Assembly (NCBI GenBank): GCA_020073445.1
Contig: JAIQFE010000007.1
Coordinates: 1-64,000 of the forward strand
Direction: 5' to 3'
Origin: Terriglobia bacterium
GTDB lineage: Bacteria; Acidobacteriota; Terriglobia; Bryobacterales; Bryobacteraceae
DNA length: 64,000 bases
Shown here piece after piece: positions 1-64,000 of the stretch. Both the position numbers and the translations under genes were made by a program. Positions within the stretch are counted from its first letter, which is position 1. Each line of letters opens with the position of its first letter. The notes under the pieces are model-generated. The model was given only the letters and a program-made list of their open reading frames with translations, was not told the DNA's origin and made no database searches.

Positions 1-163
1 GACGTCCGTTGTTGGCGTAGATCCTGGCAAACTGCGGCGACATCTCCTTCAGGATCGGATCCACTAGCCCACGGATCGCTCGCAGCGGATGGTCTTGTGG
101 AATCCGTTCTTCCGGTGCGATGTAACTGAAAACTCCGTCCTGATGTTCATCTTGTCCGCGCAT
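1..163 (-). CDS. Transposase, N-terminal fragment (DUF772-type)
   Basis: The reverse strand reads from an ATG at 163 through 54 codons without a stop to the window edge. The protein starts MRGQDEHQDGVFSYI and continues with PEERIPQDHPLRAIR and a segment ending FARIYANNGR. The block VPQDHPLR/IPQDHPLR is typical of the N-terminal DUF772 domain of IS5/IS1182-like DDE transposases common in soil bacteria. The catalytic DDE domain would lie beyond the edge. It reads away from fabG, and nothing suggests a functional link to its neighbours. Confidence 0.75.
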   Translation of the reverse strand, partial: MRGQDEHQDGVFSYIAPEERIPQDHPLRAIRGLVDPILKEMSPQFARIYANNGR

Positions 164-228
164 TACTACAAGACGTTTGCTTCTGCTTAGAGGCTACGCC
201 CCTGCAGAGTTTTTCAGCAAGCTCCTAG
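1..228 (-). mobile_element. Partial insertion sequence (IS5/IS1182-like), cut by the window edge
   Basis: The left edge holds the 5' part of a transposase gene read leftwards, followed on its upstream side by an AT-richer tract (204-228, containing GAGTTTTTCAGCAAGC) that resembles the terminal inverted repeat of this IS type. The other end lies outside the window, so element length and target duplication cannot be judged. Family assignment is from recall of the N-terminal sequence and the end motif. Confidence 0.6.
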
Positions 229-249
229 ATCAGGTGCGGCGCGAAGTTG

Positions 250-981
250 CTACATGTACATTCCGCCGTTGACGTCGAGCACGTGTCCGGTGATGTAGCC
301 AGCCTCTTCGCTCGCCAGGAAACGCACCGCCGCCGCAACATCCTCCACCTTTCCGAACCGCTTCAGGGGAATATGCGCCAGAAGAGTATTTTTTACCTCG
401 TCGGAGAGCCCCGCGGTCATGTCCGTCTCGATGAACCCGGGCGCCACGGAATTGACCGTGACATTCCGGCTGGCGATTTCCTGGGCCAGGGACTTCGTCA
501 GCCCGATCAACCCGGCCTTCGACGCGACATAATTCGATTGCCCAGGATTGCCCGTCTCGCCGACGATCGATGAGATGTTGATGATCCGGCCCCAGCGCTC
601 CTTGAGCATAGAGGGCAGCACTTGCTGGATCGCCAGGAACGCGCCGGTGAGGTTGGTCGCCAGCACGGCGTCCCAATCCTCCTTCTTCATGCGCATCGCC
701 AAGCCGTCCTTAGTGATGCCGGCGTTGTTGATCAGGATGTCGATCTTACCCGCTTTGGCAAAGGCCTCTTTGATAGATTCCGGCGAAGCGAGGTCGATCG
801 CGACGCACGTGGCGCGGGGAATTTGCATCGCCGCTTCTTCCAGTTTTTTCTCGTCCCGCGCGGCCAGGATGACGCGCGCTCCCGCATCGCTGAGGGCCTG
901 GGCGCACGCCCGTCCGATCCCGCGGCTCGCCCCCGTAATAAAAGCTGTCCTGTTGGTCATGTTTGGCATGTAATCTTCCAT
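250..981 (-). CDS. fabG: 3-oxoacyl-[acyl-carrier-protein] reductase FabG
   Basis: This short-chain dehydrogenase reduces 3-oxoacyl-ACP with NADPH in fatty acid elongation. The sequence has the glycine-rich cofactor motif TGASRGIGR near residue 17, the NNAG motif, the serine of NISSIV, the catalytic YVASK, and the FabG-typical tail YITGHVLDVNGGMYM. At 243 aa it is normal length. Three ATG starts are possible (981, 969, 960); the shorter ones begin right before the Rossmann fold and fit family length better. Its start faces that of ubiD with only 11-32 bp between, so each promoter must lie in or against the other gene. FabG-type reductases outside fab clusters can serve other pathways, so the substrate is family inference. 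Confidence 0.88.
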   Translation of the reverse strand: MEDYMPNMTNRTAFITGASRGIGRACAQALSDAGARVILAARDEKKLEEAAMQIPRATCVAIDLASPESIKEAFAKAGKIDILINNAGITKDGLAMRMKKEDWDAVLATNLTGAFLAIQQVLPSMLKERWGRIINISSIVGETGNPGQSNYVASKAGLIGLTKSLAQEIASRNVTVNSVAPGFIETDMTAGLSDEVKNTLLAHIPLKRFGKVEDVAAAVRFLASEEAGYITGHVLDVNGGMYM

Positions 982-992
982 AATAGTGGAAC

Positions 993-2456
993 ATGGCTTA
1001 TGACGACTTGCGCGAGTTCATCCGCGCCTTAGAGAAGCACGGCGAGCTCAAGCGCATCCCTTTCGAGGTCGACCCGGTACTCGAAATCACGGAATTCGCC
1101 GACCGCAGCGTGAAATCCGGCGGCCCGGCGCTATTGTTCGAAAAGCCCAAGGGCTCGGACATCCCCGTCCTGATCAACGCGTTCGCCAGCATGCGGCGGA
1201 TGGAGATCGCGCTGGAAGTATCGTCAGTCGAAGAGATCGCCGGCCGTATTTCCGAGCTGCTGGCGATGCAGAAGCCCGAAGGCCTGCTCGGGAAACTCAA
1301 GATGCTGCCGAAGCTGGCCGACCTGGCGTCGGTGTTCCCCAAAACGGTTTCCAGCGGGCCGTGTAAGGACGTCATCCGTCCTCAAGGCAAGTTCGATCTG
1401 AACTACCTGCCGATCCTGCATTGCTGGCCGCAGGACGCCGGCCGCTTCATCACCTTGCCGATGGTGTTCTCGCGCAATCCTGACACCGGCAAGCGCAATT
1501 GCGGCTGCTACCGGCTCCAGGTGTTCGACGGCAAGACGACCGGGATGCACTGGCAGACTCATAAGCAGGGCGCGGAGCACTATCGCCGCCTCCAGGCGAA
1601 GCAAGGCGTTAAATCCAATGTGACGCGCATGGACATCGCCGTCGCGATCGGTTCCGATCCGGCGACCATGTACTCGGCGATCCTCCCGTTGCCTCCCGAC
1701 TTGGACGAGATGATGATCGCCGGATTCCTCCGCGGCAAGCCCGTCGAGATGGTCAAGTGCGAAACCAACGATCTCGAAGTGCCCGCCAACAGCGAGATCG
1801 TGCTCGAAGGCTACGTTGAGCTAGGCGAGCTCCGGCGTGAGGGACCGTTCGGAGACCATACCGGCTTCTACTCGCTCGACGACGAATACCCGGTGTTCCA
1901 CGTCACCTGCGTCACGCATCGCAAGAACCCGATTTACGCGACCACCATCGTCGGCCCGCCGCCCATGGAGGATTTCTACATGGGCAAGGCGATCGAGCGC
2001 ATCTTCCTGCCGTTGATGCGGCTGCAGCTCCCCGAGATTCGCGACATCTCCATGCCCGCCGAAGGGATCTTCCACAACCTGATCCTGGTGGCGATCCGCA
2101 AATCGTACCCAGGCCACGCGCGCAAGGTGATGCACGCGATCTGGGGCCTCGGACAGGCGATGTTCTCGAAGTGCATCGTGGTGGTCGATGAGGACGTCGA
2201 CGTGCAGAACTCCAGCGAAGTCGCCTGGAAGGCGCTCAACAACATCGATCCGGAGCGCGATATCCAGTTTGTGCTGGGTCCCGTCGACTCGCTGGACCAT
2301 TCCAGCCGCCTTCCGAACTATGGATCAAAGATGGGCGTCGACGCGACCAAGAAGTGGCCCGAGGAAGGTTTCACGCGCCCGTGGCCCGACGTGATCCGTA
2401 TGCCGGACGATGTTCGCGCCCGCGTCGATGCGCTGTGGAAGAAAGCCGGGCTGTAA
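993..2456 (+). CDS. ubiD: UbiD-family decarboxylase
   Basis: The 487-aa protein matches the prenyl-FMN dependent UbiD decarboxylases, which remove carboxylates from aromatic or alpha,beta-unsaturated acids (4-hydroxy-3-polyprenylbenzoate in quinone synthesis for the classical member). Visible family blocks are the N-terminal DLREFIRALEKHGEL, the region NCGCYRLQVFDGKTTGMHWQ, the REGPFGDHTGFYSLDDEYPVF segment around residues 280-300 carrying the catalytic E-R-E type residues, and the C-terminal SRLPNYGSKMGVDATKKW. The cofactor-making partner UbiX is encoded at 27867-28475. Substrate cannot be told from sequence; menaquinone (futalosine or MenA-type) or aromatic acid metabolism are both possible. 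Confidence 0.9.
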   Translation: MAYDDLREFIRALEKHGELKRIPFEVDPVLEITEFADRSVKSGGPALLFEKPKGSDIPVLINAFASMRRMEIALEVSSVEEIAGRISELLAMQKPEGLLGKLKMLPKLADLASVFPKTVSSGPCKDVIRPQGKFDLNYLPILHCWPQDAGRFITLPMVFSRNPDTGKRNCGCYRLQVFDGKTTGMHWQTHKQGAEHYRRLQAKQGVKSNVTRMDIAVAIGSDPATMYSAILPLPPDLDEMMIAGFLRGKPVEMVKCETNDLEVPANSEIVLEGYVELGELRREGPFGDHTGFYSLDDEYPVFHVTCVTHRKNPIYATTIVGPPPMEDFYMGKAIERIFLPLMRLQLPEIRDISMPAEGIFHNLILVAIRKSYPGHARKVMHAIWGLGQAMFSKCIVVVDEDVDVQNSSEVAWKALNNIDPERDIQFVLGPVDSLDHSSRLPNYGSKMGVDATKKWPEEGFTRPWPDVIRMPDDVRARVDALWKKAGL

Positions 2457-2541
2457 GGAATGGGACTGCCTCCAATTCCGAAGAACCAGTCCGGCCCCTG
2501 TCCAAAGCGCTTCGCCGGAATTGGCTGGCTGTCCCCATTCC
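2457..2541. repeat. Dispersed hairpin repeat, class A, copy 1
   Basis: The left arm (2457-2480) begins GGAATGGGACTGCC and the right arm (2516-2541) ends GGCTGTCCCCATTCC. The arms are near-complementary over about 24 bases, including an inner AATTCCG/CGGAATT stem. It sits directly after the ubiD stop and before tRNA-His. The outer GGGACTGCC/GGCTGTCCC blocks recur at 7629 and 31075 with different inner stems. Confidence 0.8.
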
Positions 2542-2575
2542 TAAACGTCGCGCTACTGTTAAACTAAAGAGACGC

Positions 2576-2653
2576 GGCGGCTGTAGCTCAGTTGGTAGTA
2601 GCGCCAGATTGTGGTTCTGGATGTCGTGGGTTCAAATCCCACCAGCCGCCCCA
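2576..2653 (+). tRNA. tRNA-His (GTG anticodon)
   Basis: The cloverleaf is clear: an extra 5' G at 2576 facing C73 (typical of tRNA-His), a 7-bp acceptor stem GCGGCTG/CAGCCGC, anticodon loop TTGTGGT on a CCAGA/TCTGG stem, a T arm with GGGTTCAAATCCC, and an encoded CCA at 2651-2653. The D stem has a C/T mismatch at its inner end, so it is slightly weaker than usual. Its 3' 21 bases are duplicated at 4869-4889, marking it as an integration target. Confidence 0.95.
2633..2653 (+). repeat. Left attachment-site repeat (attL, tRNA-His 3' end)
   Basis: These 21 bases form the T-arm 3' half, acceptor 3' strand and CCA of the tRNA. They are identical to 4869-4889. Insertion here leaves the tRNA intact, the usual outcome of tyrosine-recombinase integration at tRNA 3' ends. 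Confidence 0.8.
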
Positions 2654-2941
2654 AAGTCCCCCACAAGTTCTCAAAGAGTTGCGCGCCGACTCGCGGACCG
2701 TCTCTGCGCTTCGTCTCTCGCGTTCCGGTCCCCTGCACTTCGCCTATTACCTCTGCCGGACCACAAGACGTTGGCCTGCGATGAATCCAAACTGACAGAT
2801 CATGTCTGGGAATCGGCGAACTACTGGCGTAGAATAAGGCGAAGTCGATTCAGAAACTTCGATTAGGCTGCCATCGCTCGGATGCTGCAAACGATATGGC
2901 GTGAGAAGCGGCCGGATTGGACTGTATCATGAATCTCATGA

Positions 2942-3706
2942 GTGAACCATATGGGATTGATCAAGGCTCTCCGAGAGGAGATGCCGGTAATTAGGCAGGC
3001 TCCGTGGGCTATCGGATCTTCCGTTCTCATCCTGACGGCAGCGGCAGCGGTCGTGATCTATGCTCTGTTTAGTGCGGATCTGTCAGCCAAGACTAGTCTA
3101 ATAAATACGCTGACAGGGCAAGTAGCAGCCCTTCAACGAGAGGTAGAAACCCTCAAGAGCGGGGCGAAGACTGATCCCCCGCCGAATGTGCAAACTCGTC
3201 CAGAGCCAGCCAAGAGATTCGCCCCTGCGACACCAAAAGTAGATCGGTCAGTCAAGATTGGCAATAAGAACGAATTCACAAACAGCCCCATAGTCACGGG
3301 AGATGGGAATACTGTTAACGTGAATCCCATCGCGCCGCCCAGGAAACTTACCAAGGAGCAAGAGGATAGGCTGGAGGCGTTAGTTAAATCAATAGGACCA
3401 CACGAGATCGCCTTCCGCCATAGCCCAGGAAATGATGACGCCCAACAGTTCGCCGATCAATTGCAGGGAGTAATTGTTACGCGTGGAGGTTGGAAATCCA
3501 CACGGCCAAAATTCCTAATCGCCCAACGGGAGGTGTATGGCGTTTGGGTATTTGTTCAGAGCGCAGACGCTCCTCCACCTGCGGCCACAATGCTCTTGGA
3601 CGCGCTAAATGACAAATTCTTGGCGTTGGGTGCGAAGGGGATTGAGGTTCCTGACTTAGCCCCAGGCTCAATTGATTTGATGGTTGGTTTGCCAGAAAAA
3701 AAGTGA
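2942..3706 (+). CDS. Unrecognised single-pass membrane protein of the island
   Basis: No family is recognised. The 254-aa product has a short cytoplasmic N-terminus, one transmembrane helix around residues 24-45 (GSSVLILTAAAAVVIYALF), a likely coiled coil at about 50-73 (LINTLTGQVAALQREVETLK), a proline-rich linker, then an Asn/Gly/Thr-rich strand-like stretch around 105-128 (NKNEFTNSPIVTGDGNTVNV) and a globular C-terminal half. Starts at GTG 2942 or ATG 2951 are both possible. Its base composition is less GC-rich than flanking core genes, in line with acquisition together with the island. Confidence 0.7.
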   Translation: MNHMGLIKALREEMPVIRQAPWAIGSSVLILTAAAAVVIYALFSADLSAKTSLINTLTGQVAALQREVETLKSGAKTDPPPNVQTRPEPAKRFAPATPKVDRSVKIGNKNEFTNSPIVTGDGNTVNVNPIAPPRKLTKEQEDRLEALVKSIGPHEIAFRHSPGNDDAQQFADQLQGVIVTRGGWKSTRPKFLIAQREVYGVWVFVQSADAPPPAATMLLDALNDKFLALGAKGIEVPDLAPGSIDLMVGLPEKK

Positions 3707-4018
3707 ACGTCCTCCGTCGGAAACACGTGTCGTCAGAGGCACTATGCTCTCGTCGACAGGTGCCGGAAGGTATATCGCGGCTGCAGGCTCGGGTTTCTTC
3801 ACCCTTCCCTCTCTTCTCAGCAACACGATTTTAGTGAACCGAAGGACTTCCATTGGGTCCAATGGAAGTGAGCTACCGATCCGCGCTGGGCAGAGTATTG
3901 GGACTACTAGCACTCACAATCTAACGCCAATCGCCCAGAATCTGCCTTTCTTGGTGTATACTACGTGGAACATTTGCAGTCAAATTTACACTCGGCTTAA
4001 GTGCCACGAGGTAACCAA
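3707..4018. other. Intergenic region of the island with a perfect 24-nt dyad
   Basis: About 310 bp separate the two island genes. No convincing gene is seen. It contains a perfect inverted repeat at 3846-3869 (11-bp arms ACTTCCATTGG around GT) without a T-run, which could be a protein binding site or RNA hairpin. TATACT at 3957-3962 could be a -10 element for the downstream PEP-CTERM gene, but no clean -35 is visible. Confidence 0.5.
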
Positions 4019-4750
4019 ATGTCTAGAGGGAAACTAGCTGTTCTCTTTGCGGCGTCATGTTTAGCGGCGTTCGGAAGTACGATCGTCGTTCCAAATTTCA
4101 ATGCAGGTAACGTGGGCAATGAAACGGATTCCACGGACGGCGGTGGTGACGTTCGATCCCAACAGCTTCTCGGATCAGGCCAGTTTTCCTCAGTGGGCGG
4201 CTCGCTCCTGATCGATCAACTTTCCTTCCGCGCTTCTCCAGGAACGGGACCGGTGGACTTCAGCATGGCCTCCCTGAGCCTTTATTTATCCACTAGCTCA
4301 AAGTTTCCGAATACGGGTGGTCCACTCCTGAGCACGACTTACGCGGACAATGTCGGGCCTGACAACACACTGGTATTTTCTGGTCCCGTTTCTTTTACCT
4401 CTCCTGGCTGCGCGGGTCCTGCCGTATGTCCATTCGACCTTAATATAAATTTCACGACTCCCTTCTTGTACAACCCCACGCTTGGCAGACTCCTGCTCGA
4501 CCTCAATATTACCGGTCTTTCTGGCGGCGATGGTAAGTTGGACTCCGTCAGCTTCCCTGGGCCCAACGGTGGCAGCATCGCCAACGTTTCCGGCGTATTG
4601 AATGACGCAACCGGCAATTTCGGTTTTGATGGAGATATTGTCCAGCTTCGCTACACGGCAGTTCCGGAACCCACCGCTGGAGCACTGATGTTCATGGGCG
4701 CAGCGGCTCTAGCGCTGATGAAGCGCCATCGCTCTGCGAGGGCGCATTGA
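4019..4750 (+). CDS. PEP-CTERM sorting-signal protein
   Basis: The 243-aa protein is exported and probably surface-displayed or released. It has an N-terminal signal peptide (KLAVLFAASCLAAFG), a beta-rich body with many Ser/Thr/Gly/Asn residues, and a C-terminal PEP-CTERM tail: VPEP near residue 216, a hydrophobic helix (TAGALMFMGAAALALM) and a basic end KRHRSARAH. Such tails are recognised by exosortase in Gram-negative bacteria; no exosortase gene lies in the window. ATG 4019 is preferred over 4001 because the signal peptide then begins normally. The body is unassigned; lectin-like or polymer-associated roles are common in the group. Confidence 0.8.
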   Translation: MSRGKLAVLFAASCLAAFGSTIVVPNFNAGNVGNETDSTDGGGDVRSQQLLGSGQFSSVGGSLLIDQLSFRASPGTGPVDFSMASLSLYLSTSSKFPNTGGPLLSTTYADNVGPDNTLVFSGPVSFTSPGCAGPAVCPFDLNINFTTPFLYNPTLGRLLLDLNITGLSGGDGKLDSVSFPGPNGGSIANVSGVLNDATGNFGFDGDIVQLRYTAVPEPTAGALMFMGAAALALMKRHRSARAH

Positions 4751-4868
4751 AACGGCCAGGGCTAGAATCGCGGCCCGTCTCTGTACCGTCTCTCTGAAGC
4801 CCGATTCGCTAGGTTTGTCGGGTTCCGCATGTCTCGGAGTCCACGGGAACACGGACCTCGGTGTCTTC

Positions 4869-4889
4869 CAAATCCCACCAGCCGCCCCA
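4869..4889 (+). repeat. Right attachment-site repeat (attR)
   Basis: An exact 21-bp copy of the 3' end of tRNA-His, without the rest of the tRNA. It marks the far end of the inserted segment. Confidence 0.8.
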
Positions 4890-4903
4890 GAGTTCGACCC
4901 TGC

Positions 4904-5245
4904 TTAGGCCGCTCGCTTGGGCTTATTCTTCGCGTTCGTTAGCCGCTTGCGTCCGCCCCAGGCCTCGTTCATCAAATTGCGCAAGTCGCGAATCGCGCTG
5001 GTGTGAATCGCGGACACGGTGTCGAGCCAGCAGTTGTGGCAGGGGAACATATTCTCTTTTGTCTCCAACCCGCCCGCAAGTTGCCTTTCGTACTCCTCCC
5101 TGATGAACCGGAGTTCTGTCCGTGCCCACTGCCAGCGGAGCTTCTCGTCTGGGGGGAGGCGGAATTTTGGAAGGCTTTTGCTGAGGGGGGTCTCAATGGC
5201 GTTACCGCAGCGATAGCACTTATGTTGGGTTTTTGCTTTAGCCAT
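4904..5245 (-). CDS. Hypothetical protein with two CxxC pairs
   Basis: The family is not recognised. The 113-aa product has CYRC near residue 10 and CHNC near residue 69, a layout that suggests a single zinc site, with a basic N-terminus (MAKAKTQHK) and C-terminus (KNKPKRAA) and a charged helical middle. That makes a small zinc-binding or nucleic-acid-associated protein plausible. It ends 15 bp from the attR repeat and may be native or part of a composite island. No neighbouring gene reads with it. Confidence 0.6.
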   Translation of the reverse strand: MAKAKTQHKCYRCGNAIETPLSKSLPKFRLPPDEKLRWQWARTELRFIREEYERQLAGGLETKENMFPCHNCWLDTVSAIHTSAIRDLRNLMNEAWGGRKRLTNAKNKPKRAA

Positions 5246-5426
5246 AATCGGTTATCGGCGGCCCCCGCTCCGGGCCTTAGAGCGCACCCTTAAATTCGGT
5301 TTAATGCCGACCGAGTCGCCTAAAGTCCCACGTTTTGGGGAACCAATCACTAGTATCCTCAATCGAGGCGGCCTATGCAATGCGCCTCAAACCCTTCGCG
5401 ACCGATTCCGTCTATAGTAGTGATAT

Positions 5427-6032
5427 ATGCAAGATGAGCAGGGCACGCCTGCGGTAAGTGTGCCTCCTACAACCGTGCCCGCGGCAAACCCGCCCGGGAC
5501 CCTGTCGCCCGCGGTCGCCCGCAACGCGATTTCCTGGCTGCGCGATCTTTCGGTTAGCGTGGTCATCGCGATCATCGTCATCTTGTTCCTTTACCAGCCA
5601 GTCAAGGTCGAAGGCACCAGCATGACGCCGGCCCTCATCAACGAAGAGCGCATCTTCATCAACAAGTTCGTCTACCGCTTCGGCTTATCCGATATCGTCC
5701 GCGGCGATACGATCGTGTTCTGGGCACCCGAAGATCCTTCCAGGTCCTACATCAAGCGCGTGATCGGCGTCCCCGGCGACGTGGTCGAGATCGTCGACGG
5801 CACGGTGATTCTCAACGGCAAGCGCCTGGAAGAGCCGTACCTTATCGACATCAACCGCGATCGGATGTCGATGAGCCGCCGCTTGGTCGAAGCCGGGCAC
5901 TATTTTGTCCTGGGCGACCACCGTAACTCCTCGAACGACAGCCGCAGCTGGGGCACCGTCGCGCGCGACGCCATCTACGGTAAGGCCGTGTTCGTGTATT
6001 GGCCGCTGAACCGCCTGGGTCTTCTGCGCTAA
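5427..6032 (+). CDS. lepB: Signal peptidase I
   Basis: This membrane serine protease removes signal peptides from secreted proteins. The 201-aa protein has a proline/alanine-rich N-terminus, one transmembrane segment at about residues 45-63 (LSVSVVIAIIVILFLYQ), the catalytic serine in VEGTSMTPAL, the catalytic lysine in RSYIKRVIGVPGD, and the family box GDHRNSSNDSRSWG. Length fits short type I peptidases with a single anchor. It converges on the DUF2905 gene 3 bp away. It would serve the many signal-peptide proteins in this window. Confidence 0.93.
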   Translation: MQDEQGTPAVSVPPTTVPAANPPGTLSPAVARNAISWLRDLSVSVVIAIIVILFLYQPVKVEGTSMTPALINEERIFINKFVYRFGLSDIVRGDTIVFWAPEDPSRSYIKRVIGVPGDVVEIVDGTVILNGKRLEEPYLIDINRDRMSMSRRLVEAGHYFVLGDHRNSSNDSRSWGTVARDAIYGKAVFVYWPLNRLGLLR

Positions 6033-6035
6033 ACC

Positions 6036-6272
6036 CTATTTCCGCCCGATCAGCCACATTGCCAGGCTTAGGACCGCACTCACCACCAGGCACGTCACCA
6101 CTGGAAAGTAGAAAACGCCGTTCTTTCCGCGCACCACGATGTCGCCCGGCAAGCGACCCAGCTTGATCGGCAGCCGGTCGCCCAGCGTCATCAGAATGCC
6201 TATGGCGACCAGAATGAGTCCGATGATGATGACGGTTCGTCCCACGTCTTCATCATAGCTTCGAGCTTGCAC
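6036..6272 (-). CDS. DUF2905 family small membrane protein
   Basis: The 78-aa product has two transmembrane segments (VIIIGLILVAIGILMTL and a second near the C-terminus) separated by the conserved loop LGRLPGDIVVRGKNGVFYFPVVTC. This GRLPGDI...FYFP core is the DUF2905 signature. Function is unknown for the family. It reads against lepB and is divergent from gdhA with about 34 bp between starts. Confidence 0.85.
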   Translation of the reverse strand: MQARSYDEDVGRTVIIIGLILVAIGILMTLGDRLPIKLGRLPGDIVVRGKNGVFYFPVVTCLVVSAVLSLAMWLIGRK

Positions 6273-6306
6273 TGAGGGTGTTCGATAATGGGGGCGGAGC
6301 TCTCAT

Positions 6307-7623
6307 ATGATCACGGAATCCGCGCCGCCTTCGACTCTCCCACCCACCCCGACACTCAAAGCCGTAGACGGAATCGCGGACGAGTTTAACCCGCGCTTGT
6401 CCGCCGAAGCCCGCTTCGACGAAGCGGCCGAGCGTCTGGGGCTCGATGACGGGATGCGCAAGGTCCTGCGATCCCCGTCGCGCGAAATCATTGTCCACAT
6501 TCCGGTCCAGCTCGACGACGGGCGCCTGGAGGTATTCACCGGCTATCGCGTGCAGCATTCCATCGCGCGCGGGCCGGCCAAAGGCGGCATTCGTTACGCG
6601 CCCGACGTGACGCTCGACGAAGTCCGCGCGCTGGCTGCCTGGATGACCTGGAAATGCGCGGTGACCAACGTCCCATTCGGCGGCTCGAAGGGCGGGGTCA
6701 TCTGCGATCCGTCGATTCTTTCGCCTGTGGAACTGGAGCGCATCACGCGCCGCTATACCGCGGAGCTGTTCGAGTTTATCGGCCCTGAAATCGACGTTCC
6801 GGCGCCCGACGTCAACACCAATGACCAGACCATGGCGTGGATCATGGACACGTATTCTATGCACGCCCGCAAGACCGTGACCGCCGTGGTTACGGGCAAG
6901 CCCATCGACCTGGGAGGCTCGCGCGGACGCACCGAAGCGACCGGGCGCGGATGCATGATCGTCATCGATCAGGCCTTGCGCCGCCTGGGCCTCGACCGTT
7001 CGTCAACGCGCGTGGTGATCCAGGGATTCGGCAACGTAGGCGGCATGTCGGCCAAGCTGATGGCGCGCGCCGGTTTCAAGATTGTTTGCATCATCGAATT
7101 CGACGGCGCGGTTTACAATCCAAACGGTCTCGATATTCCGGCGCTGCTCAAGCACCGCAAGGACACCGGATCGATCACCGACTTTCCCGGGGGACAGAAC
7201 ATGGACCGCGAGGAGGCCATGTTCCTGGAAACCGACGTACTCTTGCCCGCCGCACATGAGAACGTCATCACCTCCAAGAACGCCTCCAAACTGCGGACCA
7301 AGATCCTGTGCGAGGGCGCCAACGGCCCCACCACCCATTTCGCCGATCCCATCCTGTCCGAGAAGGGCATCTTCGTGATCCCGGATATTCTGGCCAACGC
7401 TGGCGGCGTCACGGTGTCGTATTTCGAATGGGTGCAGGATCGCCAGGGCTACTTCTGGAATGAACAGATGGTCAACGATCGCCTGGAAGAGATCATGGTG
7501 AATAGCTTCAATGACGTGGTCGCCTACGCTGAGAAGCATGGCGTCAACAACCGTACGGCCGCGTATATGCTCGCCCTGGATCGCGTGGCTTTCGCCATCA
7601 AGCTTCGCGGTATCTACGCTTAG
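6307..7623 (+). CDS. gdhA: Glu/Leu/Phe/Val dehydrogenase (glutamate dehydrogenase)
   Basis: The enzyme interconverts glutamate and 2-oxoglutarate plus ammonia with NAD(P). The 438-aa protein has the substrate lysines in KGGIRYAP and [19 protein letters not shown] (about residues 95-125), the catalytic aspartate region [17 protein letters not shown], and the Rossmann motif [13 protein letters not shown] near residue 240. Length fits the hexameric family. N-terminal 20 residues are Pro-rich and poorly conserved. Coenzyme preference is not decidable here. A class A hairpin repeat follows its stop. Confidence 0.92.
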
Positions 7624-7628
7624 TATCC

Positions 7629-7709
7629 GGGGGACTGCCTACCTGTTTCCACGCGGAGGATGGCCCGGTTCCATCAAAAAGGCGTCGAGGAAACAGGCTG
7701 GCTGTCCCC
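7629..7709. repeat. Dispersed hairpin repeat, class A, copy 2
   Basis: The left arm (7629-7650) reads GGGGGACTGCCTACCTGTTTCC in part and pairs with the right arm (7689-7709), GGAAACAGGCTGGCTGTCCCC in part. Outer blocks match copies at 2457 and 31075, while the inner stem CTGTTTCC/GGAAACAG is private to this copy yet still complementary. Confidence 0.8.
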
Positions 7710-7752
7710 TCTTCTTCGGTAGACTGAAAGATCGGTCAGGAGAACCTCTTCA

Positions 7753-8364
7753 ATGAAAATCGCCGTCATCGGCGCGACCGGTAACGCCGGATCGCGCATC
7801 GTAACCGAGCTGTTGAGCCGCGGACATCAGGTCCTCGGCATCGCCCGCCATCCCGAGAAAATGCAGCCTCGCCCTGGTCTCACCCTGACGCAAGGCGACG
7901 TGAAAGACGAAGCCGGCCTGGCGCAACTGCTCACAGGCCAGGAAGCGGCCATCCACAGCGTGAGGTTTCTCGACACGAGCGCGCAGTCCGCCATCGGCGC
8001 CGCCAAGAAATCCGGCGTCAAGCGATTCCTGGTCGTCGGAGGCGCGGGCAGTCTCGAAGTCTCGCCGGGAGCGGCGCTCATCGACCAGCCTAATTTCCCC
8101 GAGGTTGCCAGGCCCGAAGCCACCGCCGGCCGCGATTTCCTCAACACTCTGAAGACCGAGGGCGATTTGGACTGGACCTACTTGTCCCCATCCGCCTTCT
8201 TCAGCCCCGGGGAGCGCACCGGCAAGTTTCGTGTCGGCAAAGACCAATTGCTTACCGCCGCCGATGGGCAGAGCAAAATCTCCATGGAAGACTACGCCAT
8301 CGCCCTCGCCGATGAGATCGAAAAGCCGCAGCACAGCCGCCAGCGCTTCACCGTCGGCTATTAG
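7753..8364 (+). CDS. NAD(P)-binding atypical SDR (NmrA/YwnB-like)
   Basis: The 203-aa protein starts with a Rossmann motif (MKIAVIGATGNAGSRIVTEL) and continues with the pattern of NAD(P)H-binding atypical short-chain dehydrogenases: a GDV strand, the VKRFLVVGGAGSLEV strand, and the LDWTYLSPSAFFSPGERTG segment. Proteins of this type reduce small carbonyls or act as redox sensors; the specific substrate is unknown. AGGAGAACC lies ahead of the ATG as ribosome binding site. It reads with pdxS, 54 bp downstream, but a functional link is not evident. Confidence 0.8.
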   Translation: MKIAVIGATGNAGSRIVTELLSRGHQVLGIARHPEKMQPRPGLTLTQGDVKDEAGLAQLLTGQEAAIHSVRFLDTSAQSAIGAAKKSGVKRFLVVGGAGSLEVSPGAALIDQPNFPEVARPEATAGRDFLNTLKTEGDLDWTYLSPSAFFSPGERTGKFRVGKDQLLTAADGQSKISMEDYAIALADEIEKPQHSRQRFTVGY

Positions 8365-8418
8365 TTTGGCTCTGAAACCCAGCAATGCGATGATGGAGAT
8401 GTACCTGGAGAAAGGATT

Positions 8419-9303
8419 ATGTATCTTTCCGACGACTTCCGCTTGAAAGTCGGCCTGGCCGAAATGCTCAAAGGCGGGGTCATTATGGACGTGACCAACG
8501 TCGAGCAGGCCAAGATCGCCGAGAAGGCCGGCGCTTCCGCCGTGATGGCGCTGGAGCGCGTCCCGTCCGATATTCGCAAAGAGGGCGGCGTTTCGCGCAT
8601 GGCGTCCATCAAGATCATTCGCCAGATCATGGACACCGTTTCGATTCCGGTGATGGCCAAGGCCCGCATCGGCCATTTTATGGAGGCTCGGATCCTGGAA
8701 GCGCTCGGCGTCGATTATATCGACGAGAGCGAAGTGCTCACTCCGGCTGACGAAGAGCACCACATCGACAAGAAGACTTACAAGGTTCCGTTCGTATGCG
8801 GAGCACGCAACCTGGGCGAGGCTCTGCGCCGCATCGCCGAAGGCGCCGCGATGATCCGCACCAAGGGCGAGGCCGGCTCCGGAAATATCGTCGAAGCGGT
8901 CCGGCATATCCGCACCATCGTCAAAGAGATGAAGCATCTGACGATCCTTGGCAAGGAAGAGCTGGTGCACGAGGCGAAGAACCTCGGTGCGCCGCTCGAG
9001 CTGGTGGAATGGGTCGCGGCCAACGGCAAGCTGCCCGTGCCGAATTTCTCGGCCGGTGGCATCGCGACGCCCGCCGACGCGGCGCTGGTGATGCAGCTCG
9101 GCGCGGAAGCCGTGTTCGTCGGCAGCGGCATCTTCAAATCCGAGGATCCCGACTCGCGCGCTCGCGCCATCGTCAAGGCTGCCACGTATTACAACGATCC
9201 GGTGAAGCTGCTCGAAGCCAGCGAAGAGCTGGGCGAAGCCATGCGCGGCCTGGACGTTTCCAAGCTCCCCGAAAGCGAGCTCCTCCAGACCCGCGGCTGG
9301 TAG
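8419..9303 (+). CDS. pdxS: Pyridoxal 5'-phosphate synthase, synthase subunit PdxS
   Basis: PdxS condenses ribose 5-phosphate, glyceraldehyde 3-phosphate and ammonia into pyridoxal 5'-phosphate in the DXP-independent vitamin B6 route. The 294-aa protein carries the family blocks [31 protein letters not shown], the active-site lysine of [26 protein letters not shown], and the phosphate-binding [14 protein letters not shown] and [25 protein letters not shown] precedes the ATG. The glutaminase PdxT follows 33 bp downstream; a small hairpin lies between. Confidence 0.97.
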
Positions 9304-9306
9304 TAG

Positions 9307-9326
9307 GTCCGGCCTTCAGGCCGGAC
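9307..9326. repeat. Short perfect hairpin between pdxS and pdxT
   Basis: GTCCGGCCT and AGGCCGGAC face each other around TC (effective 8-bp stem, loop TTCA). There is no T-run, so it is more likely an RNA-stability or translation-tuning hairpin, or a small dispersed repeat, than a terminator. Confidence 0.6.
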
Positions 9327-9336
9327 GACCGACTTG

Positions 9337-9897
9337 ATGAAGACCATCGGTATCCTCGCCCTCCAGGGCGATTTCGACGCTCATCGCAAAGCCGTGGAGC
9401 GCGCAGGCGGACGGCCCGTCGAAGTCCGCACGGCCAAGGACTTGGACGCCTGCGACGGCCTCATCGTGCCCGGCGGCGAGAGCACCACCATGCTCAAGCT
9501 GCTCGATATCGAGAACCTGACCGAGCCTCTCCGCCAGTTTGCCGCCCGCAAGCCCGTCTTCGGCACCTGCGCCGGCGCGATCCTGCTGGCGCATTCCGTG
9601 ACGAAGCCCGCGCAGCCCAGCCTCAACTTGATCGATATCGACGTCGAGCGCAACGCCTACGGGCGCCAGATCGACAGCCGGATCACTCGCGTTCAAGCAG
9701 GTGATGACGAGTTGGAGGCGGTCTTCATCCGCGCGCCGAAAATCCTGCGCGTCGGCTCCGGCGGGAAAATTCTGGCTACCTGCGATGGCGATCCGGTGTG
9801 GGTGGAGCAGGGCAGGCACATGGTGACCACGTTCCATCCCGAGCTCACGCAGGATTCCCGCGTCCACCAGAGGTTCTTGGAGAAACTGACTACTTAA
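9337..9897 (+). CDS. pdxT: Pyridoxal 5'-phosphate synthase, glutaminase subunit PdxT
   Basis: PdxT hydrolyses glutamine and channels ammonia to PdxS. The 186-aa class I glutamine amidotransferase begins KTIGILALQGDFDAH, has the oxyanion motif IVPGGESTTM, the nucleophile in FGTCAGAILLA and the His-Glu pair in TTFHPELTQD. ATG 9337 is chosen; the TTG directly before it is also in frame. The 3' end overlaps the convergent LolA-like gene by 8 bp. Confidence 0.96.
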   Translation: MKTIGILALQGDFDAHRKAVERAGGRPVEVRTAKDLDACDGLIVPGGESTTMLKLLDIENLTEPLRQFAARKPVFGTCAGAILLAHSVTKPAQPSLNLIDIDVERNAYGRQIDSRITRVQAGDDELEAVFIRAPKILRVGSGGKILATCDGDPVWVEQGRHMVTTFHPELTQDSRVHQRFLEKLTT

Positions 9898-10573
9898 CGT
9901 TTACGCGTTTTACGTCCGCGGGAGTTTTCAACTCAAACGCGGAATCCGGCAGAGTGGGATTCATCTGCACATCCGAGTAAATCGCCTGATTGTAGTCGCC
10001 GGAGGTTCGCGTCACCTTAACCTGGATTGGCACGCTTTCTCCCTCGGGTACCCACATCTCGATCTTCTCGGCTTGCTTCTTGAGGTCGGGATCTTTCGGC
10101 ATCAGCTGAATCCGCGTAGCCGGCTTTCCGCCGATGTTTTCCGTTCCGCCTGCCGTGATATCGAAATCGCGGCGCAGGTCGGCACTGGTTACGCCGATCC
10201 CAAGTAGCAGCAACTGATCCACCTGCTTGCCGAGCTTGCCGAACTTGCCGGCATCGTAAACCTCCACGCGCTTGGCGTCGGGATAGTACACTTCCACTGT
10301 TTTTCCGGCGAAGCGGAGCGTTTGCGGGTTCTGCCCAAAGAACTGAACGATGCCGATGGTCTGTCCATTGGCGCGCTTCACCAGCCGCAGGCCGTCCGTG
10401 TCTTCCTTTTCGTTGAGGACCTTGGTGTACTCGGTGCGCTTCATTTTGGCCGAGAAGGTCCGCAGGTTTCGAGCCGACTGGTCCATCCGCGCCAGAATGT
10501 CATTGAGAGCCTCGGCGTGCAAAGCTACTCCCGCCAGCACGGAAAGAAGACCGAAGCGAACGAGTCTGTTCAT
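9890..10573 (-). CDS. LolA-like outer-membrane lipoprotein carrier domain protein
   Basis: The 227-aa protein has a signal peptide (RLVRFGLLSVLAGVALHA) followed by the layout of LolA/LolB-like half-barrels: an N-terminal helix with NLRTFSAKMKRTEY, a series of beta strands including GQTIGIVQFFGQNPQTLRF, VEVYYPDAKRVEVYD and a C-terminal WVPEGESVPIQVKV strand. Such periplasmic proteins bind lipids or lipoproteins. The start at 10573 gives a clean signal peptide. It follows the membrane protein at 10581-10919 with a 7-bp gap, so the two are an operon. Confidence 0.75.
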   Translation of the reverse strand: MNRLVRFGLLSVLAGVALHAEALNDILARMDQSARNLRTFSAKMKRTEYTKVLNEKEDTDGLRLVKRANGQTIGIVQFFGQNPQTLRFAGKTVEVYYPDAKRVEVYDAGKFGKLGKQVDQLLLLGIGVTSADLRRDFDITAGGTENIGGKPATRIQLMPKDPDLKKQAEKIEMWVPEGESVPIQVKVTRTSGDYNQAIYSDVQMNPTLPDSAFELKTPADVKRVNVK

Positions 10574-10580
10574 GGTCGCC

Positions 10581-10919
10581 TTACGGCTTGGTGTACGCCA
10601 TGTAGCCGGTGATTTCGCCTTCAGCGTCGTCACGGACCGGAGCAACGTGCGTGATGGTCGTGTGGGTCTTGAATCGCTGATTCACCAGTTCGGCGGCCTT
10701 TTCCGGACGATCGGCCTCGGGAACGTTCGCCAGGAGCTTCGGTTCAATCAGAAACCCCTGCTGTGCGGGAAGCATCTGGATGCTGGCGGCACGCGGCTGA
10801 TCGCGAAACAAGTCCCGCGGGGTCAAGAAAATAAACGCCAGGATCAGCGTGACAATGATGTCCCACTGCCACGAGGTCCGCTGAAAATCCCAGAAAATAA
10901 GCCGTCGCAGCGTTCCCAT
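10581..10919 (-). CDS. Hypothetical protein with one membrane helix
   Basis: The 112-aa product has an N-terminal transmembrane helix at about 20-34 (DIIVTLILAFIFLTP) after an aromatic stretch, then a soluble domain ending DDAEGEITGYMAYTKP. No family is recognised. It lies 7 bp upstream of the LolA-like gene, so both are probably co-expressed and act at the inner membrane or in the periplasm. Confidence 0.65.
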   Translation of the reverse strand: MGTLRRLIFWDFQRTSWQWDIIVTLILAFIFLTPRDLFRDQPRAASIQMLPAQQGFLIEPKLLANVPEADRPEKAAELVNQRFKTHTTITHVAPVRDDAEGEITGYMAYTKP

Positions 10920-10982
10920 TACCCTCTATGGTAACAAGTCCGATATGTGGGGCAGGATTGCATCCTGCACGCGGGTTTGTTG

Positions 10983-11072
10983 AAAAAGGGGACAGGCTAC
11001 TCTGTCCCCTCCTGTAAGCTCCTGACTTCGCCTGCCAGTTGGGGAGTGGACAGAGCTGCCTGTCCCCTTTTT
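10983..11072. repeat. Dispersed hairpin repeat, class B, copy 1
   Basis: The ends AAAAAGGGGACAGG (10983-10996) and CCTGTCCCCTTTTT (11059-11072) are perfectly complementary. Inside, CTCTGTCCCCTCC and GGAGTGGACAGAG add a second set of near-complementary arms. A sister copy lies at 29176-29268 and shares the ordered internal motifs. The terminal T-run could also stop transcription from either side. Confidence 0.85.
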
Positions 11073-11124
11073 CTTTACGGGATTGCAAAACCTGCCCCAC
11101 ACGAAAAAGAACCGTTGCAGGAAG

Positions 11125-11277
11125 TCAGTTTTCCTTGATCAGCGCGATGGCCTCCCGCAGGCTCGCCATGCACTCTTCATGCGATTTTCCCTGGCCGTTC
11201 GCACCCGGCACTTCGGCACAGTATGCGATGTACCATGGACCGTCCCTCTCGACGATCGCCGTGAACTCGTTTCGCAT
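11125..11277 (-). CDS. HicB-like antitoxin-domain mini-protein
   Basis: This gene is only 50 codons. The product MRNEFTAIVERDGPWYIAYC continues AEVPGANGQGKSHEECMASL and REAIALIKEN. The strand-strand-helix pattern with WYIAYCAEVPGANGQGKS and EECMASLREAI is the partial RNase-H-like fold of HicB antitoxins. No HicA toxin gene is next to it, and it lacks any C-terminal DNA-binding part. Such solitary short HicB-like proteins are frequent; a regulatory role is unproven. Confidence 0.75.
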   Translation of the reverse strand: MRNEFTAIVERDGPWYIAYCAEVPGANGQGKSHEECMASLREAIALIKEN

Positions 11278-11314
11278 GTTTTGATTCTACCGGAGTCCCG
11301 TCCCGGAAGGCCTT

Positions 11315-11911
11315 TTACCCCTGACGTCGTGCCAGCGCCAGGAACTCATCGCGGGTGGCTTTGTTCTTCCGGAAAAGACCCAGCATATTACTGGTGACCG
11401 TGCCCGAGTGCTGCTTCTCGACCCCGCGCATCATCATGCAAAAGTGCTGTGCTTCCACCAGCACGCCGACCCCGCGCGGCGCAATCGCACTCTCCACCGC
11501 CTCGGCGATCTGCTGCGTCATCCGCTCCTGCAATTGCAGCCGGCGCGCGAACATGTTCACGATCCGCGGAATCTTGCTCAGCCCGATCACCTTGTCCTTG
11601 GGCAAATACGCCACGTGGACCTTACCGAAGAACGGCAGTAGATGGTGCTCGCACATGCTGAAGAACTCGATGTCCTTCACCATCACCATTTCGTCCACCC
11701 TCACGCTGAAGACCGCCTCATTGACGATCTCCTCCAGGCTGGTGCTGTAGCCGCTGGTGAGGAACCGCATGGCCTTGTCGTAACGTTCCGGAGTACGCAC
11801 CAGGCCTTCGCGCGAAGGATCCTCCCCGATCAGTTCCAGAATGTCGCGCATATGCGCCGCGATCTTGGTTCCCTGCGGCGGCATCAACTTGACCAGAGCC
11901 TTGCTCTTCAC
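11315..11911 (-). CDS. folE: GTP cyclohydrolase I
   Basis: FolE converts GTP to 7,8-dihydroneopterin triphosphate, the first step to folate, biopterin-like pterins and queuosine. The 198-aa protein has the zinc/active-site motif [18 protein letters not shown] (about residues 90-107), the second zinc cysteine in [15 protein letters not shown], and the C-terminal [13 protein letters not shown]. It lies 3 bp downstream of the first of two pterin-synthase paralogues, forming a three-gene operon that supplies pterins. Confidence 0.96.
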
Positions 11912-11914
11912 TTT

Positions 11915-12319
11915 TTAGGCGACCTCCAACTCAAACGTATTCCGCGCGGTCTCCGAAATCCGCACCTTCGCCAAGCGAGCCGGCAGCGTCCAGCCCTCGG
12001 CCAGCGCCCCTTCGACGACAGTCGCCAGATTCTCGGTCGTTGCTACCGACCCTTCCAGCTCGGGAATATCCACGTTCAGATTCTTATGATCCAGCCGCGC
12101 CAGCACACGCTCGCGAACCACGGCATCCAGAGCCTGGCGATTCACCACCTGCCCATCCTGATCCACCGGTCCATCTACGGTAATCTCCAGGAGATAGTCG
12201 TGTCCGTGGCCGTGTGGATTATTGCACTTTCCGTAGAGCTTGCGATTCTCTTCCGGGGTCAACGCGGGCGTATCCAGCCGGTGCGACGCGGAGAAGCGAT
12301 AACGCGAAGTCAGCCTCAT
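11915..12319 (-). CDS. queD: 6-pyruvoyl-tetrahydropterin synthase / QueD family, catalytic-Cys copy
   Basis: The 134-aa protein belongs to the PTPS/QueD fold, which acts on dihydroneopterin triphosphate to give 6-carboxy- or 6-pyruvoyl-tetrahydropterin. Zinc ligands are H13 (FSASH) and H38/H40 (HGHGH); the nucleophile Cys32 is present in YGKCNNPHGHGHDY; the C-terminal half has LDHKNLN and TTENLA. It overlaps the second paralogue by 4 bp upstream and sits 3 bp before folE. Whether the product is for queuosine (no queC/queE here) or a biopterin-like cofactor is not decidable. Confidence 0.88.
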   Translation of the reverse strand: MRLTSRYRFSASHRLDTPALTPEENRKLYGKCNNPHGHGHDYLLEITVDGPVDQDGQVVNRQALDAVVRERVLARLDHKNLNVDIPELEGSVATTENLATVVEGALAEGWTLPARLAKVRISETARNTFELEVA

Positions 12320-12729
12320 CGTTCTCCCCCATAATCTACGAACAAATCTCCCGTCTCGTACAACCGGACATTGTGCAAACGGACGCCTTCACGGGTGATC
12401 TGGGGCTCTATCCTCTTCCAGATCTCCACCGCCAGGTTCTCGGTGGTTGGAACCACGCGATCGAACGGGGGGACTTCCTTATTCAGAAAGCGGTGATCCA
12501 TCGGATCCACCACTTCACGATTCAGGATCTCCTTCAGCTCGCGCAGATCGAACACCATCCCGGTCACCGGATCGGGGTCGCCCGTGAGCGTCACTTCCAG
12601 TACGTAATTGTGCCCGTGGCCGTTGGGATTCGCATTGCTCCCGTAAACGGCTTGGTTGCGATCCGCGCTCCAGGCGGGATTGGCGCACACGTGCGACGCG
12701 GAAAACTCGGCTTTTCGGGTTAAAAACAT
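12316..12729 (-). CDS. PTPS/QueD-family paralogue lacking the catalytic cysteine
   Basis: This 137-aa paralogue aligns without gaps to the downstream copy over the first 42 residues. H13, H38 and H40 of the zinc site are kept, but the position of nucleophile Cys32 is Asn (YGSNANPNGHGHNY). Other parts are closer to classical 6-pyruvoyl-tetrahydropterin synthase than its sister: DPVTGMVFDLRELK, PMDHRFLN, TTENLAVEIW and VRLYET. The start at 12729 follows AGAGGAAGA. Its stop overlaps the next start (ATGA). It may have a changed reaction, be regulatory, or pair with the intact copy. Confidence 0.82.
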   Translation of the reverse strand: MFLTRKAEFSASHVCANPAWSADRNQAVYGSNANPNGHGHNYVLEVTLTGDPDPVTGMVFDLRELKEILNREVVDPMDHRFLNKEVPPFDRVVPTTENLAVEIWKRIEPQITREGVRLHNVRLYETGDLFVDYGGER

Positions 12730-12792
12730 TCTTCCTCTAGTTGGATGCGGCAGCCCCTCGCCGGGACCAACCAGATCCACTAAAATAATAGC

Positions 12793-13311
12793 GTGAAGAC
12801 CGTTACCGACCGTATTCTGCTCGGACTGGTCCTGGTCCTGGGCGTAAGCTTGGCCTGGGTCGTCAAAGGGACCCTGGACGACCATATCGTCCGCATAGGC
12901 GACACCGCGCCCGATTTCAAAGTGGTGACCGAGACCGGCCGCACCGTCACCCCGGCGAACTTCGGTGGTAAGCTCCTGGTGCTCAATTTCTGGGCCTCCT
13001 GGTGCCAGCCTTGCCTGCAGGAGGTTCCCTCGCTCGAAGTCTTCAGCCGCCAGTTCGCGCCGGAAGGCGTCGTGGTGCTGGGCGTCAGCGTGGATAAGAA
13101 CGAAAACCTCTATCACCAGTTCCTCAGGCAATTTCCGGTTACGTTCCAGGTGGCGCGCGACCCCTCATGGGACATCGCCGCGAACTACGGAACCTTCCAG
13201 TTGCCCGAGACCTACATTATCGATAGCTCCGGGAAGGTGGTCCAGAAGGTGATCGCGGCGCAAAACTGGATGAATCCTGAGTTCGTCCAGAGTATTAAGA
13301 AAATGCTGTGA
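12793..13311 (+). CDS. TlpA/ResA-like thiol-disulfide oxidoreductase
   Basis: The 172-aa protein has an N-terminal membrane anchor or signal (ILLGLVLVLGVSLAWVV) and a thioredoxin-fold domain with GDTAPDFKVVTETG, the redox motif WCQPC in FWASWCQPCLQEVPS and the cis-proline segment LPETYIIDSSG. It works outside the cytoplasm in disulfide reduction, for example in cytochrome c maturation. It starts with GTG; TAAAAT upstream could be a -10. The GTG start is divergent from the pterin operon 63 bp away. It overlaps the next gene by 4 bp (GTGA). Confidence 0.88.
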   Translation: MKTVTDRILLGLVLVLGVSLAWVVKGTLDDHIVRIGDTAPDFKVVTETGRTVTPANFGGKLLVLNFWASWCQPCLQEVPSLEVFSRQFAPEGVVVLGVSVDKNENLYHQFLRQFPVTFQVARDPSWDIAANYGTFQLPETYIIDSSGKVVQKVIAAQNWMNPEFVQSIKKML

Positions 13312-13871
13312 AGTGGTTGATTGCAAGTCTGATTGTGTCTTCGTTGGCGGTCGCTGACGATATCAAATCTCTGCCCAACCAGGCCGGAAACGGCAATATC
13401 GATCTGGCGGGTACCGTTATCCTGGACGCCAAGGAAATCGAGCAGGTTCTGGGCGCGCCCATGGACGCCGGCTACATCGTGGTGCGGATCAAGGTAAGCC
13501 CTCGGACGTTGGGCCCGCTCCGGATCAGCGCCGACGACTTCACTCTGGTCTCCCGCAAGGACGGCGAGCGTAGCGACGCCCTGGCGCCCGGCCAGATCGG
13601 GGGGCAGGCGAACTTGGTCTTGAAATCCAAGACCACCCACAGTAGTGCTGGCGTGAGTTCAACCACCGTGAACGTTACTCCCGTCGAAGCCAAGGCCACC
13701 CCGGCCAGCCCTCTGCAGAAGATCCTGGAATCGAAGATGCTGCCCGACAAGGAAACCAAGGAACCCGTGGAGGGGCTGCTCTATTTCCTGCTTGAGGGGA
13801 AGAACAAGGTTAAGGATCTCGGCCTTCTTTACAAAGGCCCGGCGGGCCGCTTAGCTATGGACTTCAAGTAG
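13308..13871 (+). CDS. Secreted hypothetical protein
   Basis: No family is recognised. The 187-aa product starts with a short signal peptide (KWLIASLIVSSLAVA) and then a beta-rich domain with a strand VRIKVSPRTLGPLRISADDFTLVS, typical of extracytoplasmic Ig-like domains seen in acidobacterial secreted proteins. The start codon GTG overlaps the stop of the TlpA-like gene, so translation is coupled and the protein probably works in the periplasm as well. Confidence 0.65.
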   Translation: MKWLIASLIVSSLAVADDIKSLPNQAGNGNIDLAGTVILDAKEIEQVLGAPMDAGYIVVRIKVSPRTLGPLRISADDFTLVSRKDGERSDALAPGQIGGQANLVLKSKTTHSSAGVSSTTVNVTPVEAKATPASPLQKILESKMLPDKETKEPVEGLLYFLLEGKNKVKDLGLLYKGPAGRLAMDFK

Positions 13872-13877
13872 GGGACT

Positions 13878-14216
13878 TTAAGTAGTCGCCGGAGCTAACT
13901 CTACGGTTTTCGCATCCCGCCAGAGACGTTCCAGGTCGTAATACAAGCGCGCCTTCTCCGAAAAGATGTGGATCAGGTAGTCGCCGTAGTCCATCAGGAT
14001 CCAGTCGGCGTTATCGTAGCCTTCCATGCTGTTGGGCACTTCGCCGAGCTTCTTGAGGTGCAGATGAATCGCATCGGCGATGGCTTGCAGCTGCCGGGTG
14101 TTGGAACCGCTCAAAATCACGAAGTAATCGGCAAAGGTCGTCACATCTCGCAAGTCCAGAACCTTAATGTTGTGGGCTTGCTTCTCTTCCGCTGCTCGCA
14201 CCGCCTCCAGCCACAT
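13878..14216 (-). CDS. rsfS: Ribosomal silencing factor RsfS
   Basis: RsfS binds uL14 on the large subunit and blocks subunit joining. The protein has the family segments LEAVRAAEEKQAHNIKVLDLRD, FADYFVILSGSNTRQLQAIAD, EGYDNADWILMDYGDYLIHIF and YYDLERLW. The frame is open further upstream to 14339, but that would run into hpt; ATG 14216 starts just before the conserved part and gives 112 aa. A CTG at about 14249 behind AGGAGG is an alternative non-ATG start. The gene is divergent from hpt. Confidence 0.9.
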   Translation of the reverse strand: MWLEAVRAAEEKQAHNIKVLDLRDVTTFADYFVILSGSNTRQLQAIADAIHLHLKKLGEVPNSMEGYDNADWILMDYGDYLIHIFSEKARLYYDLERLWRDAKTVELAPATT

Positions 14217-14289
14217 CGGCGCGGGAGCTGCTGGTTTCTTTCTTGCGCTCGCCAGTGAGTGAAGCCCTCCTGTTGGTATCGTACTACTT

Positions 14290-14805
14290 ATGTCCTCGTT
14301 ACGGGTACTGCTCTCCGCCGAGAAGATCCACGCGCGCATTCAGGAACTGGGTGCGCAGATCGACCGCGATTACCCCACGGGTCCGGTTTACCTGATAGGT
14401 GTCCTCAAAGGCGCGAGCGTGTTCATGGCGGATCTGGCTCGCGCAATGAAGACTCCGGTTCGCATGGAGTTTGTCGGCATCGCCAGCTATAACGGCAAGA
14501 CGTCTTCGGGGGAAGCCCGGCTCACCAAGGATCTCGATCACCCCATCCAGGGCTTCGACGTGATCGTGGTCGAGGATATCGTCGATACGGGAATCACGCT
14601 GACGTACTTCCTGCAGTTGCTCCAGCAGCGCAAGCCCAAGTCGCTTCGGATCGCCGCGCTTCTCGACAAGCCTTCGCGCCGGCTTCGGCCCGTGCACGTG
14701 GATTATGTGGGGTTCGAGGTGCCGGATCAGTTTCTGGTCGGCTACGGGCTGGATTACGAGGAAGACTATCGCAGCCTGCCCGACGTCTGCATCCTGGAAG
14801 GCTAA
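14290..14805 (+). CDS. hpt: Hypoxanthine phosphoribosyltransferase
   Basis: The enzyme salvages hypoxanthine and guanine to IMP and GMP using PRPP. The 171-aa protein has the flexible loop region MEFVGIASYNGKTSS, the PRPP-binding motif VIVVEDIVDTGITL (about residues 95-108), and the purine-contact region VDYVGFEVPDQFLVGYGLDY. Length and order fit HPRT. It stands alone between rsfS and the parvulin gene. Confidence 0.95.
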   Translation: MSSLRVLLSAEKIHARIQELGAQIDRDYPTGPVYLIGVLKGASVFMADLARAMKTPVRMEFVGIASYNGKTSSGEARLTKDLDHPIQGFDVIVVEDIVDTGITLTYFLQLLQQRKPKSLRIAALLDKPSRRLRPVHVDYVGFEVPDQFLVGYGLDYEEDYRSLPDVCILEG

Positions 14806-14863
14806 GAACGACGCGGATGCCGTAGGGATATGGCGCGCCCTGTTAGAATGAGACTTCCGCCCC

Positions 14864-15880
14864 ATGCGCCGCGTCTTCCTCCCTCTCCTGACGTTGCTGG
14901 TGTTGTCGGCCTGCAACCGATCCGCGCCCGCCGGCGTCGCCGCCACCGTAAACGGACGCGCGATCACCTTCGCCGAGCTCGATAAGCAATATCAATACTC
15001 CCAGTTCGGGCAGTCCGAGCATCCCAGCGCAGACCAGGTAGCCATCCAGCGCCTGGAGGTCCTGCGGACGCTCATCGATAACGAAATCATGCTGCAGCGC
15101 GCCGAGCAGCGCGGCCTCATGGCCACCGATTCGGACGTGGACGCCAAGTTCGCTGAGTTGAAAGCGCCCTACACGCAGGAAGAGTTTCAGAAGCAGCTCA
15201 ACGATCGCAAGATGACGGTCGAGGATCTGAAAGCCCAGCTCCGCCGCGATCTAAGCGTTCAAAAGCTGCTCAACAAGGAAACCACCTCGCGCATCAGCAT
15301 TTCCGACAAGGACATTGCCGAGTTCTACAACACCAACAAGGCCAATTTCAATCTGCCCGAGCCCCAGATTCACCTGGCGCAGATCCTGGTAACGCCCACG
15401 CCCAACCCGAACGTTCGCAATCTGCGCAGCGACAAGGCCCAGAATGAGACGCAGGCGCGCAAGAAGATCGATAGCCTCTACGCGCGCGTCAAGCAAGGCG
15501 AGGATTTCGCGATGCTCGCGCAGAATTATTCCGAGGATCCCGATTCAGCCCAGGCCGGCGGCGATGTCGGCTTCGTGCGCGAATCGGCTCTGGAGCAGGC
15601 CAATGCGGATCTCCGCAAGGCCATCATGGCTCTGCAACCGGGCGAGGTAACGCCGGTGGAGCGTACCCCGGAAGGCTACCGCATTCTTAAAGTCATCACG
15701 CGTGAGCCAGCCGGCCAGCGCGTTTTGGACGATCCCGCCGTCCAGCAGACCATCCGAGAGACGCTGCTCAACCGCAAGGATCAGTTGCTCAAAGCCGCGT
15801 ATTACGAACTCGCGCGCAACGAAGCGAAAGTCGTCAACTACCTCGCCTCCAGCATCGCTGGGAACAGCGATCAGAAGTAG
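14864..15880 (+). CDS. Parvulin-type peptidyl-prolyl isomerase lipoprotein (SurA/PpiC-like)
   Basis: The 338-aa protein has a lipoprotein signal with lipobox LSAC at residues 16-19, a SurA-like N-terminal chaperone region with VAATVNGRAITFAELD and helices, and a parvulin domain at about 160-290 (IHLAQILVTP, ARVKQGEDFAMLAQNYSEDP, GGDVGFVRESAL, GEVTPVERTPEGYRILKV). It folds outer-membrane or secreted proteins in the periplasm. A TAGAAT motif about 20 bp ahead could be the -10 element. Confidence 0.88.
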   Translation: MRRVFLPLLTLLVLSACNRSAPAGVAATVNGRAITFAELDKQYQYSQFGQSEHPSADQVAIQRLEVLRTLIDNEIMLQRAEQRGLMATDSDVDAKFAELKAPYTQEEFQKQLNDRKMTVEDLKAQLRRDLSVQKLLNKETTSRISISDKDIAEFYNTNKANFNLPEPQIHLAQILVTPTPNPNVRNLRSDKAQNETQARKKIDSLYARVKQGEDFAMLAQNYSEDPDSAQAGGDVGFVRESALEQANADLRKAIMALQPGEVTPVERTPEGYRILKVITREPAGQRVLDDPAVQQTIRETLLNRKDQLLKAAYYELARNEAKVVNYLASSIAGNSDQK

Positions 15881-15890
15881 CGATCTTCAT

Positions 15891-16724
15891 CTACAGCACG
15901 ATCGTCACCGCAATTCTCACATTCGGGTACCTGCGGTTGTACAGATAGTAACCACCGTCGTAGTCGATGTAAACATCATCGGACTCATACCAGTTGTCGG
16001 ACCAGTATTCCGGCCATGGATCTAACATCAGGAACGAATACCCGCCGTACTGGAAACGCGGATAGCCCATATAGATAACGGGTCGCGAGTGGATCCGGAA
16101 GAAATGCTGGCGGCCGAAATACAGACCGAAACTGGCCTGAGGGATGTAGAATCCGCCATAGCCTCCGCGCTGCGTCCAGGTGCGATGGTCGGTTGCCCAG
16201 TTTCGGGCGCGATTTTGCTGCCAGCTATCGTGCCCCTGCCAGCCGCCCTTCTGTAGCCAGCCCTTCTGCTGCTGCCAGTTTCGCGCCTGCTCCTGCGATC
16301 TTTCCGGATGCGGCCGTTGAGGCCGCTGAGGCTGCGGTTGCCGCGGTTGTTCCGCTCGCTGGGGTTGCTGCTGAGGCTGCTGAACACGTTGTTGCGGTTG
16401 CTGCTGCCGTTGTTGCGGCGGCTGCTGAGTCCGCTGAGGCTGCGGTTGCCGCGGTTGTTCCGCTCGCTGGGGTTGCTGCTGAGGCTGCTGAACACGTTGT
16501 TGCGGTTGCTGCTGCCGTTGTTGCGGCGGCTGCTGAGTCCGCTGAGGCTGTACCTGTTTTTGCGGCTGCTGTCGCTGTTGAGGTTGTTGCCCGCCCTGCG
16601 GCCCGCGTTGCGGCTGTCCGTCGGATTTGCCCTGCTTATCGCCGTCGTGCTGAGCGTACACAGGAGCCCACGTGCCGAACAGCAGGAAGATCGCGGCGGA
16701 ACTCATCACTCGAATGGATTTCAT
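15891..16724 (-). CDS. Secreted Gln/Pro-rich protein with C-terminal aromatic domain
   Basis: The family is not named. The 277-aa product has a signal peptide (VMSSAAIFLLFGTWAPVYA), a long Gln/Pro/Arg tract (about residues 30-140) that holds two exact 36-residue repeats, and a C-terminal domain rich in Trp, Tyr and Gly ending in DVYIDYDGGYYLYNRRYP. Aromatic/Gly-rich ends of this kind occur in outer-surface proteins of Acidobacteria. The start at 16724 is chosen for the signal peptide. It may interact with the cell envelope; the role is unknown. Confidence 0.75.
   Translation of the reverse strand: MKSIRVMSSAAIFLLFGTWAPVYAQHDGDKQGKSDGQPQRGPQGGQQPQQRQQPQKQVQPQRTQQPPQQRQQQPQQRVQQPQQQPQRAEQPRQPQPQRTQQPPQQRQQQPQQRVQQPQQQPQRAEQPRQPQPQRPQRPHPERSQEQARNWQQQKGWLQKGGWQGHDSWQQNRARNWATDHRTWTQRGGYGGFYIPQASFGLYFGRQHFFRIHSRPVIYMGYPRFQYGGYSFLMLDPWPEYWSDNWYESDDVYIDYDGGYYLYNRRYPNVRIAVTIVL
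16328..16543. repeat. Perfect 108-bp tandem duplication in the Q-rich gene
   Basis: Bases 16328-16435 and 16436-16543 are identical, giving two identical 36-residue Gln/Pro-rich blocks in frame. Perfect identity indicates a recent duplication by slippage or unequal exchange, or assembly collapse of a longer array. Confidence 0.9.
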
Positions 16725-16735
16725 AATGGTTCTCA

Positions 16736-16885
16736 CTAAACGATCCTGCGCCCCTGAATCAGGCGGATGACCAGCACGACGAGCGCGCAAACCAGCAATA
16801 GATGAACAAGTCCACCCATCGTGTAGGCGGTAACTAAACCTAGTGCCCACAGCACCAGCAGAATGACAAAAATGGTCCAAAGCAT
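16736..16885 (-). CDS. lmo0937-family mini membrane protein, copy 1
   Basis: The 49-aa product starts MLWTIFVILLVLWALGLVTA and ends LVVLVIRLIQGRRIV. Two hydrophobic segments around YTMGGLVH and a QGRR end are the signature of the small lmo0937/DUF5670 membrane proteins, which often sit in stress-related neighbourhoods. AGGAG lies upstream. A second copy at 19868-20017 is nearly identical in sequence. Confidence 0.85.
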   Translation of the reverse strand: MLWTIFVILLVLWALGLVTAYTMGGLVHLLLVCALVVLVIRLIQGRRIV

Positions 16886-17095
16886 ATGCCTGTTCTCCTT
16901 TTGAAATTGCTACTCCTACTAGTTCGATGGGCAATTGGGGGGCCAATCGGTTAGCCAACGGCTCGCGAGGGGGTATACGGGCACGTTTGCGAATGATTGG
17001 GGGAGAGACCGTTCGTCGGCCGCCGGTCACTGGATGAAATCGCCCACTTCTGTCCGTCGCTCAGCGGCAAATATCGTCCAGAGCGACTTGGCGTG
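16736..17095. repeat. Duplicated block containing an lmo0937-type gene, copy 1
   Basis: The 150-bp gene plus about 210 bp upstream align with 19868-20221. Similarity is high in the gene and patchy but continuous upstream, with a conserved block around GGTCACTGGATGAAATCGCC (17026-17045 region). The sortase cluster lies between the two copies. Confidence 0.8.
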
Positions 17096-17116
17096 GGCCG
17101 CAGCCGCGAGTTCCAA

Positions 17117-17752
17117 TCATCCCTTGAATCTCTCGGCACGGACGATAAACCTGTTAGGAGCAGCGCCGACGAAGTAGAACGGATGACAGGTCACCAGGGT
17201 CAAGACCTCGCCCCCGCTGGAATCGAGAACTTCAATGTCTTGTGGACTCACGACCTTCGTGGAGACCACGCGGTAGCGATACACACCTTGCAGCGTGGTG
17301 AGCGTAATCACATCGTCCATCTGGATGTTTCGTAGCGGCCGGAAGAATGTGTCCCGGTGCGCGGTGATGCCTACGTTGCCGAGTTGTCCCGGCAGCGCCG
17401 TACCGGGGACATGGCCTGCCGCCCGCCGGAGAGTCTTGCCATCGTCTCCTTCAATGATCATTACCGACAGGCCAAGGCGTGCGATTTCGATGCGGCCGAT
17501 CAGACCGCTCATCGCGGAGGCTGGTGGAGTCTTCGGAGGATTGAGCAGGCTGGCTTGCAGTGAGTTACCGCCGGCGGCGTGCTGGTCGTCGAGCAAACGT
17601 TGGAGGGTTCGGCTCTCACGCTCCTGGAAGACACGAGTATCCACTACAACGAACGCGGAATAACCCAACATCGCCACAGCGCAGGCGAAAAGTCCGCGCT
17701 GCGACCACCGCAGAAGCTTCTTTAGCGACTGTTTGGGTACGGCCACTCTCAT
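17117..17752 (-). CDS. Class D-like sortase
   Basis: Sortases cleave a C-terminal sorting motif and transfer the protein to an acceptor. The 211-aa product has a membrane helix at about 20-38, the beta-barrel start GLIGRIEIARLGLSVMIIEGDD, catalytic His132 in GITAHRDTFFRPL, catalytic Cys189 in TLVTCHPFYFVG, and the Arg in PNRFIVRAE about 12 residues later. The TCHPF..VG..P.RF pattern is typical of class D enzymes. It overlaps the VWA gene by 4 bp, and an LPTTA-tailed substrate candidate is two genes upstream. Confidence 0.9.
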   Translation of the reverse strand: MRVAVPKQSLKKLLRWSQRGLFACAVAMLGYSAFVVVDTRVFQERESRTLQRLLDDQHAAGGNSLQASLLNPPKTPPASAMSGLIGRIEIARLGLSVMIIEGDDGKTLRRAAGHVPGTALPGQLGNVGITAHRDTFFRPLRNIQMDDVITLTTLQGVYRYRVVSTKVVSPQDIEVLDSSGGEVLTLVTCHPFYFVGAAPNRFIVRAERFKG

Positions 17753-18735
17753 TTCGCGCCCCGGCCTGGCTGTAATTCTCCGCCGGCGATATAGCCGGCG
17801 CGCGTACGAACCGACAACTTCCCATGCTCCTTGGATCGTGCGGTAACTCGGATAGCGTGGTAGGCGCCCGGCTTTCCGTTCATGGAAGAATATCCGATGG
17901 TGTACTGTTCCCGAACGTCGCGGGCGATCCGTTCACAGATCTCCACCGTTTCACTGGGTTTGGAAGGGAAGAAAGCTTCGCCGCCAGTCTCATGGGCCAG
18001 ACGGCGGAGCACCTTCGGATTCCGGTCGGGATCGTCCTCACTGAAGACGCCAATCGTGTAGATTACGGCGCTCGATTCCTCCGCCATTTTGAGCACGCGG
18101 TCCAAACTGGAATGGCTCGCGTTATCGCCGCCGTCGCTGATGACGATCAGCGCCTTCTTATCTCGGTCGCCTTTTTGCAAACCCTGGAGAGCCTCTATGA
18201 TGGCGTCATAAAGCGCGGTCGCACCCACCGCAGGCGCGCGCCAGATCGCAGCGCCGAGCTCGTTGGCGCTATTGCTGAATAGCGTCCCACTGGGCAGGCC
18301 CAGGGAAACGTCCTCGTTGAAGTTCACGACGAACATCTGGTCCTCGGGGTTGCTGGCCCTGACAAAGGTCTGGGCCGCGGTGGTCAGCTCGCCAAGTTTC
18401 TCCCGCATGCTTGCACTGTGGTCGACCACCAGTCCGATGGTGACGGGCGTATCTTCGTGCCGGAAAAGACGGATGCTCTGAAGAGCACCGTCCTGATAAA
18501 CCTCAAAATCGTGCTCCCCGAGACCCGAGACGGCATGACCCGCCCGATCGCGTACCGTTGCTTGAAGCACCACCAGGTCAACCTCGGTCGAAAAGCGGAG
18601 ATCGTCCTGATCTTGACCGTTAGCTGGCGGCGCAACCTGTGCTGCGGCAAACCAGTGGAGAGTAAGAAGAAGGACCGGGAGCACGAGCGCTTTCGCGGTC
18701 TCGTGCTCTCGGTCCCAGGATCGTTCCCTCTTCAA
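17749..18735 (-). CDS. Acidobacterial VWFA-related protein
   Basis: The 328-aa protein has a signal peptide (ALVLPVLLLTLHWFAAAQ), a short beta region (FSTEVDLVVLQATVRD and VSGLGEHDFEVYQDG), and a von Willebrand factor A domain with the metal site D-x-S-x-S in VVDHSASMREKL followed by ALIVISDGGDN. The N-terminal signature is that of the VWFA-related proteins abundant in Acidobacteria. It is probably extracytoplasmic and mediates protein contacts. Its stop overlaps the sortase start (ATGA), so the two are translated together. No own sorting signal is seen. Confidence 0.88.
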   Translation of the reverse strand: MKRERSWDREHETAKALVLPVLLLTLHWFAAAQVAPPANGQDQDDLRFSTEVDLVVLQATVRDRAGHAVSGLGEHDFEVYQDGALQSIRLFRHEDTPVTIGLVVDHSASMREKLGELTTAAQTFVRASNPEDQMFVVNFNEDVSLGLPSGTLFSNSANELGAAIWRAPAVGATALYDAIIEALQGLQKGDRDKKALIVISDGGDNASHSSLDRVLKMAEESSAVIYTIGVFSEDDPDRNPKVLRRLAHETGGEAFFPSKPSETVEICERIARDVREQYTIGYSSMNGKPGAYHAIRVTARSKEHGKLSVRTRAGYIAGGELQPGRGAK

Positions 18736-18773
18736 GAGAAGCCCCTTTCTGCGTTCGACGACGACTCAGGCGC

Positions 18774-19511
18774 TTATAGGCCGCGTTTTTCTACGACGCG
18801 GAGGGTCAAGGCTCCTCCCAACGCCAGCAGTCCGAGGAGCGCGATCAGCGGCAATGGACTCGCCGTTGTCGGCAACTTCGGCTCGGCCGCCGGGGCTGGT
18901 GCAGCAGCCACTTGCGCCACCTCCGCAGGCGGCGGAGCGGTCACTACCTGAGCGATTTCCACCTCTTCTCCCGATGGCCTGACTGCCGTGACGGGAGCTT
19001 GCTCCAGTTCCGCACGGGCTTCTTCCGGCTTGGCGACTTCCTCTTTAGCGGGAGCCGGCATCTGGAGGACAGGTAAATTGGTCGCCTTGGCCAGTTCTAC
19101 TGCTTTGGCCTTCGGATACACGAATTCCTCGCCCCAGTTTGCGCCAGGATAGAACCACGCCCGGATCGCTTGTGGCCTGCCTTGCACTGACTCGTTAAAG
19201 GTGATCACGGTCTTGTCTTTGGGTTGCAGGCGATAGTTCGGGATAGCCAGAATGGTGGCAAAGATCCTCGTCTGCTCTTTATTGAAGATCTGTACGATGT
19301 GCCGGTTGGAGCTGGAATTCACCAGCTTGAATACGTACGTTCCGGCTGGCAACACACGGTATCCCTGAATATGGACCGGCGGGATTTCGATGGGTTGGCT
19401 GAAGGTTAACGTTGTTTTCTTGTCGTAGTCGTCTGCCTTTGCGCTGGGTGAGAATGCTGCGCCAATAAGCGCAAGGCAAAACACGGTCGGTACTGCTTTC
19501 GAGAATGTCAT
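18774..19511 (-). CDS. Probable sortase substrate with LPTTA sorting signal
   Basis: The 245-aa protein has a signal peptide (VFCLALIGAAFSPSAKA), a beta-sandwich-like domain (about 28-135: LTFSQPIEIPPVHIQGYRVL, GTYVFKLVNSSSNRHIVQIF), a Pro/Ala/Glu-rich spacer, and a C-terminal cell-wall sorting signal: LPTTA near residue 213, a hydrophobic helix and the basic end RVVEKRGL. LPxTA is the motif recognised by class D sortases such as Bacillus SrtC-type enzymes. The gene precedes the VWA and sortase genes on the same strand, 38 bp from the VWA start. Confidence 0.82.
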   Translation of the reverse strand: MTFSKAVPTVFCLALIGAAFSPSAKADDYDKKTTLTFSQPIEIPPVHIQGYRVLPAGTYVFKLVNSSSNRHIVQIFNKEQTRIFATILAIPNYRLQPKDKTVITFNESVQGRPQAIRAWFYPGANWGEEFVYPKAKAVELAKATNLPVLQMPAPAKEEVAKPEEARAELEQAPVTAVRPSGEEVEIAQVVTAPPPAEVAQVAAAPAPAAEPKLPTTASPLPLIALLGLLALGGALTLRVVEKRGL

Positions 19512-19867
19512 CTTCTTCTCCTTGTTTACTCTCAGATTCTGCGCGATCCCCTCTTTGCGGTCTCACACGCTGTTGTGGTAGCACGCGTAGGGCCACCTCC
19601 GATGCCGAGGTCTTTCGTATCTGCAGCCACTCGCGCTCCCGAAGAGTCAATCGGTCAATGGGAAGGCCGATAGCCTGATAACGGCCCTATCTATTCGTGA
19701 TTCGTGATCCACTCTGTTTGAAGCCGCTACTTTCAGGGACCAACAAGCCGTCCGGCGCACCCCACAAATTATCGAGGGCGAAACCGAGCTTCAACGGCCA
19801 GTCACTGGGTGAGATAGCCCACTTCCGCCCGCGAGCTAAGCGCTGCGTCCCGCTTTACGATCTCTCG
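19512..19867. other. Intergenic region with a third copy of the conserved upstream block
   Basis: No gene is supported here. At 19796-19845 the sequence GGCCAGTCACTGGGTGAGAT and its continuation match the conserved block found about 140 bp upstream of both lmo0937-type genes. It may be the remnant of a third copy or a shared regulatory site. The promoter of the LPTTA protein must lie in the left part. Confidence 0.55.
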
Positions 19868-20017
19868 CTAAACGATCCTGCGCCCTTGAATCAAGCGGAT
19901 GACCAGCACGACGAGCGCGCAAACCAGCAATAAATGAACAAGTCCGCCCATCGTATAGGCGGTGACCAACCCCAGTGCCCACAGCACCAGCAGAATTACA
20001 AAAATGGTCCAAAGCAT
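19868..20017 (-). CDS. lmo0937-family mini membrane protein, copy 2
   Basis: A 49-codon gene almost identical to the one at 16736-16885, with the same two hydrophobic segments and QGRRIV end. Differences are mostly silent changes, so the protein is under selection in both places. An overlapping forward reading frame is spurious. Confidence 0.85.
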   Translation of the reverse strand: MLWTIFVILLVLWALGLVTAYTMGGLVHLLLVCALVVLVIRLIQGRRIV

Positions 20018-20221
20018 ATGCGTATTCTTCTTTTCAAAAGTGATACTCCCGTTGCTCCAAAGGCAATTAGGAGGCCATCAGTTAGCCGTCAGTTCGCGAG
20101 GGGTAGATGGGTATGTTGGCAAGTGATGGGTGAGAAGCCGTTCGTCGGCCGGCGGTCATTGGGTGAAATCGCCCGGTTCTGTCCTCGCGTTAGCCTCAAA
20201 CGGCTAGAACGACTTGGCATA
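19868..20221. repeat. Duplicated block containing an lmo0937-type gene, copy 2
   Basis: This aligns with 16736-17095 from the lmo0937 stop codon through the upstream region to GACTTGGC. The copy is followed directly by the SYLF gene on the opposite strand. Confidence 0.8.
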
Positions 20222-20293
20222 GTTCGTGCACGCCAAAAGTCAGTCGTCCAAACGGTGGTTGTGTTAACCCGGCCGACGGAAAGAGGTGAAAAA

Positions 20294-20971
20294 ATGAGAT
20301 CGATTCTGGTGGCGGCACTGGCTCTCACGCCCTTGATGGCGAAAGACAATGAGCCTGTAAAACGATTGAACGAAGCGACCGCGGTGTTCTCTGAGATCAT
20401 GGGAGCCCCGGATAAGGGCATTCCTCAGGACCTGCTCGAGAACGCCCACTGTGTCGTGATTGTGCCGGACCTGAAAACCGCGGCTTTCGTGGTTGGCGGG
20501 AAATACGGGAAAGGCTATCTGTTCTGCCGGAACAAGAAGGGGCCGGGTTGGTCCGCGCCGGCCACCGTCCGCATCGAAGGTGGAAGTTTCGGGTTCCAGA
20601 TCGGTGGTTCTTCGACCGACCTGATTATGCTGGTGATGAATGCGCGGGGAGCCGAGAAACTGCTCGAGAGCAAGTTCACCTTAGGCGCGGAAGGCTCCGT
20701 TGCGGCGGGTCCCGTGGGACGCACGGCAACGGCGCAAACCGACGCGCAAATGCACGCCGATATTCTGTCGTGGTCGCGATCGCAGGGACTGTTTGCGGGT
20801 GTCGCCCTGGAAGGCGCAACACTGCGGCAGGACCTCGACGACAACGCGACTCTCTATGGCAAGAAGCTGGAGAACCGCGATATCGTGACCACGGGTGTTC
20901 GTGCGCCCAAAGCAGCCGCGAAACTGATCGCTATGCTGAACAAGTACTCGTTCCGCGAGCGCAAGAACTAA
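20294..20971 (+). CDS. SYLF (lipid-binding) domain protein
   Basis: The 225-aa protein has a signal peptide (RSILVAALALTPLMA) and a SYLF/YSC84 domain filling the rest: helices with AVFSEIMGAPDKGIPQDLLENAHCVVIVPDLK, the glycine-rich GGKYGKGYLFCRN, GGSFGFQIGGSSTDLIMLVMN and SVAAGPVGR. SYLF domains bind phosphoinositides in eukaryotes; bacterial members are periplasmic and of unclear function. AGAGGTG precedes ATG 20294. A longer frame upstream overlaps the duplicated block and is not credible. Confidence 0.88.
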   Translation: MRSILVAALALTPLMAKDNEPVKRLNEATAVFSEIMGAPDKGIPQDLLENAHCVVIVPDLKTAAFVVGGKYGKGYLFCRNKKGPGWSAPATVRIEGGSFGFQIGGSSTDLIMLVMNARGAEKLLESKFTLGAEGSVAAGPVGRTATAQTDAQMHADILSWSRSQGLFAGVALEGATLRQDLDDNATLYGKKLENRDIVTTGVRAPKAAAKLIAMLNKYSFRERKN

Positions 20972-21000
20972 GTCCGTCACAGTAATGGAGGGCTTGCTGC

Positions 21001-21768
21001 ATGTCACTGCGGCAACACACTTCGGCCGGGTGGTGTTTCCATCTAGCCCTCGTAACGCTTGCGGCGTCCGTTGGGTGGGGACAGGCGGAGATTTTTGAAA
21101 CGCCTGAACTGGACGCGGGCTTTCGCCTGCTGTACGAACTGAGGCCTGAAGAAGCTCGCGCGAAGTTTGCGGCGTGGCAGGCGTCCCATCCGCAGGATGC
21201 GCTCGGCGTTGCCGCGCAAGCGGCGAGTTACTTGTTTGAGGAGTGCTACAGGCAAGGCGTCCTGACGTCCGCCTACTTCTTGGACGACAAGCTCTTCCTG
21301 GGCAAGATCGCACTCGTCATGACCCTTAGCCTGGGCATGCAGGCCGACTATGCCAGTTTGATCGACAAGCACCAGATTGAGAGTCTCGCTATGATCCGCG
21401 CGGCTGACAATTTCGCCAAGAGACTTCTTGTCGTGAACCCGGATGCTTCCGATGCCTATCTCACCCTGGGCGCCGCAAACTACATCATCGGCAGTCTGCC
21501 GGCATTCAAGCGATTCTTTCTGAAGTTCAAGGGAATCAGCGGCGATAAGAAGGGCGGCATCGAGCAGCTCGAAATCGCCGCTGCGCGCGGCCGTTACCTG
21601 CGGCCCTTTGCAAAGATCATCCTGGCCATGGTCTCGCTGCGTGAGAAGAACCTTGCATTGGCCCGCACCCAACTGGAGGAACTCGTCGCCGAGTTTCCAC
21701 AGAATCCTCTTTTTGCGGCGGAGCTGGCGAAGCTCGATGCTCCTTCTGACGCCCGCGCCTCCCGCTAA
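21001..21768 (+). CDS. Secreted TPR-like protein
   Basis: The 255-aa product begins with a signal peptide (WCFHLALVTLAASVGWGQ) and is alpha-helical, with TPR-like pairs such as AGFRLLYELRPEEARAKFAAWQASHP, PDASDAYLTLGAANYIIG and REKNLALARTQLEELVAEFP. It probably acts in the periplasm as a protein-interaction module. It lies 29 bp after the SYLF gene and may be co-transcribed with it and the FecR-type gene downstream. Confidence 0.75.
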   Translation: MSLRQHTSAGWCFHLALVTLAASVGWGQAEIFETPELDAGFRLLYELRPEEARAKFAAWQASHPQDALGVAAQAASYLFEECYRQGVLTSAYFLDDKLFLGKIALVMTLSLGMQADYASLIDKHQIESLAMIRAADNFAKRLLVVNPDASDAYLTLGAANYIIGSLPAFKRFFLKFKGISGDKKGGIEQLEIAAARGRYLRPFAKIILAMVSLREKNLALARTQLEELVAEFPQNPLFAAELAKLDAPSDARASR

Positions 21769-21838
21769 TTCACCCTCCAGCCGGGTTGGCATTGCTCGTG
21801 CATGAAAGGTTAAACGAATGACCACAAAGGGAGAAGGC

Positions 21839-24046
21839 ATGCGGCACATAACAGTTGTTACCGTCCTGATCGTCGCGTCGGCAGCGATCCTGGCTGCGCA
21901 GACCGATCCGCCGGGGCGGGTCGGACGGCTCAATTACATCGATGGTCTGGTGTCTTTTCAACCAGCCGGTGTAAACGATTGGGTGGACGCCAGCGTGAAC
22001 AGGCCGCTCATCGCTGGAGACAACATTTGGGTCAGCGACCGCGGGCGAAGCGAGTTGCACGTCGGCTCGGCAGCCTTGCGTTTGGGCGCCAATACGGCAT
22101 TTCAGTTTCTGAACCTGGATGACCAGGTGGTGCAAATCCGCCTTTCGGAAGGTACGCTCACGGTCCGCCTGCGCTATCTCGCGCAGAACCAGGTTTTCGA
22201 GGTCGATACACCCAACGTCGCATTCACCTTGGTTCGACCGGGCGAATACCGCATCGATGCCAATCCGGATTCCCAGACCACCAGGATTACAGTTCGCGAT
22301 GGCGAGGGCGAAGTGACCGGCGGAGGGGATACCTTCCCGGTCTATGCACGCCAACAAGTGGCCGTAACGGGCTACGATCAAATCGACTACCGCCTCGCCT
22401 CTGCTCCTGGACCCGATTCATGGGACCAGTGGTGCTCCTCACGCGATCGCCGGGAAGACCAATCGCAGTCGGCGCGCTACGTTTCCCGCGAAGTCGCCGG
22501 CTACGATGACCTGGATCAGTACGGCCGCTGGGACAATCAGCCCGGCTACGGCAACGTGTGGATCCCTACGGCGGTCGGCGCAGATTGGGCGCCCTATCAT
22601 GACGGGCATTGGGCCTGGATCGCGCCCTGGGGTTGGACCTGGGTGGACGATGCACCCTGGGGATTCGCTCCCTATCACTATGGCCGCTGGGCGACCTTCG
22701 GCGGTCGTTGGGGCTGGATCCCCGGCCCATATGACGCAACTCCTGTTTATGCGCCGGCGCTCGTGGCGTGGGTCGGCGGGAGAGGCGGCTCCGGTTTCAG
22801 TTTGAGCTTCTCCATCGGAACTGTTGCGGCCGTGGGATGGTTCCCCTTGGGTCCTCGCGAGCCGTATTTTCCGTCGTACCAGGCGAGCCGGGGTTATTTC
22901 ACGCGGGTGAACAACACCAACACCGTGATCAATAACACCACCATCAACAACTATTACGACTCCAGCCGGAACAACACGGCGATTACCAACATCCAGTACG
23001 CAAACCGGAACGTTCGTAACGGTGTCACGGCGGTTCCGCAAGACACCTTCGCCAGAGGCCGCCGGGTGACGCAAGATGCGCGGCCCGTACCGGCTGCCCA
23101 GCTTGGTTCGGTCCAGGTCTTCGGCACTCCGGCTATCGCGCCGCAAAGGGAAAGCGTTCTCGGTGCCAGGGCAGACACCGCTTCCCGGGCTGCGCGTCCG
23201 CCGGCCAACGTGCTGAACCGCCCCGTGGTGGCACGAACGGCTCCTCCTCCGGCTCCGGTTCCATTCGACCGGCAGCAGCCGGCGCTCGCCAAGAATCCCG
23301 GCCGCCCCCTCCCCACGGCTGACGTCCAGCAGATACGCCAGACTGCACCGCCGCCGAGCGCTCCGGTGCGCGTCGTGGATATGGGCCGGGTCAAGCGTGT
23401 TCAACCCAATATTCAACCCACGGTCGGCACTGGACCGCAGTCCGCGCCGAGTCCTGTTCCTCAGCCCACGCAGCCGAAGGCGCCTCCCGGACGGCAACAA
23501 CCTCCGCCCCAGGTCTCAGTGCCTCAGCCGCAAAGGCCTCAGCCCCCTGTAGTCGAACGGCAGAACGTGCCCCCAGGACGGCAGCAACCTCCCCAACCGC
23601 GGCAACAACCGGTGACATCGCCTCAGGCACAAACGCCTCAACCGCCGGCAGTCGACCGGCAGCAGGGCCGGCAACAGCCTCCGCAGCAGACGGCACCGCC
23701 CCAGCCGCAGACGCCGCAGCCCGCCGTAGTCGAACGACAGAAGGGGCGCCAACAGCCTCCGCAAGCGACGGCGCCGGCACAGGTAGAAAGACCTCAGGCG
23801 CCGCCGGTCGTCGAACGCCCGAACGCTCCCCCGGTGCGGCAACAGCTTCCGCAACAGGCGGCACCCCCTCAAGCGCAAACGCCTCAGCGCCCCGTGGTTG
23901 AGCAGCAGAAGGGACGCCAGCAGGCTCCGCAACCGGTGGCACCCGCTCCGGCACAAACGACTCCGCCGCCAACAGTTGATCGTCAGCCGCGCCAAGACAA
24001 GGGAAAGCAACAGAGATCTACAAAAGAGGACAAATCGGATAGGTGA
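21839..24046 (+). CDS. FecR-domain protein with WxW repeat region and P/Q-rich tail
   Basis: The 735-aa protein has a signal peptide (VVTVLIVASAAILAAQ), a FecR-like beta domain at about 30-180 (LIAGDNIWVSDRGRSELHVG, VRLRYLAQNQVFEVDTPNVAF), a middle part with repeated Trp/Gly/Tyr motifs (YHDGHWAWIAPWGWTWVDD, YGRWATFGGRWGWIPGPYD) as in DUF6600-type proteins, an Asn-rich stretch (INNTTINNYYDSSRNNT), and a 250-residue Pro/Gln-rich low-complexity tail. Start 21839 is preferred because GGGAGAAGG lies directly upstream. A cell-surface or periplasmic envelope role is likely; the function is unknown. Confidence 0.8.
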   Translation: MRHITVVTVLIVASAAILAAQTDPPGRVGRLNYIDGLVSFQPAGVNDWVDASVNRPLIAGDNIWVSDRGRSELHVGSAALRLGANTAFQFLNLDDQVVQIRLSEGTLTVRLRYLAQNQVFEVDTPNVAFTLVRPGEYRIDANPDSQTTRITVRDGEGEVTGGGDTFPVYARQQVAVTGYDQIDYRLASAPGPDSWDQWCSSRDRREDQSQSARYVSREVAGYDDLDQYGRWDNQPGYGNVWIPTAVGADWAPYHDGHWAWIAPWGWTWVDDAPWGFAPYHYGRWATFGGRWGWIPGPYDATPVYAPALVAWVGGRGGSGFSLSFSIGTVAAVGWFPLGPREPYFPSYQASRGYFTRVNNTNTVINNTTINNYYDSSRNNTAITNIQYANRNVRNGVTAVPQDTFARGRRVTQDARPVPAAQLGSVQVFGTPAIAPQRESVLGARADTASRAARPPANVLNRPVVARTAPPPAPVPFDRQQPALAKNPGRPLPTADVQQIRQTAPPPSAPVRVVDMGRVKRVQPNIQPTVGTGPQSAPSPVPQPTQPKAPPGRQQPPPQVSVPQPQRPQPPVVERQNVPPGRQQPPQPRQQPVTSPQAQTPQPPAVDRQQGRQQPPQQTAPPQPQTPQPAVVERQKGRQQPPQATAPAQVERPQAPPVVERPNAPPVRQQLPQQAAPPQAQTPQRPVVEQQKGRQQAPQPVAPAPAQTTPPPTVDRQPRQDKGKQQRSTKEDKSDR

Positions 24047-24099
24047 CCACCGGTTCGATGAGGTGCTCGGACACGCGTCAAGAAAGGAAGATCGTAGCC

Positions 24100-24840
24100 A
24101 TGTCCAAGACGAAGTATTCAGCCTATTTCAGAATCGCCGCCGCTCTGTTATTCTCGAGCGTCGGCTTCGCGCAGGTCGATATTCAGATCCGATTTGGGCA
24201 GCAACCCGGATGGGATCCTCGGGCGCGCGAAGGCCGCTGTGAGGTCCACATCTGGGTCGACCATCATGCCGAAGTGCGCATGCGCGGAGACGGGATCTTC
24301 GTACGCACCCTGGAAGGCGCCAAGAGCTACGACGAAGGCAGCAAGTGCAGCCAGCCTCTGCCGTACAATTCTATAGGCGATTTTCAGATCCGCCAGATTG
24401 CCGGCCGCAACCGCGTCGAGCTGGTGCAGCAACCGAACCGCTCGAACAACTTCACCGCTTTGGTCGCCATCAACGACGATCAGGGTGGCGGCGATCACTA
24501 CGCCTTCGAAGTGAACTGGCGTTCGGAGGGGGGTGATCGGCCAAACGCTCCCGCCCCATTCTTCGACGACGTCCGCGCGTGTCAGGACGCCGTGCGCCAG
24601 CGCTTTCTGAGCAAGAACGGGCGTGGCGCGTACCTTGATTTCGAGGGCTCCGCAACCCGTCAGAACCAGAATAGGGACCGGGAACAAATCCAGGGCCGTG
24701 GCGAAGCCAGGAATCAGAATGAATCGCGAGATATAACGTACTCCTGCGACATCGATACCCGCACCAACCAGGTACGGTCGGGAACCTATCAGTATTCCCG
24801 CGAAGGTTACCGCACGAACGAGCGTAGCCGTCTGAAGTAG
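24100..24840 (+). CDS. Secreted hypothetical protein
   Basis: The 246-aa product starts with a signal peptide (YFRIAAALLFSSVGFAQ). The body includes EVHIWVDHHAEVRMRGDGIF, repeated short beta strands and two cysteines, followed by an Arg/Gln/Asn-rich linker and a C-terminal strand pair. No family is recognised. ATG 24100 gives a proper signal peptide; AAGGAAG lies upstream. It follows the FecR-type gene in the same direction and may share its transcript. Confidence 0.65.
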   Translation: MSKTKYSAYFRIAAALLFSSVGFAQVDIQIRFGQQPGWDPRAREGRCEVHIWVDHHAEVRMRGDGIFVRTLEGAKSYDEGSKCSQPLPYNSIGDFQIRQIAGRNRVELVQQPNRSNNFTALVAINDDQGGGDHYAFEVNWRSEGGDRPNAPAPFFDDVRACQDAVRQRFLSKNGRGAYLDFEGSATRQNQNRDREQIQGRGEARNQNESRDITYSCDIDTRTNQVRSGTYQYSREGYRTNERSRLK

Positions 24841-24852
24841 AGTGGAGGAAAC

Positions 24853-26171
24853 GTGGCCGTGGCCTCAACGTCTGTTCACGATGGGCCGGGAGGAAATCGG
24901 CCCAGGACCCTTGGCGTCGTGCGCTTGGTGCTGGCGGTTCTCCTCTCGTCGTCGATCTCATACGGCTACACGGTTCTCACCCACGAAGCGATCATAGATT
25001 CGGTCTGGGACGCTTCCCTTCAGAAGCTGCTTCTCAAGCGATTCCCCGACGCGACCCCGGAGCAACTCCAGGAGGCGCACGCCTATGCCTATGGCGGATG
25101 CATCATTCAGGACATGGGATATTATCCGTTCAGCAGCCGCTTTTTCAGCGATCTCACGCATTACGTTCGCAGTGGTGATTTCATTGAGGCTCTGATCCGC
25201 GAGTCGCAGGACCTCAACGAATACGCGTTCGCTCTGGGCGCATTGGAGCACTATGCCGCCGATACCGAAGGGCACCGCCTTGCCACGAACCGCGCCGTAC
25301 CGATCTTCTATCCCGAGCTGCGGCGGAAATACGGAAATGATGTCACCTATTGGGATAATCCGAAGGCCCACGTCAGGACGGAGTTCGGCTTCGATGTGCT
25401 CCAGGTTGCGGCGGGGCGATACGCTCCGGACGGGTATCGAGACTTTATCGGTTTTCAGGTATCCCGGGACTTGTTGGAGCGCGCATTCCTGGATACGTAT
25501 GGCATGGAGATGAAGGATGTGTTCGGAAGCGCTCGCGCTGGGGTCCTACCGGTATGCCGTCGGGTCGATCGTTCCCGGCATGACGAAAGTGGCATGGAAG
25601 CTCAAGCAGGACCAGCTCAAGAAAGAAATCCCTGGCATCACACGCAAGAAGTTTCTCTACAATCTCTCGCGCTCGAGCTATGAAAAGGAATGGGGAACGG
25701 AGTACGCCCGGCTGGGGCACCAGGATCCTGGCGTTCTTCTTCCGATGGCTGCCGGGGACAGGTCCCTTCAGTGCTCTTAAGGTCCGCACGCCGACACCGG
25801 AGGTGGAGAAACTGTTCATGGCCAGTTTCAACGCAACCGTAGACCGCTACAAGGTGCTGTTGGCGAACGTGGACGCCGGCGCGCCTGAGCTGGCAAACGA
25901 GAATTTCGACGCCGGCGGCGCAACTATCGCCGGCAAGTACAAGGGAACCGACGAGGCTTACGCCAAGTTGCTGGATAAGCTGGCAGACCGTAAGTTCGCA
26001 GGCATGCAGCCCGACCTTCGCCAGAATATCCTGGCTTACTACAAGGACCCGAAACTGACACTTCCTGCCAGGTCCAACAGGAAGGAAAGATCCGACTTTA
26101 CGAAGCTGCTGGATCAACTCGAGCGGCTGAAAGCTGCTCCCGAAGCTGTCCCTGCGGTGCAAGCGCCCTAA
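24853..26171 (+). pseudogene. Zn-dependent phospholipase C family gene with two frameshifts
   Basis: The first part (to about 25535) has a signal sequence and the zinc histidines of the Zn_dep_PLPC fold: VLTHEAIIDSVW, DLTHYVRSGDFI, ALGALEHYAADTEGHRLA. The frame then breaks. The family continuation is found in the +1 frame (LALGSYRYAVGSIVPGMTKV ... NLSRSSYEKEWGTEY) and, after about 25705, in the next frame (PGWGTRILAFFFRWLPGTGPF ... FMASFNATVDRY). Each shift is +1, consistent with one extra base each (near 25527 and in the C/G run near 25707). It is either a degraded gene or a pair of sequence errors. Confidence 0.75.
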
Positions 26172-26279
26172 CTATGTATCGCGTGGCGCTCAGGACGAGC
26201 CGCGATGACCATACGACATAGTCCTTTGTGCTCGGTTTCATGTTTTCTCCTGGATGTAAACCAAGCACCTTTAATGCCA

Positions 26280-26326
26280 CTGTTCACAAGATATGCCGCT
26301 CAAGACGTCCGTCGCATAGTGAACAG
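26280..26326. repeat. Intergenic inverted repeat
   Basis: CTGTTCAC (26280-26287) faces GTGAACAG (26319-26326), with a nested TATGC/GCATA pair. It lies in the 214-bp gap before csbD, in which no gene is supported. It could be an operator or RNA structure. Confidence 0.45.
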
Positions 26327-26385
26327 CTGGGCTAGGGCGAACCCTGGGCGTTTGGACTCAATTCTGGCGCATCCACATTGACCAC

Positions 26386-26556
26386 ATGTGGTCACTTCAG
26401 ATCACTGGCAAGCTTCATGAAGTGAAAGGCAAAGTTAAGGAGGCTGCGGGACGGGTCACGAACAACCCCGACTTGACCGCCGAAGGCCAAGTCGAAAAGA
26501 TCGCCGGCAAGATCCAAAAGAAAGTCGGGCAGATTGAAAAGGTTCTTGAGAAGTAG
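26386..26556 (+). CDS. CsbD family protein
   Basis: The 56-aa product has the CsbD layout: TGKLHEVKGKVKEAAGRVTN, then the second helix with AEGQVEKIAGKIQKKVGQIEK. CsbD proteins are small, highly charged, helical and induced by general stress; their molecular action is unknown. It is followed by two further mini-membrane-protein genes, suggesting a stress module. Confidence 0.85.
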   Translation: MWSLQITGKLHEVKGKVKEAAGRVTNNPDLTAEGQVEKIAGKIQKKVGQIEKVLEK

Positions 26557-26596
26557 ATTGGGGTCTGCCCACCCCACGGGCTGAAAGGAAACCGTC

Positions 26597-26809
26597 ATGA
26601 ACAGAACGCTTGGATTCATCCTGATCGCGCTAGGGCTGTTCGGTCTTGCGTGGGGAGGTTTTACGTACACGACCAGCGAGAAGGTCATCGACATCGGACC
26701 GATTCACGCTACTCGCGAAAAGACCCATAGTGTACCGATGCCTCCCATCTTTGGCGCAGTGGCGCTCATTGGTGGGATCGTGCTCTTGGCAATACCGAAG
26801 AAAGCCTAG
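26597..26809 (+). CDS. Small two-helix membrane protein
   Basis: The 70-aa product has two transmembrane helices (LGFILIALGLFGLAWGGFTY and IFGAVALIGGIVLLAI) separated by a loop TTSEKVIDIGPIHATREKTH. Proteins with this TY-T-x-EKV-DIGP loop are common small envelope proteins in soil bacteria; no function is established. GAAAGGAAACC precedes the ATG. Confidence 0.75.
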   Translation: MNRTLGFILIALGLFGLAWGGFTYTTSEKVIDIGPIHATREKTHSVPMPPIFGAVALIGGIVLLAIPKKA

Positions 26810-26838
26810 CTGAGATTCAAGAGAAACGAGGAACGAAC

Positions 26839-26994
26839 ATGCTCTTACTCATCATCATTTTGATATTGCTGTTCGGCGGAGGTGGGGGATATTATGGCCA
26901 CACTCGCTGGGGTCCTAGCGGCGGAGCCGGCGTGGGGCTGGGAACGATCGTGCTGATTCTCCTCATCGCCTACTTGCTCGGCCTATTTCGCTAA
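26839..26994 (+). CDS. DUF3309 family mini-protein
   Basis: The 51-aa product (MLLLIIILILLFGGGGGYYG, then HTRWGPSGGAGVGLGTIVLI and LLIAYLLGLFR) is a glycine-linked two-helix membrane peptide matching the DUF3309 pattern. It is the third gene of the CsbD group. Function is unknown. Confidence 0.85.
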   Translation: MLLLIIILILLFGGGGGYYGHTRWGPSGGAGVGLGTIVLILLIAYLLGLFR

Positions 26995-27036
26995 CGTCCG
27001 GATGTTCCGCTAATGCTTGCGGGCGGCGATGAAGAA

Positions 27037-27870
27037 TCACGTCGCCGCCCGGTAACTCCCGAGCACGCGCAGGAAATCCGCAAGCTCGCCCAGGTGCGCC
27101 AGGGCGTTCTTCACGGCTTGATCGTCACTCCGCCCCAGCAGATCCAGGTAGAACAGATACTCCCAGGGCTTGCCCCGCAGCGGCCGCGATTCGATCTTCA
27201 CCAGGTTCAGGTCGCGCAGAGCCAGCGCGCTGAGCGCCTTGAACAGCGCTCCCGGCATATTCTTTGTGGAGAAGACGAGGGATGTTTTCCACGGGCTCTT
27301 GCTGCCCCGCGCACCCCGCGGCTTTGACCCAGCCGGCTCCAGCAGAAAGAATCGCGTGTAATTCTGAGGATCATCCTCGATCCCGCGTTTCAGGATGTGC
27401 GCCTTGTAGATCTTCGCCGCCAGCTCCGACGCGATGGCCGCTCCGCCGGGCGGGCGCGTTTCCATGACCATCTTCACGCTGCCCGCGGTGTCGTAATACA
27501 CCTCGCGTTCGAGACGCTTGTAGCGGTCGAAGAAATCCAGGCACTGGTTCAGAGCCACCTCGTGCGAATACACCTTGCGGACCTTGGCGAACGTCAGGCC
27601 CGGCGGCGCAATCAGGTTATGCACGATCCGCACGTTAGTTTCCGCCGTGATCGCGAAGTCGTACTTCAACAGCAGGTCGTAATTCGCGTAGATCGACCCA
27701 TGCAGCGTATTCTCGATCGGAATCGCCGCGGCATCCACCGACCCTTTGCCGAGCGCGGCGAACACCTGATCGAACCGCTCGTGCGGCACTGGACGCGCTT
27801 TCGGTCCCAGCAATTGCTGGATCGCCTGCTGGCTGAACGCGCCTAACTCTCCCTGGAATGCGACTCTCAT
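27037..27870 (-). CDS. pheA: Prephenate dehydratase
   Basis: The enzyme makes phenylpyruvate from prephenate for phenylalanine synthesis. The 277-aa protein has the catalytic prephenate dehydratase domain (MRVAFQGELGAFSQQA, ALGKGSVDAAAIPIENTLHG, the TRF motif in NYTRFFLLEP) and a C-terminal ACT domain (FSTKNMPGALFKALSALALR, with the Phe-binding ESRP motif at LVKIESRPLRG). It is monofunctional, without chorismate mutase. Its start overlaps the ubiX stop by 4 bp. Confidence 0.95.
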   Translation of the reverse strand: MRVAFQGELGAFSQQAIQQLLGPKARPVPHERFDQVFAALGKGSVDAAAIPIENTLHGSIYANYDLLLKYDFAITAETNVRIVHNLIAPPGLTFAKVRKVYSHEVALNQCLDFFDRYKRLEREVYYDTAGSVKMVMETRPPGGAAIASELAAKIYKAHILKRGIEDDPQNYTRFFLLEPAGSKPRGARGSKSPWKTSLVFSTKNMPGALFKALSALALRDLNLVKIESRPLRGKPWEYLFYLDLLGRSDDQAVKNALAHLGELADFLRVLGSYRAAT

Positions 27871-28475
27871 TGGCTCCTTGTTGGTCCCGGGGTGTCTTTA
27901 TGTGACCCGTTCCAGCGTCTTGTTTCCGGCGATGGCAATCCGATCAAATCTAATACCCGATCCACGCTCTGATCCACGATCTCCTCCACGCTTTGCGGCT
28001 TGTGATAAAACGCCGGCATCGGCGGCGCGAGGATCGCTCCCATCTCCGCCAGCGACGTCATCGAGCGCAGATGGCCCAGGTGCAGCGGCGATTCCCGCAC
28101 CATCAGCACCAGCTTGCGGCGCTCTTTCAGCGTCACGTCCGCCGCGCGAATCACCAGGTTCGAGCTGATCCCCGCGGCAATCGCCGACATCGTATGAATC
28201 GAGCATGGCGCGATGACCATGCCCGTGGTCAAGAACGACCCGCTCGCCAAACGGCAGCCGATATCTTCCACCGGGTAGGAACAGTCCGCCAGCGCCTTGA
28301 AATCGGCCGCCGCTTTGCCCAGTTCCAGAAACGCCGTGCGCTCGCCCGATCGCGTCAGGATCAGGTGGATCTCGACGTCGCCTGCCGCGCGGAGTTTCTC
28401 GAGCAGCCGCCACCCGTAAATGGAGCCGCTGGCGCCGGTGATTCCTACCACCAGGCGAATAGAGTGATCTGCCAC
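27867..28475 (-). CDS. ubiX: Flavin prenyltransferase UbiX
   Basis: UbiX prenylates FMN to give the cofactor of UbiD decarboxylases. The 202-aa protein has the N-terminal flavin-binding motif VGITGASGSIYGWRLLEKL, the segment ASGSFLTTGMVIAPCSIHTM, and the C-terminal ESPLHLGHLRSMTSLAEMGA and PPMPAFYHKPQ. It is translationally coupled to pheA and divergent from rpiA, and its client ubiD is at 993-2456 in the same window. Confidence 0.95.
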   Translation of the reverse strand: MADHSIRLVVGITGASGSIYGWRLLEKLRAAGDVEIHLILTRSGERTAFLELGKAAADFKALADCSYPVEDIGCRLASGSFLTTGMVIAPCSIHTMSAIAAGISSNLVIRAADVTLKERRKLVLMVRESPLHLGHLRSMTSLAEMGAILAPPMPAFYHKPQSVEEIVDQSVDRVLDLIGLPSPETRRWNGSHKDTPGPTRSQ

Positions 28476-28500
28476 TCCCCGAATCTAACAAAATAGAGGA

Positions 28501-29178
28501 ATGGCTGACGAGCGAGATGAACGAGACCAGTGGAAGAAGTTGGCCGCCGAGTCCGCGGTGACCCAGGTTGAGACCGGTATGATCGTCGGCCTGGGAACCG
28601 GCTCGACGGCCGAATTCGTGCTGCTGGCTCTGGCGCGGCGCATCCGCGAAGGCTTGCGGATCACGGGCGTCCCGACTTCCGAACATACCGCCGTGCGCGC
28701 CCGCGAGCTCGGCATTCCATTGGCCGAGTTGACCGGGCCCATCGACATCGGCATCGACGGGGCAGACGAAGTCGAGCGAAACAAGCTGAGCTTGATCAAA
28801 GGCCACGGCGGAGCGTTGGTGCGCGAAAAGATCGTCGCCCAGGCCAGCGCCCGGTTCCTGGTGGTCGTCGACCAAACCAAGATTGTCAGCCGTCTGGGCG
28901 CGGCGCCGGTGCCTGTCGAAGTGGTCCCATTCGGCTGGCAGGCGACGGCCCGCAGGATCCAGGATCTCGGCGGAAAGCCGGAGCGTCGCGATTTCGTCAC
29001 CGATAACGGCAACTATATTCTGGACTGCTCCTTTGGCTCCATCGAATCCCCCGAGACCGTGACGGTCGTTCTCGACCACATCGCGGGAGTCGTCCAGCAT
29101 GGATTGTTCATCGGCATGGCATCCGAAGTCCACGTAGGCGGATTATCGGGAGTCCAGGTCTTGCTTCCGAACCGCTGA
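28501..29178 (+). CDS. rpiA: Ribose-5-phosphate isomerase A
   Basis: RpiA interconverts ribose 5-phosphate and ribulose 5-phosphate. The 225-aa protein shows GMIVGLGTGSTAEFVL, the IDIGIDGADEV motif with the catalytic acid, KGHGGALVREKIVA and DNGNYILDCSFG. The stop lies inside the left end of a class B repeat. Ribose 5-phosphate also feeds PdxS. Confidence 0.96.
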   Translation: MADERDERDQWKKLAAESAVTQVETGMIVGLGTGSTAEFVLLALARRIREGLRITGVPTSEHTAVRARELGIPLAELTGPIDIGIDGADEVERNKLSLIKGHGGALVREKIVAQASARFLVVVDQTKIVSRLGAAPVPVEVVPFGWQATARRIQDLGGKPERRDFVTDNGNYILDCSFGSIESPETVTVVLDHIAGVVQHGLFIGMASEVHVGGLSGVQVLLPNR

Positions 29179-29268
29179 AAATGGGGACAGGCTACTCTGT
29201 CCCCTCCAGAAAACTCCGACTTTGCCAGTCAGCGTGGGAGTGGACAGAGCTGCCTGTCCCCATTTTCA
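29176..29268. repeat. Dispersed hairpin repeat, class B, copy 2
   Basis: The ends TGAAAATGGGGACAGGC (29176-29192) and GCCTGTCCCCATTTTCA (29252-29268) are perfect 17-base complements. Inner blocks CTCTGTCCCCTCC and GGGAGTGGACAGAG match copy 1 at 10983. The outermost bases differ from copy 1 but still pair. The first three bases are the rpiA stop codon. Confidence 0.85.
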
Positions 29269-29287
29269 TTTAAGCTTGCTCTACGCC

Positions 29288-30022
29288 TTACGGCAGCTTC
29301 CGAAGTAGAGCCTTGGCTTCCTTCAGCCGCTCGAAGTGCTTCTCAGCGTCCTTAAACGCCCGCGTGTGCACGCATCGCCGGGCGCCTTCATGCTCCGCAG
29401 GATGACGCAGATGCAGCATCTCGTGATACATCACGTATTCGACGGCCAGCCGCGGCGTTCCCGGCCGGTCGAAGATCCGGCTGATCACGATCGCGTTGTG
29501 CGAAGGATCGTAATGCCCTAGCATCGTTCGCGACACCTGCTTGCTCCACCCCAGGGTCGGGCGTGCCATCAGTCCAAAGAAATACTTCATGTTCAGTTCC
29601 TCGAACAATTCCACTAGGTCGAAATGCTGGCCCTGCGGCGGGTTCACATGCTTGCGCCCGCGGACCTCGCGCACCAGTTGGATGCTGCGTCGAACGTCGT
29701 GTCGATTGAGATAACGCCGGTACCGGTCGTTGCTCGCCGCCGGAACCGGCCGGCGAAAAAGTTTTGAAAGCAGGATCTCGGCCAGCGCTTCGTGGACGCT
29801 CTCCGGCGCTCCGGCGATCGTGTCCGCCATCCGCACCAGCAGCGTTCCTTCCGCCAGACGGATTTGCGCGTTGGCGTTCGCGTAGCGCCGCACCTGCACT
29901 TCGATCTGGGGCAGGGGAGTGCGCGGCTTCATCCGCCGGAACACGCGCGCGTAAATCTGCTCCGGGGTGGCCGGCTTCGTTGGCTCCCACGCCATATCGA
30001 GCACTGGGCTCTCGACGAACAT
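29288..30022 (-). CDS. SprT/M48-like zinc metallopeptidase-domain protein
   Basis: The 244-aa cytosolic-looking protein has an HExxH zinc motif in YVMYHEMLHLRHP near residue 200 with a further His in CVHTRAFKDAEKHF, preceded by YFFGLMARPTLGWSKQ and YDPSHNAIVISRIFD. This layout resembles SprT-like/YgjP-type metallopeptidase domains. The start at 30022 avoids an upstream extension that would run through fabH. Substrate is unknown. Confidence 0.78.
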   Translation of the reverse strand: MFVESPVLDMAWEPTKPATPEQIYARVFRRMKPRTPLPQIEVQVRRYANANAQIRLAEGTLLVRMADTIAGAPESVHEALAEILLSKLFRRPVPAASNDRYRRYLNRHDVRRSIQLVREVRGRKHVNPPQGQHFDLVELFEELNMKYFFGLMARPTLGWSKQVSRTMLGHYDPSHNAIVISRIFDRPGTPRLAVEYVMYHEMLHLRHPAEHEGARRCVHTRAFKDAEKHFERLKEAKALLRKLP

Positions 30023-30079
30023 CTCCTTCGAAAGGTAACATGGAGCGTTGTACCCAAGGAGAAAGAATTGCCAGGAGTG

Positions 30080-31066
30080 ATGTCGGGAGTAAAGATCAGC
30101 GCCCTGGGCTGCTACGTGCCGCCCGGGATTCTCAGCAACCACGATCTCGAAAAGATGGTCGAGACCAGCGACGAATGGATTCTGCAGCGCGTCGGAATCT
30201 CCGAGCGCCACATCGCTGCCCCGGATGTCGCCACTTCGGACATGGCGGTCAAAGCCGCTCGCGCGGCGCTGGAACAGCGTGGCATCCAGGGCAGTGAACT
30301 CGACGCGATCCTGGTATGTACGGTCACGCCGGACATGATGTTTCCCTCCACGGCGTGTCTGGTGCAGCACCAGCTCGGCGCAAAGCACGCCTGGGGATTC
30401 GATCTGGTTGCCGCTTGCTCGGGTTTCGTCTACGGACTCACCACCGCCGCTCACTTGATTAAAGCGGGCACGCACAAAAGAGTCCTGGTCATCGGAGCCG
30501 ACACCATGTCGCGCATCATCGATTACACCGATCGCAACACCTGCGTGCTATTTGGCGACGGTGCCGGTGCCATGCTGCTCGAACCGTCCGACGAGGAAGA
30601 CGCCTTCATCGGATTCCTCAACGAGATCGACGGGGCTGGCGGCGACTTTCTGAAGATGCCCGCGGGCGGAAGCCGTATGCCCGCCAGCGCCGATACCGTC
30701 AGCCACCATCTTCACTACGTGAAGCAGGATGGGCAGCAGGTTTTCAAGTACGCTGTGCGCAAGATGTTTGAAGTCTGCACCGAATTGCTGAACCGGAACG
30801 GCCTCACGATCAACGACGTGAAATTGCTGATCCCGCACCAGGCCAATCGCCGGGTGATCACCGCCGTCTCTGAGCGGCTCGGCATCGATTGCGAGCGCGT
30901 GATCATCAACATCGACCGTTACGGCAACACCACCGGTGCCACCATTCCCCTGGCAACGCGCGACGCCATCGAGAGCGGAAAACTGAAGAAGGGCGATATC
31001 GTGCTGTTCACGGCGGTAGGCGCTGGCTTTACCGTCGGCGCGAATTTGTGGCGCTGGGCGTATTAG
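30080..31066 (+). CDS. fabH: 3-oxoacyl-ACP synthase III
   Basis: FabH starts fatty acid synthesis by condensing acetyl-CoA (or branched acyl-CoA) with malonyl-ACP. The 328-aa protein has the nucleophile Cys in AACSGFVYGL, the His in LIPHQANRRV, the Asn in YGNTTGATIPLA, and LFGDGAGAMLLE. The ATG at 30080 follows CAGGAG; a TTG at about 30068 behind AAGGAG is a possible alternative. It is divergent from the peptidase gene and is followed by a class A repeat. Confidence 0.95.
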   Translation: MSGVKISALGCYVPPGILSNHDLEKMVETSDEWILQRVGISERHIAAPDVATSDMAVKAARAALEQRGIQGSELDAILVCTVTPDMMFPSTACLVQHQLGAKHAWGFDLVAACSGFVYGLTTAAHLIKAGTHKRVLVIGADTMSRIIDYTDRNTCVLFGDGAGAMLLEPSDEEDAFIGFLNEIDGAGGDFLKMPAGGSRMPASADTVSHHLHYVKQDGQQVFKYAVRKMFEVCTELLNRNGLTINDVKLLIPHQANRRVITAVSERLGIDCERVIINIDRYGNTTGATIPLATRDAIESGKLKKGDIVLFTAVGAGFTVGANLWRWAY

Positions 31067-31074
31067 CAGGCTAA

Positions 31075-31150
31075 GGGACTGCCCACCGATTTCGAAAAAC
31101 GAGCACGACGCCTGACCGCAGCATGTCCCCGAAATCGGCTGGCTGTCCCC
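31075..31150. repeat. Dispersed hairpin repeat, class A, copy 3
   Basis: The left arm (31075-31094) starts GGGACTGCCCACCGATTTCG and pairs with the right arm (31130-31150) CGAAATCGGCTGGCTGTCCC. The inner stem CGATTTCG/CGAAATCG differs from the other two copies but remains fully complementary. Confidence 0.8.
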
Positions 31151-31180
31151 GTTCCGAACCGCGAAGAGCCAACGAGCGGC

Positions 31181-32158
31181 CTACCGCATCACGATCTCGC
31201 GAGTTCCCTCATCCAACCCGTATATGCGAATCACCTGCGGTGCTGCCGGTTTCGCGACCACCGGTGCGGCAGTCACTGGTTCCGGTTTTGGCTCAGCCTG
31301 GGGTTTAGGTTGGGGTCCAGCTTTAGCCACCACGGGAGCGCTCGTTTTCAGTCCCGCCGCCAGTTGCTGCTCGGTCACTGCCATGGACAGGGTCACATGA
31401 TTCTGGTCGATACCGATCTCGATCCCCCGTGTCGCCAGCGGCATGGAAACCAGCATCCCTTTCAGCGTTTCCACCAGCTGATCCGCGGCTTCCTCGGACG
31501 AAGTTGTGAACGCGGCCTTCAACTTCAAGCCGCCCTCGAGCGATACGCCGCCTTCGAATCCCTCCGCGTCGGCATCAACCGGAATGAACAGGCCCGCCAG
31601 CGGATCCGGCAGACTGGCAGCCACCACCCACAGGTCATCTTGAGAGTAGTGAGCGGCGCGCGCCAGCAGTGGCGAGAATTTTCGATTCGTTTCCTCCGTC
31701 AAGCTCCGATCGATCGCATCCTGTAAGTTTTTCAACCGGGCGAGCAGCAGGAGCTGGTCGCTGATCCGTGCGACGCTCAGCGTCTGCTTGCCGGGAGTCA
31801 CCCAGATTTCGACGTCGCGATAAAGGGCCCGCTTCAGCCCTTTCCGCGTTGCTTCCTCGCGAAACGTCGCCGGGGGAAAGTTTCCAGCCGCCATCGCCAG
31901 GAGCGCGGGCGACGAAATTACGATGCGTGTGTCCTTGAGACAATCCAGATCCGGAAAACCGAGACCGTCGTCGCCGCTGAGTTCTCCCGAGATCGCTGCC
32001 GCGAACGGCGAGGATCGCAGATGGTCCCACTGAATTCCCACCAGTGCCGTCGCTTCGGGCGAAGCATATCGCCACCAGGACGGATGCGATTCCGCGGAGC
32101 TGGTCCCTATGCCGAAAAGCAGAATGAAGAAAATGACCACATATGGACGCAACGTCAT
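31181..32158 (-). CDS. Secreted hypothetical protein
   Basis: The family is not recognised. The 325-aa product has a signal peptide (YVVIFFILLFGIGTSSA), a body with SWWRYASPEATALVGIQWDHL and repeated alpha/beta segments (residues 25-255), and a Pro/Ala/Lys-rich tail ending IRIYGLDEGTREIVMR. It reads away from the sigma factor gene, with about 120 bp between starts. Confidence 0.65.
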   Translation of the reverse strand: MTLRPYVVIFFILLFGIGTSSAESHPSWWRYASPEATALVGIQWDHLRSSPFAAAISGELSGDDGLGFPDLDCLKDTRIVISSPALLAMAAGNFPPATFREEATRKGLKRALYRDVEIWVTPGKQTLSVARISDQLLLLARLKNLQDAIDRSLTEETNRKFSPLLARAAHYSQDDLWVVAASLPDPLAGLFIPVDADAEGFEGGVSLEGGLKLKAAFTTSSEEAADQLVETLKGMLVSMPLATRGIEIGIDQNHVTLSMAVTEQQLAAGLKTSAPVVAKAGPQPKPQAEPKPEPVTAAPVVAKPAAPQVIRIYGLDEGTREIVMR

Positions 32159-32280
32159 ACAACATCTATCGGAAGAATAATTCCAGCAGTGTACCTAGTA
32201 AGTTTTACTTGGCTTTCGCGACCCTCTATTGAAAATACAAGGGTTAATCCTTGGTCCCCGGATTGCACTAAGGGAAACAC

Positions 32281-32742
32281 ATGAAACGAACCGAGTACTC
32301 TGATGCGTTCGAGAACGGATACAGTGCCACTCGCCGCTTTCTGTTGTCTCGCGGCGCCGCGCTAGACGAAGCCGAAGAAATCGCACAGGCAGCTTGGGCT
32401 CGCGGATGGGAATATCGCGATCAGTTGCGGGACCCGTCCATGGTGAGCTTCTGGGTGAACTCCATCGCACGCAATCTGTTTCGCGCGCGGTTTCGGACTC
32501 CGCCGGTGCTTCCGCTGGATGGAATCGATCCGTCGTACACCATGAGCCTGGAGGAGCAAATGGAGGTGCGCCGGATTCTCGACCTTTGCCCCAAGCGCGA
32601 CCGTGCCCTGCTGGAGAAGAGCCTCGAAGGCTACTCCGCGGAGGAGATGGCGCACGATGAAGGCATCAGTTCCACGGGTATTCGTGTTCGCATGCTGCGG
32701 ATCCGGCAGGGTATCCGCGCACAGCTAGCTATCGCCGCATAA
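32281..32742 (+). CDS. ECF-like RNA polymerase sigma factor
   Basis: The 153-aa protein has sigma region 2 (DEAEEIAQAAWARGWEYRDQL, VSFWVNSIARNLFR) and region 4 with a helix-turn-helix (CPKRDRALLEKSLEGYSAEEMAHDEGISSTGIRVRMLRIRQG). No anti-sigma factor is adjacent; the potABCD genes follow 16 bp downstream. It could control these genes or the divergent secreted protein. Confidence 0.82.
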   Translation: MKRTEYSDAFENGYSATRRFLLSRGAALDEAEEIAQAAWARGWEYRDQLRDPSMVSFWVNSIARNLFRARFRTPPVLPLDGIDPSYTMSLEEQMEVRRILDLCPKRDRALLEKSLEGYSAEEMAHDEGISSTGIRVRMLRIRQGIRAQLAIAA

Positions 32743-32758
32743 CTTAAACTGGGGGTTC

Positions 32759-33718
32759 ATGCCCCCGGAAATGGTGCTCGAGCTGCGCCGCGTGTCCAAG
32801 GACTTCGCGTCTCACAGAGAAGTGACGCGAGCAGTGGACGAAGTTTCACTAGCAATCCCCCGCGGCGCATTCTTCTCATTGCTGGGACCTTCCGGATGCG
32901 GCAAGACGACCATCCTACGAATGGTTGCCGGCTTTGAAACCCCCACGTCGGGCGAAGTGTGGCTGAACGGCCAGCGCATCGACGCTCTGCCGCCGTACCA
33001 GCGCAATGTCAACACGGTTTTCCAGAGCTACGCGCTCTTTCCCCACCTGACCGTGCAGGGCAACATCGAGTTCGGCCTCCGCCACAAAAAGGGGACAGAC
33101 GACATTAACCGTGTCCGTGACGTGCTGAAACAAGTGCGTCTGGAAGCGAAAGCTTCGCGAAAACCCTCCGAGCTCTCCGGCGGCGAACGCCAGCGGGTCG
33201 CCCTCGCCCGCGCCATCATCCTCCAGCCCGACGTCCTGCTGCTCGATGAACCGCTCTCCGCCCTCGATCCGCAGTTGCGCAAACAAGTTCGGAGCGAATT
33301 GCGCGACCTCCAGCGCCGCGTCGGAGTGACATTCCTGTTCGTAACCCACGATCAGGAGGAAGCCTTGTCCATGTCCGACCAGATCGCCGTGATGAACGCC
33401 GGCGCGCTGGAGCAAGTCGGCACCCCACGCGAGATTTACGCCCGGCCCCGGACGCGCTTCGTCGCCGATTTTCTGGGCGCGATGAACTGGATCGACGGTA
33501 TCGGCGTCCGTCCAGAAGCGGTAAGCATATGTCCCGAAGGTAGAAAAGCCGTCGTCACCTCCGTGACCTATTTGGGTTCGTTTTGTCATATAGCGATGAC
33601 TCTCGAGAGCGGAGAAATCATCGCAGCGCAGACCCCGCCGGGGTCGGCTTATCAACCTGGTCAGACTGTCTGTGTCACGTGGAACCCAGAAGACGAGATT
33701 AGCTGTGAAGCTTCGTAA
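32759..33718 (+). CDS. potA: Spermidine/putrescine-type ABC transporter, ATP-binding protein
   Basis: The 319-aa ATPase has Walker A GPSGCGKTT, the signature LSGGERQRVALARA, Walker B VLLLDEPLSALD and the switch FVTHDQEEALSMSDQIAV, followed by a short TOBE-like C-terminus. It is shorter than typical PotA (about 370 aa). It is the first gene of potABCD and overlaps potB. Substrate is inferred from operon type and PotD homology; other small organic cations are possible. Confidence 0.92.
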   Translation: MPPEMVLELRRVSKDFASHREVTRAVDEVSLAIPRGAFFSLLGPSGCGKTTILRMVAGFETPTSGEVWLNGQRIDALPPYQRNVNTVFQSYALFPHLTVQGNIEFGLRHKKGTDDINRVRDVLKQVRLEAKASRKPSELSGGERQRVALARAIILQPDVLLLDEPLSALDPQLRKQVRSELRDLQRRVGVTFLFVTHDQEEALSMSDQIAVMNAGALEQVGTPREIYARPRTRFVADFLGAMNWIDGIGVRPEAVSICPEGRKAVVTSVTYLGSFCHIAMTLESGEIIAAQTPPGSAYQPGQTVCVTWNPEDEISCEAS

Positions 33719-34529
33719 TATCTTCCTCCAGCCCACGGCGATGCTCATGGCGATCACCATGCTCGCCCCGCTCGCCATCATCGTCGTTTACAGCCTCCTG
33801 ACGCGAGGCGCTTATGGCGGCGTCGAGCTCCCCTGGACCATCGAAAACTTCACGCGCCTGTGGGATCCCGTTTACGGCATCATCTTCCTGCGCTCTTTCT
33901 GGATTGCCGCCGTGGCCACCGCGCTGTGCCTGGTCCTCGGTTTCCCGCTGGCGATGTTCATCGCGCGCTCGGGATCCCGCAAGAACCTGTATCTGAGCCT
34001 GGTGATCCTGCCGTTCTGGACCAGCTTCCTGATCCGCACTTACGCCTGGATGTTCCTTCTGCGCGATACGGGAATAATCAACTCGGTTTTGCAGGCGCTC
34101 GGAATCATCCGCGAACCGCTTCCGCTTCTGTACAACGACGGCGCCGTGATTCTCGGCCTGGTGTACGGATTCCTGCCGTTCATGGTCCTGCCCCTCTACG
34201 CCACTCTGGAGCGCCTGGATCCCAGCCTGCTCGAAGCGGCGGCCGATCTCGGCGCGCGACCTTGGGACACGCTGGTGCGCGTCACCCTGCCGTTGTGCGC
34301 CCCGGGAATCCGCGCCGGTGCGATTCTGGTGTTCGTCCCATGCCTCGGGACCTACCTCACGTCGGACCTGCTGGGCGGAAGCAAGACCGTGCTGATCGGC
34401 AACCTGGTCCAGAATCAGTTTACTGCCTCGCGCGACTGGCCCTTCGGCGCGGCTTTATCGCTGGCGCTGATGGCGGTCGCGATGCTGCTCCTGTTCGCGG
34501 CACGCCGTAACGGCGAGGAGCTTCTATGA
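33705..34529 (+). CDS. potB: Spermidine/putrescine-type ABC permease
   Basis: The 274-aa inner membrane protein has about six helices and the permease signature EAAADLGARPWDTLVRVTLPLCAPG (about residues 180-205) that contacts the ATPase. It starts with GTG at 33705 inside the end of potA (14-bp overlap); a GTG further up at 33672 would overlap more. The stop overlaps the potC start by 4 bp. Confidence 0.9.
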   Translation: MKLRNIFLQPTAMLMAITMLAPLAIIVVYSLLTRGAYGGVELPWTIENFTRLWDPVYGIIFLRSFWIAAVATALCLVLGFPLAMFIARSGSRKNLYLSLVILPFWTSFLIRTYAWMFLLRDTGIINSVLQALGIIREPLPLLYNDGAVILGLVYGFLPFMVLPLYATLERLDPSLLEAAADLGARPWDTLVRVTLPLCAPGIRAGAILVFVPCLGTYLTSDLLGGSKTVLIGNLVQNQFTASRDWPFGAALSLALMAVAMLLLFAARRNGEELL

Positions 34530-35284
34530 AAAAAGGGCTCGCTGTTTACGCCGTGTTCGCCTACGCGTTCCTGCACGTGCCCTTGCTGATCCTCGCCGTG
34601 TTCAGTTTCAACTCCTCGCGGTTCGCAGTGTGGCAGAGCTTCTCGCTCCAGTGGTATCGAGCCGTCGCCGATGACGCCAACCTCATCGAGTCCTCCGTGA
34701 ACAGCCTGATCATCGCCATCGTCGCTACCCTCGCCGCGACCGTCATAGGAACCCTCGCCGCTTACGGTATCTGGAAACGAGGTTCGGCATGGCTGTCCGG
34801 ATCGCTGTACCTTTCGCTGGTGACGCCCGAAATCGTGACAGGCGCCTCGCTGCTCGCGCTGTTTCAGTGGATCTTCCGCTTCGCCCATCTGCGCCTGGGT
34901 ATGCACACCGTCATCCTGGCGCACGTCGGATTCTCGCTGGCCTATGTAGTCGTCGTGGTGCTGGCCCGCCTGCGCAGCTACGATCGCACACTCGAAGAAG
35001 CCGCGCTCGATCTGGGCGCGACCGAGTTCGGGGCCTTCTGGCGTGTCACGCTGCCGTACCTGACTCCTGCGATCGCGGCGGCAGCCATGCTCGCCTTCAC
35101 GGTCTCGATCGACGACTACGTGATCACCAGCCTGGTCGCCGGCGTCGATTCGCAGACGCTGCCCATGGTGATCTATGCGATGGCTCGCCGAGGTGTGAAT
35201 CCGGCGCTCAACGCCGTCTCGACGCTGGTGGTGTTCGGCCTGGGAATGCTGATCATGTTGTCCGAGAGGCTGCGCAAAACGTGA
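34526..35284 (+). CDS. potC: Spermidine/putrescine-type ABC permease
   Basis: The 252-aa second permease has the same six-helix pattern and the loop EEAALDLGATEFGAFWRVTLPYLTP (about 150-175). It is coupled by 4-bp overlaps to potB upstream and potD downstream (GTGA). Confidence 0.9.
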   Translation: MKKGLAVYAVFAYAFLHVPLLILAVFSFNSSRFAVWQSFSLQWYRAVADDANLIESSVNSLIIAIVATLAATVIGTLAAYGIWKRGSAWLSGSLYLSLVTPEIVTGASLLALFQWIFRFAHLRLGMHTVILAHVGFSLAYVVVVVLARLRSYDRTLEEAALDLGATEFGAFWRVTLPYLTPAIAAAAMLAFTVSIDDYVITSLVAGVDSQTLPMVIYAMARRGVNPALNAVSTLVVFGLGMLIMLSERLRKT

Positions 35285-36321
35285 ATCGCCGAACCTTCCT
35301 CCTCGGCGCCGCTACTGCCGCAGCCTGCAGCCGCGGCGCTCGACTGAACGTCTTCAACTGGTCCGATTACGTCGCGCCGGACACCGTCCCCAACTTCGAG
35401 CGCGAATTCGGCCTGCGTGTTCGCTATGGCACCTACGAAAGCATCCCGGAGATGCTCGCCAAGGTCATGAGCGGCAACTCGGGATGGGACGTGATCTTCC
35501 CGTCAGCCGAATACATCCAGCCGATGCGCGACATGGGCCTGCTCGCGAGGTTGAATCACGACTGGCTGCCCAATCTCAGCAACCTCGAACAACAATTCCA
35601 GCAGCCGCCCTGGGACCCCGGTCTCGATTGGTCGGTTCCCTACATGCACGGGGCGACCGGGATCGTCTACCAGAAGAGTCTTGGATGGGAGCCGCGAGCC
35701 TGGTCGGATTTATGGGATGCGCGCCTGGCGGGCAAGCTCACCATGCTCGACGACCCTCCGGAAGTGTTCGCCGCGTGCCTCAAGACGTTAGGCTACTCGC
35801 TGAATTCGTCCGATCCTACCCAGCTCAAAGCCGCCCAGCAGCGAGCCATTGCGCAGAAGCCCTTGGTCCGTGCGTATCTCAATGCTGAGGTCCGCGATCA
35901 GTTGGTGGCAGGCGATGTCGCAGTCGCTCAAGCCTGGGCCGTCACAGCCGCGCAGGCGATCGCCGCGGCCTCCGAGCGGAGCGACGGTGTAAGTGTGTCG
36001 AAGCTCGCCTTCTCGTTCCCGTCCGAGGGCTTCCCACGCTATGCCGATAACGTGGCCATCTTGCGCGAAAGCAGCCGCCAGGAAGCCGCGCATCGCTTCA
36101 TCGACTACCTGTTGCGGCCGCGTGTAGCCGCGGCCATTGTCGAGACCACTCACACCGCCGCCTGCAACGGCGCTGCGCAGGACTACCTGCCCGAGGCGCT
36201 GCGTTCCGATCCGGTACTCTATCCATCCGCTGAAATCCTGTCGCGCGGGGAATGGTTCGCCCCGCAATCGGCCGCCGGACAGCGCCTGCGCGACCGACTG
36301 TGGACCGAAATCAAGACCTAG
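35281..36321 (+). CDS. potD: Spermidine/putrescine-type periplasmic binding protein
   Basis: The 346-aa protein begins NRRTFLLGAATAAACSRG, a twin-arginine or lipoprotein-like export signal with Cys16, followed by the PotD-type start LNVFNWSDYVAPDTVPNFER and YGTYESIPEMLAKVMSG. Core segments such as VPYMHGATGIVYQK, GKLTMLDDPPEVF and FPSEGFPRYADNVAIL are family-typical. It starts with GTG overlapping the potC stop and completes the transporter operon. Confidence 0.9.
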   Translation: MNRRTFLLGAATAAACSRGARLNVFNWSDYVAPDTVPNFEREFGLRVRYGTYESIPEMLAKVMSGNSGWDVIFPSAEYIQPMRDMGLLARLNHDWLPNLSNLEQQFQQPPWDPGLDWSVPYMHGATGIVYQKSLGWEPRAWSDLWDARLAGKLTMLDDPPEVFAACLKTLGYSLNSSDPTQLKAAQQRAIAQKPLVRAYLNAEVRDQLVAGDVAVAQAWAVTAAQAIAAASERSDGVSVSKLAFSFPSEGFPRYADNVAILRESSRQEAAHRFIDYLLRPRVAAAIVETTHTAACNGAAQDYLPEALRSDPVLYPSAEILSRGEWFAPQSAAGQRLRDRLWTEIKT

Positions 36322-36329
36322 AACAGAGA

Positions 36330-36872
36330 CTAGTCACCCATGTTGTATTTGCCGAACAACACGACCTTCGAATCCGTGATCGCCAGCAACTGGTTGTCCT
36401 TATCCCCGCCCGTATAAATCACGCGTGCGCTGACGCCAATCTCCGGCTGTGTCGAGCTCACGATCGCCCGTCCCTCGTCAAAGACCAGCTCTGGACTCGG
36501 AACCGCATTGACTACGGTGATCTCTCCGGGAAGATTGCGGGAGCTGAAATCGACTGTGAAGTCCGGCGGGATCGAGAAGGCGGCGACTCCAACCGGCGCT
36601 GTATTGTCCTGGAATCCCCGGAAAAACGAGACGAACACGCGATTGGTCACGCGCGATTGATTCGTGATCGACACCACCGTCGCGGAGCGGATCGCGCCGC
36701 CGGTTTGTGAGTTCATGTAGGTCACCAGATAACGGGGCTCCGACGGGATGCCTGCCGCTTCCACCGCGCCTACCTGCCCCAACTCAACATAATGTTCCAG
36801 CAGCTTAAGAGCCGCCGGATCCTTGGGCAGATTCGCCGCCTCACGCTTGAAATCAAACTTCTTTGTAGCCAT
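36330..36872 (-). CDS. Hypothetical protein
   Basis: The 180-aa product has no signal peptide. The N-terminal helix part (ATKKFDFKREAANLPKDPAA) is followed by a beta-rich region (residues 45-170) including VSFFRGFQDNTAPVGVAAFS and IGVSARVIYTGGDK. No family is recognised. GGAGGAGAA lies upstream of the ATG. It converges on potD with 8 bp between. Confidence 0.6.
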   Translation of the reverse strand: MATKKFDFKREAANLPKDPAALKLLEHYVELGQVGAVEAAGIPSEPRYLVTYMNSQTGGAIRSATVVSITNQSRVTNRVFVSFFRGFQDNTAPVGVAAFSIPPDFTVDFSSRNLPGEITVVNAVPSPELVFDEGRAIVSSTQPEIGVSARVIYTGGDKDNQLLAITDSKVVLFGKYNMGD

Positions 36873-37038
36873 AGGTATTCTCCTCCGAGATCTTTCTCAA
36901 TCTGAATCCCCGGCCGGTATGCGTCTAGGGCGCCTTTCCAATCCGGTGGACGTTTACTAGTGACTCGAGGAGCGTGGCCGTTACGCCGAAAAGAGAGGAT
37001 CTGTTCGAATTCTGATCGGGAGCTTTGCTGCTGCTAGC

Positions 37039-37671
37039 TCAACGCGACGATTTCCGATCGCGGATGAGATTCGCCATCTCGTGGCCCGAATGCGAACCGA
37101 GAGCATCAAGTCCGGCGATGACGCCTTGCCGATCCGCATCGGAGCGGTTCTGGCTGACTTTCCACTTGCCCTCCAGACGGTCTACCGAGATCTCAACACC
37201 CACAATGGCTTTGGCTAGCCCTTCGACGTACTCCAACGGCGCGTCCGAAACCGACCATGGCTCGGGTGAGCCGCTCTCCTGGAAGTCCGTTAGCTCATGG
37301 AGGTGCGTCATTAACGAAGCCGCGTCCTCGAACAGGCGCGCGGGACCGGCGGCGTGGACAGCTGTGTAATTCCAGGTGGGAACCACTTTGGCGTGCTCGC
37401 GCTTGGCGGCATACCAGTTCGGCGTGATGTAGTGATCCGCACCCACGAAGGTGACCAGCACGCGTGCATCGGATTGCAGCCGGTGCCAGAGAGGATTCGC
37501 TCGTGCCATGTGGCAGCGCAGCAGTCCGGCTGCAGCGTCCAGGAAGAAGGGCAAGTGTGCAGCTTCCGGACCGTCCGCACCGTTCGCAATCAGGGTTCCC
37601 AGCGGATGAGTCCGGATGAATTCATGCAGTACATCCACGCGCGTTTCCGCGAAAAATGCCGGAATATACAT
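37039..37671 (-). CDS. FMN-binding negative transcriptional regulator (PaiB-like)
   Basis: The 210-aa protein matches PaiB-type flavin-binding split-barrel proteins: MYIPAFFAETRVDVLHEFIR, THPLGTLIANG, HMARANPLWHRL, VTFVGADHYITPNWYAAK, VPTWNYTAVHAAGPARLF and the C-terminal EGKWKVSQNRSDADRQGV. Members repress sporulation or protease genes in Bacillus or act as flavin oxidoreductases. It is divergent from the deacetylase gene. Confidence 0.88.
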   Translation of the reverse strand: MYIPAFFAETRVDVLHEFIRTHPLGTLIANGADGPEAAHLPFFLDAAAGLLRCHMARANPLWHRLQSDARVLVTFVGADHYITPNWYAAKREHAKVVPTWNYTAVHAAGPARLFEDAASLMTHLHELTDFQESGSPEPWSVSDAPLEYVEGLAKAIVGVEISVDRLEGKWKVSQNRSDADRQGVIAGLDALGSHSGHEMANLIRDRKSSR

Positions 37672-37727
37672 GCGATTCATTATGTCGCAGGTTCCATAAG
37701 GATCGCGCGGCGCGTTACTCTCGAATA

Positions 37728-38630
37728 ATGCGTCTCGCCGTGTTTCTCCTCCTGGGCGCCATTGCGTCCGGAGCCGGACGTGAAGTAGCGATCACCATCG
37801 ACGACTTGCCTCGTGGTGGCGACGGAGGTCCGCGAGATCTCTCCGCCGTCAAATCGATGACCGAGCGCCTGCTCAAACCCTTCCACGACGAAAAGATCCC
37901 GCTGATCGGCTTTGTCAATGAAGGCCGCAAAGTCGACTTCAGGCCCGACGGACTTCGCCAGATTCTCGATCTCTGGCTCGATGCAGGAGCGGATCTCGGC
38001 AACCACTCCTACTCGCATCTCAACATTAACAATGTGCCGCTGGAGCAATACACGGCGGACATCACCAAGGGCGAACCGATCCTGCGCGCGGCGCTCGCGG
38101 CCCGTGGAAAGAAGATCGAATTCTACCGGCATCCTTTTCTCTTCACCGGTCCGACAGCTCAAATCAAGCAACAGATGCAGGAATTTCTGGACAAGCACGG
38201 CTACCGTGTCGCGCCAGTGACGCTCGACGACGGCGATTACGAATACGCGGCACTATATACCAAGCCCGAATTCAAGGATCGGGTACGAAAAGAATACGTG
38301 CCGTACATGGAGTCGATCGTCGCCGCTTTCGAGAACATGTCCATCCAAGTCGTCGGCCAGGAGATTCCGCAGATCCTCCTGATTCATACCAGCCAGATGA
38401 ATGCCGACCTGATGCCTGACCTGCTCGCCATGTTCCGGCGACGGGGATACACGTTTGTCTCCCTCGATCATGCCCTGGCCGATCCCGCCTATCGGCTCCA
38501 TGACGACTACGTCGGACGCGGCGGTTTCTCCTGGATCCATCGTTGGGCGGTGGCCAAGGGAATCAAGACCACGCCGGAGCCTGATCCGCCCTCCTGGGTG
38601 CAGAAGGCATACGCGGCCGCTTCCCAATAA
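37728..38630 (+). CDS. Polysaccharide deacetylase family protein
   Basis: The 300-aa protein has a signal peptide (RLAVFLLLGAIASGAG) and a NodB-like domain with the catalytic aspartates in ITIDDLPRG, the metal-binding NHSYSHLNINN and the RHPFLFTG segment. It removes acetyl or similar groups from an extracellular polysaccharide or peptidoglycan. ATG 37728 gives a proper signal peptide. It sits about 58 bp upstream of cdaA, in the same direction. Confidence 0.85.
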   Translation: MRLAVFLLLGAIASGAGREVAITIDDLPRGGDGGPRDLSAVKSMTERLLKPFHDEKIPLIGFVNEGRKVDFRPDGLRQILDLWLDAGADLGNHSYSHLNINNVPLEQYTADITKGEPILRAALAARGKKIEFYRHPFLFTGPTAQIKQQMQEFLDKHGYRVAPVTLDDGDYEYAALYTKPEFKDRVRKEYVPYMESIVAAFENMSIQVVGQEIPQILLIHTSQMNADLMPDLLAMFRRRGYTFVSLDHALADPAYRLHDDYVGRGGFSWIHRWAVAKGIKTTPEPDPPSWVQKAYAAASQ

Positions 38631-38688
38631 GACCTATTGGCGTGGCTTGCACCACGCGATAGACTGGTGAGGTCAGACTGCCTCCCCC

Positions 38689-39507
38689 ATGCCGCAGATC
38701 TTGTTGCCGGTCATCCCGAAGCTTACGCTCACCGCGGTGATCGATATTTTGGCCGTGGCGGTGCTGATTTACCAGTTCATTCTGATGCTGCGGGGCCGCC
38801 GCGCCATCCACGTCTTCGGTGGCTTGCTGGGCCTGGTGGTCTTGTATCTGGTGGCAGCGTCGCTGCGTTTGAATCTGCTCCGTTCTGCCCTGGCAGCTCT
38901 GGCGCCTTATACCGCCATCGCCCTGATCGTCATGTTTCAGGGCGAAATTCGCGGCCTGCTGACCCGCATCGGACGAATCCGCTGGCTGGGGCTCGGAGGC
39001 CAATTGGAGCGCCGCGAAGTAGTGGATGAAATCGTCCTGGCCGTCCAACAGATGATCGAGGACAAAACCGGAGCGCTGATCGTCGTCGAGCGGGAAATCG
39101 GCCTGCGCACCTTTATCGAAAGCGGCGTGGCATTGGACGCGGTGGTATCGCGGGATCTGCTGTGCTCGATTTTCCATCATGGCGGCCAGCTGCACGACGG
39201 CGCGGTGATTATCCAGGGTGACCGCATTGCCGCCGCCGCGTGTTTTCTGCCGCTTCACACGCACCCTGTCAGCGTCCGCAAGATTGGCACGCGTCATCGC
39301 GCGGCGATCGGCGTCACCGAAGGCACCGATGCCCTGGCCGTTGTCCTCTCCGAGGAGCGCGGCCAGATATCGATCGCCTGGCGCGAGGATCTGGAACAAG
39401 ACGTCAGCATCGACCGCTTGCGCGAGCGCTTGATTCACCATGCCACCGGCCGGCCTGCCCGGACGGATCAGACCCCCGAGCCGGAGTGGAGACGGGCTCA
39501 ACCATGA
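38689..39507 (+). CDS. cdaA: Diadenylate cyclase CdaA
   Basis: CdaA makes cyclic di-AMP from two ATP. The 272-aa protein has three N-terminal membrane helices (about 5-80) and a DisA_N catalytic domain with the DGA motif in GGQLHDGAVIIQGD and the RHR motif in IGTRHRAAIGVTEGTDAL. It is the first gene of the cdaA-cdaR-glmM set. c-di-AMP usually controls potassium and osmolyte balance and wall metabolism. Confidence 0.95.
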   Translation: MPQILLPVIPKLTLTAVIDILAVAVLIYQFILMLRGRRAIHVFGGLLGLVVLYLVAASLRLNLLRSALAALAPYTAIALIVMFQGEIRGLLTRIGRIRWLGLGGQLERREVVDEIVLAVQQMIEDKTGALIVVEREIGLRTFIESGVALDAVVSRDLLCSIFHHGGQLHDGAVIIQGDRIAAAACFLPLHTHPVSVRKIGTRHRAAIGVTEGTDALAVVLSEERGQISIAWREDLEQDVSIDRLRERLIHHATGRPARTDQTPEPEWRRAQP

Positions 39508-39529
39508 GACCAGCCATGAGATCGCAAAC

Positions 39530-39964
39530 ATGATGCGGGTGGTGGACGTCGTAACCCGCAACTTTGGCTGGAAGCTGCTTTCCGTGGGCTTGGCCGTGCT
39601 GCTCTGGATCGCCGTGGAAGGCGAACCCGAGCTGGTCACCGTGCAGTCCGTTCCCGTCTTCTACCGGAACGTCGAGCCCTCTTTGGCGCTGGTTGCGAAT
39701 CCCCCTGCCGCGGTCCGGCTGGAGTTACGCGGGGCCTCCGACGTTCTGGGCCGTGACAATTTGTCGAACGTCGTTGTGTTGTTGGACCTGGCCGGAGTGA
39801 CCGAACCCGGCGAGAGAGTTTTCCCGATCTCGCACACTAATGTGACATTGCCCGCGGGCGTGAACTTTGTCCGCTCGGATCCGTCCGAGCTGAGGCTGCA
39901 CTTGGATCAAGCCTCTGCCGATAGACCATTGGAACCTAAAGGGAATTCCGCCCCGAAACGATGA
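39530..39964 (+). CDS. cdaR: CdaR-like YbbR-domain protein
   Basis: The 144-aa protein has an N-terminal membrane helix (WKLLSVGLAVLLWIAVEG) and one YbbR-like domain with the typical sequence VQSVPVFYRNVEPSLAL and LPAGVNFVRSDPSELRLHLD. CdaR regulates CdaA at the membrane; Firmicute CdaR carries several YbbR domains, so this is a short form. Its stop overlaps the glmM start by 4 bp. Confidence 0.85.
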   Translation: MMRVVDVVTRNFGWKLLSVGLAVLLWIAVEGEPELVTVQSVPVFYRNVEPSLALVANPPAAVRLELRGASDVLGRDNLSNVVVLLDLAGVTEPGERVFPISHTNVTLPAGVNFVRSDPSELRLHLDQASADRPLEPKGNSAPKR

Positions 39965-41289
39965 GACAGTTATTTGGAACTGACGGCATACGCGGCAAAG
40001 CGGGGGACTATCCTCTGGACCGCCCGACCACCTTCGCCGTAGGCGTGGCACTGGCGCAATGGATCGGCACGAACCATCTGAATCCTGAAGTGGTCCTCGG
40101 CATGGACACACGCGAGTCCGGACCTTGGATCGCGGAACACGTCGCGGGTGGCCTGGCCCAGGGCGGGGTACGCGCGCGCAGCGCCGGACTCATCAGCACC
40201 CCTGGATTGGCCTTCGTCACGAAGACCGGACCGTTCGCCGCCGGCGTCATGATTTCGGCTTCGCACAATCCGTTCCAGGACAACGGCATCAAGATCTTCG
40301 ATCATTCCGGTTTCAAGCTGCCGGATCAACAGGAGCACACCATCGAAGGCTACATCTTTGGATGGACGGGTCAAGGCAAGCCTCCGTCTCCTCAGAAGCT
40401 AACGGTGGATGAAGGGCTGGATCAGGCATACGTGGAACACCTCGCCGGCACCATGCCCGACGGACTGGCGGGTATGACTATCGTGGTGGACGCAGCCAAC
40501 GGGGCGGCCACGCACCTGGGGCCCGCGCTGTTTGAGCGGCTGGGAGCCAAGGTCGATCGGATCCACTGCGCGCCGGACGGCAAGAACATCAATCTCAATT
40601 GCGGCGCTCTGCATGTCGAAGGATTGCGGAAGCGCGTGCTCGAGACCGGCGCGACCCTGGGTGTCGCCTTCGACGGCGACGCCGACCGGGCCATGTTCAT
40701 TTCGCAGTCCGGAAAGCTCGTGGATGGTGATGGCGTGCTGCTGCTATGCGGCCGCCGCTTGCAGGCCACGCGCGGGCTGAAAGAAGTCGTCTCGACGGTG
40801 ATGTCGAACCTGGGCCTGGAGCGCGCGCTGGCTCAGCACGGGATCGGCATGGTTCGGACTCCGGTAGGCGATAAATACGTGCTGGAAGAGATGATCAAGC
40901 GCGATGCGCTTCTCGGCGGCGAGCAGAGCGGCCACGTGATCTTCCGTGAATTCGCCACCACCGGCGATGGTCTTCTGACCGCGCTGCGCGTATGCGAAGT
41001 CATGCGGACCTCCGGCAAGGATTTGGACCAGCTCACGGCCGAGCTCGAGATTTATCCGCAGCTTCTGGTGAACGTTCGCGTCAAAGAGCGGCGTCCGCTG
41101 GAAGATATGGCCACGGTCAAAGAAGAGATTCGCCGCATGGAAGCCGAGTTCGGTAATACCGGCCGCGTCGTCGTGCGGTTCTCGGGCACGGAGCCTCTGG
41201 CCCGGGTGATGGTCGAAGGTCCGAAGCTGGACCGCGTGGAGCACTTCGCGGAATCCATCGCCGCGGCGATCCGCAGCGAGTTGGGCTAG
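39961..41289 (+). CDS. glmM: Phosphoglucosamine mutase
   Basis: GlmM turns glucosamine 6-phosphate into glucosamine 1-phosphate for UDP-GlcNAc and peptidoglycan. The 442-aa protein has RQLFGTDGIRGKAG, the phosphoserine loop MISASHNPFQDNGIKIFD, the metal loop AFDGDADRAMF, the sugar loop LLGGEQSGHVI and the phosphate loop RFSGTEPLARVM. It is coupled to cdaR. A class C hairpin after the stop may act as terminator. Confidence 0.96.
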   Translation: MRQLFGTDGIRGKAGDYPLDRPTTFAVGVALAQWIGTNHLNPEVVLGMDTRESGPWIAEHVAGGLAQGGVRARSAGLISTPGLAFVTKTGPFAAGVMISASHNPFQDNGIKIFDHSGFKLPDQQEHTIEGYIFGWTGQGKPPSPQKLTVDEGLDQAYVEHLAGTMPDGLAGMTIVVDAANGAATHLGPALFERLGAKVDRIHCAPDGKNINLNCGALHVEGLRKRVLETGATLGVAFDGDADRAMFISQSGKLVDGDGVLLLCGRRLQATRGLKEVVSTVMSNLGLERALAQHGIGMVRTPVGDKYVLEEMIKRDALLGGEQSGHVIFREFATTGDGLLTALRVCEVMRTSGKDLDQLTAELEIYPQLLVNVRVKERRPLEDMATVKEEIRRMEAEFGNTGRVVVRFSGTEPLARVMVEGPKLDRVEHFAESIAAAIRSELG

Positions 41290-41299
41290 TCCTACCCTG

Positions 41300-41334
41300 G
41301 GAAAAGGGGACAGAGTAGTCTGTCCCCTTTTTCC
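41300..41334. repeat. Hairpin repeat, class C (short form), possible terminator
   Basis: AAAAGGGGACAGA (41302-41314) and TCTGTCCCCTTTT (41319-41331) form a perfect 13-bp stem with loop GTAG, followed by T and CC. It has the same GGGGACAG core as the class B elements and would also work as an intrinsic terminator after glmM. Confidence 0.8.
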
Positions 41335-41386
41335 GTTTCCGAGCCGCGACAGTGATGAAGCGGGCATCGCACTATAATAAGTAAAC

Positions 41387-41833
41387 ATGTTCTTCAAGAA
41401 CCAGAAGCCCCACCAGTGGACCTTTGACGAGCGCCTCGGCGACCTGAAGCAGTTCCGCTTTGAAGTAAAGAGCCAGGGCACCGGCGCGCTGGTCATCCGA
41501 GACGGCTGCGGGGCGGTGGTGGAGAATCTGGCCGAAGGCAAAGTCAAGGTCGGCAAAGCCGGCGTGCTGGTCGGCGGCGAAATCGCCAATCTGGTGAGCC
41601 GCGGCTATCAGATGTTCCTGCGAACTCCGTCGGGCAAAGAGATTCCCGCGCTGGCCGATCAGCTTAAGAAACTTCATGCGTTCGATGAAGACTTGCGCGA
41701 AGGCTTGGGCCTGACCAGCCTGTACAACTTGTCGCTGGGCACCACTTCCGACGATCATCTCTACGACCGCGTGGAAGACCGCGACGCTCCGCATCATCCC
41801 CGGCCCTGGGAAGTCAAAGCCGCAAGGCAGTAG
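41387..41833 (+). CDS. Conserved hypothetical protein
   Basis: The 148-aa soluble protein has a compact alpha/beta N-terminal part (FDERLGDLKQFRFEVKSQGT, a strand ALVIRDGCGAVVENLAEG) and a hydrophilic His/Asp-rich end (DHLYDRVEDRDAPHHPRP). No signal or membrane segment is seen. No family is recognised. It is followed 7 bp downstream by the MFS gene. Confidence 0.65.
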   Translation: MFFKNQKPHQWTFDERLGDLKQFRFEVKSQGTGALVIRDGCGAVVENLAEGKVKVGKAGVLVGGEIANLVSRGYQMFLRTPSGKEIPALADQLKKLHAFDEDLREGLGLTSLYNLSLGTTSDDHLYDRVEDRDAPHHPRPWEVKAARQ

Positions 41834-41840
41834 AGGTTAT

Positions 41841-43016
41841 TTGAGCTCACGCCAGTTCGGGGTGGTGGTTGCGGGCTTCTGCTCATTCCTGCAGATGTAC
41901 TCGACGCAGCCCCTGCTGCCGATGCTGACGGGAATCTTCCACGCCACCAAGATCGCGGTCAGCATGACCGTGACACTTGCCGGACTGGGCGTCGCCGTCG
42001 CCGCTCCCATCGCGGGCATACTCGCGGACAAGATCGGCCGCAAGCGCGTGATCGTGTGGTCCGCTTTCCTGCTGGCCGTTTGCAGCTTTGCGGCGGCGAC
42101 CTCTCCCGGCCTCGGCATGCTGTTGTTCTGGCGATTCTGCCAGGGCCTGTGCACGCCCGGCGTGTTTTCCGTCACGGTCGCCTACATCAATGACGAATGG
42201 GCATCCGGCGGCGCGGGCGCGGTCTTGTCCTCCTATGTCAGCGGAACGGTGCTCGGGGGATTCTCCTGCCGGTTCATCTCCGGCCTGGTCGCCTCACATT
42301 TCGGATGGCGATGGGTGTTCGTGGTGCTCGGTGTGTTGACGCTGGCCGGAGCCGGCGCCATCGCGCGATTACTCGAGCCCGAACGGCACATCCCTCACGC
42401 GGCCAGTTCCATAGGGTCGTGGTTGGCCGCCGCGCACACGCACCTGAAGAACCGCCGGCTGCTGGCCACGTATGTGGTCGGGTTCTGCGTTCTCTTTTCG
42501 CTGGTCGCGACATTCACGTACATCACGTTCTATCTGGCAGCTCCTCCGTTCAACCTTCAACCTGCCGCGCTCGGGTCGATCTTCTTCGTCTACCTGGTGG
42601 GCGCTGCGGTCAATCCGCTGGCGGGCCGCGCGATCGATCGCATCGGACAGCGCAAGGTTCTAGCGTTCGGGATCGGGGCGGGCGTGGCCGGCATCGCGAT
42701 TACTCTGTTGCCCAGCTTGTGGATGGTCGGGCTCGGCTTGACTATTTGCAGCAGCGGGGTCTTCGCGGCGACCACGGCGGCCAACAACTTCGTGGGCGCG
42801 GCGGCCGAGCACAATCGTGCCCTGGCGGTCGGACTATACGCCGCGTTTTACTACGTCGGTGGCAGCTTGGGCGCGGCGATTCCGGGATACTTCTGGGACC
42901 TGGGCGGGTGGCCGGCCTGCGTGGCGTTCATCGCCTGTGTTCAGATCCTGACCGTGGCGATCGCCCTGATGTTTTGGACCGGCCCCGTGCGCGCGGAAGT
43001 GATGATAGCGTCATAA
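41841..43016 (+). CDS. MFS transporter
   Basis: The 391-aa protein has about 12 hydrophobic segments and the MFS motif between helices 2 and 3 (GILADKIGRKRVIVWSAFLL) as well as AVNPLAGRAIDRIGQRKVLA in the second half. It resembles drug/metabolite exporters (YnfM/AraJ-like). It starts with TTG after AGAGG. Substrate is unknown. Confidence 0.85.
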   Translation: MSSRQFGVVVAGFCSFLQMYSTQPLLPMLTGIFHATKIAVSMTVTLAGLGVAVAAPIAGILADKIGRKRVIVWSAFLLAVCSFAAATSPGLGMLLFWRFCQGLCTPGVFSVTVAYINDEWASGGAGAVLSSYVSGTVLGGFSCRFISGLVASHFGWRWVFVVLGVLTLAGAGAIARLLEPERHIPHAASSIGSWLAAAHTHLKNRRLLATYVVGFCVLFSLVATFTYITFYLAAPPFNLQPAALGSIFFVYLVGAAVNPLAGRAIDRIGQRKVLAFGIGAGVAGIAITLLPSLWMVGLGLTICSSGVFAATTAANNFVGAAAEHNRALAVGLYAAFYYVGGSLGAAIPGYFWDLGGWPACVAFIACVQILTVAIALMFWTGPVRAEVMIAS

Positions 43017-43087
43017 ATGCTTCTTATGGGTTGCCCCTCTTGCATTTGCGATTCTTGTGCTGTACTCTTAAGTTCATAGAGACGACG

Positions 43088-43204
43088 ATGTCATTTGCAG
43101 ATCCCAACCAGGCTCTCTCGCGCGGCAACGCGGTCTCTACTGAACTCATTCCTGTATTAGGGCTCGTTCTTATTATTGGGGTCGGTGTAGCCGGCCCCGC
43201 CTGA
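43088..43204 (+). CDS. Leu/Ile/Val-rich leader peptide of the ilv operon
   Basis: A 38-codon reading frame ends 120 bp before ilvB. The peptide begins MSFADPNQALSRG and ends with LIPVLGLVLIIGVGVAGPA: 12 of the last 19 residues are Leu, Ile or Val. A transcription-terminator hairpin starts 30 bp after its stop. Position, composition and hairpin together match the classical leader peptides of branched-chain amino acid attenuators. The alternative is a short membrane peptide. A ribosome binding site is weak (AGAGACG). Confidence 0.75.
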   Translation: MSFADPNQALSRGNAVSTELIPVLGLVLIIGVGVAGPA

Positions 43205-43233
43205 ACGGCTCAAATTCGTAGGGATACGGACTT

Positions 43234-43275
43234 GGCCACTGGCGGGGGAAAGAGACCCCCGGACAGTGGCCTTTT
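43234..43275 (+). terminator. Attenuator: intrinsic terminator ahead of ilvB
   Basis: GGCCACTG (43234-43241) pairs with CAGTGGCC (43264-43271), with an inner CGGGGG/CCCCCG stem (43243-43248 with 43256-43261) and loop AAAGAGA. TTTT follows at 43272-43275. It lies between the leader peptide and ilvB in the direction of transcription. Confidence 0.85.
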
Positions 43276-43323
43276 CCATTTTGGGCGGGTACTTTTGAGT
43301 TTGCGTTTTGGGAGGATGTATAA

Positions 43324-45051
43324 ATGTCGACCAAACTGATGACGGGCGCGCAGGTCGTCCTCGAGTGTTTGCTGCGTGAGAAGGTCGATACCTTCTTCGG
43401 CTATCCGGGCGGCGTGACGCTGCCTTTGTACGACGCGCTTTACGATCACCCGATCAAGCACATCCTGGTTCGCCACGAGCAGAACGCATGCTTCGCGGCC
43501 CAGGGATATGCGCGCGCCACGGGCAAGGTGGGCGTGTGCTGCGCGACTTCTGGTCCCGGCGCCACCAACCTGATCACTGCGCTGGTCGATGCTCTGATGG
43601 ATTCCATTCCAATCGTCGCAATCACCGGCCAGGTGTCGACGAAACTGATCGGCAGCGACGCGTTCCAGGAGGCCGACACGTTCGGCATCACGCGCTCCTG
43701 CACCAAGCACAACTTCATGGTGAAGAAGCTCTCGGAGCTGCCGCAGATTATCCATGAGGCGTTTCATCTCGCGGCTTCCGGCCGTCCCGGCCCAGTGCTG
43801 GTGGATATTCCCAAGGATGTGTTCCAGGCTCAAGGCCACTACACGCCGGTTTCGACCATTCATCTTCCGGGCTATCGTTTGAATACGGAAGGCCACGCAG
43901 GACAGATCCGCCGCGCTGCCGAGATGATCTGGGAATCCGAACGCCCCATGGTTTACGCGGGCGGCGGAATTGTCGCAGCCGAAGCAGCGGACGACTTGCG
44001 CGCTTTCGTCGAGCTGGTGGACATACCGTCGGTCTGCACGCTGATGGGTCTGGGTTCCATGCCCAGCACGCATCCGAACTTCATCAGCATGCCGGGAATG
44101 CACGGCAGCTACGCCGCCAATATGGCGATGACCGAAACCGACCTGTTGATCGCGCTGGGTGTGCGTTTCGACGATCGTGTGACAGGCCGCCTGGCAGCGT
44201 TCGCGCCGCACGCGAAGGTAATCCACGTGGACATCGACCCCGCGGAAATCGGCAAGAACCGCGCCGCGGATATCCCCATCGTAGGCGATGTGAAGAAAGT
44301 TCTGGAGCGTCTGACTCACGAGGTGCGCGATCTCGCGCCCACGATGAAGGCGAAGAATTCCGAAGCTCGCAAGGCCTGGTGGTCGCAGGTCAAAGGCTGG
44401 AAAGCCGAGCACCCGCTGGAGCCTGAAATCTCCACCGACGAGATCAAGCCGCAGCATCTCATTTCCGAAATCGATCGGCTCTCGGGCGGGGAAGCGATCG
44501 TGGCCAGCGACGTCGGCCAGCACCAGATGTGGGGCGCGCAGTTCCTCAAGTTCAACCATCCGCGGCTGTGGCTCAACTCCGGCGGCCTGGGATCGATGGG
44601 CTTCGGCTTGCCGGCAGCCATCGGCGCGCAGTTCGCTCGGCCCGACAAGCTGGTCTTCGCACTGGTCGGCGACGGCGGGTTCCAGATGTCGATTCCTGAG
44701 CTTGCCACCATCGCGAACCACGCGCTGCCGGTCAAGATTATCGTGATGAACAACGGCTACCTGGGCATGGTCCGGCAGTGGCAGGAGTTGTTCTATGCGA
44801 ATCGCCTGAGTTCTGTTCAGCTGGAAGGCTTCCCCGATCCTGAAAAACTGGCGGGCGCCTACGGGTTCCGCGGCCGAACCGTGGAAAGCGTCCGTGAGCT
44901 GCGGGGAGCGCTGGAAGCTGCGGTGAAGGAGCCGGGTCCTTACTTGCTGAACGTGCGCGTGACACCGTTCGAGAACGTATATCCCATGGTTCCGGCCGGC
45001 GGCGCGATCAACGAAATGGTGCTGGGCCCGGTCCAGCCGGTCGCGGTGTAG
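43324..45051 (+). CDS. ilvB: Acetolactate synthase, large subunit
   Basis: The ThDP enzyme condenses two pyruvates, or pyruvate and 2-oxobutyrate, in the first common step of Val, Leu and Ile synthesis. The 575-aa protein has PGGVTLPLYDALYD, the catalytic Glu in VRHEQNACFAAQGYAR, the FAD region, and the ThDP motif GDGGFQMSIPELATIANHAL...NNGYLGMVRQWQ. GGGAGG precedes the start. It is the first structural gene behind the attenuator. Confidence 0.97.
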   Translation: MSTKLMTGAQVVLECLLREKVDTFFGYPGGVTLPLYDALYDHPIKHILVRHEQNACFAAQGYARATGKVGVCCATSGPGATNLITALVDALMDSIPIVAITGQVSTKLIGSDAFQEADTFGITRSCTKHNFMVKKLSELPQIIHEAFHLAASGRPGPVLVDIPKDVFQAQGHYTPVSTIHLPGYRLNTEGHAGQIRRAAEMIWESERPMVYAGGGIVAAEAADDLRAFVELVDIPSVCTLMGLGSMPSTHPNFISMPGMHGSYAANMAMTETDLLIALGVRFDDRVTGRLAAFAPHAKVIHVDIDPAEIGKNRAADIPIVGDVKKVLERLTHEVRDLAPTMKAKNSEARKAWWSQVKGWKAEHPLEPEISTDEIKPQHLISEIDRLSGGEAIVASDVGQHQMWGAQFLKFNHPRLWLNSGGLGSMGFGLPAAIGAQFARPDKLVFALVGDGGFQMSIPELATIANHALPVKIIVMNNGYLGMVRQWQELFYANRLSSVQLEGFPDPEKLAGAYGFRGRTVESVRELRGALEAAVKEPGPYLLNVRVTPFENVYPMVPAGGAINEMVLGPVQPVAV

Positions 45052-45061
45052 CGGAGTTTAC

Positions 45062-45613
45062 ATGCTTCAACTAATTTCAGTTTTGCTCGAGAACAAGCCC
45101 GGTGCACTCATGCGTGTGACCGGCGTACTCGCGGCACGCGGATACAACATCGAAAGCCTGACGGTCGCGCGCACGCTCGATCCGGAGCTCTCGCGCATGA
45201 GTATCGTGGTCGATATCGATTCCAGCCAGCGCGCCCAGGTGATCAAGCAGATCAACAAGCTGGTCAACGTGCTGCAAGTATCGGACCTCACTGAAGGCTC
45301 GGCTGTACGCCGGGAACTCGTGCTCTTGTGGATCGGGACCACGCAGGAAAATCGCATGGCGGTACTCAAGGAAGCTGAGATTTTCGGCGCGAAAGCGGTG
45401 GACAGTTCGGCCGAAGGCTACGCGCTCGAAGCCACGGGCGATCCAGAAAAGCTGGATGCATTTATTCGCACCATGCAGCGGTATGGCGATATCGAAGTAA
45501 CCCGGTCGGGCCTGGTTTCCGTGCCTCTCGAAGCGAAGAAAGTGAAGCTGGCGCCACCGGTTCATAAAGAACACTTAGAAACGGACCACGCGGTCCTAAA
45601 AACTACGGAGTAA
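45062..45613 (+). CDS. ilvN: Acetolactate synthase, regulatory subunit
   Basis: The 183-aa small subunit has an N-terminal ACT domain (LISVLLENKPGALMRVTGVLAARGYNI) with valine-binding positions and the family C-terminal half ending in RYGDIEVTRSGLVS. It activates IlvB and gives feedback inhibition by valine. It follows ilvB by 10 bp. Confidence 0.95.
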   Translation: MLQLISVLLENKPGALMRVTGVLAARGYNIESLTVARTLDPELSRMSIVVDIDSSQRAQVIKQINKLVNVLQVSDLTEGSAVRRELVLLWIGTTQENRMAVLKEAEIFGAKAVDSSAEGYALEATGDPEKLDAFIRTMQRYGDIEVTRSGLVSVPLEAKKVKLAPPVHKEHLETDHAVLKTTE

Positions 45614-45623
45614 ACCCAAGTAA

Positions 45624-46646
<1,023 letters not shown>

Positions 46647-46652
46647 CCCAAT

Positions 46653-48251
<1,599 letters not shown>

Positions 48252-48283
48252 GGCCGGCATCCTAAGTCCCCAATAGTGCTCCA

Positions 48284-48300
48284 GGGCTAAAGAAAAGCCC
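48284..48300. terminator. Weak hairpin after cimA
   Basis: GGGCT and AGCCC flank AAAGAAA. There is no T-run, so it is at best a weak terminator in the 122-bp gap. Confidence 0.3.
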
Positions 48301-48373
48301 CTCACCTAGGCAAGATCCCTACGTATTGCCTAAGGCGTTTACTGCGTAGTATTTTAAACGCCCCGACGGCACA

Positions 48374-50923
48374 ATGGAATCGATGTCATGGTCGGATGAC
48401 ACCCGGTGTCTCTATTGCGAGGGCAGGCTCCCGCTCTATCGCAAAATCACACACGGGCAATTCTGTTCCAGCGCGCACCGCAAGGCGTACTGGCAAGAAC
48501 ATGAGCGCTTAGCCGTCGAGCGCCTCCATCAGACCCACAGTTCGCTCCGGTCCTATCGCTCTCTTGAAGTTCAGCAGGAAGTAGAAGTCCAGCAGGAAGC
48601 TTTCCAGGAAGCGGCCTCCTACCCCGAGCTGGAATCCGTGACCCAAACGCAGGTCGCGACCCATCCCGAGCTGGAAATGGACCTGGATCTGGATCCGACT
48701 CCCTCGTTCGACGTGAACCTGTATCCGATTCCCGAAGTGAGCGAGCCTCCCATGGCCGCGTCCGAATTGCTCGCGCTGCTGGGACCTGGGTTTACCGTCG
48801 TGGGGGGCAGCGCGCCGGAACTGCTCGCCGCCGATCCGTTCGAATACGAGACCACGCTTCAGCCGGTGTCGCCGTCACATCCGAGCAGCCTTGGGACAAG
48901 CCCGCTGCCGGCAAACCTGCCGGTAGCCGTATGGTCTTATATTGGTTCGCGGCCGTCGGACGTCAAGAAAGCCGCTGGTTCGGCCAGCGTGGAATGTGAA
49001 GTCGAGGTTTGCCATCCACGTTCGCCAGAGCCCGCAGTGAGTGTGCGCGCGGCCGGCCGCATCGGATTGCCGCTCACGGCTGCTCAAGGAACCCGCACGG
49101 CAGGCGCCTCTGCAACCGGATCGCGCCTCCAGGTTCTGCAGATGGAGCCTGCAGTCGTAACCTCGGTCGAGCTGGAAGTTCCCCTGCAGAGCGATGTGCT
49201 GCTCCAATTGCTCGACCAGCAGATGCCGCATCCGGATCAGATGCAGGAGCTCGGTTCGTTCGCGGCGCATCAGCAGGCTTGGGTCCCGGCCTGTCCGCCG
49301 CCACAGCAGTTCGATGCGACTCCCGGCACCCTGTTGCCAGCGGCAGCATCGCCAGCCGGAACGCCTGAATATCAACTTGTTTCCAGCACGGAACTGCTGG
49401 AGCTCTCCGCAGTCGTGCTGCCGGCCCAAGGAACGGCTGTAGGCCGCACCGCGATTTCCGAGATTGCCGTAAATCCGCAGACCGGGCTTGCCGCCGCGGC
49501 GATGCCGCCCGCGCAGGCGCCCGGGTTCCAGATGGACATGGCGGGTCTCCAGAGCCTTCTCTCGAACCTGTCGCGGCCGGTGCCAGGAACGTTCGCCCGT
49601 CAAGCGAACAACTTCCCGTCGTTCGACCTTTCGAAGGGCACTTCGCCGGATGTCACCTCGTCTAGCCTGACTTCGCTCGCTCGGGAAGCTTCCGCCTATC
49701 AGATGGACCTGGCGGGACTCCTACCTCTCCGTTCGAACTCGACACGGCCTGCGCAAGGAGTGTTCGCGCGTCAAACCGCCGAATCCCTGGCGTTCGATCT
49801 TTCCATGGGAGTCTCGTCGGATGTCACCTATCCGCGCATGGTCTCCATGGGCGCCCTCGTTGAGACTATTGAGCCGCCGCTGTTCGCAGGGATGCTGCCG
49901 CTGACTTTCGCCCGGAAACGCAGAGCGGCCGCGGACGCCCCGCAGGTTGAGCCGATAGCGCGCTTGCTGCCGCAGGCTGTGGAAACCCATCCGATGCTTC
50001 CAGTCTCCGGACTCGAGCCACTGGATCGAAAAACGCCTCAGGAAGAGCTTCGGCAGCCGGGAAACGGTATCGGCTCGCTCATGCGTGGCGACGGGCTCGG
50101 CAAGCTGGAACCGGCCTGGGCCCACGCGACTGGATTCTGGAATCACGCGCCGCGCGATCTGAAACTTCTGCTATTCGCGATTCCGGCGCTGCTCGCACTG
50201 GTGTTCCATCCGGGGTTGCCGCGGGTGGCCTTCGCCGCGCCGCAAAGCTCCACCAATTTGAGCGGCGGTTTCAAGCGTGTACTGGGTACGGAGTGGATGA
50301 ACGTCCGCCAGACCCTGGAAAATCGCGCCGCTGTGGCGTTGGACGAGGATTTCCGTTCCGGCCTGGATAATTGGGCCAGCCCGGGCGGTTCCACCACAGA
50401 ATGGTCCTTCGACCAGACTGGATTCGTGCGGCCCGGCCCGCTGGCGCTCTACCGGCCTTCCGTGAATCTGACCGACTACCAGGTACAGTTCCTGGGTCTG
50501 ATCGACAAGAAGGCTTTGAGCTGGGTGGTGCGCGCCGCGGATTTCGAAAACTTTTACGTGGTGAAGCTGGAGGTTTTGAAACCCGGCCCGATGCCGACCA
50601 TCGGCCTGACTCGCTATGCCGTGATCAACGGCAAGGCTCGGGACCGCCACGACGTCGCCATTCCTCTTAGCGTTCGCGCCGATACGGTTTACCGGGTGCT
50701 GATGAATGTGCAGGGAAACGATTTTTCGGTAGAGGTTCAGGGGCAAATTGCCGATAGTTGGACAGAGACCCGTTTGCCGAGGGGCGGAATCGGGTTCTTT
50801 ACTGCAAGCGGTGAGGCGAGCCGCCTGCGTTGGATGCAGATTACGCATCAATACGACATGTTAGGACGCCTGTGCGCTTACTTGGCGCCTTACGACACTA
50901 CAAACGGGAGCTGGCAACCATGA
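48374..50923 (+). CDS. Large protein with zinc-finger-like start, repeats and glucanase-like C-terminus
   Basis: The 849-aa protein is not assigned to a family. It starts with a cysteine cluster (CLYCEGRLPL...FCSSAHRKAYWQEH), reminiscent of short zinc ribbons. The middle (about 60-590) is low-complexity and rich in Pro/Glu/Ala/Ser, with a 57-residue imperfect repeat pair near 385 and 442 (FQMDMAGLQSLLSNLSRP, YQMDLAGLLPLRSNSTRP). A membrane helix near 597-613 (LKLLLFAIPALLALVFHPG) precedes a C-terminal domain (about 655-835) of concanavalin/DUF1080-like beta-jelly-roll type. The next gene overlaps by 4 bp. Confidence 0.75.
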   Translation: MESMSWSDDTRCLYCEGRLPLYRKITHGQFCSSAHRKAYWQEHERLAVERLHQTHSSLRSYRSLEVQQEVEVQQEAFQEAASYPELESVTQTQVATHPELEMDLDLDPTPSFDVNLYPIPEVSEPPMAASELLALLGPGFTVVGGSAPELLAADPFEYETTLQPVSPSHPSSLGTSPLPANLPVAVWSYIGSRPSDVKKAAGSASVECEVEVCHPRSPEPAVSVRAAGRIGLPLTAAQGTRTAGASATGSRLQVLQMEPAVVTSVELEVPLQSDVLLQLLDQQMPHPDQMQELGSFAAHQQAWVPACPPPQQFDATPGTLLPAAASPAGTPEYQLVSSTELLELSAVVLPAQGTAVGRTAISEIAVNPQTGLAAAAMPPAQAPGFQMDMAGLQSLLSNLSRPVPGTFARQANNFPSFDLSKGTSPDVTSSSLTSLAREASAYQMDLAGLLPLRSNSTRPAQGVFARQTAESLAFDLSMGVSSDVTYPRMVSMGALVETIEPPLFAGMLPLTFARKRRAAADAPQVEPIARLLPQAVETHPMLPVSGLEPLDRKTPQEELRQPGNGIGSLMRGDGLGKLEPAWAHATGFWNHAPRDLKLLLFAIPALLALVFHPGLPRVAFAAPQSSTNLSGGFKRVLGTEWMNVRQTLENRAAVALDEDFRSGLDNWASPGGSTTEWSFDQTGFVRPGPLALYRPSVNLTDYQVQFLGLIDKKALSWVVRAADFENFYVVKLEVLKPGPMPTIGLTRYAVINGKARDRHDVAIPLSVRADTVYRVLMNVQGNDFSVEVQGQIADSWTETRLPRGGIGFFTASGEASRLRWMQITHQYDMLGRLCAYLAPYDTTNGSWQP

Positions 50924-52527
50924 GTGGAAAAAAGAAAACAGACGCGGCATCGGGATCCGCAAAAGCACAACCGGTATCGGCGTCTCTGGCGCGAGCCGTG
51001 TCCTTGCACCTGGAAGGTAAGCGCAAGGAAGCTTTGCGCGAGCTCAACACCGCCATCGAGAACGGCGAGCAGGGCGCGGATATCTACGCCGCCAAAGGCC
51101 ACATCCAGTTCGAGCTGGAGCAGTATGACGACGCCGTGAAGACTTACGAGAAACTGCTCGGCGCCGCTCCGCAGCATCCCACCGCGAACTTCAATCTAGG
51201 GATCTGTTACGAGAAGCTCGGCCGCTGGCAGGAAGCTTCGGATTCGTTCCAGAAGGCCCTTGAGGTGGACCCGCAGCGCGAGGAAGCGAATCTCGGCTGG
51301 GGCATTTGCCTGCTTCGCCAGGAGAAACCCGAGCCGGCGATCGCCTGCTTCGACAAGGTCCTCGCCTCGAACCCCGAGCATGAGACCGCATTGTTCGGCA
51401 AGGCCGTCGCCCTGCAATTGCTGTGGAAGTTCGACGAAGCCACCAGCCTGTACACCAAGATTCTGGCCAAGAATCCGCAATCGGAAGAGTGCCTGGTGAA
51501 CCTGATCACCATCGGCATGGCCCGCAAGGAAGTCGCCGCGATCCAGGAATACTCCGAGCGGCTGTTGTCCATGCGTCCGCACTCGCAGGCCGCCCTCGAA
51601 GGCCTGGCCACCTGCGCGTTCCACTCGAATGACTTCGAGGCGGCTGCGCGCTATTGCGAGAAGTTAGTCGAATTTACTCCGGATCACTTCGAGCGCTGGT
51701 TTAACCTCGGCGTGGCTCAGCAGAAGTGCGGACGCACCGATGCTGCCGCCAAGGCTTATGGCGAAGCCGTTCGCATCCGTCCCGATGCCAAGCAGGCCCA
51801 TGTCAACCTCGGAATCGTCCTGCAGGAAAAGGGCGACCTGAAGGCCGCGCGCGAGAATTACGAACGCGCTCTGCAAATCGCGCCCGATCTGGCGGACGTG
51901 ATCTACAACCTGGCCAGCGTGCTCGAACAGCAGGGCCAGAAGGAACAAGCCGAGCAGCTGTACGCGAAGCTCCTGGCGCGGAATCCCGAGTGGGAAGACG
52001 CCTGGTTCCGCTTGGGCTACCTGCGTCTGCAGCGCGACGACCATCGCGGGGCTGCCGAAGCCTTCCAGAACTGCGTCCGGAAGCGGACTCCGTGGCCGGA
52101 AGCGCAGTTGAACCTGGGTCTGGCGCACTGGAAGCTCGGCATGCACGAAGAAGCCGCGAAGGCTTTCCAAGCGGTGCTCGAAACCGATCCGTCGTCCCTC
52201 GACGCGATGCGCGGTCTGGCCGCCATGGCTGTCGAGCGCGAGGATCTGCCGAAAGCCCTCGATCTCCAGGCCAAGCTCATCGAATCCGGCGAGCGCACTC
52301 CGGAGCTGTTCTACAACACCGGCTTATTGCTACAGAAGTCCGGCCAGTTGGATGACGCGATCAAGTTGTACAAGGAAGCGCTCACCGAGCGTCCCAACTT
52401 CGCCGAGGCGCTGCTCAACCTGGGCCACGCGCTGAAAGCCAAGGGATCGGTCGACGAAGCGCGCGACTACTGGCGTCAGGCTCTCCAGCAGAAACCCGAG
52501 CTGGCCGCGGGCTACTTCCAGGCTTAG
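50920..52527 (+). CDS. Tetratricopeptide repeat protein
   Basis: The 535-aa protein is almost entirely TPR-like helix pairs of about 34 residues (roughly 13-15 units), for example YAAKGHIQFELEQYDDAVKT, NFNLGICYEKLGRWQEASDS and HVNLGIVLQEKGDLKAAREN. There is no signal peptide; the N-terminus is Lys/Ala-rich. It is translationally coupled (ATGA) to the preceding 849-aa protein, so the two may form a complex at the membrane. Confidence 0.88.
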   Translation: MSGKKKTDAASGSAKAQPVSASLARAVSLHLEGKRKEALRELNTAIENGEQGADIYAAKGHIQFELEQYDDAVKTYEKLLGAAPQHPTANFNLGICYEKLGRWQEASDSFQKALEVDPQREEANLGWGICLLRQEKPEPAIACFDKVLASNPEHETALFGKAVALQLLWKFDEATSLYTKILAKNPQSEECLVNLITIGMARKEVAAIQEYSERLLSMRPHSQAALEGLATCAFHSNDFEAAARYCEKLVEFTPDHFERWFNLGVAQQKCGRTDAAAKAYGEAVRIRPDAKQAHVNLGIVLQEKGDLKAARENYERALQIAPDLADVIYNLASVLEQQGQKEQAEQLYAKLLARNPEWEDAWFRLGYLRLQRDDHRGAAEAFQNCVRKRTPWPEAQLNLGLAHWKLGMHEEAAKAFQAVLETDPSSLDAMRGLAAMAVEREDLPKALDLQAKLIESGERTPELFYNTGLLLQKSGQLDDAIKLYKEALTERPNFAEALLNLGHALKAKGSVDEARDYWRQALQQKPELAAGYFQA

Positions 52528-52549
52528 AACAGTGGGGCAGGTGATCTAG

Positions 52550-53920
52550 TCACCTGCCGACCATCTTCATCGGATCGAGCAGCTCAGCCAGCCTGTGCTG
52601 CTCGATTCCACTTTGTTCCTTCGCGACTTCGCGGATCGTCCGACCGGATTCATACGCGATCTTAGCGAGCGCCGCTGCGCGTTCGTAGCCGATTTCTGGT
52701 GTCAGCGCCGTTGCCAGCGCCAGCGACTGTTCAATGGTGTCCCGCAGCCGGGATTCGTTCGCCTCCAGCCCCGCGATACAACGGTCAGCGAAATTTCGCG
52801 AAGCCGCGGCCAGCAGCTCGATCGACTCCAGGACGTCATAAGCGATCACCGGCATCATCGTGTTCAGCTCGAACGCCCCCGCCGCTGCGGCCCAGCTGAT
52901 CGTCGCGTCATGTCCGATGACCTGCGCGCACACCATCAGCACGCTTTCGGCGATCACGGGATTCACTTTGCCCGGCATGATGCTCGATCCCGGCTGAACT
53001 TCGGGCAGATGCAGCTCGCCTAATCCGCAGCGCGGTCCCGATCCCAACCAGCGAATGTCGTTCGTGATTTTCGTCAGCGCGATCGCGTAGCTCTTGAGGG
53101 CGCCGCTGAGAAACACCACTGCATCACGGGCCGCCTGCGCCTCGAAATGATTCTGGGCTTCGCGGAACGGCAGCCCGGTTCGCTCTGTAATGATGGCCAA
53201 GGCAGCTTGCGCAAATCCCGGAGCGGCATTGAGGCCCGAGCCAAGGGCCGTGCCACCCAACGGAAGCTCATAGACACCCTCCAGAGCCTGCCGGATTCGT
53301 GCCTGCGACGACTCTACCTGCCGGGCATACCCTCCGAACTCCTGTCCCAGCCGCATCGGCACGGCGTCCTGCAAGTGCGTCCGGCCGATCTTGAGGATCC
53401 CCCAGAACTGTTGCCGGTTGCCATCGAGCGCATGATGAAGCGTGTCCATTGCGGGCAGCAGCGTTTCATGCGCGGTTCGCGCTACGGCGATGTGCAGCGC
53501 GGTTGGGAATACATCGTTGCTCGATTGGCTGCGGTTGACATGATCGTTGGGATGTACGTGTTTACCCAGTAACGCCGTCGCCCGTGTGGCGATCACTTCA
53601 TTGGCATTCATGTTCGTGGAAGTGCCACTGCCGGTTTGGAACACGTCCACGACGAATTGGGAATCGTGGCGGCCGTCCATCACTTCCTGCGCTGCGGTCT
53701 CGATGGCGCCGGCAAGCGGCGGGGGCAGGGTACCGGTCCGCCGGTTCGCCTGCGCTGCCGCGAACTTCACCAGTCCGAGCGCGCCGAGGAATGCGCGTCC
53801 GAATCGCATCCGGCTGATCGGAAAATTCTCGACCGCGCGCTGGGTTTCGGCGCCGTACAAGGCGTCAGCCGGAACGCGCACTTCGCCCATGGTGTCATGT
53901 TCGGTTCGGAATTCGCTCAT
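52550..53920 (-). CDS. fumC: Class II fumarate hydratase
   Basis: FumC hydrates fumarate to malate in the citric acid cycle. The 456-aa protein has the fumarase/aspartase signature GSSIMPGKVNPVIAES (about 315-330), the GSGTSTNMNANEVI and GRTHLQDAVPMRLGQEF blocks. The iron-free class II form is stable in oxygen. It is divergent from the arsR operon with 89 bp between, which holds the regulatory sites described below. Confidence 0.96.
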   Translation of the reverse strand: MSEFRTEHDTMGEVRVPADALYGAETQRAVENFPISRMRFGRAFLGALGLVKFAAAQANRRTGTLPPPLAGAIETAAQEVMDGRHDSQFVVDVFQTGSGTSTNMNANEVIATRATALLGKHVHPNDHVNRSQSSNDVFPTALHIAVARTAHETLLPAMDTLHHALDGNRQQFWGILKIGRTHLQDAVPMRLGQEFGGYARQVESSQARIRQALEGVYELPLGGTALGSGLNAAPGFAQAALAIITERTGLPFREAQNHFEAQAARDAVVFLSGALKSYAIALTKITNDIRWLGSGPRCGLGELHLPEVQPGSSIMPGKVNPVIAESVLMVCAQVIGHDATISWAAAAGAFELNTMMPVIAYDVLESIELLAAASRNFADRCIAGLEANESRLRDTIEQSLALATALTPEIGYERAAALAKIAYESGRTIREVAKEQSGIEQHRLAELLDPMKMVGR

Positions 53921-53936
53921 GCCTCCATTAAAGCTC

Positions 53937-53966
53937 TTGACAACCCGTCGACTTGGCGGGTATATT
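53937..53966 (+). promoter_or_regulatory. Sigma-70-type promoter of the arsR operon
   Basis: TTGACA at 53937-53942 and TATATT at 53961-53966 are separated by 18 bases, close to consensus. They point toward arsR, 44 bp ahead of its ATG. Confidence 0.75.
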
Positions 53967-53996
53967 TAACCCAGCGGTTATTTAACCGATGGGTTA
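53967..53996. promoter_or_regulatory. Probable ArsR operator: two TAACC-N4-GGTTA sites
   Basis: TAACCCAGCGGTTA (53967-53980) and TAACCGATGGGTTA (53983-53996) are separated by TT. Each is a TAACC-N4-GGTTA palindrome, and the two are inverted copies of each other at 13 of 14 positions. They begin immediately after the -10 box, where a bound repressor would block transcription. Confidence 0.8.
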
Positions 53997-54009
53997 CATG
54001 AAGGCTTAA

Positions 54010-54375
54010 ATGCAAATGACGACGGATCACCTCAGCTCGACTTTCGCCGCCCTGGCTGATCCGACGCGGCGTGCGATCCTGGCGCGTCTGGCCACAGGTG
54101 AGGCTCCCGTCACCGAACTGGCCAAGCCCTTCGACATGAGCATGCCCGCCATATCCAAGCACCTCAAGGTTCTGGAGCGCGCCGGCCTGATCGCACGGAG
54201 CAGGGAAGCGCAATGGCGGCCTTGCCGGATCGAAGCAGGCCGGCTCAAGGAAGTCGCCGATTGGGTGGAAGAGTACCGCCGTTTCTGGGAGCAAAGTTTA
54301 GATCGCCTGGATGAATACCTCAAGGAACTAAAGCACAAGGAGAAGAACCATGGCCGCAAGCAACGCAAGCCCTAA
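54010..54375 (+). CDS. ArsR-family transcriptional repressor
   Basis: The 121-aa winged-helix protein has STFAALADPTRRAILARLATG, the recognition helix region MSMPAISKHLKVLERAGLIARS and a C-terminal helix. It lacks a clear metal-binding CxC motif, as in the ArsR members paired with AHSA1/SRPBCC proteins. The 3' end overlaps the AHSA1 gene by 26 bp, so it probably controls the operon through the sites at 53967-53996. Confidence 0.92.
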   Translation: MQMTTDHLSSTFAALADPTRRAILARLATGEAPVTELAKPFDMSMPAISKHLKVLERAGLIARSREAQWRPCRIEAGRLKEVADWVEEYRRFWEQSLDRLDEYLKELKHKEKNHGRKQRKP

Positions 54376-55288
54376 CCCTGCCGCCCTTCCAATGGAACGG
54401 GATCTGGTCATCACACGTGTCTACGATGCGCCGCGGGAACTGGTGTTCCGCGCTTGGACGGATCCGAAACACATGGCGCGATGGTGGGGGCCCAAGCACT
54501 TCACAAATCGCGTCGAACAGATGGATGTGAGACCGGGCGGCGCGTGGCGAATTATCATGTGCGCGCCCGACGGGGCCGAGCATCCGGCCCAAGGCGTATA
54601 TCGGGAGATTGTCCCGCCGGCGCGGCTGGCCTTCACGAATGACGCCGTGGATAAAGACGGAAACGCGATCATTGAGGGCTTCACGACAGTTACTTTCGAC
54701 GATCAGAACGGCAAAACGAAACTCACGCTTACGACACGCGGCGTCGCCAAGGTCGCCTACGCGGCTCAATACCTTCAGGGTATGGAGATGGGCTGGACGC
54801 AGAGCCTGGAGCGTCTCGGCGAATCTCTCGAAAAAGCATCCGATCGCGAGATTGTTATCTCGCGCGTTTTCGATGCGCCCCGCGACCTGGTGTTTCAGGC
54901 GTGGACCGATCCCAAGCACGTCGGATCCTGGTGGGGACCCACGGGATTCACCACCACGACTCACGAAATCGACGTGCGGCCCGGCGGCGTCTGGCGCTTC
55001 ATCATGCACGGCCCGGATGGCACAGACTATCCGAACAAGATCGTGTATCTGGAGATCGCGAAGCCTGCGCTCCTGGTCTACGATCATGGCGATGAGGGCC
55101 AGCGATCTTTCCGCGTGACGGTGACCTTCGCCGAGGAAAGCGGCAAGACCAGGCTGACCATGCGGTCGCTCTTTGCAACCGCCGCCGAACGCGAGATGGT
55201 GGTTACGAAGTATCATGCTATCGAGGGCGGAAACCAGACTTTGGATCGCTTTGGCGAGCACCTCGCCAAGACCATCCCCAACCAGTAG
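54350..55288 (+). CDS. Tandem AHSA1/SRPBCC domain protein, two domains
   Basis: The 312-aa protein holds two START-like domains of about 145 aa, each with the AHSA1 motifs: TRVYDAPRELVFRAWTDPKH...WWGPK and SRVFDAPRDLVFQAWTDPKH...WWGPT, then RPGG(A/V)W. Such domains bind small hydrophobic ligands. A third domain follows in the same frame directly after the TAG stop (55286-55288), so the gene may originally have encoded three domains. Confidence 0.88.
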   Translation: MAASNASPNPAALPMERDLVITRVYDAPRELVFRAWTDPKHMARWWGPKHFTNRVEQMDVRPGGAWRIIMCAPDGAEHPAQGVYREIVPPARLAFTNDAVDKDGNAIIEGFTTVTFDDQNGKTKLTLTTRGVAKVAYAAQYLQGMEMGWTQSLERLGESLEKASDREIVISRVFDAPRDLVFQAWTDPKHVGSWWGPTGFTTTTHEIDVRPGGVWRFIMHGPDGTDYPNKIVYLEIAKPALLVYDHGDEGQRSFRVTVTFAEESGKTRLTMRSLFATAAEREMVVTKYHAIEGGNQTLDRFGEHLAKTIPNQ

Positions 55289-55327
55289 TTCGCTTTTTCA
55301 CGCGTTTTCGATGCGCCCCGCGATCTG

Positions 55328-55774
55328 GTGTGGAAAGCCGTCACCGAACCGGAGCGTCTCAAGCATTGGTGGGGGCCCAAGGGATTCACGATGCTCGTTT
55401 GCGACGTGGATCTTCGCCCAGGCGGAGTATTCCGCTACGCCATGCGATCTCCGGATGGCCACGAGATGTGGGGCCAGTGGATATATCGGGAAATCGTTCC
55501 GCCGGAGCGCTTGAGCTCCGTGGTTTCGTTCACCGATAAGGATGGCAATATACTGCGGCATCCGGCGAGCCCCACCTGGCCGCTCGAAGTTCTGAATACA
55601 ATGGCATTGTCGGAGCAGGACGGCAAAACCACCATGACGATTTCCGGATACCCGGTCAACGCGACCGAAGAAGAGCGCAGGACCTACGATGCCGGCCGCG
55701 GATCGATGAAGCAAGGCTTCAAGGGAACCCTGGACCAACTGGAGGCTTACTTGGAAAAGGCGAAACAGGCATGA
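55328..55774 (+). CDS. Third AHSA1/SRPBCC domain, separated by an in-frame stop
   Basis: The domain motif FAFSRVFDAPRDLVWKAV begins right after the stop of the previous gene, in the same frame, without an ATG. The first usable start is GTG 55328, which would cut off the first beta strand (about 13 residues). The rest is complete: WWGPKGFTMLVCDVDLRPGG, YREIVPPERLSSVVSFTDKD and a C-terminal helix. Changing TAG back to GAG would give the usual ..EFAFSRVF entry. Either a nonsense mutation, readthrough or reinitiation applies. Confidence 0.7.
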   Translation: MWKAVTEPERLKHWWGPKGFTMLVCDVDLRPGGVFRYAMRSPDGHEMWGQWIYREIVPPERLSSVVSFTDKDGNILRHPASPTWPLEVLNTMALSEQDGKTTMTISGYPVNATEEERRTYDAGRGSMKQGFKGTLDQLEAYLEKAKQA

Positions 55775-56139
55775 ATCGCACTCTGTGGATCCTTCAGATA
55801 TTGCTCGCGGTGCTCTTTCTGGTCGCCGGAGGAGCGAAGTTTTTGACACCGGCCGATCAGATGACTCAAGGCATGCCGGCGTGGATGTCGATTTCGTTCC
55901 TCCACTTTGTCGGGGTCTGCGAGTTGCTCGGGGGGATCGGTCTGATTCTCCCGGGACTCCTGCACATTAAGCCTGGCCTGACGCCCCTGGCCGCCGCCTG
56001 CCTGACGATCATCGTGATCGGGGCCACGGTGGTCACAGTGATGGGCGGGATGATTGCGACGGCTTTGTTACCGCTGGTGGCGACCTTGTTGTCGGCGTTC
56101 GTCGCCTACGGCCGGTGGCGGCTCGCGCCACTATCGTAG
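55771..56139 (+). CDS. DoxX family membrane protein
   Basis: The 122-aa protein has four transmembrane helices with the DoxX pattern: LQILLAVLFLVAGGAKFLTP, SFLHFVGVCELLGGIGLILP and two more to the end. DoxX-like proteins are often co-encoded with SRPBCC or redox proteins. The start overlaps the preceding stop by 4 bp, so it belongs to the arsR operon. Confidence 0.88.
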   Translation: MNRTLWILQILLAVLFLVAGGAKFLTPADQMTQGMPAWMSISFLHFVGVCELLGGIGLILPGLLHIKPGLTPLAAACLTIIVIGATVVTVMGGMIATALLPLVATLLSAFVAYGRWRLAPLS

Positions 56140-56209
56140 CCAGGGTATGCCGTAGAGCACACGACGACGCATGTTTTAACGTGCATATAATCGGAGCAGG
56201 AAGGTGAAA

Positions 56210-57460
56210 ATGCTCCAGCAGCGTTTTGCCGGATCCGACCGTGCCGCGATTCTTTTTCTTGGATTGTGGCTTGCCTTCGCGCCGTTATCCGCGACGGCCC
56301 AGCAACAACCGCCTCCTCTGCCGCCGCCGGGCCAGACCCTCACCCCCGATCAGTTGGACGACTTGGTCGCTCCTATCGCCCTCTATCCAGACGAACTGTT
56401 GAGCCAGATCATGGTGGCTGCGACATATCCCCTGGAAGTTGTAGAAGCGTACCAGTGGACGCAAAGAAATCCAAATCTGTCCGGTCCGGCGTTGACGGAG
56501 GCCGCGCAACAGCAGAACTGGGATCCCAGCGTTCAGGCTTTGGTAGTCTTTCCCGATGTGATGAAGCGTCTGAATGACGACGTCACCTGGACCACTAACC
56601 TGGGAAACGCGTTCCTGGCCCAGCAGAACGACGTCATGGACGCCGTGCAGCGCATGCGGCAGCGCGCCCAGCAAGCGGGCAAACTGCAATCGACACCGCA
56701 GCTGAACGTTCAGACTACGAATGAAGGCGGTCAATCGTACATCGACATCGAGCCCGCCGATCCGGACGTGATTTACGTTCCGGTCTATGATCCGGTGTGG
56801 ATTTGGGGACCTCCTCTCTGGTATCCCTACCCGCGCTGGTATTGGCCTCCGCGAACCATCCTGGGGGGCGGCCTGTATTTCGGTTTCGGCGGCGGCATCA
56901 ACATCGGTCTGTTCTTCGGATCCGGCTGGCACGGATGGGGCGGATGGGGCTGGCATCCCGGATGGCGCGACCGCCGGGTGATTGTGAACAATAGATTCAT
57001 TCACGAATACAACTTCAACGGCCGAAATATCGGCAACGCGCATGGGACCAGCGTCTGGTCGCACGATCCGGAGCATCGCGGCGGTGTGCCCTACGCGAAT
57101 CCCGGGCTGCGGGATCGGTTCCGCGGCAATGTGCGGCAGAACATCGCGCCACGATCGATTCCCGAAGGAGTTCGGAACGCGCCTGGGCAGACCTTTGAGC
57201 GTTTCGGCAATCGCAACATTCCTAACAATCCTCCGCGGCAGCAACAAAATCGCGGCGCATTCGGCGGAATGGAGAATGGCGCGGCTGCTAACACTCATGC
57301 CGAGCACGGAATGTCCAGCCTGGGGCCGGCCCGCAGCGCGCCCCAGCCTAGAGCTGCTCCTCCGCAGCAAAGATCCGCGCCTGCACCCAGACCTGCGCCA
57401 GCGCCTAGGGCTGCGCCTGCACCCCGCTCTGCACCCCCTGGCGGCGGACGACGTCGATAG
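56210..57460 (+). CDS. DUF3300 domain secreted protein
   Basis: The 416-aa product has a signal peptide (RAAILFLGLWLAFAPLSATA), a Pro/Gln stretch, the DUF3300 domain (LDDLVAPIALYPDELLSQIM, TYPLEVVEAYQWTQRNP, WDPSVQALVVFPDVMKRL, DVIYVPVYDPVWIWG), a Gly/Trp-rich region (GWHGWGGWGWHPGWRDRR), and a Pro/Ala/Arg-rich tail. Function is unknown. AGGAAGG precedes ATG 56210. A DUF2950 gene follows, a frequently seen partner. Confidence 0.88.
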   Translation: MLQQRFAGSDRAAILFLGLWLAFAPLSATAQQQPPPLPPPGQTLTPDQLDDLVAPIALYPDELLSQIMVAATYPLEVVEAYQWTQRNPNLSGPALTEAAQQQNWDPSVQALVVFPDVMKRLNDDVTWTTNLGNAFLAQQNDVMDAVQRMRQRAQQAGKLQSTPQLNVQTTNEGGQSYIDIEPADPDVIYVPVYDPVWIWGPPLWYPYPRWYWPPRTILGGGLYFGFGGGINIGLFFGSGWHGWGGWGWHPGWRDRRVIVNNRFIHEYNFNGRNIGNAHGTSVWSHDPEHRGGVPYANPGLRDRFRGNVRQNIAPRSIPEGVRNAPGQTFERFGNRNIPNNPPRQQQNRGAFGGMENGAAANTHAEHGMSSLGPARSAPQPRAAPPQQRSAPAPRPAPAPRAAPAPRSAPPGGGRRR

Positions 57461-57470
57461 GAGTACATGG

Positions 57471-58391
57471 ATGATTCGGCCAATGACAAGATCAACTCTG
57501 ATTCTGACATTCGCTGCGCTATCGACCGCTGTGCTCATCGGTCAACAGGCAGCTGAACGATCCTTCGCGACTCCGCAGGAAGCGGCGCAAGCCCTGGTCG
57601 ATGCCGCGGGCAAGAACGACACAGCAGCCCTTCTGAAACTTTTCGGCCCGCAAAGTGCCGATATTGTGCAATCCGGCGATCCAGCCGAAGACAAAGATAG
57701 GCGCGCCGAGTTCGCCCGCCGCGCGCACGAAAAGATGACCGTTCAGGTTGAGCCGGCCAATCCCAATCGCGCGGTGATTATCGCCGGCAATGACGACTGG
57801 CCGCTTCCGATCCCATTGGTTCGCACCAAGGCCGGTCAGTGGCATTTTGATATTGCGCGGGGCAGGGTCGAAATCCTCGCGCGCCGCGTGGGCCGCAACG
57901 AACTGGTTGCGATCGACGTCTGCCGCGGCTACGTCGAGGCGCAGATGGAATATGCCTCGCGCGATCGCAATGGAAACGGAGTTCTCGATTACGCCCAGAG
58001 GATCGTGAGCACTCCAGGGAAGAAGAACGGTCTCTATTCTGACGGCGATCCCGACAGTCTGGTTCCCAAGGCGTTCGGCCAAGCGGCGGCAGCCATCGGC
58101 GGCGGCAAGACTGCCGAGCCGTATCACGGTTACTACTTCCGCATCCTGACGTCGCAGGGTCCCGACGCACCGGGCGGGGCGCAGCCTTACGTCGTGAAGG
58201 GAGACATGATCGGCGGTTTCGCGCTGATTGCGTATCCCGCGAAGTACGGCGATTCAGGGATCAAGACATTCATCGTCAACCACCGCGGCATCGTTTACGA
58301 AAAGGATCTGGGTCCCGCGACCGATACGCTGGCTCCCCGGATCGCGCGCTTCAATCCCGACAAGACCTGGCAGCCGGTACAAGGCGAATAA
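57471..58391 (+). CDS. DUF2950 family protein
   Basis: The 306-aa protein has a signal peptide (RSTLILTFAALSTAVLIGQQ) and the DUF2950 pattern: ATPQEAAQALVDAAGKND, GNDDWPLPIPLVRTKAGQWH, ELVAIDVCRGYVEAQMEYAS, EPYHGYYFRILTSQG and FIVNHRGIVYEKDLG. It is periplasmic or secreted, with unknown role. AGGAG precedes ATG 57471. It lies 10 bp after the DUF3300 gene; both are likely co-expressed. Confidence 0.9.
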   Translation: MIRPMTRSTLILTFAALSTAVLIGQQAAERSFATPQEAAQALVDAAGKNDTAALLKLFGPQSADIVQSGDPAEDKDRRAEFARRAHEKMTVQVEPANPNRAVIIAGNDDWPLPIPLVRTKAGQWHFDIARGRVEILARRVGRNELVAIDVCRGYVEAQMEYASRDRNGNGVLDYAQRIVSTPGKKNGLYSDGDPDSLVPKAFGQAAAAIGGGKTAEPYHGYYFRILTSQGPDAPGGAQPYVVKGDMIGGFALIAYPAKYGDSGIKTFIVNHRGIVYEKDLGPATDTLAPRIARFNPDKTWQPVQGE

Positions 58392-58416
58392 GCCTGCCGT
58401 CGTAATTCCGGCAGGC
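58392..58416 (+). terminator. Hairpin after DUF2950 gene
   Basis: GCCTGCCG (58392-58399) faces CGGCAGGC (58409-58416) across a 9-base loop. No T-run follows, so it is a possible but non-canonical terminator between convergent genes. Confidence 0.5.
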
Positions 58417-58431
58417 CCCGCCAGTAACCGA

Positions 58432-58620
58432 CTAGCTCACGTCGTTAGCTGCACTGAGCACTGAGCTAACCTTCGACAAGATCTGGCTGATACTGGCCGA
58501 GACTCCGGGCATGATTACGGCGGCGGCCACGGCCACAAAACCCGCCATCAGGGCATACTCGACGAGGTCCTGGCCTCTGGTGTCCTTCATGACCTGTAGC
58601 TTCAAAATCAAGTTTTTCAT
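58432..58620 (-). CDS. Flp-type pilin
   Basis: The 62-aa product has the Flp pilin pattern: a charged leader (MKNLILKLQVMKDTRG), the cleavage and EY motif GQDLVEYALMAG and a hydrophobic stretch (FVAVAAAVIMPGVSASISQI). Flp pilins build Tad pili. No tad genes lie in the window, so this is an orphan pilin gene. Confidence 0.88.
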   Translation of the reverse strand: MKNLILKLQVMKDTRGQDLVEYALMAGFVAVAAAVIMPGVSASISQILSKVSSVLSAANDVS

Positions 58621-58771
58621 TGCCTTTTTCCTTTCTTGATCCGAGCGAGAGGTGATCCGCCGCTGGATTGAAAGTATCAAGGCTGTCGTATAGGCTGAAT
58701 CAGCCGGAGGTTACATTCGCAAGCGGTACGCACCATGATCTTAGTACTGCCTTAGGGAACGTGACCGCGTC

Positions 58772-60334
58772 CTACCGGCGTTCCTTCTCGGTTGGATCCT
58801 TGGTCAGGTGATACCTACCTGTCATGGTCGGATCGACGAACTCCAACGCCACGTTGGTGCCCATACCTTCGAGGTAACGATAGGTCCACGTCTCGTAAGG
58901 GTAGGTGTTTGGGGTCTCGCCATGCACGTCTAACGCATCGGGTGGACCGTACTTGATATAGATCGCGCCTCGGTCAGTCTTCCATCCAGGAATGGCGGTG
59001 GAAAAGCGATCATTCGTGAAGGCAATACGCCGATACATCTCTTCCTTGAATTCGTTCTCTTCGGTGCCGGGCGTTGGATCGCGCCGGAGCCAGAACTGCG
59101 CGATGAATTGCTGACGCTCCTCGTCGGTCCGAAGCCGACGGAAAGCCCGGCTTTCTTCAACTGAAATGATGTAGACCACGTCGTCGTCCAGCCACTTCTG
59201 ATACGGGCTATCAAAGGACGCCAGGGGCGGTGCAGGAACGGGGGCAGGAGCAGCCTGGGGTGGAAGTTGTTGACCAGTGTCTCGTCTCGTCTGCGCGATG
59301 ATCCGCGCCGGTTGTTTCGCTGGTTGCGGAATGGGATCTGGCGCTGTTGAGGGTTCCGCCACTGGGATCACTGTCCTGCTCTGCGCCGGCGCGAGCTGAA
59401 CCGCGGACGCGAAATATCCCATAGGCAAGGCGCACATCAGCAGCGCGACCCAGCCTCGCTGCCCGAAGGCCTGCGGGATCGTTCTCGTGTCGTCCAGAAT
59501 CTGCTCCATTCTCTTTTTCACGTTGGTCTCCTTTGCCATAGGCACTGCATCTCTCAGTAACCGCCCGTGTGCCGATTTCATCGCGCACGCGATTTCGAGC
59601 AAGGCCTGCGCGTACTGCCGCCGATCTCCCATTTGCGCCAACACCGAATCGTCGCAGGCGTATTCCGCCAAGAGGGCGAGTTCTTTCTTCAACCACCACG
59701 CCAGCGGATGAAACCAAAACACGCAGCAATTGATGCGGGCCACTACGCCGATCGCCCAGTCCGCTCTGTGAATGTGAGCTTCTTCGTGTCCCAGCACGGC
59801 TCGAAGCTTGGCCGAGTCCCACTCGCGCCATCCCAACGGCAGCAGGATTACCGGCGAGATTTGCCCCACTGTCATGGGAACGGAAATCGATTCGGATTCC
59901 CGTACTCGAGACCAGTCAAGTGGTTTACTGTTGCGCACCAGCCTCCGAGCGAGCAGATAGCCGAAAGCAAGCTGAACCAGGAGCGCGAACGCGACCACCG
60001 CATAGACGCCGATAAAAGCCTCTCTCCAACTGACGGACAGATGCCGGCCAGCCGAATTCGAAAGTGGAACGGGTGTCGGCGGGAGTTCCAGTTGAGAAGT
60101 CAAGGTTGACGCCGCATCCGCCACGGGAGCGAGCACCTTGAGGGAAACGGACGGCAGTGCGGGGCTCGCCGCTAGTTGCACAAGCATCACCGCGGTTACG
60201 ACGGTCCAGACCGCGTGTTTCACGGATGCGGACTTAATCCGGCACACCCGCAGGGTCACCCAAGTCAGGCAGGCCAGTCCCAGCGAGCGGCAGGAAAGGA
60301 CGGCCAGATACCACAGGAAGTCGTTCGGTCCCAT
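58772..60334 (-). CDS. BlaR1/M56-type metallopeptidase with GWxTD domain
   Basis: The 520-aa protein starts with membrane helices, has the M56 zinc motif HEEAH at residues 183-187 and a further Glu in EYACDD, another helix near 305, a Pro/Ala linker and a C-terminal GWxTD-like domain (WLDDDVVYIISVEESRAFRR, FWLRRDPTPGTEENEFKEE, GRGAIYIKYGPPD-like segment). BlaR1 relatives sense a signal and trigger cleavage of the BlaI repressor. Here the penicillin-binding sensor is replaced by GWxTD. Its start follows the BlaI stop by 1 bp. Confidence 0.85.
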   Translation of the reverse strand: MGPNDFLWYLAVLSCRSLGLACLTWVTLRVCRIKSASVKHAVWTVVTAVMLVQLAASPALPSVSLKVLAPVADAASTLTSQLELPPTPVPLSNSAGRHLSVSWREAFIGVYAVVAFALLVQLAFGYLLARRLVRNSKPLDWSRVRESESISVPMTVGQISPVILLPLGWREWDSAKLRAVLGHEEAHIHRADWAIGVVARINCCVFWFHPLAWWLKKELALLAEYACDDSVLAQMGDRRQYAQALLEIACAMKSAHGRLLRDAVPMAKETNVKKRMEQILDDTRTIPQAFGQRGWVALLMCALPMGYFASAVQLAPAQSRTVIPVAEPSTAPDPIPQPAKQPARIIAQTRRDTGQQLPPQAAPAPVPAPPLASFDSPYQKWLDDDVVYIISVEESRAFRRLRTDEERQQFIAQFWLRRDPTPGTEENEFKEEMYRRIAFTNDRFSTAIPGWKTDRGAIYIKYGPPDALDVHGETPNTYPYETWTYRYLEGMGTNVALEFVDPTMTGRYHLTKDPTEKERR

Positions 60335-60335
60335 C

Positions 60336-60737
60336 TCATCCCTCCTCTTTGCGGCTCTTCAAACGCACAAGCTTTTTCGCCAGTCGCTGCAGTTCCTGTT
60401 CGTCCAAAACCTCGTCGTTCACCATGCCGACCAGAAGCTGCTCGATCGATCCGCCGCAGAACCGGTCGATAATTTGCCGCACCGCTCGAACAGCCACGTT
60501 TTCCGGCGCTGTCAGCCCGCGGTAGATGTTGGTCCGTCCCTCCACCCGGTGCTCCAGATAGCCCTTTTCTTCGAGACGCTTCAAAACGGTTCTGGTGGTC
60601 GAATCTTTCATCGGATGCCGGGCCGCCAGCGCCTCTCGAACATCTTCGGCGGTGGCCGCGGATCGTTTCCAAATGACGTCCATCACCAGGTGTTCCAGGT
60701 CACTGAGCGATTTTCGGGGTGGTTTTACGCTGGGCAT
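60336..60737 (-). CDS. BlaI/MecI/CopY-type repressor
   Basis: The 133-aa winged-helix protein has LSDLEHLVMDVIWKRSAATA, KDSTTRTVLKRLEEKGYLEH and the C-terminal dimer helices ending RLAKKLVRLKSRKEEG. The GAGGAGG of its last codons is also the ribosome binding site of the M56 gene. It probably represses its own operon; palindromes lie just upstream of its start. Confidence 0.92.
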   Translation of the reverse strand: MPSVKPPRKSLSDLEHLVMDVIWKRSAATAEDVREALAARHPMKDSTTRTVLKRLEEKGYLEHRVEGRTNIYRGLTAPENVAVRAVRQIIDRFCGGSIEQLLVGMVNDEVLDEQELQRLAKKLVRLKSRKEEG

Positions 60738-60739
60738 AG

Positions 60740-60776
60740 GCGCTACAGGAGGTAGCGCTACAAAGCGTAGCGCTAT
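60740..60776. promoter_or_regulatory. Probable BlaI operator (GTAGCGCTAC repeats)
   Basis: GTAGCGCTAC (60752-60761) is a perfect palindrome. GTAGCGCTAT (60767-60776) repeats it 15 bases on, and GCGCTACA (60740-60747) is a half site on the other flank. They lie 3-40 bp from the BlaI-type start codon. Confidence 0.75.
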
Positions 60777-60847
60777 TTGCCCGTGATGTCAATACCTGGT
60801 TTGCACCGCTGGTTTGTACCAAAAGGAAGGCGTATACTGGCCGCATT

Positions 60848-61306
60848 ATGAAGGCCACCATTCTGCTCGTGCTCGCGTTCTCTGCCGCGTTACCGGCCGC
60901 CGATCCCGCGCAGCCCTTGTTCTGGAGTTCCGCTCAACAGAAAGACTTCGACAAGTCGGCCCTGTCCAAGCTGAATGCCGATCGCCACCTCGGCACCGAG
61001 CGCCTGCTCGATTCCGCGTTCGTCGCGTTCCGTAACGGCAACGGCGAGGCGGAAATCCACGAAAAACAGGCCGATCTGTTGCTAATCCGTTCAGGGGAGG
61101 GAACTGTGCTCGTCGGCGGCAAAATCGTCGAGGGAAAGCCCAGCGCACCCGACGAGGTGCGGGGTAAGTCGATTGAGGGTGGTACTAAGTATCCGATCGC
61201 CGCAGGCGACGTTCTCTATATTCCCGCGAACACCGTCCATCAGTTCCTGGTCGAACCGGGCAAGAGCTTCACGGCGATGGTCGTGAAAATCACTCCGAAG
61301 CCGTAA
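60848..61306 (+). CDS. Secreted cupin-domain protein
   Basis: The 152-aa protein has a signal peptide (KATILLVLAFSAALPAA) and a small cupin barrel with HEKQADLLLIRSGEGTVLVGG and the second metal motif GDVLYIPANTVHQFLVEPG. It is divergent from the BlaI gene. The ligand or reaction is unknown. Confidence 0.85.
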   Translation: MKATILLVLAFSAALPAADPAQPLFWSSAQQKDFDKSALSKLNADRHLGTERLLDSAFVAFRNGNGEAEIHEKQADLLLIRSGEGTVLVGGKIVEGKPSAPDEVRGKSIEGGTKYPIAAGDVLYIPANTVHQFLVEPGKSFTAMVVKITPKP

Positions 61307-61437
61307 CGGGAAACATCCTGCCGCGTAGTACATCTCTCTTAAGGACAACGTTAGGGAAACTGGCGCCCGAACTAGGTATCTCCTACGTGCGGGATTTCCC
61401 GAATACTATGCCAATATCGATCAGGAGGCTATCGCCC

Positions 61438-62880
61438 ATGAAGTTCCCATCACGGTTGATCATCGCTGCGGTCCTCGCGGCGCCATTGTCCTTCGGGCAG
61501 AGCACGGCCTATACGGTTGGCGTGATGTCGCTCAACCCGCTGGGCTACTGGAAGCTCGATGGCAATCTCAACGATGCCGGCCCGGGACACAACAACGGCG
61601 CGAATACAAATCTTCCTAACCCGATAGGCTTCACTCTGCCCGGCGGCGGAGCTCCCATCGACCCGAATGGCCAAGCCGGGGTGTTTAACAGTTCTAAGGT
61701 CCAGTCCATAATCGCTCCGGCGGGCAATACTTTTAACTTCGTCATCTCACAGCCGTTCACCCTGATGGCCTGGATTAAAACTGCAAATCAGGGGCTATCT
61801 CCCATGATCATCGTAGGCAAGGTGGATGCTAATTTGAATGGCTACGCCCTGGTCGTCAACAACGGCCCAGGCTCCGCGCCGCAAGGCGGGGGACGACTCG
61901 CCCTCATTATGGATTCGCAAGGGGCCCTCTCGCAGGTCCAATCCAACGTCCCGGTCAACGACGGAGCGTGGCATTTCGTGGTCGCGGTGAATGACGGCAG
62001 CGGATTGCTATCTAACATTCAACTCTATGTCGACGGCGCTAGAGTGAACACGACCAGCGGAACGGCCGCCGGTCCCAGCTTCAGTAGTACCGAACTCGCG
62101 ATCGGCGGGATGTCCGCCGGCGGCTCATTTTTGCCCTTTGAGGGTCTCATTGATGAGGTCGCGGTGTTGGGATACTCGGTCACTCAAGCGCAGATTCAGA
62201 ATGTGGCGGGTTTCGCCTCCGGCGCCCGCAAGATCATGCCCCAGTTCGCATTCGGAGGAGGCTGGTACTCCGCCATCTATTTCTCGAATACTGGAACCGC
62301 AACGGTATCGTTTCCGGTGAACTTCACGACCGATATCGGGACGCCCATGATGAACGTTCCATTGATCACCGGCGGCGCGACTACGGTTACGCTTGCCCCC
62401 GGGGCTAGCACGGTGATCGAAGCCCCGAATTTCGGCACGGGAGTGACCCAAGGATATGCATCATTCATACCGCCTCCTGGCATCGTCGGATACGGTGTGT
62501 TCCGCCAGACCCTGCCACCCGTCCCGCCGTTACCGGCTCAGGAAGCGGTGGTGCCGTTTTCTTCGGCCAGCACGACCACCAGCACCTTACTCTGGGACGA
62601 TAGGCTCTCTGTCACCGCCATCGCGATCGCCAACCCCAGCGCTATCCCCGTCAACGTTACGGTGACCGTGACGAACTTCGACGGCAGTGTGATTGGCATT
62701 GTCACTCTTCCTACTCTGGCGGCGAACGCTCACACGGCCTTTCTCTTAAAAGATGTAGTGAATGGAATACCGGGGAATCGCGGAACTGCGGTCTTCTCCG
62801 TGACCTCAGGCAACATCGCCTTGCTCGGCCTGCGCGCCACTGGAATCGCGCTGACCTCGATCCCGACCGCGGACAAATAG
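61438..62880 (+). CDS. LamG-domain secreted protein
   Basis: The 480-aa protein has a signal peptide (RLIIAAVLAAPLSFGQ), a LamG/concanavalin-like domain at about 30-260 (PLGYWKLDGNLNDAG, QPFTLMAWIKTANQG, DGAWHFVVAVNDGSG, LFEGLIDEVAVLGYS-like end), and a C-terminal Ig-like beta domain. It is likely an extracellular carbohydrate- or protein-binding protein. AGGAGG precedes ATG 61438. No enzyme motif is seen. Confidence 0.82.
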   Translation: MKFPSRLIIAAVLAAPLSFGQSTAYTVGVMSLNPLGYWKLDGNLNDAGPGHNNGANTNLPNPIGFTLPGGGAPIDPNGQAGVFNSSKVQSIIAPAGNTFNFVISQPFTLMAWIKTANQGLSPMIIVGKVDANLNGYALVVNNGPGSAPQGGGRLALIMDSQGALSQVQSNVPVNDGAWHFVVAVNDGSGLLSNIQLYVDGARVNTTSGTAAGPSFSSTELAIGGMSAGGSFLPFEGLIDEVAVLGYSVTQAQIQNVAGFASGARKIMPQFAFGGGWYSAIYFSNTGTATVSFPVNFTTDIGTPMMNVPLITGGATTVTLAPGASTVIEAPNFGTGVTQGYASFIPPPGIVGYGVFRQTLPPVPPLPAQEAVVPFSSASTTTSTLLWDDRLSVTAIAIANPSAIPVNVTVTVTNFDGSVIGIVTLPTLAANAHTAFLLKDVVNGIPGNRGTAVFSVTSGNIALLGLRATGIALTSIPTADK

Positions 62881-62905
62881 CGTCACGTTATGTCAACATA
62901 TTCCC

Positions 62906-64000
62906 ATGAAAGTCCTCGCCTTTATGGGTCTGTTTGGGATAGCAGCCTTGCTACCCGCGCAGAACACCGTAACCATCGAGGGCGTCGTGGTGGACGCAGT
63001 TACTAACGCTGGTATCGGCGGCGCTAACGTACAGCTAATTGGGAGTGGGCCGTACATAGGACTTACGGATGAAGCGGGAGTGTTTCGGTTCACCGGCCTG
63101 CACCCAGGCGACTACATCGCTTCTGCGGAGAAGCCAGGGTATCTCGGAAGGGCTCAGTTTCCATTTCATATAGGCGCCGATGGAAGTCCGGTCCAGCCGC
63201 GTCTGAAGCTGCTTCCACCTGCGACTCTGCGCGGACGCGTACTTGGAATCGACGGGAAACCCGCACGAGCAACCGTGGATCTCGGACCCTACAGAGGAAT
63301 CGCCCAGACCAATGACGATGGATATTTCACTTTCGATCAACTCCCGCCGGGCTCCTTCACCTTGCTCGCCCGGCCCGATATCGCCGAATCCACATTGACG
63401 CAGGAAGGACTCCGTACTACCGCGCTTGTGCCCACCTACTATCCATCCTCACTGGAGCGCAGCCAGGCAGAATCGATTACCATCCGCGCAGGCGTCGAGC
63501 TGAGTGGGTATGAGATTCGACTGCAGTCTTCCCCGGTCTACCGGGTGAGCGGCGTCGTGTTGGACCTGGATGGAAACCCGGCTGCTGATGCCGTTGTGCA
63601 GCTTTTCGATAGAGGCGCTGATGGGCTCACTGCGTACAACGGGCGGCAAGTGTTTTCCATCCGGCGCAGTTCGCTTCCGGATACGTTCAACGCAACCCAG
63701 TCCACCACCACTGGGGACGATGGGACGTTTGAGTTTCCCTCGGTGTGGCCGGGCGATTGGATTGTCCGCGTCGAATCCGATTTGGTGCGCGATGAAATCC
63801 ATCAGCGGGACGTAATCCTTTTTGGCAGCGAGACAATCAGCCTTGGCCGCCGGGACCTGGACGATTTGAAAATTCAGTTGAGGATGCCGTTTGATTTTTC
63901 CGGAACAGTCGACGATGGCGACGCCTCGCCGTCCATTGCGGGCTCCGTCGCGGTTACCCTCACTGGGGAAACTGGTTATTTTGGAGGAACGATCCGGCCG
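62906..64000 (+). CDS. Carboxypeptidase-regulatory-like (Cna-B-type) secreted protein, partial
   Basis: The frame is open from ATG 62906 to the window edge (365 codons). The protein has a signal peptide (KVLAFMGLFGIAALLPAQ) and repeated CarboxypepD_reg-like domains: VTIEGVVVDAVTNAGIGGAN, LKLLPPATLRGRVLGIDGKP and RVSGVVLDLDGNPAADAVVQ. Such proteins in Acidobacteria are surface-exposed and often continue into further beta domains. The C-terminus is not in the window. Confidence 0.82.
   Translation, partial: MKVLAFMGLFGIAALLPAQNTVTIEGVVVDAVTNAGIGGANVQLIGSGPYIGLTDEAGVFRFTGLHPGDYIASAEKPGYLGRAQFPFHIGADGSPVQPRLKLLPPATLRGRVLGIDGKPARATVDLGPYRGIAQTNDDGYFTFDQLPPGSFTLLARPDIAESTLTQEGLRTTALVPTYYPSSLERSQAESITIRAGVELSGYEIRLQSSPVYRVSGVVLDLDGNPAADAVVQLFDRGADGLTAYNGRQVFSIRRSSLPDTFNATQSTTTGDDGTFEFPSVWPGDWIVRVESDLVRDEIHQRDVILFGSETISLGRRDLDDLKIQLRMPFDFSGTVDDGDASPSIAGSVAVTLTGETGYFGGTIRP

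Follow-up and report, generated by a model that had tools for sequence, protein, structure and literature searches.

Three intergenic hairpins in the DNA analysed here (a stretch of 64,000 nucleotides from the genome, G000, of a soil bacterium of the Bryobacterales; hereafter the window) share their outer arms and differ in their inner arms, which nevertheless pair within each element. The locus raises the question of whether this pattern reflects an enzyme that reads the fold, a process that copies one arm onto the other, or a function in RNA. We consider it likely (probability about 0.7) that these hairpins are non-autonomous mobile elements, similar to REPINs, of a TIRYT-type RAYT in Bryobacterales.

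Hairpin elements of the window

An earlier note, made from the sequence alone, had described three class A elements with common outer blocks and inner arms that differ yet self-pair. We recovered all three at their places, with GGGACTGCC ... GGCTGTCCC common to all and the inner pairs AATTCCG/CGGAATT, CTGTTTCC/GGAAACAG and CGATTTCG/CGAAATCG; in element 1, the GGAAT/ATTCC that flanks the stem is paired too. The window also holds two class B repeats, which have the class A architecture, and a single arm:

2462–2536, plus strand: class A element 1; outer GGGACTGCC ... GGCTGTCCCC, inner stem CCAATTCCG/CGGAATTGG
7630–7709, plus strand: class A element 2; inner stem CCTGTTTCC/GGAAACAGG (subclass A2, as in L062 and L067)
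10983–11072, plus strand: class B element on the class A frame; inner stem CTCTGTCCCCTCC against GGAGTGGACAGAG, A-T in place of T.T
29178–29266, plus strand: class B element; the orthologous place in the sister species G019 is without it
31075–31150, plus strand: class A element 3; inner stem CCGATTTCG/CGAAATCGG, the main class
41301–41332, minus strand: single class B-like arm, a self-complementary unit with GGGGACAGACTACTCTGTCCCC on the minus strand

Predicted folding z-scores of elements 1, 2 and 3 are −3.90, −4.26 and −3.69, and 0 of 200 shuffles were as good in each case. A tRNA was the sole match above its gathering score in an Rfam scan of the window, and four loci that were scanned gave a single match, below threshold (E = 0.096, 28 of 90 bits). 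As the same note had stated, the elements follow stop codons; they start 5–8 nt past those of genes for a UbiD-family decarboxylase, a glutamate dehydrogenase (for which the matches score under NCBIfam's own cut-offs) and a FabH-type ketosynthase.

Relatives differ from G000 at all three sites. The element is absent from G019, G020 and G005 at site 1 (aligned without G018) and from G019 and G020 at site 3; at site 2 (aligned without G005 and G018), one relative lacks it and another retains a truncated arm. These differences may be gains in G000 or losses in the relatives; in either case, the element is dispensable at these sites in the relatives compared.

A dispersed family with paired changes

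Using a covariance model, the check that the earlier note had proposed, we found further copies in the genome and its relatives, with inner arms that mostly pair. G000 has at least 37 places, 28 close and 9 more distant copies (60 rows, of which 23 are antisense readings of the same places), a lower bound because 150 of 6,398 first-look candidates were scored; G019 has 43 (64 rows, 21 antisense). A pattern that fixes only the outer blocks matches 25 places in G000 and its reversed control none, so the family is not a product of chance. Most of these 25 copies carry CCGATTTCG/CGAAATCGG as their inner stem, which makes two of the three window copies minority variants. The copies have a common frame that consists of a basal stem, a T.T mismatch, a small internal loop and a class-specific inner stem. 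G000 and G019 each have the T.T in 23 of their 25 class A copies when its position is left free. The left end is GGGGACTG in most copies, and the right end, read on the bottom strand, is GGGGACAG in 27 of the 28 close copies and TGGGACAG in the other. Some copies are grouped, as in a class A array in G019 (C117, units about 118 bp apart) and a cluster in G000 (C83:75260-77172). Across 34 copies, we found no target duplication above chance: none at 5–8 nt, and 4-nt duplications in 2 copies compared with 4.7 in swapped controls.

The stems vary pairwise. All nine inner positions pair in 23 of the 25 G000 pattern copies and eight pair in the other two, and four base pairs differ in both partners, a number that none of 500 column shuffles attained. 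We then drew 113 elements from 142 places in five genomes (G000 36/37, G005 34/34, G019 32/32, G018 8/35 and G003 3/4), picked solely by GGGACTG...CTGTCCC. At least seven inner stems occur on the one frame in this set. Eight or nine of the nine inner positions are paired in 101 of the 113, and mean inner pairing is 8.4, whereas swapping partners 2,000 times gives 6.3 and never more than 6.8. The 3-bp stem also changes by pairs (GCC/GGC 63, GAC/GTC 38, GGC/GCC 4). The 27 G018 places left out belong mostly to another, shorter GGGACTGTCCC family.

Copies at orthologous sites allow a closer comparison. We compared 13 such sites, drawn from G019 loci that had been fetched for holding elements, so pairs occupied in both species are over-represented. 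In 11 orthologous pairs, arms are 96.2% identical (436/453 positions) and loops 69% (272/393); the arm changes comprise 11 single changes, 2 compensated doubles and 1 double with a mismatch in one species. L036/L080 is a weak case of compensation in place, because the loop of the ortholog ranks 12 of 32 (a ranking made without L034, with L121 outside the strict pattern).

Y1 transposase genes and related mobile hairpins

Y1 genes are present in G000 (8), G019 (3) and G020 (2), and 6 of the 8 in G000 lie between perfect inverted repeats of 17–35 bp. The earlier note had suggested REP elements moved by RAYT (Y1) transposases and a search for a Y1 gene with copies beside it. Such a gene exists for CATGTTTCC ends: L027 in G000 and L148 in G019 lie between GGGGWSAS-type terminal inverted repeats (TIRs), flanked by GGGACAGCCTGCATGTTTCC and GGAAACATGCAGGCTGTCCC, which are similar to the CCTGTTTCC arms in element 2 of the window. 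The ends of this RAYT recur as stand-alone hairpins in G019. The same 20-mers bound a 63-bp hairpin (C193:51341-51403) and, by a pattern with one free base, match both arms at C32 with one mismatch each and the arms at C115 with 0 and 3 mismatches. These ends support the RAYT part of the suggestion. The elements, however, are not GTAG-tagged REPs; their ends fit the GGGGWSAS ends published for the TIRYTs, a sister group of the RAYTs. In L094 (contig CAIRSA010000587.1), a 240-codon gene, the best candidate for an uninterrupted TIRYT with GGGGACAG ends, has ends, GGGGACAGCCCGCATGTTTCC and GGAAACACGCGGGCTGTCCCC, close to the 63-bp element. GGGACAG-type ends flank 6 of the 25 RAYT loci examined among 35 Y1 rows in relatives, two of the 6 being similar G005 copies. 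The left end of the elements, GGGGACTG, differs from the RAYT end, GGGGACAG.

For the main class, no such partner emerged. Within the fetched loci of G000, G019 and G020, the main stem CCGATTTCG occurs at no Y1 gene end, and a 21-mer arm search of the three genomes (up to 3 mismatches) found no transposase with main-stem ends; what it returned were arms of elements, halves lying next to full copies, and a few isolated matches. One lone arm, at G019 C235, was rejected as a transposase end because it looks like a truncated element. The CGATTTCG arm was not found at the contig end C20, which carries a partial Y1 gene (L031/L292). When 17 RAYT loci were searched with a class A covariance model, no more than three weak matches came up (E = 0.35–0.70), and two of these are opposite strands of the L027 3′ end.

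In both genomes, judged from the reading frames, the RAYT with matching ends seems to be interrupted. In G000, the frame of L027 ends after 151 codons, which interrupts the gene in its C-terminal part; in G019, the frame of its counterpart (L093/L148) ends after 179 codons, and the C-terminal motif lies in a different frame. We rejected the 351-codon stop-to-stop frame of L148 as an intact gene on account of this interruption. The RAYT was presumably once active, and the main class may have been moved by a relative of it that is lost, unassembled or unrecognized. Subclass 2.1 of the TnpA-Y1 family, the second largest, is presumed to be the TIRYT group and is characterized by the motifs NHVH, W[EQ] and Y[IV]ELNP, a median length of 238 aa and a C-terminal HTH-like domain (PMC6006769). 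L027 (closed at 151 aa) has NHVH, FWQ and YVELNP; L026 (241 aa) has NHVH, LWQ and YVEKNP; and L030 is 236 aa long. L027 and L026 score 75–76 bits and L030 59 against NCBIfam REP_Tyr_transpos (cut-off 80), and no Pfam HTH was found in L026 or L030 at E up to 5.

The elements combine features of three known systems. In TIRtrons, GGGGWSAS ends flank Y1 genes; the TIRs form moderately abundant families with many members in dimers or clusters, and the best-defined group comes from Acidobacteria (PMC3733652). Our elements share the GGGGWSAS ends and the grouping, whereas the conserved basal mismatch, the co-varying inner stems and the several stem classes are described here and not in the parts of that report on which we draw. 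Compensatory changes are common in the REPINs of P. fluorescens SBW25, whose GI unit measures 71 bp from the first residue of one end to that of the other (PMC3116915). The likeness to these REPINs extends to conserved inverted ends around a variable spacer that form one long single-stranded DNA hairpin, an extragenic location and, for the CATGTTTCC ends, a RAYT partner; the elements here differ in their GGGGAC basal block, in having fewer copies found and in a longer, TIRYT-type RAYT. They start with GGGGAC rather than with the GTAG or GTGG at the hairpin foot of the REPINs of RAYT groups 2 and 3, and within the elements GTAG is confined to internal positions, where copies with a TA internal loop have it on their bottom strand. 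E. coli TnpA-REP requires a mispair in the stem and an upper stem that is non-specific in sequence but needed as structure (PMC8266576), which parallels the conserved mispair and free stem sequence seen here; in E. coli, however, GTAG is crucial, the units are 29–37 nt long and the RAYT belongs to a different group.

Competing explanations and a proposed structure-reading transposase

The earlier note had taken compensatory change as strong evidence that the fold matters or that a mechanism copies the arms. The compensatory change is real, but it does not by itself separate these two. Template switching at replication, or quasipalindrome correction, copies arm onto arm, sometimes flipping the element, and would yield complementarity without selection on the fold; arm homogenization and spacer inversion are named among its outcomes (PMC8604942), and it is reported to be able to create and maintain RNA hairpins (PMC8794818). 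At one orthologous site, L044 and G019 L126 lie in opposite orientations with an alignable loop (23 of 34 positions equal), although this inversion in place is unproven and only suggestive, because the loop score is tied for first of 32 with a copy elsewhere. The inverted copy would also fit template switching, as would the T.T versus A-T difference in 2 of the 11 orthologous pairs (L035/L127 and L038/L089); in addition, pairing extends outwards by at least 4 bp in 15 of 34 copies, compared with 4.6 copies on average and at most 9 with the sides swapped. We nevertheless regard template switching as an unlikely main cause. In most copies the T.T mismatch survives, as does the asymmetric internal loop; arm copying would erase both, and their persistence points to recognition of the fold. 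Template switching would also leave unexplained the RAYT ends, the many insertion sites and the outer blocks that the copies share.

A role in RNA, as bidirectional terminators or protectors of 3′ ends, is somewhat less improbable as the main reason for which the hairpins are kept. By a home-made codon-usage gene caller, with distances taken from covariance-model ends, 19 of 34 copies start no more than 15 nt after a stop codon on their own strand and 8 end equally close to one on the opposite strand, compared with 7 gene starts at such distances; 15 lie between convergent genes, 2 between divergent genes, 2 inside a predicted frame and 2 beside an uncalled neighbour. At least four T residues occur in the 7 nt after the stem in 17 of 34, and the greater conservation of arms than of loops also counts for such a role. 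However, the three class A copies of the window have no clean T run, their sites in the relatives compared do without the element, avoidance of promoters alone would put insertions behind genes, and terminators require neither the fixed GGGGAC block nor the T.T mismatch. Being short, mostly intergenic and numerous, with inverted ends, the elements could also pass for ordinary MITEs that carry GGGGAC terminal repeats and are moved by a DDE transposase. This we set aside as very improbable, given the lack of target duplications, although the search for transposase genes was directed at the Y1 type alone; moreover, the loop varies and the inner arms co-vary, neither of which transposases that bind duplex DNA require, and ends like theirs are found at Y1 genes.

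The likeliest reading is a REPIN-like element, the principle of which, with compensatory change and a structure-reading transposase, is largely known already. Two inverted TIRYT terminal repeats would enclose a short variable loop, and as single-stranded DNA the element would form one long hairpin, according to the predicted fold. An HuH/Y1 transposase would probably cut the hairpin after recognizing its base, made up of GGGGAC/GTCCCC, the T.T mismatch, the 3 bp that follow and the internal loop; by analogy with E. coli TnpA-REP, the mismatch would be read and the upper stem needed only as a stem, its sequence free to change if both arms change. More tentatively, and with odds somewhat against it, we propose that TIRYTs in general read the GGGGAC basal stem with its T.T and ignore the upper-stem sequence, such that one enzyme lineage drives many inner-stem classes, which can flip in place. 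If so, the TIR-flanked RAYT branch, for which the part of PMC6006769 used here reports no REP-like structures nearby, would join the hairpin-processing enzymes. Hairpins with TIRYT-type ends, a conserved mispair and paired stem change supply a testable substrate prediction for the subclass 2.1 branch, and the inner stems, at least seven of them on a shared frame, constitute a natural variant set.

Hairpin architecture and inner-stem pairing

The three class A elements in the window (element 1, 2462-2536; element 2, 7630-7709; element 3, 31075-31150) lie where the earlier note placed them, and the sequence agrees with its description of hairpins. Each forms one hairpin of about 75-80 nt that folds far better than shuffled sequence (z = -3.90, -4.26 and -3.69 for elements 1, 2 and 3). 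The basal stem is GGGGAC/GTCCCC, without its outermost G-C pair in elements 1 and 3. A T·T mismatch separates it from a 3-bp stem (GCC/GGC), and a small internal loop, with T, TA or CA facing CT, lies between that stem and the inner stem of about 9 bp, which is capped by a terminal loop of about 30-40 nt.

A pattern fixing only the two outer blocks found 25 places in the 6.58-Mb genome that contains the window (G000), and none in the reversed control. The inner stem is paired at 9/9 positions in 23 of these and at 8/9 in 2, which bears out the proposal that class A inner arms differ and yet pair with their own partners. Paired cells amount to 99.1%, compared with 22-60% when partners were slid, and two-sided change is seen at four pairs (reached by 0/500 shuffles). 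The proposed genome-wide search with a covariance model, built from the 25 places, did yield more copies: at least 37 distinct places in G000 (28 close copies and 9 others), a lower bound because 150 of 6,398 first-look candidates were scored. Six of the nine more distant places resemble window element 2 in their inner stems (for example, CCTGTTTCC/GGAAACAGG or CGAATTTCC/GGAATTTCG), and the other three match the type that the note had called class B (CTCTGTCCCC versus GTGGACAGAG). Because a model derived from class A retrieves class B-type places, the two classes are a single architecture. With the mismatch position left free, T·T occurs in 23/25 class A copies of G000 and 23/25 of its sister species (G019), and A-T replaces it in 4/4 class B copies of G000. 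A further class has the same frame with an inner stem rich in GC (CGCTGCCCC or CACTGCCCC, then GAGCG) at three places in G000:

C47:44088-44172, element with GC-rich inner stem
C53:33952-34038, element with GC-rich inner stem
C86:37432-37515, element with GC-rich inner stem

Class A units also occur in tandem, about 118 bp apart, at G019 C117:1-620 and G000 C82:122900-123160, where partial left-arm duplications lie beside full copies.

Relatives and orthologous sites

Covariance-model matches at E up to 1e-4 were found in 9/41 genomes (G000 included). G019 has 43 places (64 rows, 21 antisense) and G020 one close copy; more distant matches occur in G005, G018, G003 and G006, each with inner stems of its own (such as CCTTTTTCG/CGAAAAAGG), and likewise in G037, from another family of the order. 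Across 23 genomes of the genus, the outer-only pattern GGGACTG...CTGTCCC occurs at 37 places in G000, 34 in G005, 32 in G019 and 35 in G018, and at 0-4 places in each remaining genome (reversed control, 0-1 per direction). Most of 27 outer-only places in G018 are short, about 59-62 bp in length (GGGACTGTCCC...GGACTGTCCC), and probably belong to a separate hairpin family of G018.

Inner stems were analysed at 113 of 142 places in G000, G005, G019, G018 and G003, with a pattern that requires T at both mismatch positions. Inner arms pair well beyond the window copies: 8 or 9 of 9 positions in 101 elements, 7 in 7 and fewer in 5 (mean 8.4 of 9, versus 6.3 with partners swapped). The 3-bp stem co-varies as GCC/GGC (63), GAC/GTC (38) and GGC/GCC (4).

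Window site 1 has no element in G019, G020 or G005, and site 3 none in G019 or G020. Site 2 is empty in G020, and G019 keeps the left arm alone, so this insertion is probably older and partly deleted there. G019 also lacks the class B element at 29178. Judged from presence and absence, gain of the window copies in G000 is the simpler reading, not proof. No target duplication was seen at the elements, in agreement with Y1 transposition (IS200/IS605), for which none is expected.

Among 13 orthologous G000/G019 sites, 10 hold the same class in the same orientation, 1 the same class inverted, 1 another class inverted, and 1 has no element in G019. Arm identity in the 11 same-class pairs is 96.2% (436/453 positions) versus 69% for the loops (272/393), within loci of 75-89% alignment identity, so selection or copying maintains the arms. 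Two sites show compensated double changes (L036/L080 and L060/L132, with the loop of the latter placed first among 32 against its ortholog). They are outnumbered by single arm changes, of which these pairs have 11. At the orthologous site G000 C89:43667 / G019 C153:5036 (L059/L140), one species has class A and the other an opposite-orientation CGAATTTTC-class element, between AAACC/GGTTT flanks common to both.

Y1 transposase genes and their ends

G000 has 8 Y1_Tnp genes, 6 of them enclosed by perfect inverted repeats of 17-35 bp. The RAYT proteins score above the cut-off for Y1_Tnp and below that for the NCBIfam REP-associated family; against the PDB at E up to 0.1, the sole match of L026 is E. 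coli TnpA-REP (4ER8, E 0.0029). The closest named relative of a G000 RAYT is from Bryobacterales MAG RYN_19 (91% identical). One gene has a counterpart in the sister species:

G000 C53:68031-68843 (L027 1396-2211), RAYT gene, counterpart on G019 C76 (L148, also L093)

Both are flanked by GGGACAGCCTGCATGTTTCC and GGAAACATGCAGGCTGTCCC and occupy the same place, followed by the same neighbouring frame; L027 lies next to a frame that we take by eye to be lpxD-like. They are broken differently: L027 closes after 151 codons, and L093/L148 closes after 179 and carries its C-terminal motif in a different frame, yet their terminal repeats are perfect over 20 bp or more. Because both are interrupted in the C-terminal part, neither attests an enzyme that works at present. 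In another Acidobacteriia MAG, L094 has similar ends and is open for 240 codons, and GGGACAG ends occur at 6/25 RAYT loci examined in the genus, L148 included.

The 20-mers of the L027/L148 ends, in the same inverted arrangement, also bound a 63-bp hairpin at G019 C193:51341-51403. Related arms bound elements at G019 C32 and C115 and are similar to the CCTGTTTCC arms found in window element 2. The suggested RAYT origin is thus supported in part, by these common ends; L027 and L148 are broken, and for the main class A inner stem no transposase with matching ends was identified among the Y1 loci examined. A second Y1 set (L028, L032 and L033 in G000; L151, L154, L157, L164 and L168 in relatives) is flanked by clearly distinct perfect inverted repeats (18-35 bp), several of which include GGCTTCAGCC- or GTGGGGC-type palindromes.

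Proposed mechanism, alternatives and position relative to genes

We read the elements as probable REPIN-like partners of TIRYTs, the functions of element and transposase both being inferred wholly from sequence. In E. coli, TnpA-REP activity needs a mispair in the REP stem, and the upper stem and loop contribute structure in a non-specific way (PMC8266576); the elements here similarly combine a fixed base and mismatch with an upper stem that is free but paired. PMC3733652 is the source of both the GGGGWSAS ends and the TIRYT name, and it singles out an Acidobacteria group. According to PMC6006769, subclass 2.1 takes 20/26 TIRYTs and no REP-like sequences were found in it. Among the listed open-licence literature on TIRYTs, RAYTs and acidobacterial repeats, no title concerns the Bryobacterales elements. 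Template switching is a serious alternative that would account for the paired changes, but it leaves the T·T mismatch, the common frame and the RAYT ends unexplained.

The elements may also serve, as a side role, as terminators or 3' protectors, although the window copies have no clean T run. A T tract is present in 17/34 copies (both A and T tracts in 13/34). By a simple gene caller, 19/34 copies start within 15 nt after a same-strand stop codon, 8/34 end within 15 nt of an other-strand stop codon, and 7 gene starts lie within 15 nt. Neighbouring genes are convergent for 15 copies, in one direction for 13 and divergent for 2, with 2 copies inside a predicted frame and 2 unassignable. Pairing extends outward by 4 or more further bases in 15/34 copies, versus a mean of 4.6 when swapped.
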